Shown: positions 1 to 64,000 of the stretch, piece after piece
How the letters are laid out: each line of letters starts with the position of its first letter
Numbering within the stretch: position 1 is the first letter of the stretch
Assembly (NCBI GenBank): GCA_949775045.1
Contig: OX459109.1
Span: forward strand, 3,975,975-4,039,974
Direction of reading: 5' to 3'
From: Metridium senile
Taxonomy: Eukaryota > Cnidaria > Anthozoa > Actiniaria > Metridiidae
Length of the DNA: 64,000 nucleotides
Notes under the pieces: generated by a model
Told to the model about the DNA's origin: nothing
Seen by the model: the letters and a program-made list of their open reading frames with translations, nothing else
Database searches by the model: none
Program-made: the position numbers and the translations under genes

Positions 1-99
1 ATAAAAGTGGTGTCATATCTATATATAACAAAAAATCTAGAATATATGAACATTTGTATAAAATATATATGTAAAAATTAATTGATATAAAAAAAATCA

Positions 100-1985
100 A
101 AACGCTGATTAAAAAAAATAAGTTTTTAAACTTTTTTTAAAGTCCACGATGGAGTTGTTATTGAGTCTAATGTTGTCAGGAAGACTGTTCCACAGTCTTG
201 GAGCAGCAACACTAAACATTCGATCGCCAAAAGAGGATGTTCTTGATCTTGGAATCTGAAGGAGGCCTTTATTGGATGATCTAAGCTTAAGTGTAGGAAT
301 ATAAGGAACGATGAGTCCTTTGATATAGTTAGGAGACATGTCATTTAGTGCTTTGTAAACAAGGAGAGCGGTCTTAAATTTTATTCTTTGGTCGACGGGT
401 AGCCAGTGAAAATTGTAAAGAGTCGGCGTAATATGTTCTGATCGGTTCAATCCAGTCACCAGCCTTGCGGCAGCATTATGTACACGTTGTAATTTAGCAA
501 TCTCAGCAGCAGGCAGACCATAAAAAGGCTGTTACAATTATCAATACGTGAAGATATGAATGCGTGGATCAAACGTTCCGTCGAATGGCTGTCTAGGTAC
601 TTGCGTATTTTACGAATGTTATGTAAGGCAAAAAAAGCAGATTTACAAACGTTGTTTATTTGAGACCTGAAAGACAAATGTGTATCAATGATAACACCCA
701 AATCTCGAACCTCGGTCTTAGGGGTTATTCTAACAGATCCAATGTTGATATCTGGGCACGTAGGGACATATTTTGTGAAGTTCGAGTAGATATGTATGAT
801 CTCTGTTTTGCCATTGTTGAGTATTAGTTTATTGGTAATAGACCAGGTTTTGATATCTTGCACACATTTCTCAAGCTTATTGATGGAGGAAGCACGATCA
901 TCAGGTTTTACTACAAGATACATCTGTGTATCATCGGCATAAACCATAGCATTAATACCATGTGCTCTGAATAAGTCTTCCATGGAGCAACATATAGAGA
1001 GAATAGCAAGGGGCCCAGAACAGACCCTTGCGGAACACCACAGTTGACAGTTGAAGTTATAGAGTTCAAGTTGTTCACACTTACAAACTGAGTTCGGTCT
1101 TCAAGGTACGAAGTAAGCCATTTCTTGGCATTTGAGAAATACCAAAACGTCTCTCCAGTCTGGTTAACAGGATGGAGTGGTCAATAGTGTCGAAAGCAGC
1201 CGTGAAATCCAGCAACATAAGAATTACTTCGTAACCCTGGTCCACAGCTTGCAGAATGTCATTCTGTACGCGCAATAGTGCAGTCTCCGGCAGTAGATAG
1301 AGTGATGTTTTCGGTAAGCAGACTGAAAGTCAGAGTATAAATTGTTGGCCATCAAATGAGATTGAATTTGCTGAGCTATAACACGTTCAATAGTCTTGAT
1401 CAGGAAGGGAATATTGGAGATAGGTCTATGGTTGTTCAAGACTTCAGGATCAAGAGTTGGTTTTTTGATAATCGGTGTTACTCTGGCAGTCTTGAGAGTG
1501 GAAGGTACATGGCCGGTTGATATTGACAAATTGATAATACTTGTAATAGGAATGACAAGGACATCCAAACATTCGTTTAGTATACACGTGGGAAGTGGAT
1601 CAAGACTTTGTGGAGGAATTCATAATAATATCTCTTGTGGTCTTAGGTGTAATCAATGAAACGTTCGTCAACGTATTAGAACATGGTTGTTGAAGTATGT
1701 CGACATACAATTGTGATGGTAAGGCTTCTTTCAGGGATAGATGTAGGTTTTCAATCTAAAGAATGTTGAGAAAACATCAGGTAGAGCGTTTTTGTCGACG
1801 GTGAGTGGTAAGATGGCTGGTTTCCTTCCATTAACAAATTTGTCAACCACACGAAACAGATCACGGTCATCACAGCCATCAACTGTAGTCCGGTGATATG
1901 CTGTTTTGGCGTTATCAAGTAAGTTCTTATATACAGTGCATTGTTGCTGGTAAATTTGTCTATGTACTTCTAGACCACTTTTTCG
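100..1985 (-). pseudogene. Decayed L2/CR1-clade LINE reverse transcriptase
   Basis: Minus-strand remains of a non-LTR retrotransposon. The reading is split over several frames. From 5' to 3' on the minus strand it shows a pre-RT segment (about 1980-1740), the RT finger motif NHRPISN with FQSAYR (about 1440-1300), [14 protein letters not shown] (about 1215-1160), the catalytic box YADDTQMY (about 935), and the C-terminal tail FSVAAPRLWNSLP followed by FKKSLKTYFF near 120-230. That tail is a hallmark of CR1/L2-type ORF2 proteins. The endonuclease domain is absent, so the copy is 5' truncated near 1985. Frameshifts and stops show it is dead. A similar C-terminal tail recurs at 14.8 and 58.0 kb. 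The clade call rests on the tail and the YADD region; CR1 versus L2 cannot be separated by eye. Confidence 0.85.
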
Positions 1986-1992
1986 CCATTGT

Positions 1993-2171
1993 CGTTACTC
2001 GAAGAAACTAAGTTGTGTTAGTTTTATCGAGTTATGCGCCCAGCGCGTAACTCGAAGAAACTAAGTTGTGTTAGTTTTATCGAGTTATGCGTTGGGCGTG
2101 GTCAAGCTCAGTGGGGGCGTGATAGAGCGCGTAACTCGAAGAGCGCGTAACTCGAGGCGCGTAACTCGAAG
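1993..2171. repeat. Tandem hairpin repeat with GCGTAACTCGA motif
   Basis: A unit of about 46 bp occurs twice (1993-2038 and 2045-2091). Each unit is an imperfect inverted repeat: GCGTAACTCGAAGAAACTAA pairs with TTAGTTTTATCGAGTTATGC around a TTGTG loop. Three further short copies of GCGCGTAACTCGA follow up to about 2171. It abuts the 5' truncation point of the LINE. Function unknown. Confidence 0.75.
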
Positions 2172-2561
2172 ATTACCTGCCCTCGGGATGTCTTTGGTGT
2201 TACTTGCGTTGCAAACAATGCACGTATTAATAGTGGGTGATATGTAAATCATATCATATCTAAGCCCATCCTATAAACTAGTATAAAAAAGTCATATCTA
2301 AAGTCATATCTAACTTTGTTAAAATAAAATTTTCTTTGCCTGCAATTTAATATTTTGTTAAATGGAAACTAGGGAGTCAAGCTCGAAGAGTCAACAAATT
2401 TAAGCATCCTTTTTACGGTGTTTATTGGCTATCGTATACATTTTTGTTGTTAATCAAAGAAAACAATTGTGTTTTTATAAGTGTGGACAGGAGATCAAGC
2501 TACAGGTCTCGGCTACGTCTCCTTTCTTATTAAACACTATTTTAAAAATGTTTAAAGTTAC
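2172..2561. other. Gap without recognisable gene
   Basis: No convincing exon, RNA or repeat seen here. If the D8C exon at 2562-2786 is real, this stretch is the beginning of its downstream intron on the minus strand. Confidence 0.4.
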
Positions 2562-2786
2562 CTTGAGATAGTGTAGGATGAGAGCCTTGCATCCATCCAG
2601 GGAACGCAGTTGCACAATGGAAAGAAGGAACACATGTTGTTGCTATTTGTAAGCCCGCTGACCCAACAAAGCGGTACCAGTTGGCTTTGATGTCATCTTT
2701 ATCACACTTGTATTTGCCATTGTAACTTTTAGATCTGTACCGTGATCGATCGATATTAGACAGCGTTTTATAATTAGAGCATTGCC
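2562..2786 (-). CDS. Internal exon, uromodulin-like D8C domain
   Basis: Reading the minus strand, a CTGCAG acceptor is followed by 225 nt of open coding sequence and a consensus donor AAG|GTAAC. The encoded 74 residues contain CSNYKTLSNIDRS, then KCDKDD, NWYRFVG, SAG, CVPSFHC and FPGWMQGSHPT. This spacing of cysteines and the W-Y-R-F, G-W and G-x-H-P motifs is that of the D8C domain found in uromodulin, GP2 and many cnidarian extracellular mosaic proteins. The exon is symmetrical (phase 1-1), as expected for a shuffled extracellular module. The rest of the gene was not found: neighbouring exons must lie upstream (higher coordinates) or outside the window. The D8C family is secreted or membrane-anchored; the ligand cannot be told. 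It is too short and too AT-balanced to be seen as a long ORF, so the call rests on motif order and splice sites. Confidence 0.75.
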
Positions 2787-2852
2787 CTGCAGTTAAAAAT
2801 GAATTGACTATAAAAAAAATATTTCGATAATATTACTAGCTAGTAATATGCG

Positions 2853-3105
2853 TTTGTTTGTTTGTTTGTTTGTTTGTTTGTTTGTTTGTTTGTTTGTTTG
2901 TTTGTTTGTTTGTTTGTTTGTTTGTTTGTTTGTTTGTTTGTTTGTTTGTTTGTTTGTTTGTTTGTTTGTTTGTTTGTTTGTTTGTTTGTTTGTTTGTTTG
3001 TTTGTTTGTTTGTTTGTTTGTTTGTTTGTTTGTTTGTTTGTTTGTTTGTTTGTTTGTTTGTTTGTTTGTTTGTTTGTTTGTTTGTTTGTTTGTTTGTTTG
3101 TTTGT
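2853..3105 (+). repeat. (TTTG)n microsatellite, about 63 copies
   Basis: An uninterrupted run of the tetranucleotide TTTG covers about 253 bp. It makes spurious open frames of repeating Cys-Leu-Phe-Val on the plus strand and Asn-Lys-Gln-Thr on the minus strand. It lies in what would be the upstream intron of the D8C gene. Confidence 0.97.
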
Positions 3106-3179
3106 GATGATGTCCTCGAAATTACTTACCTTTGACATACGTTTGTACCAGAATGTACACCAACACAACACTTAAATAG

Positions 3180-4450
3180 TCTATTCCCATGACTTGAGTT
3201 GATGTGAATACTCAAAGGGTTTATTGGGTGACATAAGCAGACATCTGAAACAAAAGGAATTTCATAGATAAATAGAGCTATCAACTTTCGTATTCACTTC
3301 TGCCTTCTCTCTCTAAATCGTAAAAAAATATATTTCACGTATAATCATGGTTATGTTAATTTTTGGATATCTTTTTCACAGACTTGGTTAAGTTCCGAAA
3401 TGTCCTGCTCGCGTTGTCATAGGATCTAAGTATGAACGAGCCCGTTTTCGTACCCAGACCCTACTCACTCTCTGGATCACATTGTAGGCTTTGGGGGACC
3501 CTACTAAACCGGAAGTCTAATAAAAAAAACGTACGCAAATGTTATTAATTATCGTTAACTATAAGTATCGCTTTTTTGTGGCTATATTATCAAGACTAAA
3601 TAATCCTGATCTTGCAACTATTAGTTACCACAATTTGATATGTCACAAACAGACGAAATGATAAAGAAACGTGTGCTTGTGAACTAGCATGAGCCCGGCC
3701 TGTAACTGTGTTTGCCGTATATTTTCTTTTTTTTTTAAATCTACAACTAAACATTGGCAGGCGACTTTACTGTCGGTCGATTACGTTCGATTGCCAGTAG
3801 ATTATATGAAAAGCACAATTATGATAACATCGGATTATCAACTTAATCGGGATGACAGAAAAATAACAGTGTATTGTCTCGAAAACTTTCGGCACATTTG
3901 TGTCTGAATATATGATGGGTAGTAATGCTTTCTACTCACTGCTTTGAAAATAATCAGTAACAATAATATGCAAGATGAAGTATACATGCCGATAATCAGT
4001 TAAAGTCTGCGTTCAATTTTTAGAACGCAAAAACAGTGTGAAATTGCTCTTATATGATAACTAGAATTACTGGTTTGTTTTTCACCCAAAACGTGAGTTT
4101 CGTCAACGAAAGCAAACTTTTAGGCAAATGGTTACATCACACATTCTATACACGAATATGCAAATTTTAGTAAAAACGCTCAACTTCAGCCATTACATAT
4201 TACATAAATAAATGATATTTGAATGAACAGGTGAAAATTACAGGACGAAAATCCCCATTGTCAATTCAACCCTATATTAAAAAAGTAAAACATCAAATAA
4301 GCCAAGGTAACAAATATTGAAATGATTGATTATCATATATAAACAGAAAAATAATTTAAATCTATTGTGGCCGATACGATGTTAATTTATATTTGAGTAA
4401 AAATATGGAGTAGATTCGTACGTGAAAGCAGATAGACTATTTTAAAACGT
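3180..4450. other. AT-rich non-coding stretch
   Basis: No exon, RNA gene or repeat could be supported. Short open frames here lack any family signature. Confidence 0.4.
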
Positions 4451-5612
4451 TCTTAAGGTAGTTCGGGCGTCATAGATTCCTTCACTAGATCTTTTTCAAA
4501 CTTCTCATGTAAAAAGAGCAAACTAAGTAAAGTCCAAAACTAAAATAAAAATAATGGGTCACCTTACTCGTTTCGGAGATAACGGCGGTAGACTGGGGCC
4601 CATTTTGGTCATTTTTTGTGACAAAAATGTAGGAATTTAAAACATAAAACGCTATTTATTCTATTTTTCCCGATAACAAACTTTTTAACAAGCATTTGCA
4701 AAACAAAGGCACTTTCCTAACAAACATATTAGTTGCTATGTTTTACTCAAGAAAATCGTTTTGTCAAAAAACTACAGCGAAAAGTACGGGCATGTCGAGA
4801 ATTTTGATGCAAAAATAATTTCAAAATGTGAAAAATACTACATTTTGCGTTCGAAAACCATATCATTCTTATTTCACGGAATGAAAAGTTCTGATAAGGC
4901 AAATCAAACTATAAAAAAATGGGGTGACACCACGCTCTTTTCCGAGTTATAGCACGAAAAACCTTTAAAATTTTTATTTCGTGAACCTGTTTTTTGTCCG
5001 TGCGGGACTGATAACTAGTTCCCTATAAGATCATCGAAACAAACTTTAACATTTTTTTGTCCTCTGGTATCTCTAGAATCGGAGTAAAGCTAATTATGAC
5101 CAGTTTAATTCGTAATTCTTGCCCAAAACACTAATTTATGTGACGCATTATAGTTCCAAAAATCGACACTAATAAGACGAGGATTTGAACGCGAAAAAAT
5201 CATGACTTTAACGAAAAATCTTGATTTCTCGTGAACGCGGGTCTAAATTCAGGAAATGTTTTGCAGATCTGATTTGCTTGTCTTGTGAATGCATAATGTT
5301 CCCATGATTTTCAAATCGGAAAATACTATGGAAATCAGTAGACTGGTAATCATGCCCCAAAAATTCCGTCCACGTGACCAATTTTTTGAGTCCCGTCCAA
5401 TTTGCATTTTTGAAATTGTAAACAACGCGTTTTGATTTCGGTCGTTTTGAAACTTTAAGGCTTAACTCAAAGCTTATTTATTTTTTTTTATTTTCAAAAA
5501 AAAAACACTAATTTTTGGAGTGCTGCAGCTTCTTACTTTTTTTCAAATATTCTATCGTATATTTTTGTTAGTTTTGTTTGCCATTTTTGTAATTGCTGTA
5601 TCTTATTAAATC
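4451..5612. other. Probable transposon-derived non-coding DNA
   Basis: Begins near TTAAGGTAGTTCGGGCG, which resembles the TTAA|GG starts of the TTAA-flanked elements elsewhere in the window, and carries GGGTCACC/GGTGACACC segments like those in the element at 6661-7304. No matching right end was found, so element limits are not defined. No coding sequence was recognised. Confidence 0.3.
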
Positions 5613-5700
5613 TAATATACAAATTAGGTAATACCTAATAGCGGAGCTCCCAGTTTAATTTTTTCTTACAACATCAATATGTGCATGTAAATACTACTTA
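5613..5700. repeat. Left end of TAGCGGAGC-ended repeat, copy 1
   Basis: About 88 bp nearly identical to 47746-47835, including the palindrome ATTAGGTA-ATACCTAAT and TAGCGGAGCTCCC. The inverse, GGGAGCTCCGCTA, occurs at 9211-9223 and a variant ends the second copy near 48624, so this is the terminus of a dispersed element whose first copy has been split by later insertions. Confidence 0.6.
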
Positions 5701-5739
5701 TTAGATATTTTCTTGGGTATTACGGGCTGATATTTTACG

Positions 5740-6295
5740 AGTTGCTTACGTATTTTGCCGGGCAACATTGAGTGGGTATCAGTCTATCAAAGAGTGTGTA
5801 GCTTAACAAATAATTTTAGATTAAGAGAATTCCAATATAAGATACTGAATAACTGTTTATTCTTAAACATGAAGTTCTATAAATTTAAAATAGTGGGCTC
5901 GCCTTTATGCACATTTTGTAAAACATCAAACGAATCTATGGAACATTTTTTTGTCGAATGTGTAAAATCAAAGGACCTATACTTTAACATTAACCAATGT
6001 CTAAGCAGCGCAAATGTAAAGTTAATACCAGAGCTAAGTTTTAAAAATGTTCTCATTAATAGGGAGTTCTGAAGACACTATGGAAGGTTTCTTATTTTTA
6101 CTATACAAATATGTACTTTATAATTGCAAACAAAAACAGTTACTTCCTGTCATTAAATATTATCCAATAAATCTAATAGACTATGAAAAAATCGAATACA
6201 TCATTGCAAAAAATAACAACAAGCTATACAATCATTTGAAAAAATATGAGAAAATCCAAAGCTTAATTCATAATTTATTTTTCAGTCTTTTGTAA
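5740..6295 (+). pseudogene. 3' end of a Tx1/L1-like LINE ORF2
   Basis: Two overlapping plus frames (about 5755-6072 and 6047-6295) give one C-terminal RT tail with a frameshift near 6050-6070. The first holds REFQYKILNNCLFLN, then SPLCTFCKTSNESMEHFFVEC, the Cys-Cys-His-Cys zinc-binding motif at the end of L1/Tx1-type ORF2 proteins. The second frame continues the tail. The catalytic RT core is missing, so only about 0.55 kb of the 3' end was inserted or kept. It is followed by an A-rich 3' region to about 6350. It lies just inside the split TAGCGGAGC repeat. Confidence 0.7.
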
Positions 6296-6660
6296 TTGTG
6301 TGAAAAAAGTGTAAAAAACTATCAAAAAATCAATAAAATATATAAAAAAAAACTGTTAACTGTTTATTGTAATTTCTATATCATCTTTAATCGAAAAATA
6401 TAACTTTTCGAAGATTCAGCGCGCGGAGAGAGAATCAAAACAAAGCCCTGGAAAAGCCAGTAAAATGTAAGATATTTCTCGCTCTCTTTTTGATTGACAT
6501 AATGTCAAAAACCTCATTGGCTATCGATGTAGATGACGCCATCATGTAACGCAACGCACAAAAGGAAAGTTTGTCATTTACACGAGGGGCGGAGATTTCT
6601 CTTTGAAAAAAGTCCCATAAAAGCATGTTAATGGACAATTCATGAATGGAAATTGATTAA

Positions 6661-7304
6661 GGACATTCCGTAGTAATAGATTTTGACATAACTTTTTATT
6701 GAAACTTTGTACAGTTATACTTTAAGACATGGGCATTTCAAAAATGAAATAAAAAAGGGGGGTCACCGTGTTGGTTTTGGCACTAGATCACGTCAAAGTT
6801 ACTCATTTTGACGGCGCGCGAGAGTAATATTTCGATGTATAAAATGAGAAGAAAAGGCGATTAATGGCACTCTTTTTTTATATTAGTATTGAAATATTAG
6901 GTTTAATTACATCTTAGCATCCCAAGTCTTCATTCACACACAATACTTGGATAGTAAAGTGGACCTGTTAAAAGAAAATAGCGATAATGCAATACACGAG
7001 CGTATTGATCGCGAACACCTGGATGACAGAATATTACCACAATTCTGAAATATCTCGAAATCTGGACATAAATTTTTATTCAAACTCGGATATGTGTTTG
7101 CAAACCTGGATACCATTAGTTTAACACCATAAAAAAGATAGGTCACCGTATTCGTTTTGGCGCTATGGCACTTTGAATGTACGAATTGTGATCTTTTAGT
7201 AATACCGACATAGCGCGCGCAAGGTGCGCGAGCTGTAGCGCGCGCTCTCGCTGGTCAAAATTGTGCGCAGTAGAGCGTGCGCAATGCAAAACTACGGAAT
7301 CTCC
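6661..7304. mobile_element. TTAA-flanked non-autonomous DNA transposon (644 bp)
   Basis: Bounded by TTAA on both sides (6657-6660 and 7305-7308). The termini are inverted: GGACATTCCGTAGT at the left and ACTACGGAATCTCC at the right. TTAA duplications are known for piggyBac and Kolobok superfamilies. The interior has GGTCACCGT motifs and alternating GCGC runs but no transposase. Superfamily assignment is inference from the duplication. Confidence 0.7.
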
Positions 7305-7308
7305 TTAA

Positions 7309-8200
7309 ATGTAAGTAAAAAATTGTAATAAATCTCACTGCTTTTTCTTAGGTTGGTTATCGTTTTCATTCTATGCACTTTTTCATCTTTTTCTCAAATT
7401 TTCAACTGTCACTTCAGTCAATAGTTTTGTTCAGACAAAAAAGTGTTCAGAAATGTTTTTGATGGAAAATGCCATTCCCAAACGATAGTGTGAATAGCCT
7501 TATTATTATCCCTTTTATTTTTAAGTCATTAAGCTTATTTTGCTTTTGATAACGCCTTGAAAAAGTGCTGTGGCTGAACAGTCGTTTTACGGCCGCTTTT
7601 TACCTTCTTTTATTTTCCAAAGTTAGTTAGGATTCCGGATAGAAAAGGTTAAACCTTTTCATTGTATTAGATTTACTAAAAAGTAGTCATGGCAAATCTT
7701 CAAAACAAAACAAAAAGTTCTTTTGAAATGGAATTAAAAGCCTCAAGAGTTATAAGTTCTACCAACAGAACTGATCGATTTGAAAAGACAAGGATTTTAA
7801 AACAAGGTATTTTATTATGAAAAACTTTGCATTTTGTTTTGTAAAAAAAACTTTAACGACTTTGAAGTAAAAACTACTAAAAAAGCTCGCCTTCGTAAGC
7901 ATAAAATAGTCAATATTGCTAAATAAAAAGAAGTTTTCAACCAATTTTAAATTATGTTTGTATTTCGATTCATCTTTGATGCTTTCCGTTGATGAGGTTA
8001 AAGTACATATCATAAATAGACAACTTTTTCAATCGAAAAAAGGCTACGAAAAGTACAATTTACACATGCACAAAGGATTTTAAATCTTTTCTCTTTTGTT
8101 TCTATAATAAAACAGAGCGGATTTTTCCTTTTTGAACCTTAATTATATTAATTAAGTTTTTAGGTGTTTTTTTTTTTTTTCACGCTCGTTATATCAAACA
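7309..8200. other. AT-rich stretch without recognisable gene
   Basis: No supported exon or RNA. It may belong to the interrupted TAGCGGAGC repeat, whose recognisable body starts near 8230. Confidence 0.35.
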
Positions 8201-8229
8201 GTTTTTCAGCATTAAGTTAAAATAAGCTT

Positions 8230-9224
8230 ACTGTCTCTCAAAAACTTGAAACAAAAATTAAACTTGAACTTACTTTATCGGCGATTGTATTTTACTGAGG
8301 TTTTCTACTCTTCAATGACGTCGACATTGATCATATTTTGACGAATAAATGTATGTACTTGAATTTTGATTGATTAAACATTGTTCATAGTTTAACTGCC
8401 AGGCTTGAAAATCCTTCAATAAACTGTGCTAGGACAGTTTTCATATCAAACAAAGTCGCTTCTTTATCATTTTTTTAAAATTGCTGTAGTCTTTTAATAT
8501 TCTTCCACGGAGGTATCTAGAAATACGTTTTCTTGATCTTTTGGAATCAGTCTTTTGCTTTTCTTTAGTATAATTTCTTCGTTTTTGTGTCCTTGAAGTT
8601 TATGTTCTTCTTCGGTCAAAACTCACTTTATGTTCCTCGAAATTCATCTTTCTCCGTTGATATTTTGAAATAATGAAAGCCCTGTTTTCCTCCGAAACGT
8701 TCGTTCTCGAAACCCTTTTTCTTTGGCGTTCATTTTCTCTGTTTTTCGTCTGACAAGTTTCGTCTGACAAGTTTCGTCTCATTTCGTCTCGCTGTTCTTC
8801 ATTGAAACTCCTTCGCCGTTCTCTTTCTCTTTCTTGTCTTCTTGTCTTCTTGTCTTTTCCTCTTCTGTTAACTGGGTCTTTTTCCCTTATTAATTTCGTT
8901 TTCTTTTTCTTTTGGCATTTTTTTAAATTGAAGAAAGCTTAATATAAGTAAAAGCGATAAAAAAGTTGATAAAACGTCGAGAAAAGCGATAAAAAACGTT
9001 TTCTCAGGGAAGGATATTTTGACGCGCGCGCCCTCTACAATTCCCGCCATAAATAAGTAGCCAATCAGAATCGCGATGTACACGGACGGACGGACGGACG
9101 GACGGACGGACAGAATAGGGATTGCTGTGTCGGTCGACGAAAAATCAACTAGATGGGTTACCAATTTTTCTTAAGTATGGTGCTCCGCTCACGCGGGCCT
9201 TCGGCCCGCGCGGGAGCTCCGCTA
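8230..9224. repeat. Body and right end of TAGCGGAGC-ended repeat, copy 1
   Basis: Homologous along its length to 47990-48624: shared landmarks are CTGTCTCTCAAAAACTT, ATCTTTTGGAATCAGT, TTTTGCTTTTCTTTAGTA and the end TATGGTGCTCCGCT. This copy has an extra GC-rich hairpin at the right end (CGCGGGCC-TTC-GGCCCGCG, about 9192-9212) and a CGGA tetranucleotide run at 9080-9111. No transposase is seen. The hairpin near one end recalls Helitrons, but the terminal inversion argues for a cut-and-paste element. Confidence 0.6.
9080..9111 (+). repeat. (CGGA)n short microsatellite
   Basis: About six to seven copies of CGGA directly visible inside the dispersed repeat. Confidence 0.9.
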
Positions 9225-9349
9225 TAAACATGAAAAAATAAATAAACAAGTGGTCTGTAGATATGATATCGCCGTACCCATGTATACTGTATGCTGGAAC
9301 GTGGTTGGAATGGTAGTCAAAATTAAATCCAATATATTTTGTTTTCTAG

Positions 9350-9530
9350 TTGGAAAGTCTATTATTATTTGATAAACTTGGTGAAATAAATATGTACAGC
9401 ATTATTGGATGTTGCAGTTCCTGTCAGTCCAATCTATTTCTGATAACTTCAAATCACCGATTAGAATTATTTGATCAAACTTGGTTTTTGATACCAAGCG
9501 TAGAGTTACCGCTAGTTCACTCAATTTTAG
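9350..9530 (+). CDS. Candidate internal exon of unknown host gene
   Basis: A pyrimidine tract and acceptor (TTTTGTTTTCTAG) precede an open frame of 60 codons that ends at a perfect donor, TTTTAG|GTAAGTAA. The peptide starts ESLLLFDKLGEINMYSI and includes NLFLITSNHRLELFDQTW, with alternating hydrophobic strands like a blade of a beta-propeller. No family is recognised. Codon use is mixed and not obviously transposon-like. No partner exon was found nearby; the gene could be interrupted by the LINE that follows. The splice signals and open frame are what can be seen; the propeller idea is inference. Confidence 0.4.
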
Positions 9531-10093
<563 letters not shown>

Positions 10094-10297
10094 ACTTTAA
10101 TAATAATATAATATTAATATAAAAATATATAAAACTATCTAAAAAATTTACAATTTCGATTATATATAAATATACAAATTACAATGCATTCAATTTATAA
10201 AAAGGATCATCTAAGAATGTTCTGATCAAACTTATACAAACAAATAATACAGATCAGAATAATAATAATATAAAAAGATATAAAAATAAATAAAAGT

Positions 10298-13200
10298 CTA
10301 GCTTATTCGGGCAATAGCGTTATCGAGGGAAATGTCTACATTTGTAGTATCAACAGTTCTTCTTATTGACCTTGATCCTCTAAGGCATAGCAAAGCAGAG
10401 CGTATCAGTGCAAAGGAAACTTTGGCCCTAACCCATGACATCGTATTAGCATAGTTCTCTCCCTTCTTAATCGATATTAATTCAGCTAAGCGTTTATGGT
10501 AAGTCTTGCACTCAGTGCCCATTCCACCTGTTGTACTGAACACTAAAGGCGTAAACGTTCCTTGCTCCACCTCCATGACCCTGTTGGCATATTTGCGTTT
10601 CTTCTCATTCTCATGCTGCCTGTAGACTTGCTCAGGTGTCTGCTCACGGTAGGAGTCTGCATAAGGGTGGCATACCCGGACATCAAAGTATACAGACCTC
10701 TGTCGCTCCCAGAAACCTTTGGCGTGGATGTCAAGACGGGCGTCGGGGGATCTGTTCGCACCCCTGTTCAAAGTCTCTCCGGTTATCTGCTGAAGAACCG
10801 GCTCCACCTCTACATCCTTGCACACTGTGCTCAACAGCTCTGCTTCCAGATCACGAAGCTCATTGTGACGTTGTATCACGAAGCCGCCCCTCCTACAGAT
10901 CATCGCATGGTCGACATCAAATATATCTCCACAGATGCACGTCTTCGGTATGTCGGAGATTTCCCAATTATATCTCATCTTGATGGCGTCTCTAAATTCT
11001 CGTTTGTTTAGATCGTAACCCAGATCTTTTATGGGTATTACAGTTAACCAGCTCGAAGCGCCTTTTTCCGACGTTAGTTCTAACGCTCTCAGAGATCTCG
11101 GTGTTAGATTGTTCTTGACCATCTCTTGTGTCTCCTTTAGAAGCTCGTTTTTCCTAGCTCCTGCCTGTAGTTTAGCAGAGCGCATATCTGCCTCATCTGG
11201 AGGTTGATGGTTTTGAGTCACAATGCGTTTTACCAGGGGTTCAGTGATGGTAACTGAGGCCTGGTATTCTAGAGATGACGATTCAGTTGGATTTGCGATA
11301 CCCAGTCCGCCCATACGTACTGGGAGTGCAAGCAAGCCACGTTCGTCTGTAGTAACTTGATGCTCTGTGATGGCGGGAATCAGAACTTCAGTTAACGCAC
11401 GCTCAAGTGGCTCAAGCAAGTCGGTAATATCAGGAAGTGTCCTTAAAAAATAGGTCCAGCGGTGACGTAGACCAGCGGTAAAGGCAGCGTAACTCGCCTG
11501 AGGTTGGGATATGGCGAACTCTGCAAGCTTGCTGATTTGGCGAACCCAGTCCTCAACTTTCTCTTCAACATATTCCTCTAGGAAAGACCTGGATCCGAGG
11601 ACTGCTCCAAGGTGCTTGTGGCCTTCAGAAGTGATGTTGATCGCAGTATCACCAAACACCTTTCTTGCAGCGTTCTCTCTCTCGGGCTTGGTGATTAACC
11701 AGCATTTCTTCGCGTTAGGGAAGTATCCTAATGCTGGTCCACTTTTGGAAAGATCGTCCCACCACTTTTTGACGTCATCAAGCGAGCCACTTCCGGTTGC
11801 GTCATCCGCGAACCAGCACTGTTTGGTTGAGCTTGATAGTTGTAATCGTGTGATAAGTGGCTGAAGACTAATGGCGTACAGGCTCATAGCGAGCGGATCA
11901 CCCTGCGTGGTGCCTTCAACAGATCGTAATTCTTGCCCGCCGAGAACAAAAAGCCGAGCGGGTTGTCTGTAGGTATTAATTGCATACGTAGCTACGGTTG
12001 GGCATAACACTCTGATATTGTGTAATGCTGCGGATCTGTTCAGAGCATTAAAAGCATTAGAGGCGTCGATCAGTAGGACGGCATCTGTTTCATCTGCTTC
12101 AAAGATGTTGCGCATTGCATGAATTGCAGCTTCGTTTCCACTTTTTAGCCCAGCGCATACTTGAAGTGAGCCACTTGCGTCGATGACATCAGATTTAGTT
12201 ACTCTTGTCACGCACTTCCCAATAATCCTACGAAGGACTTCGCCAACTCCGATTGGTCGGACCGCGCCCTCTCCTTTGTCGAGTGGTATTAAGCGGTTAG
12301 ATAATAATGCCTCGATACTGCTGGGATCAATGTACTCCGTACATAATCTTCTGGCCATTACAGCGACAGCGTTACAAAGATCTGCGCTTGACCTCTTGAA
12401 GGATTTGCAGGCAAGCAGTCTCCTAAATCCATTTGCATCTACCCCTGAGGGTCCCCCTGAACCCTTGGTCCTGAGCGCGGCATCTCGAACCATTTCATCG
12501 TCAATTTCCTGAAACATCGTGTTTGGGACGTCTTCGATCGGTCCAAAAAGTAAGGATCCTAGGCGGGCTTCCTGTGCGTCGGGGTGCTTTTCCTTGAGTT
12601 GCATCATGACGTCATCACTTAAAGGGAGAATCCCTCCCCCGTTGTCATCACTGAGATATCGCAGGGCAGAATGAATTTGCCCTCTCATGACAAGATTAGC
12701 AAACACTTTAGCCTTATTGGGTGGTTCAGTTCTTTTAGAATTAATAAGACGTCTTTGAATCATCCGCCCTTCTCGCAATAAGGTATCAATGTCGCCTTCT
12801 TTCCACAGTGCGAGACGTTTAGCCAAACATTCCTGATGATCCTTCGCCTTAGATTTCCTGCTTGGTTTTTGAAGCCCAACGGCCATAAACACAATAGCTG
12901 CTTTGAGAGAGACATGTTGCCCTTCTGATCCATTGTTCCAATCGTTTATATGCTCAGTTAATTTGTTAATGAAATCTTTGCCAGTTTTTCCGTACGGAAC
13001 AAGAAAGGTGTTCTTGCGCCATTGTGAGATTTCATTATATGCATTATCGATGGTCAGTGTCTCAAGAGTTATTGTTTTTCCGTCATTAGAGAGCCCCCAA
13101 TTAAATGAGAATGGAGTTTCCAAAGCTTTGTATTCCGGCAATTTTCCGGGCATTTCGACTGACGCGTGTTCAATAACAGAATAATCAGCTTCCATTGTTT

Positions 13201-13498
13201 GTGGTGTCTCCTCAGAGAATTGAACTGAAGTTGTATGCAAATTTGTGTTTAAAGTCGTCTCATTAGCATTTCGGCTTTGCTGTCTGTTTGGATTAAGATT
13301 TTCAACAATGGTTGCGCTTGAAATATTATTTAAAGCAATATTCGAGCTAGTGGACTCATCGACCTCAGTATCATGTACATGTATATTGCTCGCTGAAATA
13401 TTGGTGTCGATTTTCTCTAGTCTCGAAGCTTGGTCCCTCAGATTCTGGCTTTTAAAGGCAAGATGTGCATAGCCTTTCGCTTCCCACATCTCGGTCAT
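10298..13498 (-). CDS. Retrotransposon polyprotein: RT plus restriction-like endonuclease
   Basis: An uninterrupted 1066-residue frame. Approximate positions: a charged N-terminal region with [19 protein letters not shown] (230-250); RT fingers with [11 protein letters not shown] (412); catalytic box [15 protein letters not shown] (470); [13 protein letters not shown] (531); catalytic box [11 protein letters not shown] (563). The C-terminus has [19 protein letters not shown] (855-875), a Cys/His cluster, then SPDARLD and YFDVRVCHP (918-945), which match the PD-(D/E)xK restriction-like endonuclease of the R2/R4/NeSL-type LINEs. There is no APE endonuclease. RT and endonuclease would act together in target-primed reverse transcription. 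The ATG at 13498 overlaps the stop of a short upstream frame (13498-13647), which looks like the real N-terminus in another frame. The exact clade is not certain. Confidence 0.88.
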
Positions 13499-13647
13499 TA
13501 CTTCAATATAATGTAGCCCTTTTTCCTTCCATTCCTATTTCTTGGAGCATTATTCGACGCAACCAAATCCTTCGCATTTGTTTTACATTCGAGGAGGTCC
13601 TTGTTCATTCGTTCCGTCCATTTAACGTTTCTAGTCCTTCTAGACAT
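13498..13647 (-). CDS. Short upstream frame, probable detached N-terminus of the RT protein
   Basis: ATG at 13647 opens 49 codons: [20 protein letters not shown] near the start and NRNGRKKGY near the end, Lys/Arg-rich with W-T-E spacing like a Myb/SANT DNA-binding arm. Its TAA stop overlaps the ATG of the long frame as TAATG. The next residues of the long frame ([12 protein letters not shown]) read as the natural continuation, so a small insertion (5 nt ATATT would account for it) may have broken one longer ORF. Alternatively TAATG permits stop-restart translation as in SART1-like LINEs. Confidence 0.5.
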
Positions 13648-13706
13648 CTTATCTTGGAAGAGCTATTCAGCACACGTCCGCCATTTTACACGTCCGCCAT
13701 GTATAT

Positions 13707-13912
<206 letters not shown>

Positions 13913-14309
13913 TGCCTCATTTATATAGCGCTATATCTCTAAAATAGCTCATAGCGCTTTACAATCTACTAATGTGTATATGGAGGACTTATCGGACTGC
14001 TCAAAACCAGCAGTTTACAATCATGAGTGTTGTTAGTGAATGCCTCCGAGGCCTGACTGTTGTACCGGGAGACAATCCCCTACTCTTTGCGAACATAGCA
14101 CAACAGGATCTTTAACGTCCACCTTATATAGGATTAGAGTGAAAGCAGACGGGACCTCCGGCTTTACGTCCTTATCCGAGAAGACGAGGCACATAGAGAG
14201 TAAAGTGTCTTGCCCAAGGACACAACGCAATCGCCCGGGCCGGGAATCGAACCCAGACCAGTAGGCCCAGAATCCGATCCACTGATCACTGGACCATAAC
14301 GCCTCTCTT
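13913..14309 (-). mobile_element. tRNA-derived SINE with L2-like 3' tail
   Basis: On the minus strand the head has a pol III A box (TGGTCCAGTGATCAG, plus 14282-14296) and B box (GGTTCGATTCC, plus 14243-14253) at tRNA-like spacing. The body holds GTGTCCTTGGGCAAG, a motif shared by many metazoan SINE cores. The 3' end reads GTAAAGCGCTATGAGC and GCGCTATATAAATGA before the TTA run, which is the usual 3' end of L2-clade LINEs. It was presumably mobilised by such a LINE. Confidence 0.75.
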
Positions 14310-14574
14310 TTAAAACTATTGTAAAATGAAAAACGCGTATTTAGTGCTACTGACCGAGCTCGAAGAAATCGCAGTTACATCCATGGCTTACCTATCCCAT
14401 TTTCTTGCCTTTATATTCAGCACAATAGCATCAAAAGGTACTTTTATGGTATTCTTATACCATTGTTGGTGACCATCCATAAACTTAATGAAATTTGATA
14501 AATAAATAATCATTTTTTCTTATTAGTAATTCATAGGTTTTTTCATACATATAATAAGTCTAATAAGTTTATTA

Positions 14575-14925
14575 TTTATATAGCGCTTTATATGCAATAC
14601 TTTAAAACGCTTTACATATAGAAGAAAACGTTAAATAAAATGCCTATGAAAAATAGGAAATAAATAATTTAAAGATTTATACATTTATAACCAGAGCTAT
14701 GAAAAATATCAAAATTGATGTACATGTATATACAATATCTGCGAAAAGTGCCTAAAATGACTGCTTGAATAAAAAAAAGTATTTAAATGTTTCTTAAAAA
14801 TGTTAATGTTGGTTTAGGCTCTTAGTTGATCAGGTAGTTTGTTCCATAAATAGGGTGCTGTATAGGTGAAGCTTCTGCCCCCAAATGTCGTCTTTTTGAC
14901 TTTTGGAATTAATGGTTAATAACAA
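14575..14925 (-). pseudogene. 3' fragment of an L2/CR1-type LINE
   Basis: Minus-strand frame has GGRSFTYTAPYLWNKLPDQLR followed by NIFKKHL, matching the C-terminal signature of L2/CR1 ORF2. It is followed by a GCGCTTTATATAAATAATAAA tail at 14575-14595. Heavily truncated and non-functional. Confidence 0.6.
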
Positions 14926-17157
14926 CTGACCGGCCAAAAAAGCGTTCTCCTGCATAGCAACTTTACATTGTTTACATTCTATTGAACAAACATTGGCAAA
15001 ATCTGAACGATAATTACTGATCGTGAAGAGAAATTTAAATTTCCTTTAATCCCTTGTATGATAATTTAGTTTTGGAAAGACTAAGGTCGACGAATTAGCA
15101 ACAGATTGCACAGAATGATTCAGCAGACCTATTTAAAAAAGCAAATGCAAATTAATTGTTTACATTCAAAAAGGCTTAAAATTAATCTCAGAGTTACTGA
15201 TTTAATTACTGTTCCTCTTTTAACCGTTTTTTTATTTTGTGAGATCTTGTAATGCTTTTTAAACTTTAACAAATATTTTAACTTTGTTACTCGAATGTTT
15301 AATAAAAATTCGAACCAAATTTGATTTGATTTGTATTCTTGCGAAAATAATTAAAATATCATGCGGTAACTGTGCGTCCAAATATCAATTACAAAAACGA
15401 TAAACAGCTTAACTCCCCGCTGACAATATAATTTGATATAATAACAACGAGAAAGCAAATCGATTTTTTTTTGTTCAGATCTTTTGTACGGGACTTTTTA
15501 TAGTCATTTCAAAAATATGTTTTACGTAAACTAAAAAAATTATTGTAAATATGTGTGAGTTTGTTTTCTATTTAGATATCGTTGGAATCATTTTCCTCAA
15601 ATATCAATTAAATGTTGTGAAATTTAATCGGTATTGGGAACAATTTCATATTGGCAAAGACATTAGTAATTTAAAGAAAGGAGCCCCACAAGAAGCGACA
15701 ATTAAAATAGAAAAAATGGGATAACATTACTGAAAAATTTGATGAAAAATTCACATTACGAAAACGTTCATTAACAATATTAAACCAGATTGAAATAATG
15801 CAACTTTTAGACAATTATACGCGCGCATATAATCGGTTTATATCTGGAACTCTCTTATTGGCCAAGATACAAAATGGGATAACATTATGAAAAATGTAAT
15901 GAAAAATTACAAAAACGTTGATTAACAATATCATGCCAGATTGAAATAATACGACCTTACGCTTGTGCTGTGCTGTAACAGTTGGCTGCCCTCAGTATGA
16001 ATTTATTATTTTTTACATTACTTTGAACAACGTTTGTAAAAATATACGTTAAAAAAATTATGGCAAAATTATTTGGTTTATGAATGAACAAATGTGTATG
16101 ATTTAGAGTATATTGGGGCCTGTGATTTACGAGAACCGTACGTATAGCAAGCGCATTTGAATGTTGATCAAATATGGCGTACAGTTATAAAGCACTTTAG
16201 GACTCAATTGTCAGAACACTCGAGAAGTGTTGAGAAGTACACTGCTTGGCGTCAATTTTATCACTTCTGTTATGCTAATTCTGTCAATCCCCACATGCCT
16301 TATTATCCTTAATTTAATATTGCAGCTAAAAGTTAAAATGTTTAAAGAAGTTAAGGTAATGATATTTTTTTATGTATTAATTTCATACCGTCTTATTTAT
16401 ATTGTTTATATCATAATCAATTCCAAACAATGTTCAACTATTAACTATTTCTTTTAGGACAAAGTTTGTCAAACCAAGTGTAAATCCAGTCAAGGCTGCC
16501 CGATTTAATAAATAAATTATGATTTTGGTTTATCTATCAAAACGTTAAAATAAACAGCCAAGTAAACTATAACCCTTTTTCAGTAAGCAATAAGGTGCTT
16601 AGCATGAGTTCACCCATAGAAAATGAGAAAGTAAAATTGAATTTAAATGTTAGGAATATCCAGTTTTGAAACGCAAGATAGATGGTGTATTATTTTGCAT
16701 CTGCGAAATGTCAGCTCCGAAATGTTGCTCGCTCGTTTGTTTGTTTGTTTGTTTGTTTTGTTCGTTCGTTCGGCGTTTGTTCGCTCGTTAATAGGTTCGC
16801 ACCTTCGTTCCCTTGCTTATCTATTTGTTTGTTTGTTTGCTTTGCTTTGCTTTCTCGCTTGCTCGTCTATTCTTTTGTTTATTTCTGATTGATAACGATT
16901 TTGTTAACGTACTAAGAATTAAGACTAACGCAAATATTCAACATTTCGAAGCCGACTAATATGCTCAAAAACTTTGAAAATAGATGAAAATGGCGTTGAA
17001 AACATAATAAACACTAACCTTACTTTAGCAGAAGCCTGAGGTTGTTCTTTGATTGTTATTTCACTATCTAAAACCATCAAAAACAAACACTTACAACGAT
17101 AGTCGAAAGACGTAAGTGGAATATTCCCACCACAAAACGCGAGGGTTGTCCAATACA
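14926..17157. other. AT-rich, no recognised gene
   Basis: Low-complexity TTTG/TTCG-rich runs occur at 16730-16880. Two related stretches (about 15690-15800 and 15880-15960) share GATAACATTA, GAAAAATT and ACAATAT pieces. No exon could be supported. Confidence 0.4.
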
Positions 17158-18980
17158 CTCGAATCGAATCGAATCGAAAATTTCAAAATTCGATTCGTAC
17201 CAACGGTGAAGTCATGAATTAAATGTTAGTTAGAATATATTAATGTTAAGTCAAATTCCGAAGTCATTAACTGATGATATTTGACTTATATATTTCGTTC
17301 ATTCAAGTCAATCCTTGATTATCTTACAAAATAGTGTTGAGAGTAACTATTCTATCAAATGGAGGTTATGTTAGTTACTACCTGAATCCATGTTAAAAAA
17401 AATGTTGCAATTTATAGCAATTCGATCGAATGGATCGATTCGATCGAATGGAGACTATGTTTGCCCCTACCTCAATGACTGCAAAATAATATAATTTTTT
17501 TTTTATTTTTATATGGACCGTTTTACCTACTTGTTAATGAATCGAATAACCGAAGATAGCACTGATACATGTTCGTATAGAGGGCCTTAAAACTTTAACC
17601 ATTCGATCGAATCGAACGATTCGAATATTTGTATAACCAATCGAAAATAAAAAGTCGATTTGTTAATCAATAACTAGGTAAAGCACTCATTGATGTTATT
17701 ATATAATAACCTCATATTTAATTTCCCGCAAAGCATTGCGGTTCTTCTTTTAGATTGCGTGACAAAAGCAGAGACCACTGCGCTGGATAATGCAGGAGAG
17801 TAAAAGAACAGTTCGTATAGAGGGCCTTAAAACTTTATCCATTCGATCGAATCGAACGATTCGAATATTTGTATTACCAATCGAAAATAGAAAGTCGATT
17901 TGTTAATCAATAACTAAGTAAGGCACTCATTGATATTGTTATATGAAACCTTTATTATTGATCTTCCGCTTACTTGTCAATGAATAACCGAAGATAGCAC
18001 TGATACATGTTCGTACAGAGGGCCTTAAAACTTTAACCATTCGATCGAATCGAACGATTTGAATATTTGTATTACCAATCAAAAAGAAAAAGTCCATTTG
18101 TTAATCAATAACTAAGTAAGGCACTCATTGATGTTATGATATAATAACCTGATGTTTCATTTCCCGCAAAGCATTGCGGTTCTTCTTTTAGATTGCGTGA
18201 CAAAACCAGAAACATGCATGAGAGTAACAGAACAGATATCTTGTAACTCTTTCGAATCGATCGATTCGATCGAATGGAGACTATGTTGGCCCCTACCTCC
18301 AAGGCTGCAGAATAGTTGAAAAAAATTTGTGGAATGCTCAATTTTACCAACTTGTAAATGAATAACCGATGATAGCACTGATACATATTCGTACAGAGGG
18401 CCTTGAAAGTTTAACCATTCGATCGAATCGAACGATTCGAATATTTGTATTACCAATCGAAAATAAAAAGTTGATTTGTTAATCAATAACTAAGTAAGGC
18501 ACTCATTGATATTGTTATATGATAACTTTATTATTGATCTTCTGCTTACTTGTCAATCAATAACCCAGGATAGCACTGATACATGTTCGTATAGAGGGCC
18601 TTAAAACTTTAACCATTCGATCGAATCGAACGATTCGAATATTTGTATAACCAATCGAAAATAAAAAGTCGATTTGTTAATCAATAACTAGGTAAAGCAC
18701 TCATTGATGTTATTATATAATAACCTCATATTTAATTTCCCGCAAAGCATTGCGGTTCTTCTTTTAGATTGCGTGACAAAAGCAGAGACCACTGCGCTGG
18801 ATAATGCAGGAGAGTAAAAGAACAGTTCGTATAGAGGGCCTTAAAACTTTATCCATTCGATCGAATCGAACGATTCGAATATTTGTATTACCAATCGAAA
18901 ATAGAAAGTCGATTTGTTAATCAATAACTAAGTAAGGCACTCATTGATATTGTTATATGAAAACTTTATTATTGATCTTA
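17158..18980. repeat. TCGA-rich satellite with higher-order structure
   Basis: The unit AGAGGGCCTTAAAACTTT followed by ATTCGATCGAATCGAACG occurs six times, with start tags near 17571, 17811, 18009, 18388, 18585 and 18825. Spacings are about 240, 198, 379, 197 and 240 bp, and a block of about 1014 bp is repeated (17571 onward versus 18585 onward) almost without change. Second-level units include CCCGCAAAGCATTGCGG. It starts with a short (CGAAT)n run. Non-coding. Confidence 0.85.
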
Positions 18981-18984
18981 GGCC

Positions 18985-19230
18985 TAGTCTGGGACCTTAA
19001 CTCGCCTTAACTCGCGCAAAGTCGCCTTAACTTGTCAAATGCACAGGGAATTGCCTTAACCTTATCTCACAAAGCTGAAATATACACATATAAGTCATGT
19101 TCTTTTGGTGTCACTCCAAATTATGAGATTTTTCCTTAACTCGCCTTAACTCGCCTTAACTCGCAGCATTGAAATTTTGATTTTCCCTTAACTCGCCTTA
19201 ACTCGCCTTAACTCGCCCAAACTCGCAGCA
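18985..19230. repeat. CCTTAACTCG minisatellite
   Basis: Irregular decamer CCTTAACTCG repeats at 19003-19035, 19135-19165 and 19185-19225, with GCATTGAAATTTT spacers. Confidence 0.85.
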
Positions 19231-19365
19231 TTGAAATTTTAAAGACGATTTATTTAGAAAAGTCGTTGTTCAGACTGACATATTCCAGACTACATGTAGG
19301 TGAATCATACATGCTGTGCATTGCGATCTTGTCTAAAACTGTAAGTGATAAAATCCGTATAATGA

Positions 19366-19415
19366 CCGAATAGTCGCGAATAGTCGCTAATAGTGACGAA
19401 TAGTAACGAATAGTC
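19366..19415 (+). repeat. GAATAGTCGC short tandem repeat
   Basis: About five imperfect decamers (AATAGTCGCG, AATAGTCGCT, AATAGTGACG, AATAGTAACG). Confidence 0.8.
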
Positions 19416-19419
19416 GCGT

Positions 19420-21280
19420 AGTATAGTGATATATTATTTCATAGTGCAACTATTCACGCAATGTGTATGTATGTAAGATATCTGTCTGCGAGTGGCCGCG
19501 CCCAGATGTTTATCTTACTTTAATACCTGCTGATTGCGTTATAAACCCGGTAACGTAAATGCGTTTAACTCACGTAAGACTTAAATGATTCCATCAGTTC
19601 TACAAATAGCTATATACTATAGTATAAATATATATATAATATTCTTGTAAAATCAGTTGAGATAAAATATTTCAGTTGAGTTTGTGCCCTTCACCTTGTT
19701 TGAACCCGAAACATCTTTCCGTTGCAATATAAAAATACTAAAAAGACCAAAAAGTTTGATATTCAATCTTCTCCATCCCCTCCCAAGATGAACTGAGGTA
19801 CGCCGTTCGATTCTATGTACGTCAGTCGCACATTTTGGGGCGCGTTTCTTTTTCGTTTCCCGCGCAAACCACAGGGAACCCATGTAATTTGCACCTCTTA
19901 TTTTGTGTATTTAGAGTATCCGAGTTGAAAGCTGTACAAGTCCATTAAACCAGGCTTTTATTCAAAAGAAATGCATAAAATGGCGAAACCCGTATTAATC
20001 AAACGTTGAAATAAGCTTCTATTTTTGCAATATTTTCTCCCGCGGTCCCTGAAACACCAAATTGCGGCTATGAGTCCACAACCTTTGATATACAATTAAA
20101 AAATAAAACAATTAAAGTTAAACAAACAGTTTTCGAGCAATTCAAAGAACTTTTCATATTCGTTTAATTTTTTCTGATTTTTATTTAACTGAAATTAGCA
20201 ATTTGGCTATAATATTTGTATGCAAAAATGAAGCTGGTATTAAAATGTTCAATAAAAGTCAATATTTTGACAGGCGTGCCGTAGCTCTAATTATATATGA
20301 TAATCTGTATTTTATCAAATCGTCTAACTAGTAAGCCGAAAACATGCTTTATTCGATGCTTTAACAAAATATCTTTACATATCTTAAAATATTTAAAAAA
20401 AAATATGTATATTGTTTAGCTGATGTCAAAATTGTTTGCTTTGTTTAGAAAGTCAGCATATCTATCGCGTAAATATATATTGAAGAACTGAAACCAGTTG
20501 TCTTGAGAATTCTCCGGATGTAATTGGTTTATCCTTTTATATTGTAGCTTATTCATCCCAACTGCTACTAAATATCTGTCAAAAATCGTTATCAAAGCCT
20601 AATCGACTGTCTACAGTAATAGAATTTCGGTAATTTTATCTTAATTATTTCATTATCCTTTCTGGATTATTCCGTTCAGCGCCTACCACTGCAACAGCTT
20701 GCCATGATAATATATCATACGGCATATATAACTTATAAATCATTTGAAGAACCTGTAAACAAGACGAAAAAACAATACCAACATATTAAAATATAGATCC
20801 CATTAGGAGTGTGACAGCAATTTTGAACTGTGGAAAATTTTATATATTTTCTATACGGCTTAATCATAATTAGTTAAAATATATGTTAAATGTAATTTAT
20901 TATAAAGAAAATAGCTGAATTCGAAAAAGGAAAACACTTATTCGTCGTTGCATGATCAAACTGTTCAGTTTTCAAATTTGGTGCTCTCATTTTAATTTGT
21001 TAAAACTCACGGAAAAATCTAAGCGAGATAACGCCCGAAAAATGTATTTATTTATTTCGGTTTTTAAAATTGTTTTAAATGAAGCAAAAAACTTTGATAT
21101 ATTATCAGAAATAGCGCTTATTCAAACTTATTCAAATTCAATTTATTTTATCTATTTACTCAATCTATTATGCTGAAATTTTAAACAATTTTCTATTAAA
21201 AAAATTTAATGGCTTTTCGTCTTTATAATGTTTCGGGTTTTTTTAAAAAAATATCGATAAAACTGTTCTGTGATGTATAT
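19420..21280. other. AT-rich, no recognised gene
   Basis: No exon, repeat or RNA supported on either strand. Confidence 0.4.
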
Positions 21281-21283
21281 TTC

Positions 21284-21670
21284 ATGGATATAGTATTTCC
21301 ACTCTATTCCAGAGTTGTAATTTGAATAATTAATTTCATGAACATATATATAGTTTTTAAGTTTTTCACAGTAGCAATATTATTTTTTTCATGGATATAA
21401 TATATATATTTGCGTTCTATTCCACAGTACCAATTTTATTTTATTTAATGGATAAAAGTTTACGCTCTATTTCACATTAGCAATTTGATTTGATTTTATG
21501 GATAAAGTGTAAAAACGTACGCTCTATTCCACAGTAGCAATTTGATTTTATTTCATTGATAAAATGTTTACGCTCTATTCCACATTAGTAATTTTATTTT
21601 ATTTCATGGATAAAGTGCTTACGCTCTATTCCACAGTAACGATTTGATTTTATTTCATGGATATAGTTTT
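21284..21670 (+). repeat. 60-65-bp minisatellite
   Basis: Six to seven imperfect copies of a unit containing TACGCTCTATTCCACAGTAG, CAATTTGATTTTATTTCATG and GATAAAGTG. Divergence rises toward the 5' side. Confidence 0.85.
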
Positions 21671-22025
21671 ACGTACTAGCGCTTAAAGTAGTCTAATCTA
21701 TGCTATTTAAACCAATAAATAAAGTGCTTTACCTTTAAAATTCCAGATAAAAAGTAGGCTGCTTTCGATAAAATAACGGTTTAAAAATGCTTTCGTTAGT
21801 CCCTGCTTGTTTTACCGTCGAAACATCTTTGTCTGCCCTTTGTTATTTATTGGGGGATTTATTTATTGATACAATTCATTGTTTAGAATACGTAATGTGA
21901 GGCATACACAAGGTGATGTCCGCTATTTAATAACGCTTGTAGCGCACATCAAATAACGGTTGAAACAATTGATGTTTATTTAGCAACAAATTGCACTTTG
22001 TTATACTGTAGAATATCCAATAATT

Positions 22026-22170
<145 letters not shown>

Positions 22171-22296
22171 TACTGTAATAACAGTTGTGAGTTTGCAAAT
22201 GAATATTTTAATCGCATTTGTTTGGGTCAGAAAGATTTTGTAATGATGTAACCGGCTCCTCCACAGGTATCTCTTTGTAGCTAGAAGTCTGGGAAT

Positions 22297-24990
22297 GAAC
22301 ACAGGGCGAAATCGAATATTTACTGTTCTTTACAAGAAAACGTAAAGTCCACTTAAAGAGTGGCTGAGACTTTAAGTGTATTCTTAAAGTGACCTTAAAG
22401 ATTGTAAATGACCATGGTAGCTTTAAGTATTCTTTACGGCACTTTAAGTAATATTTAATTTGCAGACGCTATCTTGTGGTCATGTCTATCTTTAAGTACT
22501 TCTATAAAGCGAACTTAAAGAACTTGTAAAGGACGCTCATTCTTTAAGCGTTGTTTACTACATTTCTTAATGTTGCCTTAAAATTCATCGTTACTTTCAG
22601 TCTTTAAGTGAGTTTCTTAAAGAACTTGTAAAGGACGTTCATTCTTTAAGCGTTGTTTACTATATTTCTTAATGTTGCCTTAAAATTCATCGTTACTTTC
22701 AGTGTTCTTTGAGTGTGTTTCTTAAAGTTCGAGTTAAAAAGTTTAGCTCTATCTGCATATAGGCAGATTTTGAGCAGTCCGGGCCATATCTAGAACTCTT
22801 TCATTTAAGGCTCTTTAGTAAAACTCATTGGCTGATCGATATCATTGAGCTTTTAGTCGAAAAAAACTGTTAAAAAATGTTTTAAAAAAGGTAAGAATTA
22901 AAATAACTTTATGAGCATGCGCATAAGGCATGCGCATAAGCATATGATAATAACTTTTTATCCCAAACGGATGTGAGCTTCACATTTTTAGGGTATAAAT
23001 GTTGTTTGAATACTATGTTGTGAGCTGAACTTGGCCAAAGATAGGGGCTATCAATACGTGGCGACGTCATATATAGGCTTTGGATCCTGGTAGCTTCCTC
23101 CCATGCAACCGAGTTAAGGCACCGTAAGTTCCTTGGAACAACAAAGACCGTTTAGGCGCCCCGACATCTAAGGAAGGTTAATTTCTTGTAGTGGCCGCTT
23201 TGCAGGGTGATTCGCAACCCAACCTGTAGGCAATACTGCAAAAATTCGACTGTGGTCTAGGGGAATTTTTTTATAGTTTTATAAAATTGACGTGCTGATC
23301 ACAGCGATGGCAAATATTACAATAGACAGTCTATAATGTTGCAATTTACTACCATTGGACGAAAAAATTGATTTGTCACGTAGGCAAATATATAGGCAAA
23401 TATGGAGGTATAAATCATATTTGACTAAATGTAACAACATTTGCCCATAAGATGTATATGATATGGACTTGGCGGGGCCAATGTCAAAATAGAGTACATA
23501 TCCTATATCGGTATAGCAACACCATTCAGTCAATACCTGGATGACTGATTTAAAAGCCATATTGAATAAAATATCCAAAAAATTCTATTCTTGCTTCATT
23601 GTGTATTATTTTCAATAAAATGACTCAACTGACTATTTTAATTTGATTTAGCAAAGGTTTGAATTTTATCAATTTTTCTACAAATCTACTAATAAGTGAT
23701 TTAAAACAGCTATCCTTAGAGAGTCAGTACTATATGCAATGAAAAGAACCAGCTATTATCAGTTTTCCATTCTCATTATTACATTTCCCACTTCCCATTA
23801 CACTAAATTCTCAATAACTCATGACATATTCAAGGTATAAAGATTATGTGAGCAGTTTCTTGTTTGTGTGAATATCAGCTTTCATAAAATGTAAAGTTTG
23901 TGTCATTTTGAAACATTGTTATGGATGACGTCAAAAGTTGCTTTTTTGGCCTTACAGGTGTAGGGCGGGGCCAATGTAAAAATAGAGTACATATCCTATA
24001 TCGGTATAGCAACACCATTCAGTCAATACCTGGATGACTGATTTTAAAGCCATATTGAATAAAAAGCAAACTGTTGGCCAATAAAATTACTAGGAGACAC
24101 CTTATTATAAATACAAGAATGGATATCTTGGATATAACTGAGATATCTAAAAGCTCAACTAATATTGTCAAAAAAGTACATTTTCGTGAAAATTGAGATG
24201 CAAAAGGGCTTCACATGAATACAAGTTGCTCGCTACATAAATGTTGTTTGAACATGATTTTTCAATAATTATAGTTAATACATTATTATCAATGTAACAA
24301 TTGTTTTCAATATCCATTTCTATATTATCAATTTCCTGCATTATCAATGTAACAATGTTCTGCAATATCCATTTTCTATATTAAGTTCCTACATTATCAA
24401 TGTAACAATTCTCTGCAATATACATTTTCTATATTAATTTCCTACATTATCAATGTAACAATTTTCTGCAATATCCATTTTCTATATTATCACTGTAACA
24501 ATTTTATATATTATTCTTATTTCAATAAACACTTGTTGTTCAGAATTTGACTACCACTTTTACTACAAGACCTACTTACCTTTGATAGTTTTATGTTACC
24601 CTTCTTTTTAAGAATGAAAAACACCAGTTTCTTCCGAATTGAAATTCATATCTGTCGTAAGGTCACTTTAGTTATGAAACTTTACGTAAAAATATCAATT
24701 GCCTTAAAGTGAGGAAATGTCACTTTAATACTCTTTCCTGGTTCTTTAAGTATCTTAAATTATCTTTATGTCGGTCTTTAAGGTTTCACTTAAAGACTAG
24801 TAAATACAAGTTTACTTGATCTTTAATAACGGACACTTAAAGAATTAAATAGTTCATTAAGAGTTCTAAGAGATTCAATTAAAGATCTAGTAAATGTACA
24901 TTTCAGTATTTAAGTTATGACTTAAAGACCAAAGAAGTCATTCTTTAAGTGTACTTTAAGTTAATTAAATCTATGATTTCGTCCTGTGGA
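22297..24990. mobile_element. 2.7-kb DNA-transposon-like element with subterminal ACTTTAAGT repeats
   Basis: Left end CACAGGGCGAAATC (from 22297) and right end GATTTCGTCCTGTGG (to about 24990) are inverted. Each end is packed with ACTTTAAG/CTTAAAGT motifs in both orientations (22330-22740 and 24660-24965), a subterminal repeat pattern known for hAT- and P-like transposons. An 85-bp direct repeat lies at 22513-22600/22619-22702. The interior holds a 115-bp direct repeat (23465-23580 and 23955-24070) and a TTATCAATGTAACAATTTTC minisatellite (24285-24500). No transposase was found, so it is non-autonomous. A target duplication was not resolved. Confidence 0.6.
24285..24505 (+). repeat. 40-50-bp minisatellite inside the element
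   Basis: Four to five copies containing TTATCAATGTAACAATTTTC and TGCAATATCCATTTTCTATA. Confidence 0.85.
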
Positions 24991-25555
24991 AGATACAAAA
25001 AGTGAAAAGGAGGGGGGGATGTTTACGATAGCCAATAAAATGAAACTTGCAACACCTCAAGAAAAAGATACTCAGCTTTATTGACGCTTCAAGCTTTACT
25101 CGCTAGTTTTCATTTAACAGAATTGGAAATCAATTTTCATAAAGTGTTTTTAAAAACGGGCTTAGATATGACATTTTTACATAGTCCTGGATGAGCGCAG
25201 GGGAGAAAAAAACTCGTCTTTTTTTTCCTTTTCTCGTTCTCAGTCTCCTAACGGTTAACAAAACCGTTGCAAAGGAAGCCCAAGAGGAGGAAAAGGAGTT
25301 GCCTGAGATGAACTGTTAGTAATGATTGTGATATCAAGTTAGCCTTTTAAAACTAGAGGACATTCTAGACAAGTCGCCCAGACGAAAAAGTTCTTCATAA
25401 ACATAATCTTCTGACATCTATTTGAAATAAGAAAAATTCAACCTTCAATCATGTTCAAAATTAATTGTTGGGACATTGTAGCATTTTTATGAACGTTTTT
25501 GTTTAAAATATACAAAACGTATCAATTTGATTTTCAAACACATATCCCTTCAAAG
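24991..25555. other. No recognised gene
   Basis: Non-coding spacer between the 2.7-kb element and the HYD1-like array. Confidence 0.4.
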
Positions 25556-25557
25556 CA

Positions 25558-25720
25558 ATCGTATCAAAGATACCGTATGCAATCTGGAAAACAATGCCAT
25601 TACCATATATAGTATTGTAGGTGAGAAGTAACAAAAGACTTTGATTAGCGCGCGAGATTTTTTCTTTTTTTTAACAGGTTGAGATAGCAATAGAACAATA
25701 GGCATATCTTTGATACGAAT
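25558..25720. mobile_element. Small inverted-repeat element
   Basis: CGTATCAAAGATA at about 25560 and its inverse TATCTTTGATACG at about 25706 bound 160 bp of non-coding DNA next to a HYD1-like pseudogene exon. No target duplication was determined. Confidence 0.4.
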
Positions 25721-25775
25721 GTTGATTGGTCTTTCAGATGATAACCGTTTGACATTCCAAAAACTCAACATTGAT

Positions 25776-25950
25776 ACAGGGGAAAGGAAGAAGATCAAAA
25801 GAACGTGAGTCATTATGTTAAATTAAAAGTTCCTAATATAAAGGGAAAAAATGGTAATTTGAGAAGGCTTATCAATTAGGGCGTGATGTGTATGTATATA
25901 AAGGGGATATTTATATCCAGGAGTTTGATGGCAAAGTTTCTAAAAGATAA
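25776..25950 (+). pseudogene. HYD1-like ART pseudogene, terminal exon (copy A)
   Basis: Similar at the DNA level to the last exon of the intact copies: AACGTGAGTCATTATGTTAA, AAAGTTCCTAA, then GCGTGATGTGTATGTATATA, GATATTTATATCCAGGAGTT and GATGGCAAAGTTTC. A frame break and an in-frame TAG near 25875 (TATCAATTAGGG) destroy the frame. The usual 5' half of the exon and the acceptor are gone. The 3' flank (CTAAATCAACCCATTC and the GTCCTC run) is shared with the copies at 31.5 and 34.9 kb, so it derives from the same duplication unit. Confidence 0.75.
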
Positions 25951-26074
25951 CAAAAATGTCTGCAGATAAGTAATTCCCTAAATCAACCCATTCTTTAAGA
26001 TTTCATTAATATTAATTGCATTAGTTCTTGCCATATCTGTGTTACGATGATTCTACTTCATAGTTAAATATGAT

Positions 26075-26108
<34 letters not shown>

Positions 26109-26150
26109 CCGTCCTCGTCCTCGTCTTTGTCTTTGTCCTTGTCTGTGTCC
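26075..26150 (+). repeat. (GTCCTC)n run
   Basis: Six-base repeat with variants GTCTTT. Shorter versions occur downstream of other HYD1-like copies at 31783-31817 and 35229-35240, so it belongs to the duplicated 3' flank. Confidence 0.85.
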
Positions 26151-26876
26151 TGTTATTACAGTTATATGCAAATGTTTTTGAGCACAGCTCTCAGGCAAAA
26201 ACAAAAACTTGGACCGAAAGTCTCAACTTTACGATTGTTCAAAATCATTTGCATCAGCAACTTTAATAAAAAATATCAGTCATTTGCTTGTCTCTTTGTT
26301 CGTCTGGTCTGAATTTAGCTCTTGGAAAATCGCCAATTGTACAAGTGGACGAACAAATAGACGAGCAAAATCAGACGTTAATCTCGTCTCAATTTGTGTT
26401 CGTTCGTAAAATTCTAAAGAATGTATTACAGTCGCTTTAACTGACTTGAGCTTTGGCAATCAGAAAAATTATAAATGCCAAGTAATCCTGTATGCTAAAA
26501 CAATTATTTTACTGCTGAAATAACAAGTGTTTATCGATCATATCTTTTAAAAGAGCTATACAGTTACGAAATTCAATTTTGTTTACACTTCGAAAATGCA
26601 TTTCTCGCGGAGTACGTGTGATGCCGGGAAATCGCCTTATCAAGCCTTCAAGCCTAAAATGTCAAATTTCTCCTAAAATAAAAATCTGTTGAAACTTTCA
26701 CTATTATTTCTGTGATACGGACATCGAGGGCTATCTTTGAGCAAAGTATGAGAAATTCGGTTTCTAGTTGCACACCTATAGTCGATATTCTCAGAGGAAC
26801 GCTCTTAACCCCTAAACCTGAACCTGGCCCCAACCAGCCATAATATAACCCCGCCCTAACCCTAAAACAAACAACT

Positions 26877-26933
26877 TAGCCTGCGTGGCGGCTCTTGGGG
26901 AATGGAAAAACCCTAGAGCCGCCACGCAGGCTA
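26877..26933. mobile_element. 57-bp foldback with TAGCCTGCG ends
   Basis: TAGCCTGCGTGGCGGCTCT and its inverse AGAGCCGCCACGCAGGCTA. The first bases match the ends of the 1.5-kb element at 62205-63692. Confidence 0.7.
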
Positions 26934-27092
26934 GGTCATACTAGTCACATATCGAATTGAAATAAGGCGACCTGCTATATTGTTCTTGGCTGGTTAGCCT
27001 CGTGTTCATATTGAAACACAATGTATGATAAGCTAGCCATGTTAGTTTCGAGGCATGTCATGCATTTTTTTCTTTCTATTTTTATGTGTTTA

Positions 27093-27316
27093 TGTAACTA
27101 CACTTCCACCAAGTACTCCCAAAAATGTTCTTCTTAAGAATAATTATGACAACAACTTGACAAAGGAAGAAAATCAAAGGAACGTGAGCTATGTTGTTGA
27201 ATTAAAAGTTCCTAAAGAAAAAGAATGGCAATTTGAGAAGGCTTATCAATTAGGGCGTGATGTGTATGTATATAAAGGTGACATTTATCTCCAGGAGTTT
27301 GCTTGTCTGACCTGAC
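27093..27316 (+). pseudogene. HYD1-like ART pseudogene, terminal exon (copy B)
   Basis: Open frame homologous to exon 3 of the intact copies: YVTTLPPSTPKNVLLKNNYD, LTKEENQRNVSYVVELKVP and DVYVYKGDIYLQEF. The acceptor of other copies (TTTTTAG|GTGTTT) reads TTTTTATGTGTTT here, so the splice site is lost. The coding end diverges after QEF and is followed within 10 bp by a transposon (27326-27579), so the normal FDGKV end is missing. No exon 1 or 2 was found. Intron-2 remnants (GTTCTTGGCTGGTTAGCCT) precede it. Confidence 0.75.
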
Positions 27317-27325
27317 CAAAACGTA

Positions 27326-27579
27326 TACACCTAATTCAAAAAAAGGTTGACGGGGCGAACGGCGATCAGCGATTGGTGATCGGCGATTGCACGTTCCGAA
27401 AGAGACTGTGGATAATACGAATTTCTTCTTATTCAATTATATATTACCCAAATACCGTTCAACGATGACCGTAGATGGGTGTCTCGAAGTTTTCTCTGAA
27501 CCGTGGAGGCATTGTTTGGGCAATTTAGAAACGAATAAGGTCGCCGTTCGCCCCGTCAACCTTTTTTGAACTAGGTGTA
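27326..27579. mobile_element. TACACCTA-ended MITE (254 bp)
   Basis: Terminal inverted repeats of about 40 bp: TACACCTAATTCAAAAAAAG with GGTTGACGGGGCGAACGGCG at left, mirrored at right. It is a member of a family with TACACCTA ends found five times in the window. It truncates the copy B exon. Confidence 0.8.
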
Positions 27580-27736
27580 TTCATTGGCTGATTGTCTTGT
27601 AATGTAAGAATTGTTTTGTTTTGTGCACGGTCACGGTTGGCAAAAGTGAACAAAAAAATAGAACAATGAGTTCCCTGTATAACCATCTCATTCTATTAAC
27701 TCTGATTAGACTTATAAATTAGCTGTCATTAGTAAC

Positions 27737-27792
27737 CCGTGAAACATTCTTTAGTGATCACTCTTTAACTACACTTTGTTTCACGGGTTAAT
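27737..27792. mobile_element. Partial GAGTGG-family MITE
   Basis: AACCCGTGAAACA ... TGTTTCACGGGTTAAT palindrome, homologous to the inner ends of the elements at 52787-52966 and 59831-60151. Confidence 0.6.
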
Positions 27793-28238
27793 AAGAACAA
27801 CTCTAGCATGTACAGTATTCTCTTACTAGTCGATTATCGCACGTTTGATTGTATGTAGAGTATGTACATGTACAGTACTTGCATTAAAAAAAAAACCGTT
27901 AACAATATAAACTGCATTCAGGATAGTATCAACTAATGGTAAATTGCCTGGTTTGCTGTTGATTATTTCAAGTGAAAATACTATATTAGTGAAACATTAG
28001 AAATACCGTTTCATGTAATTTTATTGTTAATTTATTTAGCTTGAGCTATTTTTATTAATCTGTGAAACACACTTTTGTGTATCAATCTTTGATGTACCTT
28101 TAGTCTCTTGTTGCTTGTTATGACAAGTCTACTTTTATAGCTAAATTAAAAGAAATCATTAATTGTAGTATTCATGTATTGTATTTTTAAAAACACAAAC
28201 CGCCCAAGGCTATGTTAATGTTTGCAGACCCGTGGGTA

Positions 28239-28830
28239 CAAGGGAGCACGGCAGACTGTTGTTGTGGTTTGAATATACACCTATTTCAATAATCGTTGTC
28301 GCAATTAAAGCTACAGTCCACACTATGAAGCCTGCAAAGGATGTGATTTCTTCTCTTGTCATCGATTTATTCATAGCATATTTTAATTGTACGTGTTTGT
28401 GTTATATGACCATAACAAGTTGTTGCAGTGGTAAATATAAATACAAACATTTCTTTAAAAACGTGCAATGAATCCAAGTCCATGTAGCCGACATCCTTTG
28501 CAGGCTTTAGTGTGGACTGTAGCTTCGGCTGCGACAACGATTTTTGAAATAGGTATATATATTCGATCTTTTGAAAGTTTTAAATTACATCGTCAACCGT
28601 TTTTGGTAAATTAATGGGACTATCCGCTAGCAAGTGAAAACTGCGGGCAAGCCTGCCTCTGCGAGCGAGTCCCGAAGGACTTACAACTATCGGGCGACAC
28701 TCGCCGACATTGCAGGACTCGCTCGGCAATGATAATTGCGCCTGCATTTCTACTGGTCAGTCGATTGACGAGAATATTCAAAAGATCGAATATATTCAAA
28801 CCACAAACAACAGTCTGCCGTGCTCCCTTG
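28239..28830. mobile_element. Long palindromic element hosting a nested MITE
   Basis: Left arm CAAGGGAGCACGGCAGACTG ... GGTTTGAATA and right arm mirrored (ending GCCGTGCTCCCTTG at 28830). The left arm is interrupted by the TACACCTA element at 28276-28557; after it the arm continues with TATTCGATCTTTTGAA, matching TTCAAAAGATCGAATA in the right arm. Confidence 0.8.
28276..28557. mobile_element. TACACCTATTT MITE nested in the palindrome (TA target)
   Basis: Ends TACACCTATTT and AAATAGGTATA, flanked by TA at 28274-28275 and 28558-28559. Subterminal inverted repeats include TACAGTCCACACT, GCCTGCAAAGGATGT and their mirrors. The intact right arm of the host palindrome shows the empty site GAATATATTC, proving a TA duplication. 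Confidence 0.85.
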
Positions 28831-29650
28831 GTGGGTATGTGTAATTTAGCTTGTACAATATGTATTGTATGAAATAAAATTGTTTTTGTCACAGTCATTG
28901 TCATTGTCCACAATGGGTTACTTATGCTTGTTACCATTGTTATTATTATGTGAATGTTAACAATAAAACAGAGTTTCGCTTTGTAGAGTTACATAAAGTC
29001 AATAAAATACGAATTATCATTAAATATAATCATCTGTATTAAAATTATCAAGAGTCTAGTGCATGTCTCCAATAGATCTTTTCACGGTTCACGTCCACAA
29101 CCCCAGCCTTAGCTTGATAGCGTGTAATATATATTTTTACCACATTTGATAATTTTCTCGCTTTCTGATTGGTGGAGAGCCGTGGTAAATCAGAGTACAC
29201 ACCACGGTTTCTATTTTGCTCATTTTCTAACTGTCTCGTGGTTCCACAACAATTTAGACGATTCGATGACGGCCAACCGTGGTGAATAAGAGGACATACC
29301 ACGCGAAACTATTGTAAGTTTGTTAAATCCTTTACAATTAATTAACTATAGTTTGCAGAAATTTAAGAAATGACACATTATCAAACAATTGAAATACTTC
29401 GAAATTCTTAGAATTTGTAGTCAAATTCTAAACTATTTATTATTTTAGGACCTTCAGGAATCCTTAAGGGAAAAAAAGGAAAGAAAGAAAGATGAATAAA
29501 ACAAAACAAAACCAAAAAATAAGCAAAACAAACAAATAAAAACGAAGCAAAGCAAATTTTTCAAACGAAACAAAGCAAATTATAAAATTCTTAAATTATA
29601 CTGTATTTTAGTTTTACGCAATTTTACGTTTTACGCGCACCCATATATAT
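28831..29650. other. No recognised gene; A-rich stretch
   Basis: Includes an AAAC/AAAG-rich stretch at 29470-29580. No exon supported. Confidence 0.4.
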
Positions 29651-29654
29651 ATAG

Positions 29655-29868
29655 CTAATCTTTGTCAGAAAGAATGTTTCTTTTGCAAAAATGTTTTCAA
29701 ACCTTGCATTCATTTTGTGCTACTCGTGTATTTTTTGATTGACAAGGTCACTGGACAAGGTCCTGCAAAAGGCCTATAACGTAGACGTAGTCTTATACGC
29801 CATTCAACGTCTTGAGAAACTACGAGGGCTGACTAAACCTTTTCTTAATTAAAAGAAATCAAAACAAA
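29655..29868 (+). promoter_or_regulatory. Promoter/5' UTR of HYD1-like copy C
   Basis: Shares blocks with 41050-41745 and 54085-54215: CTAATCTTTGTCAGAA, TTGCATTCATTTTGTGCTA, CTTATACGCCATTCAACGTC and the leader up to the ATG at 29869. The TATA-like element is weaker (CCTATAACG near 29774) than in copies D, E and H. Assignment is by paralogy. Confidence 0.5.
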
Positions 29869-31513
29869 ATGTGGGGCATTTCAGGCTATAAAAAGGTAAG
29901 GATGAATACTTCTATATTTACAATCCATAATCAATTAACTTCAATTGATTCATTTGACTAATGCACTAACATTGGTAATCTTCCAAAACCAATCCAATCA
30001 TGTCACAAAATAAAACACAGTAAAATTAAAAATCATATAAAGCTGCTGATATGGCATGTAAACGTTGTAAAACTGCGTAAAAATATCATGAAAACTAACA
30101 TAAAATGAAAATGAAAGTTACCAAATTTCTTCTTGGTTAGTTGCGATGCTTGAAAAAAAAAAATTAATTAATGAAAAAATGTTAAAAAATCTTGTAGCTG
30201 CACTCGATCTCAGGTTTTTGAATTCATCGTTTTATAATTGTCGGTGAACCTAAACTAGCTGTATTTAATATTAACGTGAAGTTAGCGAACATTTTGGCAC
30301 AGTTTCCAAGAATGTAGATTGTATGTGTAATAATCAAACGCAATTCTTCTTCGAAATAGCTGAAGTACATTGAGATTAACACTAGCTTTCTTTGTATTAA
30401 TAGTGATAGCTATCTATAAAGCAACTTTGTCTCTACATACTACACAAAACCTCGAAATATCCACTGTTTGTACAACAACATGCCAATATCACCGTGCATA
30501 CCATCGATCTCGACAGTGTACTAACTGTAGACACATGTGCGTAAGCTATAGTTGAATTGCATGTTTTGATGCGCGCAAACATTGACGACCTGACACTGAG
30601 GAATTCGAAGGCTTGAGTGTGATCCAAAACGCCTGTCTTTATCGATGACCCCGTTTTCTTTTCTTTCTTTATTTGTTTTTCTTTATTTTTGTTTGTTTTT
30701 GTTTTTTTGCACTCTTTTGTAAATAAGTGTATTGGGGGAGGAAGGGGGTGGCCTTTTGTGATTTTTTTCATATTTAAAGACTGAAACATTTTTATTTTTG
30801 AAAAAGTGGTGCAACTAGTTGTAGAATTGTACTTAATCTTAAAGTTCTGACATAATCTCGTAGAGCTAGCTTCGTACTTCCAGATGTACACACGATGGCC
30901 AATGTTTTACATATATGGCTTTGAATTGTGTGATGCTCTTAATATGCCCTATATATGTTTTACTATAGAAAACTTTCTATCACTACACTACTGAGGAGGG
31001 GGCAGACGGAATTAAAGAAAATGGTGTAATCAAGGCTAGCGTTGCTACGCCGTTAACAGATGATGCAGTGGCAGGATCAGGTATTGCTTAAATTGGCTCG
31101 GTCATAGATTATACGTGAGTTGAGTCTGTTTGATGTGTTCTTCTATGCCACGAGGGATTTTCTTCGGGTTATCTCATGTGCAAATTAAAATCATCAGGTC
31201 ATAGTCAAATTATGTGTATGGTGTATGTGATTACCTTTTTTGGTTCTTATGTTAGTTTCGACTCTTTTCACGCATTTCTTTTCCATTTTTAGGTGTTTAT
31301 GTAACCACACTTCCACCGAGTACTCCCAATAATGTTCTTCTTGTGAATAATTATGATGGCAACTTGACAAAGGAAGAAAATCAAAGGAACGTGAGCCATG
31401 TTGTTGAATTAAAAGCCCCAAAGAAAAAATTTGAGAAGGTTCGATCACGTGTGTATATATATAGAGGTGATATTTATATCAAGGAGTTTGATGGCAAAGT
31501 TTATAAAATGTAA
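29869..31513 (+). CDS. HYD1-like ADP-ribosyltransferase-domain protein, copy C
   Basis: Three exons: 29869-29895 (9 codons), 30969-31080 and 31293-31513, with GT-AG introns of 1073 and 212 bp, giving about 119 residues. Exon 2 carries FYHYTTEEGADGI, then GVIKASVATP and DDAVAGSG. The codon for the following Gly is split by intron 2, and exon 3 opens with VYVTTLPP, then NQRNVSHVVELKAP, VYIYRGDIYIKEFDGKV. H-Y-T, G-x-G-V-Y-x-T and a late Asp-containing strand fit the HYD1-type ART domain (Pfam Tox-ART-HYD1). Known family members transfer ADP-ribose in bacterial polymorphic toxins; a role in animals is not established. No signal peptide or membrane segment. AATAAA overlaps the 3' side of the stop (31515-31520). 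It looks intact. ART activity is inference. Confidence 0.7.
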
Positions 31514-32453
31514 TAATAAAGATATCTGCAGATAGCTGATTCCCTAAATCAACCCATCTCGTTAAGATTTCATTACTACTTCATAGTTAAATGAAATTGT
31601 AATCGTAATAATGCTCATCGTAGTTTTCATATATTGTATTTTTAAAAACAGAACCCGCACTAGTTTACTATTTGCGGCTGTGTGTAATTTCTTATTTAAT
31701 GCATGCACATCAGAATTCAAATAAAACTGTCTTAATTATCTTTATTATATCTTATTTTTGTCTAAGTTTTCTTTCTACGGTTGTCCTCGTCCTTGTCCTA
31801 GTCCTCGTCCTCGTCCCAGGAATTATATTTAAATGTTGTCAAGCAATCACAAAAAAATAAATCGATACCAATCCATGACCTGACACCTCCCCTATTGGAA
31901 TGATAAATATTAATACTAAAGTTATAAATTAAATACAATCTCTGTTCGTCATTTGATTTTAAATGTAACGGCGATATGGATGATATCTCATCACTTTTTT
32001 TTTAATTTTCCAAATTTCCCCTTTTTTAATTTTACAAATTGCCCGGCTCTGGAAATCTAAACTCAAACAACACTTGAATAGTTATATTTATTCAAAAATA
32101 ATGGTTTCATAGAGCACATTAAAGACGAAAATTGTACATTAAAGCGGATTATTGCAATTATTAATTGATTATTGCAGGCTAATGTCGAGATTTGAGAAGG
32201 ACTCATGCATCGTTGTGAATTAGTGAGAATTACCGGCGGTTCGATAAGTCAATGTTGTCATAGTTTTGCTTTTATTCGTCTCCGATTTACGCTCTGAAGA
32301 TAATTCACTTGGTCTTCAATAAATGTTTTGTTACCAACTGTCAAAGAACAAAAACGTAGCTATAAAGAAATATTTTATACTTCCAACTGACCTTTATGAA
32401 CTAACGAAATCACAGTGAAAAAAACATATTCTGTTCTTACTAATAAAGGAAGC
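31514..32453. other. 3' flank of copy C
   Basis: Contains GTCCTC run (31783-31817), AATAAAACTGTCTT and other 3' flank blocks shared with copy D. No gene recognised. Confidence 0.5.
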
Positions 32454-32939
32454 TTCCCTGCTAGCAGAGTCTTCCACAGTTCGATTCTGACGAGAGAAAG
32501 GAAGACTCTGCCGAGCGAGACTGCATTCTTTGTAAAGCCGCCGTCCACAACCGTGGACGAACGAAACCAGTTTTAAAACCGGTTTTACTGGTAATTTTAG
32601 ATGCTTCATCTAAGCATCATAAACCAACTAAATTACAACGAAAAGCTATCAAATCTTTTCTGTCCAAGAGAGACACGTTTGTTTGTCTTCCAACTGGCTA
32701 TGGAAAGTCATACATTTATCAACTTAGCCTGCTAACGGCCAAGCAAATGGCTGCTAAAGCTGGCGATTCGAGCTCAGTCATCGTTGTAATATAAGCTGGC
32801 CGTAAAAACGAAAGGTCATCATGACGTCAGGGGTTGCTTAGTTACCTAACGCATGCGCAACAAAGAATGCAGTCTCGCTCGGCAGAGTCTTCCTTTCTCT
32901 CGTCAGAATCGAACTGTGGAAGACTCTGCTAGCAGGGAA
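32454..32939. mobile_element. TTCCCTGCTAGCAG-ended element with RecQ-like insert
   Basis: Arms of about 80 bp (32454-32533 and 32860-32939) are near-perfect inverted repeats starting TTCCCTGCTAGCAGAGTC. Flanks AAAGGAAGC (32445-32453) and AAAGGCAGC (32940-32948) make a 9-bp duplication with one mismatch, which is typical of Mutator-like (MULE) elements. The core encodes a helicase fragment. Confidence 0.8.
32530..32791 (+). pseudogene. RecQ-like helicase N-terminal fragment
   Basis: An open frame lacking an ATG covers the space between the inverted arms. It contains KLQRKAIKSFLSKRD, then the Walker A motif CLPTGYGKSYIYQ and SSVIVVI before a stop. The order Q-motif-like segment, aromatic/LPTGxGKS and a hydrophobic strand ending in VV is that of RecQ-family helicases (motifs 0, I, Ia). 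The DEAH box and the rest are absent, so it is a fragment. A related broken fragment sits in the element at 62205-63692. Either both elements captured a host gene, or a helicase belongs to the autonomous parent elements. Confidence 0.65.
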
Positions 32940-33047
32940 AAAGGCAGCGAAATCTCAATTGAAAATATACTGGTTACCTGACAAAAAAAATATAATAATG
33001 GTATTAAATATAAAATATATTATGTTCCTCCATATTTTGTCTTTGTT

Positions 33048-33271
33048 GTAAGTTCAACGACTTTGTAACGAGCACGCTGCGCTGGGATTTTCCCGCTTTT
33101 CACGTGATATCCTCTCGCCCAATCAGAGTACGAGAAAAATGAACTTTAACAGTTGGCCAGTATATAACAACACGCCTTTCTGCATTCTTTCTCTTGAGAC
33201 CGGACCGTTTATACGAAACCACCGTTGGCTAAAGCTTCAATTTCTTCATTTTGTAAAGAATTCAAACCAAC
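33048..33271 (+). promoter_or_regulatory. Promoter of HYD1-like copy D
   Basis: TATA box TATATAA at 33161-33167, about 110 bp before the ATG. Upstream blocks GCGCTGGGATTTTCCCGCTT and CCTCTCGCCCAATCAGAGTA (with a CCAAT-type CCAAT) are conserved in copies E and H. The leader has CTCTTGAGACCGGACCGTTT. Confidence 0.75.
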
Positions 33272-34911
33272 ATGAGTAAGGTAAAATGAATGTTTATCAC
33301 TTTCAAACTATAATCAATTTATTTAGAGTAACTTGTTCGAGATAGCGAACACAAATCGAAATTCATTCCAGTCTTGTAACAAAAACAAAATCGGAACAAA
33401 ACATCAAATTAAACTGAAAACTATAGACACTATACTTTATACCTTATAAGTGATAAAAGGGAGTAGTATCTTTGAAAACTTTGCCGTAGAATAACGTAAA
33501 AGAAAAATGATAAAGAAACTATAAATTTAAAGTGATACCTGAGTATATTCAATAGCTTCGATGATTGTAATGTTCTATTAACTGCATCGTTTTAAAACTT
33601 TCACTACTCGCTTGTTAGCTACTAATGATTTCTCATGCTCAAAGCATAATCAATTTCTTGATAGTAATTCGAATTTGTTCTAGTGTTATTAGGTAGCGAC
33701 TAGTCGCCTAACAACATCATCTTCCAAATTAATTCAATCTAGTCTTGTCACAAAATATAACAGAATCAAACATACAATGAAAGTGCTAGCTACCCTGTTC
33801 AATATCTAAAAATTATTATTAAAAAGTAGATTGAAAATGAAAATGAAAATGAAAATGAAAATGAAAGTTACTAAATGTTTACTGTTAGGCCAAGGAATTG
33901 TTATTGTGTGCTGACGCTCGTTGAATGCAACGTGCGTCGTAAAATATCAAAGATGCGTATTATTTTTTCATCGAAAATAGTTGTGGTCATATAATAAAAA
34001 TCTTATTAACCGAGCTTGGTCGATCGGTCTGTGCAGGAAAATCTTGACCATGGTCGGATTTTCGTTATGGTTAACTTTATAATAAAAAAAAAATTACACG
34101 GCGGCTTGAAGATGTAAAGTTTATCTTCTTCAATCGATCTACTGCAATAGTTCACTGCGCTCACTCGTGAAATATTTGTTTACCACTCGATAAACTTGAT
34201 ATTTATTCCCGCCACCGTGTATAATATGCTCTATGTATGTTTTACTATAGACACATTTCAATCACTACACTGATGAGGAGGGGGCAAAAGGAATTGAAGA
34301 AAGTGGCGTAATCAGAGCTAGCGTTGCTACGCCGTCAACAGATGATGCAGTAGCAGGACCAGGTATTGCTCAAATTTACTTCAGTGACTTTTCAACTAGT
34401 GACAGTGCTGTTTGGTTACGTTCTCGTAACCCCAACGAAAAACTCCAGCTGTCGCCAGGGTAAACTTAAATCATCAGGTCATATAGACCGAATTTATCAT
34501 AAGGTGAACTCTATATATTGTTCTTGACTGGTTAGCCTATAGTGTTCAAGTTGAAAGAGGCTAGCATGTCAAAAAGAATAGCTATTCAAATTGGTCGCTG
34601 CGTCTGCGATTACCCTTTTAATTTGGTTCTTATGTTAGTTTCGAGCCCGCCTTTCATACATTTCTTTTCCATTTTTAGGTGTTTATGTAACTAAACTTCC
34701 ACCAAGTACTCCAGATAATGCTCTTCTTATGAATAATTATGACAGCAACTGGGCAAAGGAAGAAAATCAACATAACGTGAGCCATGTTGTTGAACTAAAC
34801 GTTCCTAGAAAAGAAGCACGAAATTTTGAGAAGGTTCGAACAGATGTGTATGTACATAAAGATGATATCCATATCCAGAAGTATGATGGCAAAGTTTCTA
34901 AAAGAAAATAG
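33272..34911 (+). CDS. HYD1-like ADP-ribosyltransferase-domain protein, copy D
   Basis: Three exons: 33272-33280 (Met-Ser-Lys), 34251-34362 and 34679-34911, with introns of 970 and 316 bp; about 117 residues. Exon 2 has FNHYTDEEGAKGI and GVIRASVATP; its last base joins exon 3 to form the G-V-Y core (VYVTKLPPSTPDNALLMN in exon 3). The exon then gives NQHNVSHVVELNVP, DVYVHKDDIHIQKYDGKV and a basic end. Phases and splice sites match copy C exactly, which supports the model. Compared with C, the first exon is only three codons. A strong TATA box lies upstream and an AATAAA follows near 35162. Intron 1 contains a (GAAAAT)n run at 33832-33866. It is intact by eye; function is as for copy C. Confidence 0.72.
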
Positions 34912-35358
34912 AAATGTCTGCAGATAACTGATTCCATAAATCAACCCATCTCGTTAAGATTTCATTAATACTTGCATGTGTTCTTGCCATATCTGTGTTA
35001 CGACGATTCTACTTCATAGCTAAATGAAATTGTATTCTTAATTAATGCTCATCGTAGTTTTCATATATTGTATTTTTTAAAACACAATCCGCCTAGACAC
35101 TAGTTTACTATTTGCGGCTGTGTGTAATTTCTCATGTAATGCATCCACATCAGAAATCAATTAATAAAACTGTCTTTATCTTTATCTTATTTTTGTCTAA
35201 GTTTTCCTTCGTCTAAGTTGCACTTGAATGTCCTCGTCCCAGGAATTATATGCAAACGATTTCAATCAATCACAAAAACATCAATCGATACCAATCCATG
35301 ACTTGACACCTCCCCTATTGGAATGATAAATATTAATCCTAGAGTTATAAAATACAAC

Positions 35359-35402
35359 GTCCCTCCCCTCCCCTCCCCTCCCCTCCCCTCCCCTCCCCTC
35401 TC
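35359..35402 (+). repeat. (CCCCT)n pentanucleotide run
   Basis: Eight copies of CCCCT/CTCCC between copy D and the promoter of copy E. Confidence 0.9.
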
Positions 35403-35536
35403 CATTGATGCAGATTTAAAAACAAAATTAAAATCAAGTTTGGAAGAATAAATCGAGCTTTCCAACCTCGATAGGAACGCTTCTGTAGGTTTGGCTGTAA
35501 ATATAAAATATAATAGGTTCCTCGATATTTTGTCTT

Positions 35537-35760
35537 TGTTGTAAGTTCAACGAATTTGTAACGAGCACGCTGCGCTGGGATTTTCCCGCTTTTCACATGA
35601 CATCCTCTCGTCCAATCACAGTTCGAGAAAAATGAGCTTTGACAGTTGGTATATAATAACACGCTTTTCCGCGTTCTGTCTCTTGAGAACGGACCGTTTA
35701 TACGAAACCATCGTTGGCTAAAGCTTCAGTTTCCTAATTTTATAAAGATTTCAACACATT
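35537..35760 (+). promoter_or_regulatory. Promoter of HYD1-like copy E/F
   Basis: Paralogous to 33048-33271 (GCGCTGGGATTTTCCCGCTT, ACATCCTCTCGTCCAATCAC). TATA box TATATAATA starts at 35650. Leader CTCTTGAGAACGGACCGTTT leads to ATG at 35761. Confidence 0.75.
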
Positions 35761-38700
35761 ATGGCTGTTAAGGTAAGAATTAATATTTCTCGTTTTCAAA
35801 CCATAATTATTTATTCAGAGTTACTTTCGAGTTCAAGTATATATTAAGTGGCGACTTTTCGAATCATAACCGATAATCTTCGACTGATCCAATCCAGTCT
35901 TGTAACAAAATTTTCGGAGCAAACCATCAAATAAGCTGACGACTATACAATATACATTATAAAGGATAGCAACGTAGTAGTATCGATCATTGAAAACTTC
36001 GTTAGATTACGTAAAATAATCGTGATAAACAAACTAGATATGAAGTGAAATCGAAAATGAAAATGAAAGTTGCTGAACCAGAGCACATTCAATAGCTTCG
36101 ATCGTGATGGTTCTGACACTTTCACCAGTTGATATTCTTAGTTTAAAGTTATCATCAATGTATATTTTATTAAATGTAAGAACATTCAAACAAAATTGAA
36201 TATAATAGGGGGGAAAAACTACAGTTACTTGCAGTCCCGACGTTATTTAATAGATAGCCACTGAGGTATATTGCAGCAGCCCGCGAGGGCAAACTGAATT
36301 CATATGGAGTTATATGTTTACTATATAGATATCAGCTTTCTATCACTATACTACTAATTAAGCAAGTAGCAAAAGGAATCAATGAAATTAAAGGAGCCTC
36401 AACCACGCCGTGCATGCATTGCGCGTTGAGTCGGCCATTTTCGTTACCATCGAAAATACCCTTTCTATGACATAGTTTAAAAATCCAATTGAATATTGAA
36501 CATCCTAACATTTACAACCAAAATTTGAACTCAGTGTTGTTCCTTATTTATTATGTATTCGTTTTCTGAAGTTATTTTTCATATTCTGTGGTTTTAAGAT
36601 GTATATTTTTCAAGTTTTATACGAGCAACTGAAATCTGTTCTAAGTGTCTTCAAAACCGGAAAATGGTCACAAATAACCTTTATGCAAGATCTATCTTCA
36701 ATGATTTTTATTTAAACCATTAATAGACGTTTCGTATACAATGTGTTTGTTCATTTGTAGGGTCTCTGGCATAACTAAACCAAGATAAAGACTTCGAAAA
36801 GTAGAGAATTATATCGGAAACGGCGTGTGAGTCATGTGTTGATTTACTCGAGGAATTCATGTTGTTTCTGTCTTATTGATCTATGCATAACATCGAAGGA
36901 ATTATCAACACAACAAATCTTTTAATATATATAGAATCGCTTTACATTCATAAACAAACACTCATGCCTTCATGTACCTAGAATTAAAATCAAAGGAGAT
37001 ATTTTTAAAAAGACTGAAATGACATTTCGATTAGCCGTCACATCATGAAAAGACAGTCTAATGTTATTGTGCGCTTCGACTGACAGTGTCGATGCCTTAC
37101 AACCCGGGCTTACAAACACATTTGGATTCTTCTTATATATATAACTTGTATTTTATATTCTTGTTTGCCAAACACTGCCATAACCGTATATAAAAGCCAG
37201 CGTTCTTGTCACTGCATGACATCCAAGGTATCGAGCTGTTTATGTCCTGTGTCGTACATGTTCAATTTACAAAGGCTTACCTAGTGATCATGAAATAAAA
37301 TTCAATAAGACTTTGTTTTAGGTGTATTATTTACAAAGTATTTTTAAACAAAACTTAAAACATGTTATTGGAGAATTCAGACAATGTTCATGTATTTACA
37401 ATACGACTAGAAGCTTCAGTCTTTTCGATCGAGTCCGAGTCATTCTAATTAGCAAATCGAATGTGGTTTAGCGTTGTCTGTACTCTTATCGACAACGATA
37501 TTCGTCATGACAGTGGTCAAAATGTTGTGGACTCACGACGCGCAGCGGAGTGAGTCAGCAACAAATTTTGATCACTGTCATGACGAATATCGTTGTCGAT
37601 AAGAGTAAAGACAACGCTAAACCACATTCGATTTGTTTTTTACAACACAAACCAAAATAAATGTACAAAAAGTAAAATGTCAGTTAACGGACGAAAAATG
37701 ACGAATTTGTCACGCATCGAACTCAATGGTTTCTCTTCAAGCTACGGAAAATCACATAGTCTTCACATAATTTACAAAAATGATCTTTTTTCAGCCGGTA
37801 AAAAACAAATAAGCTTATTTTCATACAGAAATACAGTGCACTGTTTGTCTTGAGAGACTGCTAATTGAAGTTAGAAAAGTACAAGAACGTCAAACACGGC
37901 CGATTAACTGGGTTCTGGTGAAACGTTTTTGAAAATTTTCAAACAAAATGCATTTTTTATACATTAAAACTGATCATATAGAAGATTACACAATATCTGA
38001 TATGTCTAGCATTTGAACAACATTCTAAGCTTTTCAAATCAGTTCTGAACGAATGGTATTGTTCGTCAGCACGTTTTTGTTGAAAAGACTACAGAATTGA
38101 TTGTGAGTGAAGATTTGTCGAAAAGACTGAAAAATCGCATAAAATTAAAACGACAACAGCTCCATGACAGCATAGTTACATTTATTACAATTTTCTACTT
38201 ACAGAAAAGTAATTTCCATTGATAGTTTATCCATAAACTTCTTTTTAAAATCCTTTTTTGACGAAAAAACTTTGTGGATGACAAACTTTCCCTCAATTAC
38301 GCACGAGTGTTGTGTGACATGATGACGTGATCACCGTTGTCTGGACTCTTATTTACCACGGTAAATCAACCAATCAGCGCGCGAGAATTCACACAAGTGT
38401 TGTAAAAAAGTTCTTCTAACGTATTCGCTAAGCATTCACAATTATATCTTTGCAAATATTTACTTTACTGACACTATCCTCATTCATTCCTATCGATTTC
38501 TAGGCTACTTTGACTCCAATTTGTCTTTTAGATAAAACGCAACGCTGGCGAAAGCTCGAATTGCAAGCATGTAGACAATAATAGAGGCGCGCAAAGCATC
38601 GTGGTTGAGACGGCTCCTTTAAGTGCATGGTATTTTGCTAATATAAAAAACATATTAACTAGTAGTTACATCATGGAAGTGAAATTAATTCTGCAAGTGG

Positions 38701-39703
38701 AATATGGTATTCATAATAAATGATAGTTTATTGTTGTCTTCGTAATTAGTGCTACAGTTGTAGCTAATGTCTGTAACTACAAATGACTCAGTTACTCTAT
38801 ATGCCTGACTTCGTTTAGGATATCATTTTTGTGCCGTTTTTTTTTAATAAACTTCATTCATCCAGCTACCGTGTGTGTGTCTATATAGCACCATGCGCTC
38901 ATTTAAAATATTTTTTTTACTTGAAAACCATCTTCGTATCTTCTCGCCAGTATTACCACTACACTACTCAAGCAGGGGCAAATGGAATTGCAAGAACTGG
39001 TAAAATCAAGGCTAGCGATACAGTAAAAGATGCAGTAAAAGGAAGAGGTATTTATTGAATTTAATTTTTTCTCAATATATTGTTATAAAAAAAATGGACA
39101 CAATTGAGAAAATTGAGAAGCCGGAAATCGCTTGAATCGGGTGGACAGTCATTTATTTTCAAAAGGTCGAGGGGTAAGAAGATATTTATACGTTTAGCAC
39201 TGAAGGCCTTAGCTTCAATTGAAGCTCAATTTTGAGGATTTTACCCCCCCCCCCCCCCCCCCCCCCCCCTCCTAATAATTATTGCACAGTCCCTTACATA
39301 ATATTACCTGCTACACAATCATCTCAACCGACACAGGAAGTCCAAAAGACTATGGCAAGCATAAAAATTCTTCTATAGTATTTGCATGAAAATATTCCAT
39401 GACGTCAGTCAGTTTTGAGGCCTGACACATATTTTTTCATTATTAGGTGTTTATTTTACCAAACTTGGACCAAATAATACGGATAAAGTTCTGCTCAAGA
39501 ATAACTATGGATGGAACTTGACAAAGGAAGAGAATCGAAAGAACGTTAGCCATTACGTTGAAATAACAGTTCCTAGCGATAAAGCTGGAGAATTTAAAGA
39601 TGTTGGCAAGTCGGAGCAGCGTGATGTGCATTTATATGCAGCCGGTGATATTGATATCACGAAATTTGGTGGCAAAGTTTGTGAAAGGAAATCGGTCAAA
39701 TGA
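35761..39703 (+). CDS. HYD1-like ADP-ribosyltransferase-domain protein, copy E/F
   Basis: Proposed exons: 35761-35772 (Met-Ala-Val-Lys), 38951-39047 and 39447-39703; about 121 residues. Exons 2 and 3 carry YYHYTTQAGANGI, GKIKAS, then VYFTKLGPNN, NRKNVSHYVEITVP and GDIDITKFGGKV. Sites are CTCGCCAG acceptor and AGAG|GTATTT donor, with phase as in C and D. The first intron would be 3178 bp and holds a fossil exon 2 (36336-36391) and a 2.2-kb TTAA-flanked transposon, so exon 1 probably once served another copy and now may splice to this one. The downstream exons are clear. The link to exon 1 is inference and needs RNA evidence. The short loop between KAS and DAV differs from C and D (this copy lacks the VATP segment). 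Confidence 0.6.
36336..36391 (+). pseudogene. Fossil exon 2 of a HYD1-like gene
   Basis: After ATATCAG comes CTTTCTATCACTATACTACT, the start of exon 2 of this family (FYHYTT), but with an immediate in-frame TAA. The remainder is cut by the TTAA-flanked element that starts at 36392. Confidence 0.7.
36392..38618. mobile_element. 2.2-kb TTAA-flanked element (Kolobok/piggyBac-like)
   Basis: TTAA at 36388-36391 and 38619-38622. Ends AGGAGCCTCAACCACG and CGTGGTTGAGACGGCTCCT are inverted, apart from a 3-bp difference. It carries an internal palindrome (37453-37635) and no recognisable transposase. It interrupts the fossil exon 2 of the HYD1-like family. Confidence 0.7.
37453..37635. mobile_element. 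Nested foldback with CAAATCGAATGTGG ends
   Basis: Left CAAATCGAATGTGGTTTAGC and right GCTAAACCACATTCGATTTG are exact mirrors; further inward GACAACGATATTCGTCATGA is mirrored too. Arms reach about 75 bp around a short loop with GACGCGCAGCGGAGTGAGTC. Confidence 0.85.
39243..39269 (+). repeat. Poly-C run in intron 2 of copy E/F
   Basis: About 27 consecutive C residues; length may be uncertain in the assembly. Confidence 0.9.
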
Positions 39704-39820
39704 TCATTTCAGCTAGCTTATTCTTTTAATCAACCCAGTCCTTACGATGTTCTTAATAATTGTAGTACGTTGTGCATGCCATATCTGTAACACCAAGCTT
39801 TGTGCTATTGTAGAAGAGTA

Positions 39821-40249
39821 TACACCTAATTTAAAAAGTGTTGTCGTTCAGACGAAACGTAGATCGTAGATTGTAGATCGTAGATAATAGAAGTAGAGAC
39901 TGAAGTTGTGGATGGGATTTTAACAAAACAAAACACTTTCAATATATACCACTCCAACAGTCTCGGCCTCCATGTAGAATAAAAATGATAATAATACTTA
40001 TAAAGCGCCTATTCATCGCGGTTCTAGGCGCTGTAATACAAAAGATATATATAAAAAATATTTTAAAAAATATTATAAACTAAACGTTGATTTAAATAAA
40101 TTTTTGAATGCACCTGCATGGTACTTAAAGACATATCTGATGCATACCTTTCATTAAAATCCCATTCACTACTTCGTTCCCGCTTCTATAATCTACGATC
40201 TATATTTTACGTTTCACGAACACGACAATGTTATTTTCAATTAGGTGTA
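39821..40249. mobile_element. TACACCTAAT MITE with internal SINE-like insertion
   Basis: Ends TACACCTAATTT and AATTAGGTGTA, flanked by TA (39819-39820, 40250-40251). Inner inverted pieces GTAGATCGTAGATAATAGAAG / CTTCTATAATCTACGATCTA. A segment at about 39978-40107 with GGCGCTTTATAAG-type L2 tail (minus strand) is absent from the paralogous copy at 52071-52539, so it inserted later. Confidence 0.8.
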
Positions 40250-40745
40250 TAATGCCATAGCTGCCATGTTGATTGAATCTTCCTTGATTTTCCTAATCAC
40301 ATGGACACCGAATATCAAAAGGCGTTTTTTAACTACTGTCAATCAAAAATATCAAAGCGCCGACAATATATTTTTGATTGATAGAATCAAAAAACGCCTT
40401 TTGCACGTTGTTATTTTGACTTTGGTGTCGATTAATTAAGGGAATTACAGTAACAAAAGACGCATCTGCAGTCTAAGTCAGCGTAGTTCTTTTAAATAGT
40501 TGATTATCACACGTTTGATTGTATGTAAAGTGCTTGCATTATTCTAGTAACAATAATTGTATTAAATAGTACTAATTTATATTCCCTTGTTCCTTGTACG
40601 TTTGTTATTAATTGTTTGATTAAAATGCAAATATTATATTCGTAAAACATTACTACATGAATGTCTCAACTTTTTAGCTCAATATCTTTAAATTAAGACT
40701 ATGACAATCTGTTGAAATCATTAAAAATAACAAGGGTTTGTCATA

Positions 40746-41044
40746 TACACCTATTTCAAAAACCTTTGTCGCAAACAAAGCCACAGGTCCACACTCTAAA
40801 GTCTGCAAAGGATGTCGGTATTTCTTGTCTTGTTATCGATTTATTCATAGCATTGTTGGTTGTACTTGTTTGTGTTGTATGACCATCAGTAACAAGTTGT
40901 TACAGTGGAAGATGATGAAACAAATATTTATTGAAAAACGTTTAATAAATCACAAATTCTGTTCATATTACCGACATCCTTTGCAGGTTTCATAGTGTGG
41001 ACTGTGGCTTTGTTTTCGACAATGATTTTTGAAATAGGTTTATA
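40746..41044. mobile_element. TACACCTATTT MITE, second copy
   Basis: Homologous to 28276-28557: TACACCTATTTCAAAAAC, AGCCACAGGTCCACACT, TGCAAAGGATGTCGG and mirrors, ending ATTTTTGAAATAGGTTTATA. It is absent from the paralogous position near 53200. Confidence 0.75.
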
Positions 41045-41049
41045 TAGGT

Positions 41050-41745
41050 AATCTTTGTCAGAATGATTGATTGTTTTCAGTGACAAAATTTTGCATTCAT
41101 TTTGTGCTATACGTATAAGTTTTGATTGATGTCGTGGATAGCCACGATTGGGCTCCCTGTTTACATAGAATTCCGTGCGCATGCGCAAGCAGGCACGTGG
41201 CTTCGGAAGAAGAAAGGGTTTGAGTCGTTCGTCGTTGTTCGTCAACTTTACTTCATTCTAATCCACCAATTATTCACCACAATTGACAAGCTCCCGTAAC
41301 TTTAGTATCTCCTTCAAAAAGTCTATAGTATAGACTTACGCCATAAAACGGACATCCTCGGGAACCCAGGGGTATTCTTCTGTCGCTCGTTTCTCGCTTC
41401 CACAACATATACCCCTGGGAACGTAGTCTGTTGGAGCTTGTTCCGGAAGTCATTATTATGAACTTATGAACGACTTTCTTTGAATGGTTATCTCGATTTT
41501 CATTGGTCGACCTAATAAGGTCGACCAATCAGGAAAGAGCTGAATTTTGACTTCCGGAACAAGCTCCAACAGACTACGTTCCCAGGGGTATATGTTGTGG
41601 AAGCGAGAAACGAGCGACAGAAGAATACCCCTGGGTTCCCGAGGATGTAAAACGGACAGTTTATAGCGGAATCAACGCGGGGTGACTAAAGCTTCTGTTT
41701 CTTATTGAAAAGAAGTCAAAACAACTTTAATTTTGCTGTACAAAG
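41050..41745 (+). promoter_or_regulatory. Orphan HYD1-like promoter and first exon, split by a MITE
   Basis: Blocks shared with 29655-29868 and 54085-54215: TTGCATTCATTTTGTGCTAT, AGTTTATAGCGGAATCAACG, AAGCTTCTGTTTCTTATTG and a donor CTGTACAAAG|GTAAGG at 41744. Unlike copies C, D, E and H there is no ATG directly before the donor, so this first exon is non-coding or decayed. The next HYD1-like exon downstream is at 51397, almost 10 kb away. Confidence 0.5.
41353..41647. mobile_element. CATCCTCGGGAACCC foldback, 9-bp duplication (MULE-like)
   Basis: Almost perfect inverted arms of about 105 bp (CATCCTCGGGAACCCAGGGG ... mirrored). Flanked by TAAAACGGA on both sides (41344-41352 and 41648-41656). 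A 9-bp duplication with long TIRs is a Mutator-like pattern. The loop contains the palindrome GGTCGACC-TAATAA-GGTCGACC. Confidence 0.85.
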
Positions 41746-42201
41746 GTAAGGCTAGATATTTTCCCTTTTTGAAGCATAAACAATTTATTCAGATTGAATT
41801 TGTTCGAGTATTATCAGTGTCGACTGGCGACATAATCTTCGAAATTCAATCCAGCCTTTTACAAAATAACACAGAATACAAAACCTGCCATTTATAGTTT
41901 ATACCATATACTCTACAAATTTAAAGGTTTTCATTGAAGATGTTTTAAATTGAGTAAAACTTTCACGAAAACTAACATCAATTCAAAATGAAAATGAAAT
42001 CTCAAGTGTTAGTTATTTGCCACGTAACGGACGCGTGCTTTAATTTGGGGGAACCCCCTTATCAAGACGACCTTGGTTCTGTATATGTTACATTGCTCAC
42101 TTGACTACAAATGTCAATTACAATACGAATTACAACTTCGTCACTTAATACTAAAGCATTACTTGCTAACCTACATGAATATTACAATATTTGTTGCTTA
42201 A

Positions 42202-42751
42202 GGAGGCTCGAAATGTTTTTTTGAGCGCGTGCGCAATATCACCAATTTTACAAGATCCCTCTGACGCGTACAGAATGTATTTTTATTAATAACAACACAA
42301 TGAAATGGTAGATTTTTTTTATTTTTTGGCAATTTGTTCCAATTAAGGTTTAGATTTAGTAGATCAATTTTAATAAAAATCTGTAATGAAAAACCATTTA
42401 TATCTAGAAAAAATCATTTTTTTAACATTTTAAAGGTTTCGCATTACAGATTTTTTTTATTTTTCCTCAGTTGCAAGACCAGGTAGGGAACTAGACATGT
42501 ACAAGTTTAAAATAACTTTCACCTAAAGGATTTGGAGATATCAGCTGTAATAAAGGAATTCCAGGTCCTTTTTGCAGCGGCCTGCTGTTGTCATGACAAC
42601 GTCAAACGCAATAATTTAAAACAAAATGATATCCTAGATCCATAAGCTTTAAAATGATATATCGGTTAACTGTATAGCTTCACAATAATGCTGCATAAAA
42701 TGCAATATAAAGTAGGTGTATAGATATATACAGAAACCATTTCGAGCCTCC
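42202..42751. mobile_element. GGAGGCTCGAAATG element (550 bp), TTAA target
   Basis: TTAA at 42198-42201 and 42752-42755. Ends GGAGGCTCGAAATG and its mirror. The paralogous segment at 54756-54762 reads GCTTAAGTC without the insert, an empty site that proves a TTAA duplication. Confidence 0.88.
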
Positions 42752-43144
42752 TTAAGTTGATATTATTCTTTGTTCGAATTCTAATTTATTCTAATTAACA
42801 AAATGAAAACGGAGTCGTGCTGCTGGGGGATTCCCCATATCAAGACGACCATGGTTCTGTATCTGTTACATTGCTCTTGTTAGATAAGTTGATGTTATTC
42901 TTAGTTCGAATTCCATTTATATCGACCTATAAAGTTACATTTTTCATTACTTGACAAACGTTTAGGCACTAGACTACAGCTGTTAAATATCTATCATACT
43001 TTAATACGCTAGTTCTTAGTCACGATTTTCCATTAGGTTCCTCCATCTTGAAATATCGAGCCGATCAATTGGGACGTACGAAAGAGCCCAAGTGATCATG
43101 AGTTTCGTATGGGGTCTTCTTTTTAACAATGAAAATACTAACAA

Positions 43145-43312
43145 AGAAGAAGAAGAAGAAGAAGAAGAAGAAGAAGAAGAAGAAGAGGAGGAGGAGGAGG
43201 AGGAAGAAGAAGAAGAAGAAGAAGAGGAGGAGGAGGAGGAAGAAGAAGAAGAAGAAGAAGAAGAGGAAGAGGAAGTAGAAGAGGAAGAAGAGGAAGAAGA
43301 GGAGGAAGAGGT
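43145..43312 (+). repeat. (GAA/GAG)n microsatellite
   Basis: About 168 bp of GAA and GAG triplets, giving a spurious poly-glutamate frame. No splice or family evidence that it is translated. Confidence 0.93.
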
Positions 43313-43469
43313 ACTAGTATTTTAATATGTTATATTTCTCGAGAATCTTACAGAAACTTATGAACACATTGCTATAACACCTCGATACAAACGATATATT
43401 TTTTAAATACCAATTTGTCTTCTGAGGAAAGATCACTCAACTAAACCTTATCTTTAAAAATATTGATGG

Positions 43470-43690
43470 AATCTAGCGAGTAAACTAGTGTAGGCTGCGT
43501 TGGTGTTTGATATAAACGATAGGTAATATAATAAAATTTGTAACACCGTAAAAAAATGATTTTACTGACTTTTCGAGCTTTACCCGTTCGACGTCGGAGT
43601 AGAACTCCGTCGAAGGGCTAAAAATCGAAACGTCAGTAAAGTTAAGTCAACATTTTTTACGGTGTAATTACAAATCGTTTCATTATATTA
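43470..43690. repeat. Dispersed repeat with head-to-head CGAAACGTCAGTAAAG cores
   Basis: Related to 61100-61260 (AGCGAGTAAACTAGT, TAGGCTGCGT, AAATTTGTAACA). Here the core ACTTTTCGAGCTTTACCCGT and its inverse GGGCTAAAAATCGAAACGTC lie head to head around CTCC/GGAG, giving an approximately 95-bp palindrome. Confidence 0.7.
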
Positions 43691-43789
43691 CCTATTGTTT
43701 AAAAATATTGGAGTACTCTCCAAACTTCGTCAATATCTTGATGCTCATACCCTTAAATCCATATATTTCTCCTTGATTTTACCCTACCT

Positions 43790-43878
43790 CTACTATTCGA
43801 TGTGCAACCATGCGTAACAAAGGGTATATAAAGGGAGAAACAATGATAACTCAACAATTGTCGGTCGAGCAGTTACAC
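43790..43878. repeat. Left copy of TGTGCAACCATGCG repeat
   Basis: About 88 bp almost identical to 50392-50480, including the TATA-like GGGTATATAAAGGGAG. See the repeat block at 50330-50712. Confidence 0.8.
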
Positions 43879-44317
43879 ACTTCTGTCTTGGTATCAACCG
43901 CGTAGCATACTCAAGCTTCAAGAACTGACTCCTCAAGTTTCAAGTACAAGTTCCACAAGCTTCACAAGCTCTTCGACAATTACCTTTAGACGGCTTAGAA
44001 AACGAAAAGGTATAGTTTGCCCTTCAGCTTTTAGCTTTTCCTTGTATATATAGGAGCGCCCCACGTGGCTCGGTAGTGGCCGGGACAATTTAAATTCGCC
44101 TCTGTGTCTTAAAAGTGATTCCTTTTGGTCGTTTAAAGAACGTCTTATTAACAAGCTGCCTTTATTTTCGCCCACTGCTTTGTGTGATGAGTTACTTTAT
44201 GCAAAAGCGTTTTCTGGGTTTTAAACCAAAAAGTATAGTTTTGATAATTTAAAGTTGTCAAGATACAAGTTTAGCATTATAAAATAGCGGTAGTTTGCTC
44301 AGTTACAGATATTAATT

Positions 44318-44550
44318 CGCGGTAGTGGCCGCAGAAATAACGATAAAAACAGCGGTAGTGGCCGCAGAAATAACGATAAAAAATAGCGGTTGTGGCCGCA
44401 GAAATAACGATAAAAAATAGCGGTAGTGGCCGCGTAAGTAACGAAATGAAATAGCGGTAGTGGCATCAGAAATAACGGTAAAAATAGCGGTAGTGGCCGC
44501 AGAAATAACGGTAAAAATAGCGGTAGCTAGTGGCCGCTGAAATAACGATG
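44318..44550 (+). repeat. 33-bp minisatellite AGCGGTAGTGGCCGCAGAAA
   Basis: About seven copies of AGCGGTAGTGGCCGCAGAAA plus TAACGATAAAAAAT. A single related core, CGGTAGTGGCCGGG, lies 250 bp upstream at 44069. Confidence 0.9.
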
Positions 44551-47500
44551 GCCAGGAAAGTTTCGGGACTTTGTGTATGAATCTGTGGGATTACTTCTGC
44601 ATTGTATACTTGATTTTCTTTATTTTAGATTCGGTCGGCCACCTTCATTCTGTAAAATAGGTCATTTTGTTGTATTATTTGTCCCAAATTAGCGATGTAT
44701 TTGCATATTTTAGCCTTTGTTGTATTTTTAACTTTTTAAAAAAATTATTTAATTTGTTCTCAGTTCATCGAATATTACAAGAGTAGGTTTGAGGCCATAT
44801 ACTACTATTTTTTATGTTCAAATCTTTAGCTTTCGTCGGGCACCGACATCATCAGAAGATCGAGTGGAAAAGATTGTACAAAATTTGCATAGTTATGCGA
44901 GTGTAGAATAAAAGTGTCAAAGCAATAGAGTTGGTCTAGTATTCTTTCTTTTGTTATGGATGACCCTCCTATTTTATTGTCCGTTGTTCGTTATCGTCTC
45001 GTATTCACTTGGGATTTAGCTTTTTAACATTCATAATACATTAATTAACAGCCTTTTGTGAATCTGTTCTTACATATCCGCCTTGTTACACAGAAGGCTT
45101 GCATTTCGAGATTTTCACGGTTTGATTCTTTTCAGTTCTTAAGTATTTTTCTTTTTCTTTGCACGATTTATTTCAATAGCCTTCAGTCTAAGGGACAATT
45201 ATACTCACTCTTAGCTTTTTTGTTTGTTCGTTGGGTGGGTAACACTATTAGACGATTTTTTCTTACCCCTTTTTGTAAAATCATTTCAATTAACTTTTTT
45301 TTTTCTGGACTTCCTGTGTAAGACTGTAATAGCTTTCGTGTAAAAAAGTGGCCAATTTCAACCTAACTTCCGTAAAGTGAGGTCGGCTGTAAGTGTATAT
45401 AGAATGAAAGACGCTCTACAGCTATAAAGGTTTAAAGGTCAACTAATATCTTTCCATTCCTTTGTTGTTGTTTTCAGTCTCATTTTTTACAAATTAACAT
45501 ATGCTTTATTGGAGTTCAAAACCCTTTTGATTGCGTTCAAAGAAGGTTAACTATCTCTCTGTTAGGCGTTTATAAAAAGGGAAAAAATAAACATAAAAAC
45601 ATTTGTATCATAAAGTTATCTATACTTTTTTTGTAGTGTTGTTTTGGTTTTCAACCGTGTTTTTTCTCACCGGTTTGTCGTGTCTATAGGTGCGGGCGTC
45701 TAATGCCTTTTATGCCCCTCGGGGTTGCCTAGGGCCGACATTCTCGGTGGGCTACGCCTTTTTCTTTTTGTCTTAATAAAAATATTTTTTAATGCATATA
45801 TTGCGCAATTATCCATCTTAATATAAAATACTTTTCTTGGGATATTTCAGTTTACTTAAGGCACCTCATGTCAAGCGTGTTAAGCTTGATTTCCCTGAAT
45901 TTGTTAATAAGCCTGTGAAAGATCGTAACTGGAAAGGCGAGCCCATCGAGTTTCTCGGCCCTAGGCCCCCGTCAGCTTGCTCAGTCTTGCGAGTATCGCA
46001 ATTTGTTGAAACCTACTACATTTTGTGCTAGGTGAACTTTAGTGATGTGAGCAGAAGCGAAAAATAAAAATAGAACAACAACAAGCGTTAATTACGTTTA
46101 GCACTCCTAGAGGATGAACTGCCACATTTGGTAATGCTTATTACTGTGGATCTATATCCTTGCCACGTGTTAAACCGCCCAAATTGTTAATTTGTGGATA
46201 GAAAGTCTCATCCCTTTTCCTGACTTCCCCTCGGATTTGCCGGGTTACTTCGTAAAGTTTCATTTTTTTTTTAAAAGCTTGTGCGATGATATGATAATAT
46301 CGACCTTGACCACATAGTTTTCACTGAGGAATACCCTGTAAACAAGAGGGTTTCTTGGTCTCGTATTTGTAGTTATTCTTTGTATATCTTTGTCCTCTGG
46401 TACTAAGGGCAGTTGGAAAAAAGTCAGCCATTGTTTGTTCTGGCCTAAAAAGGATGCTATTTACCCTACCCTTCGGATGGAAAGTGGGTGCTTATAAATA
46501 TCATTCTGCTGGTCTTCTCGCAACTAACTACATACGTTTATCGGGCGTTCTTGGTAGTCTAGCCAATATTTTGACGATCAGTATTTCGGCCATTTTGTGA
46601 CACTGCCCGGGTGTTAGTCAGAAGTTACAGCATATATTGTCACCCACATCCTAATCTTTCCAATTCATCTCCGTAAGGTTACATATACAAGGGTATATCA
46701 GTTATTCACGGCTAAGGGTGTTCGTTTTACCCTCAGTAGACATGTACAAAAATATAAGTCCCCGTTTAAAAGAGTAGAAATGCAAGAGAAGATCAATTTT
46801 AAAATACTACAAAATTACAACATCAAAACGACAACGTAATTCCTAATAGCGTCCTATGATAGGGATTTTCCAAAGGAACAGAATACCATATACATGCTGA
46901 CACGGGTATTTGCTTTGGTTTTAATGATGGCATATATACCCCCAATATACGTGAAAGCGTCCGGGGGCAAGAGCTAACGCTAATGATCTCTTAGGTCATT
47001 CGATTGGTCTATAAATCCAGTACAATATAGCTTCAATGCTCTTAGTTTTTGATTTATGACAGAAAGTTTCAATTACACGTAAAAATTTAGAGTTATTTGA
47101 CTTTAACTCCAATTTATTTTTGAACCAAATAAAATATCACACGATCTGATTAACAGCTATTTGTGGATTAACATTATGCAGAAATGTTGACAATAAAGTA
47201 AAACGCGTTGCTACATTACCCTATCAAACGCAGTCAATCGGAGATACCAACGTTTGAGTTCAGAGTACTCAAACCCATTGGATACAACATTGTGACTACA
47301 AAATTAAAGCTATATATCCGTATTCTATCGTTATTTAGCTTTAAAATGATGTATAATATGTGTGGAAAAAAAAAATCGATTCGATGCGCTAGTGATTTTT
47401 TTTTTTTTAATGAGAGACCCAGTTTGACCCCGCGAAGGGTTACAGTAACCCTAATTGACGCACGTGTACTTCTTGGACAGTCATAACGTCGCGGCATTTC

Positions 47501-47740
47501 TGGTAGCCTATGCACCCTAGTCAAAAGGCGTTACAATAAAGATACCTTGTTTAATCATTTTTGCAAAACACCATTGCTTTTGTTAGAAAATGCAGCGAAA
47601 GTAGTAAAATTTAAATAAAGTAACTAAAAATTATAAAAAGCTTTGGAAATAGAAAGATTCGACTAAAAATGTGCACTTTTGCCCTTCGAGCCTCGCTATA
47701 ACGCTTTTGGTACATTTCAAATGCTGATTACTCTGCAGTG
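44551..47740. other. Degenerate, possibly retroelement-derived interior
   Basis: No domain could be named. 45837-46031 has an open frame (HVKRVKLDFPEFVNKPVKDR and EPIEFLGPRPP) with higher GC than its surroundings and a TTTCAG acceptor, but no family match. The stretch lies between two copies of the TGTGCAACC repeat 6.6 kb apart, so it may be the decayed interior of a terminal-repeat retroelement. Low certainty. Confidence 0.3.
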
Positions 47741-47745
47741 ATTTA

Positions 47746-48624
47746 TAATATACAAATTAGGTAATACCTAATAGCGGAGCTCCCAGTTTAAATTTTTCTC
47801 ACAACATCAATATGTGCATGTAAATAGTTTTTGTCCACGAGCCATGCCCAATCTAAACTGCAAATATTTTAATTATGTAACTGCAAAAAACAACTACAAA
47901 ATCACAGATAGATGGAGCGGACTTTTGATTTTATTAAATTATTTATACTTTATGTGCAAAGAAAGCTTAGAATTTTAAATTCGATCCAAAAACTGTCTCT
48001 CAAAAACTTAAATAGATAATCTTGAACTTAGTTATCGGTGTTTATTTCCCTGAGGTTTTCTTCGTTTCAATGACATGAATAATATTTTGATGAGTACACA
48101 TGTATGTACTTGAGTTTTGATGAATCAAACATAGTCAACTGCAACAATAGTCAAGGTTGAAAATCCATAAATAAACTGTACTGAGTGAATCGATTTAAAC
48201 ACAGTTTGGACTAAAGTCGCTTCTTTTTCAATTCTTTTAAATTGCTGTAGTTTTTATTCATCCACGAATTTATTCAAGTCGCGTTTTCTCGATCTTTTGG
48301 AATCAGTATTTTGCTTTTCTTTAGTAAAATGTCTTCGTGTTTGGGTCCTTCAAGTTTATTTTATTCTTTATTCAAACCTCTTTTTGTTTTTTTCGATGTT
48401 CATCTTTCTCATTTGATATTTCGAATTAATGAAAGCTCTGCTATTAATTAGCAAGTAGTATTTTGTTGTTTGACTTTTTTTTGTCGATATAAAAGAAAAA
48501 ATGTCCATCTAAGGCGCGAGCGTCCCTTTCGTTCCCGCCAAATGTAACAGCCAATTAGCATCGCGATTGGCACGGACGCCTGATGTATGCTTGGGATTCG
48601 TGTATTTAGTATGGTGCTCCGCTA
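47746..48624. repeat. TAGCGGAGC-ended repeat, copy 2 (uninterrupted)
   Basis: Starts TAATATACAAATTAGG, TAGCGGAGCTCCCAGTTT and ends AGTATGGTGCTCCGCTATAA. About 880 bp. It defines the full extent of the family; copy 1 is split between 5613-5700 and 8230-9224. No ORF of note. Confidence 0.7.
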
Positions 48625-50329
48625 TAATCTGACAACAGAACTCTATCAAATTGCTACATGCTTCATTTAGATTTCTACGATCATTCCTGAGGCTACTACT
48701 TCTTTAAAACATATGGACATTCAGGCTTTGGAACCGTGTTTTAGTTTCATACACTGATTCTTGTGTTTCACTGGTGTACGAAAGTGTATCGTTCTGTAAA
48801 GTTAAAATAAAGTTATATAAAGTTATCTTCTATCCAGAAGTGTATTTGAAATATGCAGATCATTGGTGTCATTGTTTGCTTTTTGGTCACATAGCCCTTT
48901 ATGACATAATAAATATAATGTTAGGTCTCTTTCGTTTCTTTTTCCTTTAGCCACACTTTCCTTAAGAACATGTCCTTCAAGGTGTCTCGATACAGTTTTG
49001 AGATAAAATTACCGAGCAATTTCAACCTGCTCTTTGATAATATTCTATTCATCCAACTTTTCTGGAATTTTCCCCACAGGTTATCCTTCTATAGTATCGA
49101 TCCAAAAAGATAAAAAGTAAAATTACAACAATCTCGATACACTGTTTAGTTCCGTTAGACTATGACAAAATATCACATTAAAAAATATATATACATATAT
49201 ATATATGTTAGAGTTTAAAAAGATCGTGCAACCATTTCTAGTCAGTTTAAAATATTAAATATCGCACTAGAGGATTAACTATTAAACAAATAAATTTGCT
49301 TTAAAAGCATGCAAAAGTTTAAAGCTTTAACTCTTGTTTCAAAACCGTAAAGCTTTGTTAAAAGACTCTCGTGTTGTGGAGTGCGATTTAGAATTTCCTA
49401 TTTTTCATACCAAGAACAGTAAACTCTTATGCCCTACATAATATGCTTCGTTTCTTTGAATTATATACAAAAAGATTGCAACTAGAAAGCTCAGGCTATC
49501 AAGGTAACCCGGTAGTGCAACACTCAATCACGGTTTATCAAAAAAATTAAATCAGGCAAACTCCTTGTTTGTAGACATTTTTGCTTGCTCTATTCTACGA
49601 CTTTTCACTTTATTGGTGATTGTTTTCCTGGAACGTTTTATCTACAATCGCGAATTCCTTACGTTTAGTACTCTCCGTTGGAAGGCTTAAAAACGATGCA
49701 GAGTTGTTGAAATTTGCGTTTCAGTAACTTTCCGTTGCAAGAATAGAATAGTAATCCCTGTCCGTCGCAAGTCCAACCCAGCCTTTAGTCTAGTCGCGAA
49801 CCTGTGTTACTGATTACTTTCCTCTCTCCAATGCCTTAAGGTTTCGTTATACTATGTCTGATTCGGTTTCTTGTTCTGCTCGTCTTTACTCACACAGTGG
49901 TATGAAAGTTGAACATTTTTTTGCATCAGGCAGTGTAATCTAGGTTTCATTCCTACCTGGCTATAGACAGCGAATATACGATGGCGTGACAGCTTATAGC
50001 TTTAGGAGTTTACTGCTCGCCATACTGGCTGGAAGTCTACACGTGCATTATTATACACCAAAGTAAATACAGTTTTGGGATGGTTCACAAGCAACCAGAG
50101 AATCTCTGTGGCGTTAACCTAGACAAGTAGCAGCTCGTGAAAAGCTCAGTACAGAGTTTAAGGAGGAAAATACGTTAATGCGTCTTACTCCTGCATTGAT
50201 GACTCAAGTCTATTTCTAAGTTATGGGGTTTAAGAAAGGGGTTTTAGTATAATAAGTTACGGGAATAAAATATGTAAGATTAGTCGAGGGTCGCTGATGA
50301 CATATCGAGTCAGCGTCACCAAGGACTCG
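48625..50329. other. No recognised gene
   Basis: Contains a short (TA)n stretch near 49190-49207. No supported exon. Confidence 0.4.
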
Positions 50330-50712
50330 TACCCTTCCCATAACTCTTTTGTCCGTAAGCCTTTGTGAAGCATTGTTGCACATTGAATAAATTACTATTC
50401 GATGTGCAACCATGCGTAACAAAGGGTATATAAAGGGAGAAACAATGATAACTCAACAATCGTCGGTCGAGTAGTGAAACTCAGAAAGACGGGGATAAAC
50501 ACATCCATTGATGGGTATCTGAATTGGAAATTAGCTTAGGATTGGGGATGGTTCAACAATAGCCCGACAGGCATTCTTTCATGTTTCCCTCCTCCCACCC
50601 TAGTTCATGATTATGCGCTTCATGCTTCATATCCTGCGGACTCGTACCCTTCCCATAACTCTTTTGTCCGTAAGCCTTTGTGAAGCATTGTTGCACATTG
50701 AATAAATTACTA
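50330..50712. repeat. LTR-like block with split direct repeats
   Basis: A 297-bp unit (50401-50697) starts TGTGCAAC and ends GTTGCACA, has TATATAAAG near its start and an AATAAA just after its end. The last 70 bp of that unit plus TTGAATAAATTACTAT are also present immediately before it (50330-50396). The start of the unit also occurs at 43790-43878. The order A ... B A B recalls the split direct repeats of Ngaro/PAT-type DIRS elements. A plain LTR-LTR junction is the alternative. Confidence 0.55.
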
Positions 50713-51290
50713 TACTCTTACCTGGGGTATACCCCGTATAAGTCAATAACTAGTCAACTCTACGTTTTCAATAACAAAGCCATTAGAATCATGACCTTTT
50801 CTTATTTTTGGTTTCATGTGTCCTCCAACCTATTAATCTTTAAAAATTATCCAGTTTAATGACATTGTATTCACACAAGTTGCAACTTTTATTTGTGATT
50901 ACCATACAACTTTCTTCCAAACAATTTCTGATGTCCATCGTTATAGCACTTGCCACGCCAGAATCAATTTTTTTCTCCTAGTCAGCACTAATTATATGTT
51001 AAATCGTACTTCAAATTTAGCAGAATAACGATCTGGAATTTACTCGATGACTCCATAAAACTACTACCTCGAAAATTATTTATCAAAATAATAAATTAAC
51101 TCTGCTTTTCAGCATATCTGTAATTTTTAGCAATTGCCTTTTCTCGCGTTCGTTTGTATGTGAATTGAAAAAAAATAAAAACATTTCGATTTACATGTAA
51201 ATTTGTCATGCAAACTTAAATATCAACAATTTTTGTTTTTTTAATGAGAAGGCTTTGCAAATTTTTTTAAGCCGTTTTTTGATAATAAAC
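50713..51290. other. No recognised gene
   Basis: Includes TACCTGGGGTATACCCCGTA, a short palindrome. Otherwise AT-rich spacer before copy G. Confidence 0.4.
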
Positions 51291-51396
51291 TTCATATCAT
51301 GTTGCCACCGTGTGTGTGTCTGTCTATACAGTATACAACAGTTTGCGCGCTCTCACTTGTAAAATATTTTTTACCAACTTCGTATTTTCTCGCCAG

Positions 51397-51953
51397 TATT
51401 ACCACTACACCAATAAAGAGGGGGCATATGGAATTGCAGGAACTGATACAATCAAGGCTAGCGATCCTTACATTGCAGATGCAGTAAAAGGGAGAGGTAT
51501 TTATTGAATTTAATTTTTTCTCAATATAATCTTATCAAAATAATATTGGTTGATATATGAATTGGGTAAAACATTGATGCAAACTGCATGTGTTTGACAG
51601 GAACCCGAAAGACTATCGCAAAACTAAAAATCGTATTTGCATGCAAATGCTCCATATATCAGTTTTGATGCCTGACACATACTTTTTCACTGTTAGGTGT
51701 ATATTTTACCAAACTTGGCCCAAATAATTCGGATAAAGTTCTTCTCAAGAATAATTATGGTTGGAACTTGACAAAGGAAGGGGATCGAAAGAACGTTAGC
51801 CATTACGTTAAAATAACAGTTCCTAGCGATAAAGCCGGAGAATTTAAAGATGTTGGCGGATCATCGGACCGTGATGTGCATTTATATGAAGACGGTGATA
51901 TTGATATCACGGAGTTTGATGGCAAAGTTGAAAAAAGGAAATCGGTCAAATGA
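51397..51953 (+). CDS. HYD1-like ADP-ribosyltransferase-domain protein, copy G (partial model)
   Basis: Exons 2 (51397-51496) and 3 (51697-51953) are open with correct splice sites (CTCGCCAG acceptor, AGAG|GTATTT donor, TGTTAG acceptor) and end at TGA. They give about 118 residues, including YYHYTNKEGAYGI, DTIKASD, then VYFTKLGPNNSDKVLL, DRKNVSHYVKITVP, DVHLYEDGDIDITEFDGKV. It is the closest relative of copy E/F; the surrounding 1.9 kb is a segmental duplicate of 38.9-40.7 kb. No start exon was found nearby: the closest upstream first-exon module (41658-41745) lacks an ATG and lies almost 10 kb away. It may be expressed through a distant promoter or be an unexpressed duplicate. Confidence 0.6.
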
Positions 51954-52070
51954 TCATTGCAGCTAGCTTATTCTTTTAATCAACCTAGTCCTTACGATTT
52001 TCTTAATAATTGTAGTACGTTGTGCATGCCATATCTGTAACACCAAGCTTTTTGCTATTGTAGAAGAGTA

Positions 52071-52539
52071 TACACCTAATTGAAAAAACGATGTCATGTT
52101 TGAAACGTAAATCATAGATCGTAGATGAAGTGGAGACTAAAGTTCTGGATGGGATGTTAACAAAACAAAACACTTTCAATACTGACAGTGTAGAATGCAC
52201 CAGCATGGTAATTAAAGACAAATCTTATACGTATCTGTATACACCTAATTGGAAAAACGATGTCATGTTTGAAACGTAAATCATAGATCATAGATTGTAG
52301 ATCGTAGATAATAGAAGTAGAGACTGAAGTTGTGGATGTGATTTTAACAAAACAAAACACTTTCAATACCACTCCAACAGTCTCGGTCTTCATATAGAAT
52401 GCACCAGCATGGTACTTACATGTAAAGACAAATCTGATGCATACCTTTCATTAAAATCCCATTCACTACTTCGTTCCCGCTTCTATAATCTACGATCTAT
52501 ATTCTAAATACACGATAATGTTATTTTCAATTCGATATA
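52071..52539. mobile_element. TACACCTAAT MITE, paralogous copy
   Basis: Same insertion site as 39821-40249 (ATTGTAGAAGAGTA flank). The right end has decayed (AATTCGATATATA). It holds a second internal start TATACACCTAATTGGA at 52239, a partial tandem duplication. Confidence 0.75.
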
Positions 52540-52786
52540 TAATGCCATAGCTGCCATGTTGATGGAATCTTCCTTGATTTTCAAAATCACATGGACACCG
52601 AATATCAAAAGGCGTTTTTTTACTACTGTCAATCAAAAATATCGCGACAATATATTTTTGATTGATAGAATCAAAAAACGCCTTTTGCACGTTGTTATTT
52701 TGACTTTGGGCTCGATTAATTAAGGGAATTACAGTAACAAAAGACGCATCTGCAGTCTAAGTGTAGTTATCTTAAATAGTTGATTA

Positions 52787-52966
52787 GAGTGGTTTTCATT
52801 AACCCGTGAAACACACTTTAGCGTAATATGCTTTATTACACTTTATTACACTTTAACTCTAACTTTGTGTTTTATAATCATTTGTTCAATATCACTATTA
52901 CACATTAATACACTTAATTACTCTTTCTCTATTACACTTTGTTTCACGGGTTAATGAAAACCACTC
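52787..52966. mobile_element. GAGTGGTTTTCATTAACCCG MITE (180 bp), TA target
   Basis: Inverted ends GAGTGGTTTTCATTAACCCG and mirror; TA at 52785-52786 and 52967-52968. The paralogous locus at 40498-40510 (GTTGATTATCACA) lacks it, giving an empty site. Confidence 0.88.
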
Positions 52967-53257
52967 TATCACAAGTTTGATTGTAATGATGTAGAGTGCT
53001 TGCATTATTATAGTAACAATAATTGTATTAAATAGTACTAATTTATATTCCCTTGTTCTCCTTGTACGTTTGTTATTAATTGTTTGATTAAAATGCAAAT
53101 ATTATACTCGTAAAACATTAGTACATGAATGTCTCAACTTTTTATAGCTCATTATCTTTAAATTAAGGCTATGACAATTTGTTGAAACAAGGGTTTGTCA
53201 TGCTTGTTTGTGAGATACAGCTATTGACGTTTGTAAAGAAATGTATGGGAAATGTCA

Positions 53258-53284
53258 AAAACCGGACAACTTGTCCGGTTTTCC
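53258..53284. repeat. Short palindrome AAAACCGGACAA/TTGTCCGGTTTT
   Basis: 12-bp arms around a single base. No terminator or promoter role can be claimed. Confidence 0.6.
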
Positions 53285-53520
53285 TTACATTTCTTCATAA
53301 ATTTTCAACTTTTGAATGGCTGTATTTCACACAATATTAAACCAATCAACACCAAACTTCAGGATTTTGTAAAGCTTGACAAGGTTTCTTTGATTATGTA
53401 AATCAAATCTTGTTTAACAAAGTTTAAGGCAATTCACCCCAGCCCCTAGCTAAGTTTAACGGCTTTAAATCCGGCAATGTCCTTCAAAAAGTCTATAGTA
53501 TAGAGAATACTACTGACATT

Positions 53521-53649
53521 GAAAGTGCGCGCGTACGGAATTTACGTACGAGTTGGCCGTATCAGTAATTAAACGAGCGAGGCTTTGCGAGCGAGTGAGA
53601 TTTCTGATACGGCCAACGAGTGCGTAAAAATTTGTACGCGCGCACTTTC
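53521..53649. mobile_element. GAAAGTGCGCGCGTAC foldback
   Basis: 129 bp bounded by GAAAGTGCGCGCGTAC and mirror; inner GTTGGCCGTATCAG / CTGATACGGCCAAC. GC-rich compared with its surroundings. Inserted within the duplicated promoter segment. Confidence 0.75.
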
Positions 53650-54084
53650 CATGTACTATTTACTTTGTTACTCAGCAATTTTATATCAATTTTTTATAAT
53701 TTTTTACCTCAATGTCTTTTCCTTCATGTTTTTGTTATCGAGATTCTTTACGGTAATCCTCCGGTGAATTTCAAAGTTTACAAATCATTCTGGCTCCATT
53801 TTTTTTACTTTTTTATCGCTTTTTGTGGAGTTTAGGTCAACTAAACAACACTTGCTAAATGAGCGAAGGAAGCTGAATGAAAAAGAAAGCGAGCGCCCGT
53901 CAAACAAACCACGACATGGCGGGAATTTCCCCGCCGTGAAAAACATCGTACGCGGCCTGTGATTAGACGTATCGTTTTTCTCACACGTGAAAAACATCGT
54001 ACGCTAGCTCTGGTTGGTCAGAGTTTATTTACGAACGACAATTTACAATATGGCTTTACAGTGAATATAACTCAGTATGTATAT

Positions 54085-54215
54085 AATAAAGACTTATACG
54101 CCATTCAACGTCTTGAGACTGGACAGTTTATAGCGGATCAACGCGGGGCGACTAAAGCTTCTGTTTCTTATTGAAAAGAAGTCAAAACAACTTTAATTTT
54201 GCTGTACAAAGGTAA
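54085..54215 (+). promoter_or_regulatory. Orphan HYD1-like promoter and non-coding first exon
   Basis: Nearly identical to 41658-41745 (GACAGTTTATAGCGGATCAA, AAGCTTCTGTTTCTTATTG, CTGTACAAAG|GTAAGG) with a TATA-like GTATGTATATAATAAAG at about 54076. No ATG before the donor. The following intron-like sequence (54216-55090) is paralogous to 41746-43020. No HYD1-like exons follow in the window before the next module. Confidence 0.5.
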
Positions 54216-54244
54216 GGTTAGATATTTTTCCTTTTTGAAGCATA

Positions 54245-54392
54245 CACACAAAAAAAAGTATATAAGACAACCATCATCCAGTCTACACCATCGCCTCAGT
54301 GATGAAGACTAGCAGATTGCAGTCGAAACGTCGCGGTATTTCTACCAATGACCTCAATCGTGAGACAATTGATCAAGTATCCTTTTAATACA
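54245..54392. mobile_element. Insertion absent from paralogous segment
   Basis: Relative to 41778, about 150 bp containing GCAGTCGAAACGTCGCGGTA and CATCGCCTCAGTGATGAAGA is inserted here. Similar GACGTTTCGA-GACATCA sequences lie at 44830-44870 and 60037-60070, so it is a dispersed repeat. Confidence 0.6.
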
Positions 54393-55117
54393 CAATTTAT
54401 TCAGATTGAATTTGTTCGAGTATTATTAGTGTCGACTGGCGACATAATCTTCGAAATTTAATCAATTCTTTCAAGGTTTTCATTGAAGACTTTTTAAAAT
54501 TGAGTAAAACTTTCACGAAAACTAACATCAATTCAAAATGAAAATGAAAATTCTTTTAAAGTGTTAGTTACTTTAAACATATGCCAAGTAACGTGTGTGC
54601 TTTTGGGGGAACCCCCTTATCAAGACGACCTTGTTTCTATATGTGTTACATTGCTCACGTGACTACAAATGTCAATTACAATACGAATTACAACTTCTTC
54701 ATTTAATACTAAAGCATTACTTGCTAACATATATAAATATTACAATATTTGTTGCTTAAGTCTTGGTTCGAATTCTAATCTACTCTAATTTACAAAATGA
54801 AAACGGACTCGTGCTGTTAGGGGATTCCCCTTATCAAAACGACCTTGGTTCTGTACGTGTTACATTGCTCACGTGACTACAAATGTCAATTACAATACGA
54901 ATTACAACTTCGTCATCTAATACAAGTTTTACTTGCTAACATATTATTCTTGGTTCGAATTCTAATTTATATCCAGCTACAAAGTAACAGTCACAAAATC
55001 GTGATGCGCGCCATTTTTCATTAAAACTTGAAAAAAGGTTTAGGCGCTAGACTAGCTGTTTTAAAAATAAATTAAAATTAAAATATCTATCATACTTACG
55101 CTTTTTTGTCTTTTTGT

Positions 55118-55816
55118 ATGTTCAACGACATTATAACGAGCGCGCTGAGCTGGGATTTTCCCGCTTTTCAAGCCAATCAAGGTTGTAAAGCTCAATCAAC
55201 TTCCGTTTTTGTTAGTTTCGGGGAAATAACATATTGTTGCCCTTTGAAAGGAAACGTGTTCACGTGATACCCTCTCGCCCAATCAGAGTACGAGAAAAAT
55301 TAGCTTTGACAGTTAGTAATGTAACGAGATTAGCTCTCGTGACTCTGCGTGACAATAAGTTCCGGTACGTGTCTATAATCGGCGCTCCCTGACGTTACTT
55401 CGCTATCCGATTACGGGATGCGTACGTGTACAGTAATTATGTAATATTCTGGATCTTTCTTTACGTGGGCGTGTTCCTTACTTGTAACTAGAATTAACCT
55501 ACGTGTGTATAGGCGTAGACATGACGTGTGTAACTAATTTAGTCTTAGAATTGTAATAAATAGAGCACAAATTGTACTACTTAGTTAGTTCAGTCCGGAG
55601 TTGGAAACACGGTCAATCAATAAACAGCCTTATAGTACCGATTCTAGTCGTACTCTTGACTTCGCCTCGCCGAACCCATTCAACGGTCCGTTACAGTATA
55701 TAACAGCTCACTTTTCGTCGTTCTTCGTCTCTTGAGACCGGTACGTTTCAGTATACGAAACCATCGTTGGATGAAGCTTCAGTTTCTTAATTTCATCTGA
55801 AAGATTTCAAAACATC
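55118..55816 (+). promoter_or_regulatory. Promoter of HYD1-like copy H, invaded by an LTR
   Basis: Matches copies D and E (GAGCTGGGATTTTCCCGCTT, CCTCTCGCCCAATCAGAGTA, then TATA box TATATAAC at 55697, leader with GAGACCGG). A 98-bp insertion lies after CCCGCTTTTC, and a 376-bp LTR-like insert ends directly before the TATA box. Confidence 0.65.
55320..55695. mobile_element. Solo LTR-like insertion
   Basis: Starts TGTAACGAG and ends CGGTCCGTTACA (TG...CA with 7-bp inverted tips). Contains AATAAATAGAGC and CAATCAATAAACAGCC. Flanks GTAA / GTAT suggest a 4-bp duplication with one change. It lies between the CCAAT-like block and the TATA box of the copy H promoter. Confidence 0.6.
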
Positions 55817-55828
55817 ATGAGTGTTAAG
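55817..55828 (+). CDS. First exon of HYD1-like copy H (rest not in window)
   Basis: ATG AGT GTT AAG followed by the donor GTAAGAATGAATAT, identical in layout to exon 1 of copy E and preceded by the same leader. Intron-1 sequence up to about 56100 is paralogous to 35773-36090. No exon 2 or 3 follows before 64000, so either the gene runs out of the window or it is a truncated duplicate. Confidence 0.5.
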
Positions 55829-56153
55829 GTAAGAATGAATATTTCTCGTTTTCAAACCATAATAATTTATTCAGAGTTAATTTCACAAACGATAATCTTC
55901 GACTGATTCAACCCAGTCTTGTAACAAAATTATTCGGAGCAAACTAGCTCTAATAACTATACACTAAACCTTATAAATGATAATAACGTAATAGTAAAAT
56001 CGTAAAATTACGTAAAAGAATCATGATAAACAAACTAGATTTAAAGTGAAATCGAAAATCAAAATAAGAGTTGCTGAATTTTTAGTTACCAATAACCTGA
56101 GCACATTAATAATAATAAGAGGTTATTAACCGAGCGCGAGGTTAATAACTCGT

Positions 56154-57330
56154 TTATTATATGACTATTTTAAAGAGAGAAAGTAATAATTTGTTTTGAT
56201 ATATTACGACGCGCGTTGCTTTCGAATGGCTTCCCAGTAGTTTTACTGAAAAGAGCGGGTTGAAACCTGTTAAAACGGTTTTTATTCCTGATGTGACGGC
56301 TGACTCAACGAAATTACAGAAATTTTAATGCCAAAATATTAAAATTACTGCAGCTTTCTTCATCATTCCAAATCAAATATCATTTAAAGACAAAGGGTTT
56401 TGTTTGTATCTCAACATCAAAGAAAGTCAAGAAACAAAAAACAAGTATATTACAAAGGATTTTAGCTGACATAAGCAAGTGAGCCACGATGGTTGTTGAA
56501 ACGAGTTGAAATTCGTCGGTCTTGTGGACGTTTGCATCGAAAAATAGAGCCTACGGAATCTTATTTTTCGATAAATAATATATAATAAGAACTTTAATCA
56601 AACCCATCGTCAACTGTTGACGGAATTAATTTGTCTGTGCAATAATTTATGAAGAAGAAAGCATGAGGATCGCTGACAGGACTTTGAATCAAGTTAACCG
56701 ACCTTTTTAAAGATGTTTGAACCTTTTGTATGCAGAAAAAGAAAGACAACAAAACTTCTTGTCTTCAAAACGTTGTTAGCTTTAGTAGACAAAGTTATGG
56801 CGAATTTTAAAGCTTTTTAAAAGTGAATGAAAAGCAACGACATATCGGCAACAAAAGATAGCTCAACTCACCGCCGCCGGGTGTTGTTTACAAGGATAGA
56901 TGAAAACTAAAAGTATATTTTTCAACTATTATTGAGGAATGTAACCGAATGTTATGTTCTTTAGAGAATTAAAAACAACTTTTGTGTATTCCTACAAACT
57001 TTTGTGTATTCTTTCGTGTATTTTTTGCAATATTTCTTATTTGATTTTCTCAACTTTTGCTTGTCAAAATGTTTACAAAAACTAGGGATGCTCGCCACTT
57101 AGCCCTTGATTTTCACTGATCAGTCAGTTGTTTTTTTGTTTATTTTATCGCATTCTGTAAAGACAGAAAGACAACAGAGTTTGAATCTTGCGCGAAAAAA
57201 ACCGCGAAGCTTACTACATCCGGGACACAGGTCCGGCAGATAAAAAATATAGCCCGTGGTCCGTGATACGCAAAATACAGCCCGCGCGCGAGCCAATCAG
57301 ATTGCACGAAATTAACCAGTCATATAATAA
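56154..57330. mobile_element. Possible 1.2-kb inverted-repeat element
   Basis: TTATTATATGACTA at the left and CAGTCATATAATAA at the right are inverted, preceded by a GAGGTTATTAACC / GGTTAATAACTC palindrome. No coding sequence found inside. Boundaries are tentative. Confidence 0.35.
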
Positions 57331-57364
57331 TAATTATTATTATTTATAAAGCGCAAATACTAAG
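57329..57364 (-). mobile_element. L2-type LINE 3' tail fragment
   Basis: Same tail as 57782-57825 (minus strand GCGCTTTATAAATAATAATA). Cut off by the palindromic element at 57365. Confidence 0.6.
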
Positions 57365-57510
57365 TACTTATTGACTGAGTGGGAGGGCCGTACGGGAAAA
57401 TATTTGGCTCGCGGTCATGACGTACGGAACGAGCGCAGCGAGGTCCGTACAAATGACCAAGAGCCAAATATTTTCCCGTACGGCCCGACCTAACTCAGTC
57501 AATAAGTGGT
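57365..57510. mobile_element. ACTTATTGACTGAGT foldback
   Basis: Arms with GGCCGTACGGGAAAATATTT and GAGCCAAATATTTTCCCGTA mirrored, outer ends ACTTATTGACTGAGT / ACTCAGTCAATAAGT. 146 bp. Confidence 0.8.
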
Positions 57511-57511
57511 A

Positions 57512-57692
57512 TTTATCATATGACCCGTATTTTGATCAGCGCGCGCCATTTTTGTTGTGATGTTTCGAGTAGCTGGTCCGTACGTGTTTGTACGGACCAG
57601 GTGAAAAAAGCCGTACGGACCCCATCACGTGACTTTTTTCCGAAGGTTTTCTTAAGAGCGCGCGCCGGGCAAAATACGGGTCATATGATAAA
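57512..57692. mobile_element. TTTATCATATGACCCG element
   Basis: Perfect 23-bp TIR beginning TTTATCATATGACCCGTATT, directly next to the previous foldback. 181 bp, with GCGCGCGCC near both ends. Confidence 0.8.
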
Positions 57693-57781
57693 AATCTGTA
57701 ATACTAAATAACTAAATACTATTAGCGCTAAATAGTTAAGAATTGTTTCACGCTTATGTGGCGTGCACTCTATCTATGTAA

Positions 57782-58100
57782 TAATAATAATAATAATTAT
57801 TATTATTTATAAAGCGCAAATACAAATCTGTTCTAAGCGCCATACATTGTTTGTTACAAACAACAACAACAATAACAAAAAGATAAAAAGACAACAACTA
57901 CAAGGAATAAGCTAATTTAAAAAGATGAGTTTTTAGTTCATTTTTGAACGAACCAAGACTTGATACATTTCTGATAGAAATAGACAGTGAGTTCCAGAGT
58001 TCAGGAGCAGCAACAGAGAAGGAGCGATGACCATAAGATTTAAGATTATAGGACTGTACTGATATTTCTTTGTTTAATCGTTCTGGCGCTTTCATTAGTG
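57782..58100 (-). pseudogene. L2/CR1-type LINE 3' fragment with tail
   Basis: Minus-strand frame of 65 codons contains YGHRSFSVAAPELWNSL and FKNELKTHLF, the ORF2 C-terminal signature, ending at a stop near 57898. The 3' UTR and tail (GCGCTTTATAAATAATAATA) follow. Same family type as the LINE at 100-1985. Confidence 0.75.
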
Positions 58101-58974
58101 ATTATATATTCTTAGTTATAAAATGTAAGATAAGTGAAACGAATGCATGAGCGAGTCTGGCGTCTCTGAACTCTACACACATATTTATTGTATGTTTCTA
58201 CTATCGAAAGTACTATCTATCCTAACTACAAAAAGATAATTAGAAGTGTCTTAAAATATTTGTTTGGGCCGCTAGACAAATTACGCCTTCGAACCCAAAT
58301 CAGTCAAAAGACGCCAAATTCCAAGGTCGGCGAGTTTCTTTAATTTAGTCGATCTCTGTGACCTGATGTTAAATAAGTTAAATAATTAGTGAAAACCTAA
58401 TTGTACGATAGGACATAATCTCTATTTTATTTTCATGAAGATTTGTCACAGTTTTAGGTTATGATTTCACATCACGATAAACATTTGTAGTTAATAACGT
58501 AACGCTGACACAGAACCAAGGTTAGTTTGAGTTGGGAAAATACCCTCAACACGAAACCTTTCCTTATTTTGCAAATATTCACTCTAAATTTAGTATCCCA
58601 AAGCAGGGAGTTCTCTTTGGGTTGTGTCTTATTCCATGTTTATAAAATATGATTATAACAGGATTTGTAGTTAGTTGAGATAAAAGAGCTTAAGCTAATA
58701 ACGAGCGATTTACTAACAGGAATATACAATTCATAAAAGGTGTGTACACCAGCCCCGAAGATCCTGAGCTATATATATCATTTTGATTTATTTAACAATA
58801 CACTAAACCCGATGAAAGGATATGTCAAATATGCAAACTTGAAGTAATAATTTTATGACTTTATTTTTTATATAGCGATATAACTTGTAGTGAAATGAAT
58901 CACATTTTTACTTAAGTGTCCAAGCTACTTTAGCGAAAGAAAATATCTCATGGATAAGATTGATAAGCCTGCAC
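58101..58974. other. No recognised gene
   Basis: AT-rich spacer; nothing supported on either strand. Confidence 0.4.
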
Positions 58975-59510
58975 TCATGCGAAAAAAGCTTGGAATTTCC
59001 TAGGAATTCCTAGAATAGTCTAGGAATTCCTAGGATTTTATTTTTAGAAATTCCTAGGATTTCTTAGGAAATCCTAGGAATGTAGGTGTGATTTTTCACG
59101 ATAAATTGGGACCCGAAATCCTAGGAAATCCTAGGAATTCCTAAGAATTATGCTATAAGTCTTACTCTGATCAGGGAAAATATTGAATGACTGTTTGAAC
59201 TATCTATATTAAATCAAGAGACGAATATCTGTTAGCCAATCACAGAAAAGTTGTTTATGAGTCATGCCCCAAATATAGTGTAACATTTATGTATTACATT
59301 CCTTTCACTCACACCCTTGTCAGTAAAAGCTTGATTTCCAACTTTTCTCAAAAATTCCAAGCTATTCAGCATGAGTCATTTAGAATTCCTAGGAATTCTT
59401 TAGAATTCCAAAGCTTCTTGTTGATATTCCAAGCTATTCCCAAAAGTTCCCAATCAGCTCCTTTACATCTTTAGGTATTATTTGGAATTCCTAGGAATTT
59501 TAAGAAATTT
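58975..59510. repeat. Cluster of AATTCCTAGGAATT palindromes
   Basis: At least ten copies or variants of AATTCCTAGGAATT and AAATCCTAGGAAAT between 58990 and 59500, densest at 58993-59145. Partial inversions such as AAGCTTGGAATT / AATTCCAAGCTA occur at both sides. Confidence 0.75.
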
Positions 59511-59830
59511 CGTAAAAGCTGAGAATCTATTTCGCAGTGCAGACTCAATTTTGAGTCTTCAGAGCAGTCTAAAGATTGATAGGCACAACAATTAAAAATA
59601 AATGTGTCTGATGATGAAGAAAAATATGTGTAATATAAACCCAATGAAACCAATTCAAAAAAAGTAGCAAAATATATCTATAACTGCCGGTCATACTATA
59701 ATTAATAGTCGTTGCCAAGTTGTTGTCCATTCATAATTTGATTATATATATATTTAAATAGAACGTTATATATGTATGTATGTCTGTAATGTATATCTAT
59801 TAGCATTTCTTGTTCTTAAATATTCTAATA

Positions 59831-60151
59831 GAGTGGTTTTCAATAACTCGTTAAATACTCTTTAGTATATTACTCTTTAGTATATTACTCTTTAATATAC
59901 TCTCTTTAATTACTCTGTAATTCCATTGTGTTCGTTTGTACTTATTTTACTATTACTCTTCTTTTACTATTACTCTTATTTTACTATTACTCTTATTTTA
60001 CTATTTTTATAATATAAGACAGAACGCTTATTTCACGACGTTTCGATGTCGCTGACATCATTTTCAAGTAAGGTTTATTTTACTATTACTCTTATTTTAC
60101 TATCACTCTTTAATTAATAGACTTTGTTTCACGGGTTAATGAAAACCACTC
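59831..60151. mobile_element. GAGTGGTTTTCA MITE, second copy with insert
   Basis: Same family as 52787-52966, flanked by TA (59829-59830, 60152-60153). About 75 bp with CACGACGTTTCGATGTCGCT is inserted near 60010-60080. TACTCTTATTTTACTAT repeats fill the centre. Confidence 0.75.
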
Positions 60152-60154
60152 TAG

Positions 60155-61090
60155 TATATAGAAGCTAATAAATAAATAAAATTGAAACTTGATCAGCATA
60201 TGGGGGCAACATGCAAGTTCTATCTGTATATACCTTATTATAGGAAATTAACGCTCGGACATATTAAAATACTTAAGAGTGACTGTCAGGAAGAACCAGA
60301 CATATCGTGGCAAAAGTCGATTCATCGATTCTGTTCATATTTTGCAGTTCGATACCCTATCATGTTATAAGAACTCCTGTGAACTTAGTTTTTAAAAATT
60401 TGTTTTCGTTTGGGAGAAATTTGAATTATTATGCGAGAAGGCAAATATGCTAATTCGAAATATTTATTCCAACTCGATATAAATCATGCATGTATTTTCG
60501 GGGTTTTGATCCGGATCGTTTTGTTTATACAAAGCCAATTATATCCTCGTGCGAGTATTACTAAAAATAGATATGGCAAGACTTTTAGATACTGCCCTTT
60601 GAAATACTAAAATGAATCTGATAGAAGTCATAAAAAAATATTATATAATGCATAAGACTCACAACACAATTCCTTCAATATAGCAAATTTATATAATAGT
60701 AGAATAGAATAGTAGTAGTGTTTTTGGATAGAAGATAGATATACCGGTAGTTGTTCTTTGAGAGCAGATTGTCTATTATCCCATCTTTAAAGTCTACAAA
60801 ATGAAATTTACAAGATAATGACCGATCTTATTTCTGATAAAAACTCCAGTATAAATGTTTTATTTTATATCTTTTGTAAGAAACGAAACACAGGTTTGAG
60901 TAGTACGTTATTTTAGCAATAATGCGATGCTTATATAAATTAAAGGAGCTCAAGGAGCTCATGTGGTTACTCTCACTTGTTTATAGTTATAATAAACGTT
61001 TCTGCAGTGAAATGCTGCAATGCTATTCGAGTGGCTTTTGAATTTAGAGTAGAAGTTAAAAAAAATAAAAAAATAATTATAGACCTACTT
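60155..61090. other. No recognised gene
   Basis: Only short chance frames; nothing supported. Confidence 0.4.
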
Positions 61091-61099
61091 TAAAATTAG

Positions 61100-61260
61100 A
61101 TTAAATGGAAACTAGCGAGTAAACTAGTATAGGCTGCGTCGGTGTTTGGTATAAATGGTAGAGCCAGTAATATAATGAAATTTGTAACATCGTAAAAATT
61201 GTTGACTTAACTTTACTGACGTTTCGAGCTTTAGCCCTTCGTCGGAGTAAAGTAAGTTTC
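61100..61260. repeat. Dispersed repeat, second copy of the 43.5-kb family
   Basis: Shares AACTAGCGAGTAAACTAGT, TAGGCTGCGT, and ends with CTTTACTGACGTTTCGAGCT and TTAGCCCTTCGTCGGAGTAA. The terminal 40 bp can fold (CTTTACT / AGTAAAG). Confidence 0.7.
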
Positions 61261-61296
61261 TAGTTTAACTGGTCTATTATCGATATTTTGGTTGAG

Positions 61297-61409
61297 TGGT
61301 CACTGACAAACAAATTCAAAATGAAACTATTGATAATGATATCAAAACATCACGGTCACAAACAAATGATGACGATTCAAGTGAAGATGAAGATGAAACT
61401 GAAACATAA
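61297..61409 (+). CDS. Possible terminal exon with acidic tail
   Basis: After TTGAG an open frame runs to TAA: VTDKQIQNETIDND, then QTNDDDSSEDEDETET at the end. Serine/acid-rich C-termini are common in nuclear proteins. The acceptor lacks a good pyrimidine tract and no upstream exon was found. Weak. Confidence 0.22.
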
Positions 61410-61554
61410 TAATCTTTTTCTTGAAATAGAATAAATGGTAGACCCGGATTGTTAACAAAAAGGTTTCTCTATCGGAAACGAATAAATAAGTATCAAACAC
61501 TATCAAAGCAACAATAAAAAAAGGAGAAAAAAAAAAAGAAAAAAAAGAAAAAAA

Positions 61555-61640
61555 GTAGTGATGTCAGTTGGATTCGAACTCTTAACCCTTCCAGTGTATC
61601 GCGTTAACCCAGGTGGGGTTAACCGGTTGTGCTATCGTAG
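61555..61640 (-). mobile_element. tRNA-like SINE head or tRNA pseudogene
   Basis: On the minus strand TAGCACAACCGGTTAACC resembles an A box and GAGTTCGAATCC (plus 61571-61582) a B box, followed by a T-rich run that could end pol III transcription. A clean cloverleaf could not be drawn because the anticodon arm is irregular (palindromic AACCCCACCTGGGTTAAC). Confidence 0.4.
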
Positions 61641-61725
61641 TAAACTTGTGACGTCATGCCAAGTTTTTGGATATATATTCATTGGTTCCGTTAAAAAGGT
61701 TACACTCGGACTTACACCGCACGAT

Positions 61726-61766
61726 GACATAGTGGTTACCTATCTATAGATAGAGTAACCACAACA
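61726..61766. repeat. Short palindrome GTGGTTACCTATC
   Basis: GTGGTTACCTATCTATAG and ATAGATAGAGTAACCAC form an almost perfect inverted repeat. Confidence 0.7.
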
Positions 61767-62204
61767 AATAATGCAGTTTCTAATTGCAATATTTGGCAGA
61801 CTTGCTACAAGTCGACTATACACTCTTTATTTTGACGAGTCGCTAAACGACTAGATAAACGAGAGATAAACGAGATAAACGAGAGAAACCAATACGAAAA
61901 AAACCGGACTTTGAGAAAGTCTAAAGAGCAATGCTCAAAATTAAAGTATTTTCTTTTATTTAGAAGACACAGATTTATTAAAATAACCGATAAGTAACGT
62001 ACCCTGCCATTTCCACCCTTTATATGTAGATTTATGCCGAACCTTTATTCATCGGCCAACATCTATTGAGCGGCCACTTTGAAAAGTCCCTAGGGTGACC
62101 GTTTATTAGAGGTACAACTCAATTTCTTGAATATTGTACAAATTTCAACAAAAATAATATTAAATTGGACGTCAACGGCGGAAAACACAACACTTAGGGA
62201 CTTA

Positions 62205-63692
62205 TAGCCTGCGTAGCAAGCGTTTCTTTTGGGGGGAACGGGAGAAAGTTGTTTTTTGGTTGTTTTGGGATAGCTGTGTTACAGATATGGCCGTGCGAAA
62301 CCTAAGACGAGTACAAAACATAAAGTTAGGGGGAGGGGGAGAGGAGGGAAGGAAACGCTTGCAAACAAACCCCTCGTTTTTGAAAAACTGCGTTCGTCCA
62401 CGAACGCACCAATCAAAATGCTGCGTTTCGGTACTTATGACAGCAGATTGACAGTGAGTCTTCATAGAGAGCATAACATGAATATTAATATCGTGTTCGT
62501 TCAATAACACTAGATAAATGGCGTCGCCTTAGTTTAGTGAAATCAATTTTGAAGACGTTTTAACAGACATTATATCACAATTAAGAATAGTTCTCAAGCC
62601 AGAACAGAAAGAAGCATTGAAACAACTTGTTTTCGGGGGAGATCTGTTCGCCGTCCTGTCAACAGGTTTAAGAGCTTGATCTTTCAAATCTTTAATAGTA
62701 CTCGCGCTGGAAAGACTTAGCAAAGAATAATGCTGTGTTTTAATAAAAGAGGCAGATTACTTTGGAATCAAGGCTTAATCGAAAGCAGAAAGTGAGATAA
62801 GCGAGGAAGGACTTCAACTTGCAGCGGTTCTGCTTCTATTTGGTTCGGCCGTGGGAATTTTGAGCGATAACTTTCTAAAGCTTTCGCCGTTCCTTGAAAG
62901 CCGTGATTCCATACGAATCACACACCATAGAAACAAACTCAATGAACTATAGCTATTCCTTGTAAATACTATCAACTGTTTGCTAAAGATCAGAATGTTA
63001 TCTACAATTTGCGTTTGGATTCAAGTCTTTCTATCTTTAACGGCTATAAGCAGTGATTTTGGACGAATCACACACAATGAACTATAGAATACAATGGAAT
63101 ATAGAAACAAACTCAATGAATTATCTGTTTATTAGCTATTCTTTGTAAATACTACTGATTCTATTTGGTTCAGCCGAGGGAGTTTTGAGCGATAACTTTC
63201 TATCTTGTCTTAAGACGGCGAAAGCTTTCGCCGTTCCTTGCCGTGATTATGGACGAATCACACACTATAGAAACAAACTCAATGAACTATCTGTTTATTA
63301 TTTAGCTATTCTTTGTATTAAATACTATCAACTGTTTATTAAAGATGAGAATGTTATCTACAATTTGCGTTGGATTCGAAATTTTCTATTTTTAACGGCT
63401 ATAAATAAGAGTATCCGATATCTGTTTGCTTTTTAAAACTGTTGATAGACGAGTGCCGAGCAAACGAGACATCGGCGCCCAGCCGTGAAAGGTCATAGGG
63501 GCGTTTTTCAGAATCCCGGGGTTTGTTTGCAAGCGTTTCCTCAGCTCTTCTCCCCTCCCCCTCCCCCACCTTCGTTTTTTTGTACTCGTATTAGGTTTCG
63601 CGCGGCCATATCGGTAACACAGCTATCCCAAAACAACCAAAAAAGCAACTTTCTCCCGTTCCCGCAAAAAGAAACGCTTGCTACGCAGGCTA
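62205..63692. mobile_element. TAGCCTGCG element (1.5 kb), perfect 9-bp duplication
   Basis: Inverted ends of about 190 bp (TAGCCTGCGTAGCAAGCGTT ... mirrored) flanked by AGGGACTTA at 62196-62204 and 63693-63701. MULE-like by target length. The interior has a degraded RecQ-like N-terminus (62518-62676) and a 250-bp direct duplication (about 62826-63060 and 63152-63410). Confidence 0.88.
62518..62676 (+). pseudogene. Broken RecQ-like helicase N-terminus
   Basis: An ATG is followed four codons later by TAG, then the frame continues with SEINFEDVLTDIISQL, LKPEQKEALKQLVFGGD and LFAVLSTGL. LKPEQxEA is the Q-type motif 0 and LPTGxGKS has decayed to LSTGL, so it is inactive. The frame is then lost. 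It parallels the fragment at 32530-32791. Confidence 0.6.
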
Positions 63693-63701
63693 AGGGACTT
63701 A

Positions 63702-64000
63702 TGAAAGGGTCTATAGGAGATTTACTGTTCTTTTGATTTATGATCACAAAAATCATTTGTATAAATTTGAACAAACATTTTTCTAATTATTAGAGCTGCT
63801 TTTATACATACATGAATGCTTTGTAGATGTAAGCACTTTATAATCATGGCAGCTATAGCAAATGTGTAGAATACGAAATCAAAATATTACATTACCGTTA
63901 TTAGAATGCTGCCAAGCACCTTGTACACGTGAGAATGATAATTATCTTACCAGTTGTCACGCAATGCTCCTTGCTTTTGTATAAACAAAAAGCTACAAAA
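63702..64000. other. No recognised gene
   Basis: AT-rich end of window without supported features. Confidence 0.4.

Follow-up and report, generated by a model that had tools for sequence, protein, structure and literature searches.

An array of three-exon genes was identified on the plus strand at positions 25776-55828 of the window, by which we refer to the entire stretch of 64,000 nucleotides of Metridium senile DNA analyzed here. The array contains three complete gene models, which we refer to as A, B, and C, along with a copy D and several fragments:

25776-25947, plus strand: remnant E, an exon 3 with a broken frame
27088-27300, plus strand: remnant F, a truncated exon 3, acceptor AG absent
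29869-31513, plus strand: gene A, exons 29869-29895, 30969-31080, and 31293-31513; 119 amino acids; 30 bits to PF15633
33158-33271, plus strand: upstream region of gene B, 83% to 90% alike to the upstream regions of gene C and of the first exon at 55.8 kb
33272-34911, plus strand: gene B, exons 33272-33280, 34251-34362, and 34679-34911; 117 amino acids; 25.4 bits to PF15633
35649-35760, plus strand: upstream region of gene C, of the same type as that of gene B
35761-39703, plus strand: gene C, exons 35761-35772, 38951-39047, and 39447-39703; 121 amino acids; 36.4 bits to PF15633
36336-36400 (ends approximate), plus strand: fossil exon 2 within intron 1 of gene C
41700-41745, plus strand: first-exon-like piece, donor present, no adjoining ATG
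51397-51953, plus strand: copy D, exons 51397-51496 and 51697-51953; open; 118 amino acids; 26.6 bits to PF15633
54170-54211, plus strand: first-exon-like piece, donor present, no adjoining ATG
55817-55828, plus strand: orphan first exon with an ATG, 4 codons, and a donor; upstream region of the B/C type

The initial annotation had described a multi-copy three-exon family on the plus strand, and its coordinates for A, B, C, and D agreed with the gene models; the first exon of copy D was not visible in the window. The fragments that it had recorded were also recovered, namely two dead terminal exons (E, which is frame-broken, and F, which is truncated and lacks an acceptor), a fossil exon 2 near 36338, in which the motif-bearing frame is interrupted by stops, and the orphan first exons, which correspond to the pieces at 41700-41745, 54170-54211, and 55817-55828. 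The stretch around the first of these pieces is 96% alike to the piece at 54.2 kb. The introns are of the GT-AG type, and the intron phases are conserved, as had been proposed, with intron 1 in phase 0 in A, B, and C, and intron 2 in phase 1 (G|GVY) in A to D. The proposed conservation of the promoters held for B, C, and the first exon at 55.8 kb, but not for A versus B, the upstream regions of which do not align (48%). The region upstream of A weakly resembles the first-exon-like piece at 54.1 kb (68%). Furthermore, the array was not confined to positions 25776-55828, since the next exon 2 after the orphan first exon belongs to a damaged copy, G, located beyond the window at window-equivalent positions 70300-70857, and the array extends to about 70.86 kb. 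The best match between copies in a tblastn search of the window was obtained for exon 3 of A versus B (E-value 1.9e-29). No match to Rfam was found within the window.

The spliced products of A, B, C, and D all scored above the curated gathering score of 25 bits for the Pfam family PF15633 (Tox-ART-HYD1), in support of their earlier assignment to the HYD1-type ADP-ribosyltransferases (ARTs). Given these scores and the tblastn E-values, the likeness of the copies is not due to chance. No match was obtained in NCBIfam, and matches in PADLOC and PHROGs were taken as noise, with E-values of 0.017 or worse. The motif-1 histidine and the tyrosine of GVYxT, which represents the motif-2 aromatic residue [FY], were invariant in A to D and in all 18 aligned homologues. 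The H, Y, and D motifs were all retained in genes B and C, and the motif-3 acid [DE] was also D in copy D, with the exception being gene A, an HYD1 ART with an arginine where this acid would stand. From its position preceding a predicted strand, the motif-3 D is the putative catalytic acid. The founding table of Tox-ART-HYD1 includes an [RK] position (PMC3482391).

Named Exaiptasia, Nucella, and Pecten proteins are among the homologues identified by an alignment-based search; a single-sequence protein search detected no homologue. The models of two homologues (P0001 and P0002, one of which is from the sea anemone Exaiptasia) had mean pLDDT values of 87.2 and 87.7, and the structural neighbours of both were mostly chains named as ADP-ribosyltransferases, such as Tpt1/KptA, PARPs, TreTu, TreX, DarT, Scabin, and Tne2. 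The ART fold that had been suggested for the family is thereby predicted for the two homologues that were modelled. A sequence search of the PDB gave matches at E-values of 0.14 or worse only. It was also noted that a bacterial HYD1 protein scored 80 bits and was 36% identical to C over 76 columns. No relative was found in a first scan of genome contigs, and a second scan identified three loci, of which one was HYD1 (L017) and the others, both DUF2971, were set aside. Searches for relatives of P0002 in plasmids, of P0006 in phages, and of A1 and A5 in viral contigs identified none.

The expansion of the family turned out to be larger than had been claimed, in that a second array on the plus strand was identified in the same genome. 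On contig C1, 13 exon-3 matches were spread over 144 kb, 4 of which had E-values of 0.001 or better, and 12 were read as DNA (the match at 52984100 was left out). All 12 read open with acceptors and had the same phase-1 intron boundary as the window copies, while each of the 7 readable exon 2 sequences was 112 nt long, with the phase as in the window copies. The motif-3 residue was D in 10 of the 12 copies and N in the other 2 (L038 and L041). The single C1 copy that was scanned against PF15633 scored 24.9 bits, marginally below the gathering score. The two arrays are located on contigs of 15.9 Mb and 66.4 Mb. No match was obtained at an E-value of 0.001 when the whole genome was scanned with the Pfam family, which we attribute to the introns, and the controls were silent as well. 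Two weak matches on contig C15 (2.60-2.62 Mb) and one on contig C11, with E-values of 0.23 to 0.51, were not counted as members. One tree included 14 of the 25 homologous proteins, with P0025 shortened to 115 residues, and another included 11 of the 25 along with 7 of the 12 C1 copies as joins of exons 2 and 3.

We read the products as fast-evolving mono-ADP-ribosyltransferases, and we favour, with moderate confidence, a tandemly expanded and intron-bearing animal family of stand-alone HYD1-type ARTs, directed most likely against RNA or the translation machinery to stop microbes or viruses. Each complete gene consists of an upstream region, a start exon of 3 to 9 codons, an exon with the histidine motif (YHYT), and an exon with the tyrosine (GVYxT) and the aspartate (RD[VLI]); the product, of 117 to 121 amino acids, contains almost nothing beyond the catalytic fold. 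In motif 1, the histidine, which is residue 14 in A, 8 in B, and 7 in C, comes too early for a signal peptide, which suggests that the proteins are intracellular and act inside the producing cell. The protein would bind NAD+, and the motif-3 acid would help to transfer ADP-ribose onto a target; with RNA or the translation machinery as the target, this would keep microbes or viruses from growing in the cell. By analogy, such a target appears to be the likeliest, because rRNA or, probably, guanosine is the described target of the characterised relatives Tre23 and YarT, and the translation factor EF-Tu that of TreTu (PMC8636562, PMC11125620, PMC10469887), and because the structural neighbours include tRNA 2'-phosphotransferase and Tre toxins. 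We infer catalytic activity and a role in defence, and the initial interpretation of an expanded animal ART family, possibly in conflict with microbes or transposons, was as a whole partly supported; the missing motif-3 acid of gene A and the neutral-like change between A and B count against its full strength.

Alternatively, the ART fold may have been kept in proteins without an RNA target, which serve ordinary signalling through modification of host proteins, as do the mono-ADP-ribosylating PARPs, or remove NAD+, as do the Tne2-type NADases. This is possible, if rather unlikely, and is consistent with the presence of PARP14 and PARP10 in the first Foldseek rows, of Tne2 in both VIA lists, and of TreTu, which modifies a protein, among the structural neighbours. 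However, rapid tandem turnover would be unusual in a housekeeping modifier. Furthermore, Tre23, which is listed under PF15633, is described as acting on 23S rRNA (PMC9990079), and YarT, of the HYD1 subclade, as probably acting on guanosine (PMC11125620). A bolder form of the defence reading, which we find doubtful, is that a bacterial toxin fold with RNA-modifying activity was remodelled in this cnidarian into two large, fast-evolving arrays encoding immune effectors of the cytosol, which would halt infection by ADP-ribosylation of RNA, either foreign or self, and that some copies, such as A, became catalytically dead regulators.

It is improbable that the copies are mostly pseudoenzymes and decaying duplicates of an old family without catalysis, surviving as binding proteins or relics. 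Remnants E and F, the damaged copy G, the fossil exon 2, and the orphan first exons are signs of decay, the motif-3 D is replaced in gene A and in L038 and L041, and the high dN/dS also favours this explanation, but the C/D pair is under constraint, with 23 amino acid differences versus 30.0 expected (P 0.0075). The unaltered H and Y motifs in A to D argue in the same direction, as do the open reading and acceptors of exon 3 and the uniform length of exon 2 in the second array. The differences between A and B were indistinguishable from neutral change. In favour of the preferred reading, intron 2 was more diverged (67% to 72%) than the exons (83.5% to 89.5%). Contamination of the assembly or microbial DNA, for which it speaks that the founding paper gives the HYD1 family in bacteria only (PMC3482391), has a negligible probability and was rejected because of the introns, the two large contigs, the named animal homologues, and the flanking ORFs, which were read by eye as animal GPCR, C-type lectin, CUB, and VWA genes, in agreement with the animal setting of the initial annotation.

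PF15633 is described as a bacterial polymorphic-toxin domain whose characterised members include Tre23 of Photorhabdus (PMC9990079). The window family resembles these toxins in the HMM match, in the H and Y motifs and, for the most part, the third acid, and in the small predicted ART-like fold, but differs in that it consists of stand-alone animal genes with two introns in a tandem expansion, with no Rhs, HINT, or secretion part. Unlike the large secreted or Rhs carriers of polymorphic toxins, the products of A, B, and C are small and have no toxin-delivery part. No linked immunity gene was recognised by eye among ORFs of at least 130 amino acids within 80 kb. The products are similar to YarT of the myxobacterial YarT-YbiA pair, a small single-domain ART of the HYD1 subclade, which has as its own feature an operon with a NADAR antitoxin (PMC11125620). 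Tox-ART-HYD2, whose listing covers cnidaria, choanoflagellates, Capsaspora, and fungi, is likewise a bacterial-type ART in eukaryotes, but represents a separate family, whereas the window products match HYD1, for which the same listing gives bacteria only (PMC3482391).

No account of a HYD1 family in eukaryotes was found in a literature search. The papers cited here present HYD1 enzymes as bacterial weapons, and the tandem cluster of a toxin family, with a second, larger cluster elsewhere in the genome, suggests that the animal may have put such a weapon to its own use. The family may have a bacterial origin; the bacterial homologue is compatible with a transfer from bacteria, although it proves neither transfer nor direction. 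If the favoured reading is correct, the two intron-bearing arrays and their sea anemone and mollusc relatives add an ART family to animal biology, and HYD1-type ADP-ribosylation of RNA or protein by animals against microbes becomes testable. Pierisin and the shellfish DNA-ADP-ribosylating proteins are examples of animal use of an ART that resembles a bacterial toxin, a feature shared with the window family. Pierisin-1 is a protein of 98 kDa. The kin of pierisin, unlike the window family, belong to the R-S-E class (PMC3482391).

The Metridium senile genome comprises 389 Mb in 169 contigs, and the window corresponds to positions 3975975-4039974 of contig C15. Its plus strand contained 3 complete three-exon gene models, here called A, B, and C, and a fourth copy, D, for which no first exon was seen, as well as 2 exon-3 remnants, 1 fossil exon 2, and 3 first-exon-like pieces. 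Exon 1 encodes only 3 to 9 residues, the YHYT motif is located in exon 2 and the remainder in exon 3, with intron 1 in phase 0 (A, B, and C) and intron 2 in phase 1 (A to D). In our judgement, the products are almost certainly HYD1-type ADP-ribosyltransferases (ARTs; Pfam PF15633, Tox-ART-HYD1). The only other family copy found within 80 kb on either side of the window was a damaged copy, G, located 6.3 kb beyond the window end, in which the start of exon 3 was missing and a run of C occupied its place. This run (L001:6710-6731) may hide the missing part of exon 3 or may be an assembly fault; another run of C is present in intron 2 of gene C (39244-39269). When read by eye, the frame of copy G continued past the exon-3 similarity into a hydrophobic stretch (L001:6732-7019), possibly a membrane segment.

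Both the YHYT histidine and the GVYxT tyrosine were unchanged in copies A to D and across an 18-row alignment of homologues. The third motif is RD[VLI], the aspartate of which immediately precedes a predicted strand, and we infer that this residue is the catalytic acid. The position was occupied by D in B, C, and D and by R in A, by D in 10 and N in 2 of 12 copies on contig C1, by N in the homologues P0018 and P0020, by Q in P0022, and, in our own alignment, by E in the bacterial HYD1 locus L017. The available text of PMC11125620 treats the identity of the acid itself as doubtful in the HYD1 subclade.

A whole-genome search with gene A gave at least 28 matches at an E-value of 1 or better; among those listed, 12 were in the window array, 13 on C1, 1 on contig C11, and 2, both weak, elsewhere on C15. 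With gene C as query, all 7 matches listed at an E-value of 0.01 were inside the window array. These counts are lower bounds, since the search scores only the best candidates. The C1 matches form a second array:

C1:52875731-53019902, plus strand, second array (L035, L037-L047), 13 matches over 144 kb

Twelve of the 13 places were read as DNA (11 stretches and L035), and in all 12 the exon-3 acceptor was present and the frame open. Exon 2 was seen in 7 of the 12 stretches, each time 112 nt long and with the phase-1 junction of the window genes. One joined C1 product scored 24.9 bits against PF15633 (cut-off 25).

A maximum likelihood tree was inferred from rows including 7 joined C1 products, the 4 window copies, and P0002 from the sea anemone Exaiptasia. 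The C1 products and P0002, which is on a long branch, were placed on one side of a branch with 100/99 support in this tree, rooted by midpoint only. The window copies grouped at 89/88 (71/83 in a smaller tree), and a single group of both arrays plus P0002 was unsupported (11% of 200 bootstrap trees). These groupings suggest that the C1 subfamily predates the split from the Exaiptasia line and that each array grew by tandem duplication.

Identities within the pairs A/B and C/D were 83.5% to 89.5% for exons, 67% to 72% for intron 2, and 87% to 91% for the 3' flanks, while the upstream regions of B and C were 90% identical. Counter to the low intron identity, intron 1 of gene C was 88% alike to the intron of the first exon at 55.8 kb. 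The dN/dS ratio was 0.51 for C/D and 0.82 for A/B. Amino acid changes were below simulated neutral change for C/D (23 vs 30.0 expected, P 0.0075), and not for A/B (33 vs 34.7, P 0.34); 4 deeper window pairs gave P values of 0.004 to 0.047 in this comparison. The median dN/dS for C1 exon 3 was 0.73 (66 pairs), with 12 pairs above 1. The values fit weak or shifting constraint and fast change, and the dN/dS pattern alone is no demonstration of positive selection.

In the available text of PMC3482391, HYD1 is recorded from a number of bacterial phyla but not from any eukaryote, and cnidaria are among the taxa given for HYD2. The one bacterial HYD1 protein recovered (L017) came from a Lachnospiraceae genome; over 76 columns, its identity to C was 36%. 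Transfer of a HYD1 ART into animals is plausible. No description of a eukaryotic HYD1 family was found among the listed titles and abstract openings of a library with few subscription journals. In databases, the Pfam HYD1 label is already attached to animal proteins, P0002 and P0003 among them, and the domain in animals is therefore not previously unseen; for the arrays, gene structure, and expansion, no earlier description was found in the literature searched. Similarity stopped at about the same point in 10 of the 25 homologues (P0008, P0010-P0017, and P0019), in most cases following a GK-like end. This pattern suggests an unspliced intron positioned differently from those of the window genes.

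The start exon is too short for a signal peptide, and the products are therefore likely to be intracellular enzymes. Characterized relatives act on nucleic acid or translation, according to the parts of the sources available: Tre23 targets 23S rRNA (PMC8636562, PMC9990079), YarT probably guanosine (PMC11125620), and TreTu EF-Tu (PMC10469887); RhsF, an ART toxin with a different triad, modified RNA in vitro (PMC13324451). For this reason we favor RNA or the translation machinery as the probable target of the products inside the cell. The chances for and against a role in intracellular conflict seem to us about even, and RNA itself as the target within such a role is a more tentative proposal, by analogy with these relatives.

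Long palindromic MITE-like elements were located between the copies and may drive array rearrangement:

28273-28560, palindromic MITE-like element
37453-37635, palindromic MITE-like element
40743-41045, palindromic MITE-like element
41352-41648, palindromic MITE-like element

Between genes A and B lies an element of 486 bp (32454-32939) that is bounded by perfect inverted repeats of 80 bp and contains a DEAD-helicase fragment (35 bits). An unbroken stop-to-stop frame of 1078 amino acids (10298-13534, minus strand) contained a reverse-transcriptase match of 25.9 bits, below the cut-off of 29.6. Upstream of the window, an open reading frame in L009 (window-equivalent -5123 to -3594, plus strand) resembled, by eye, a putative Maverick-type packaging ATPase.
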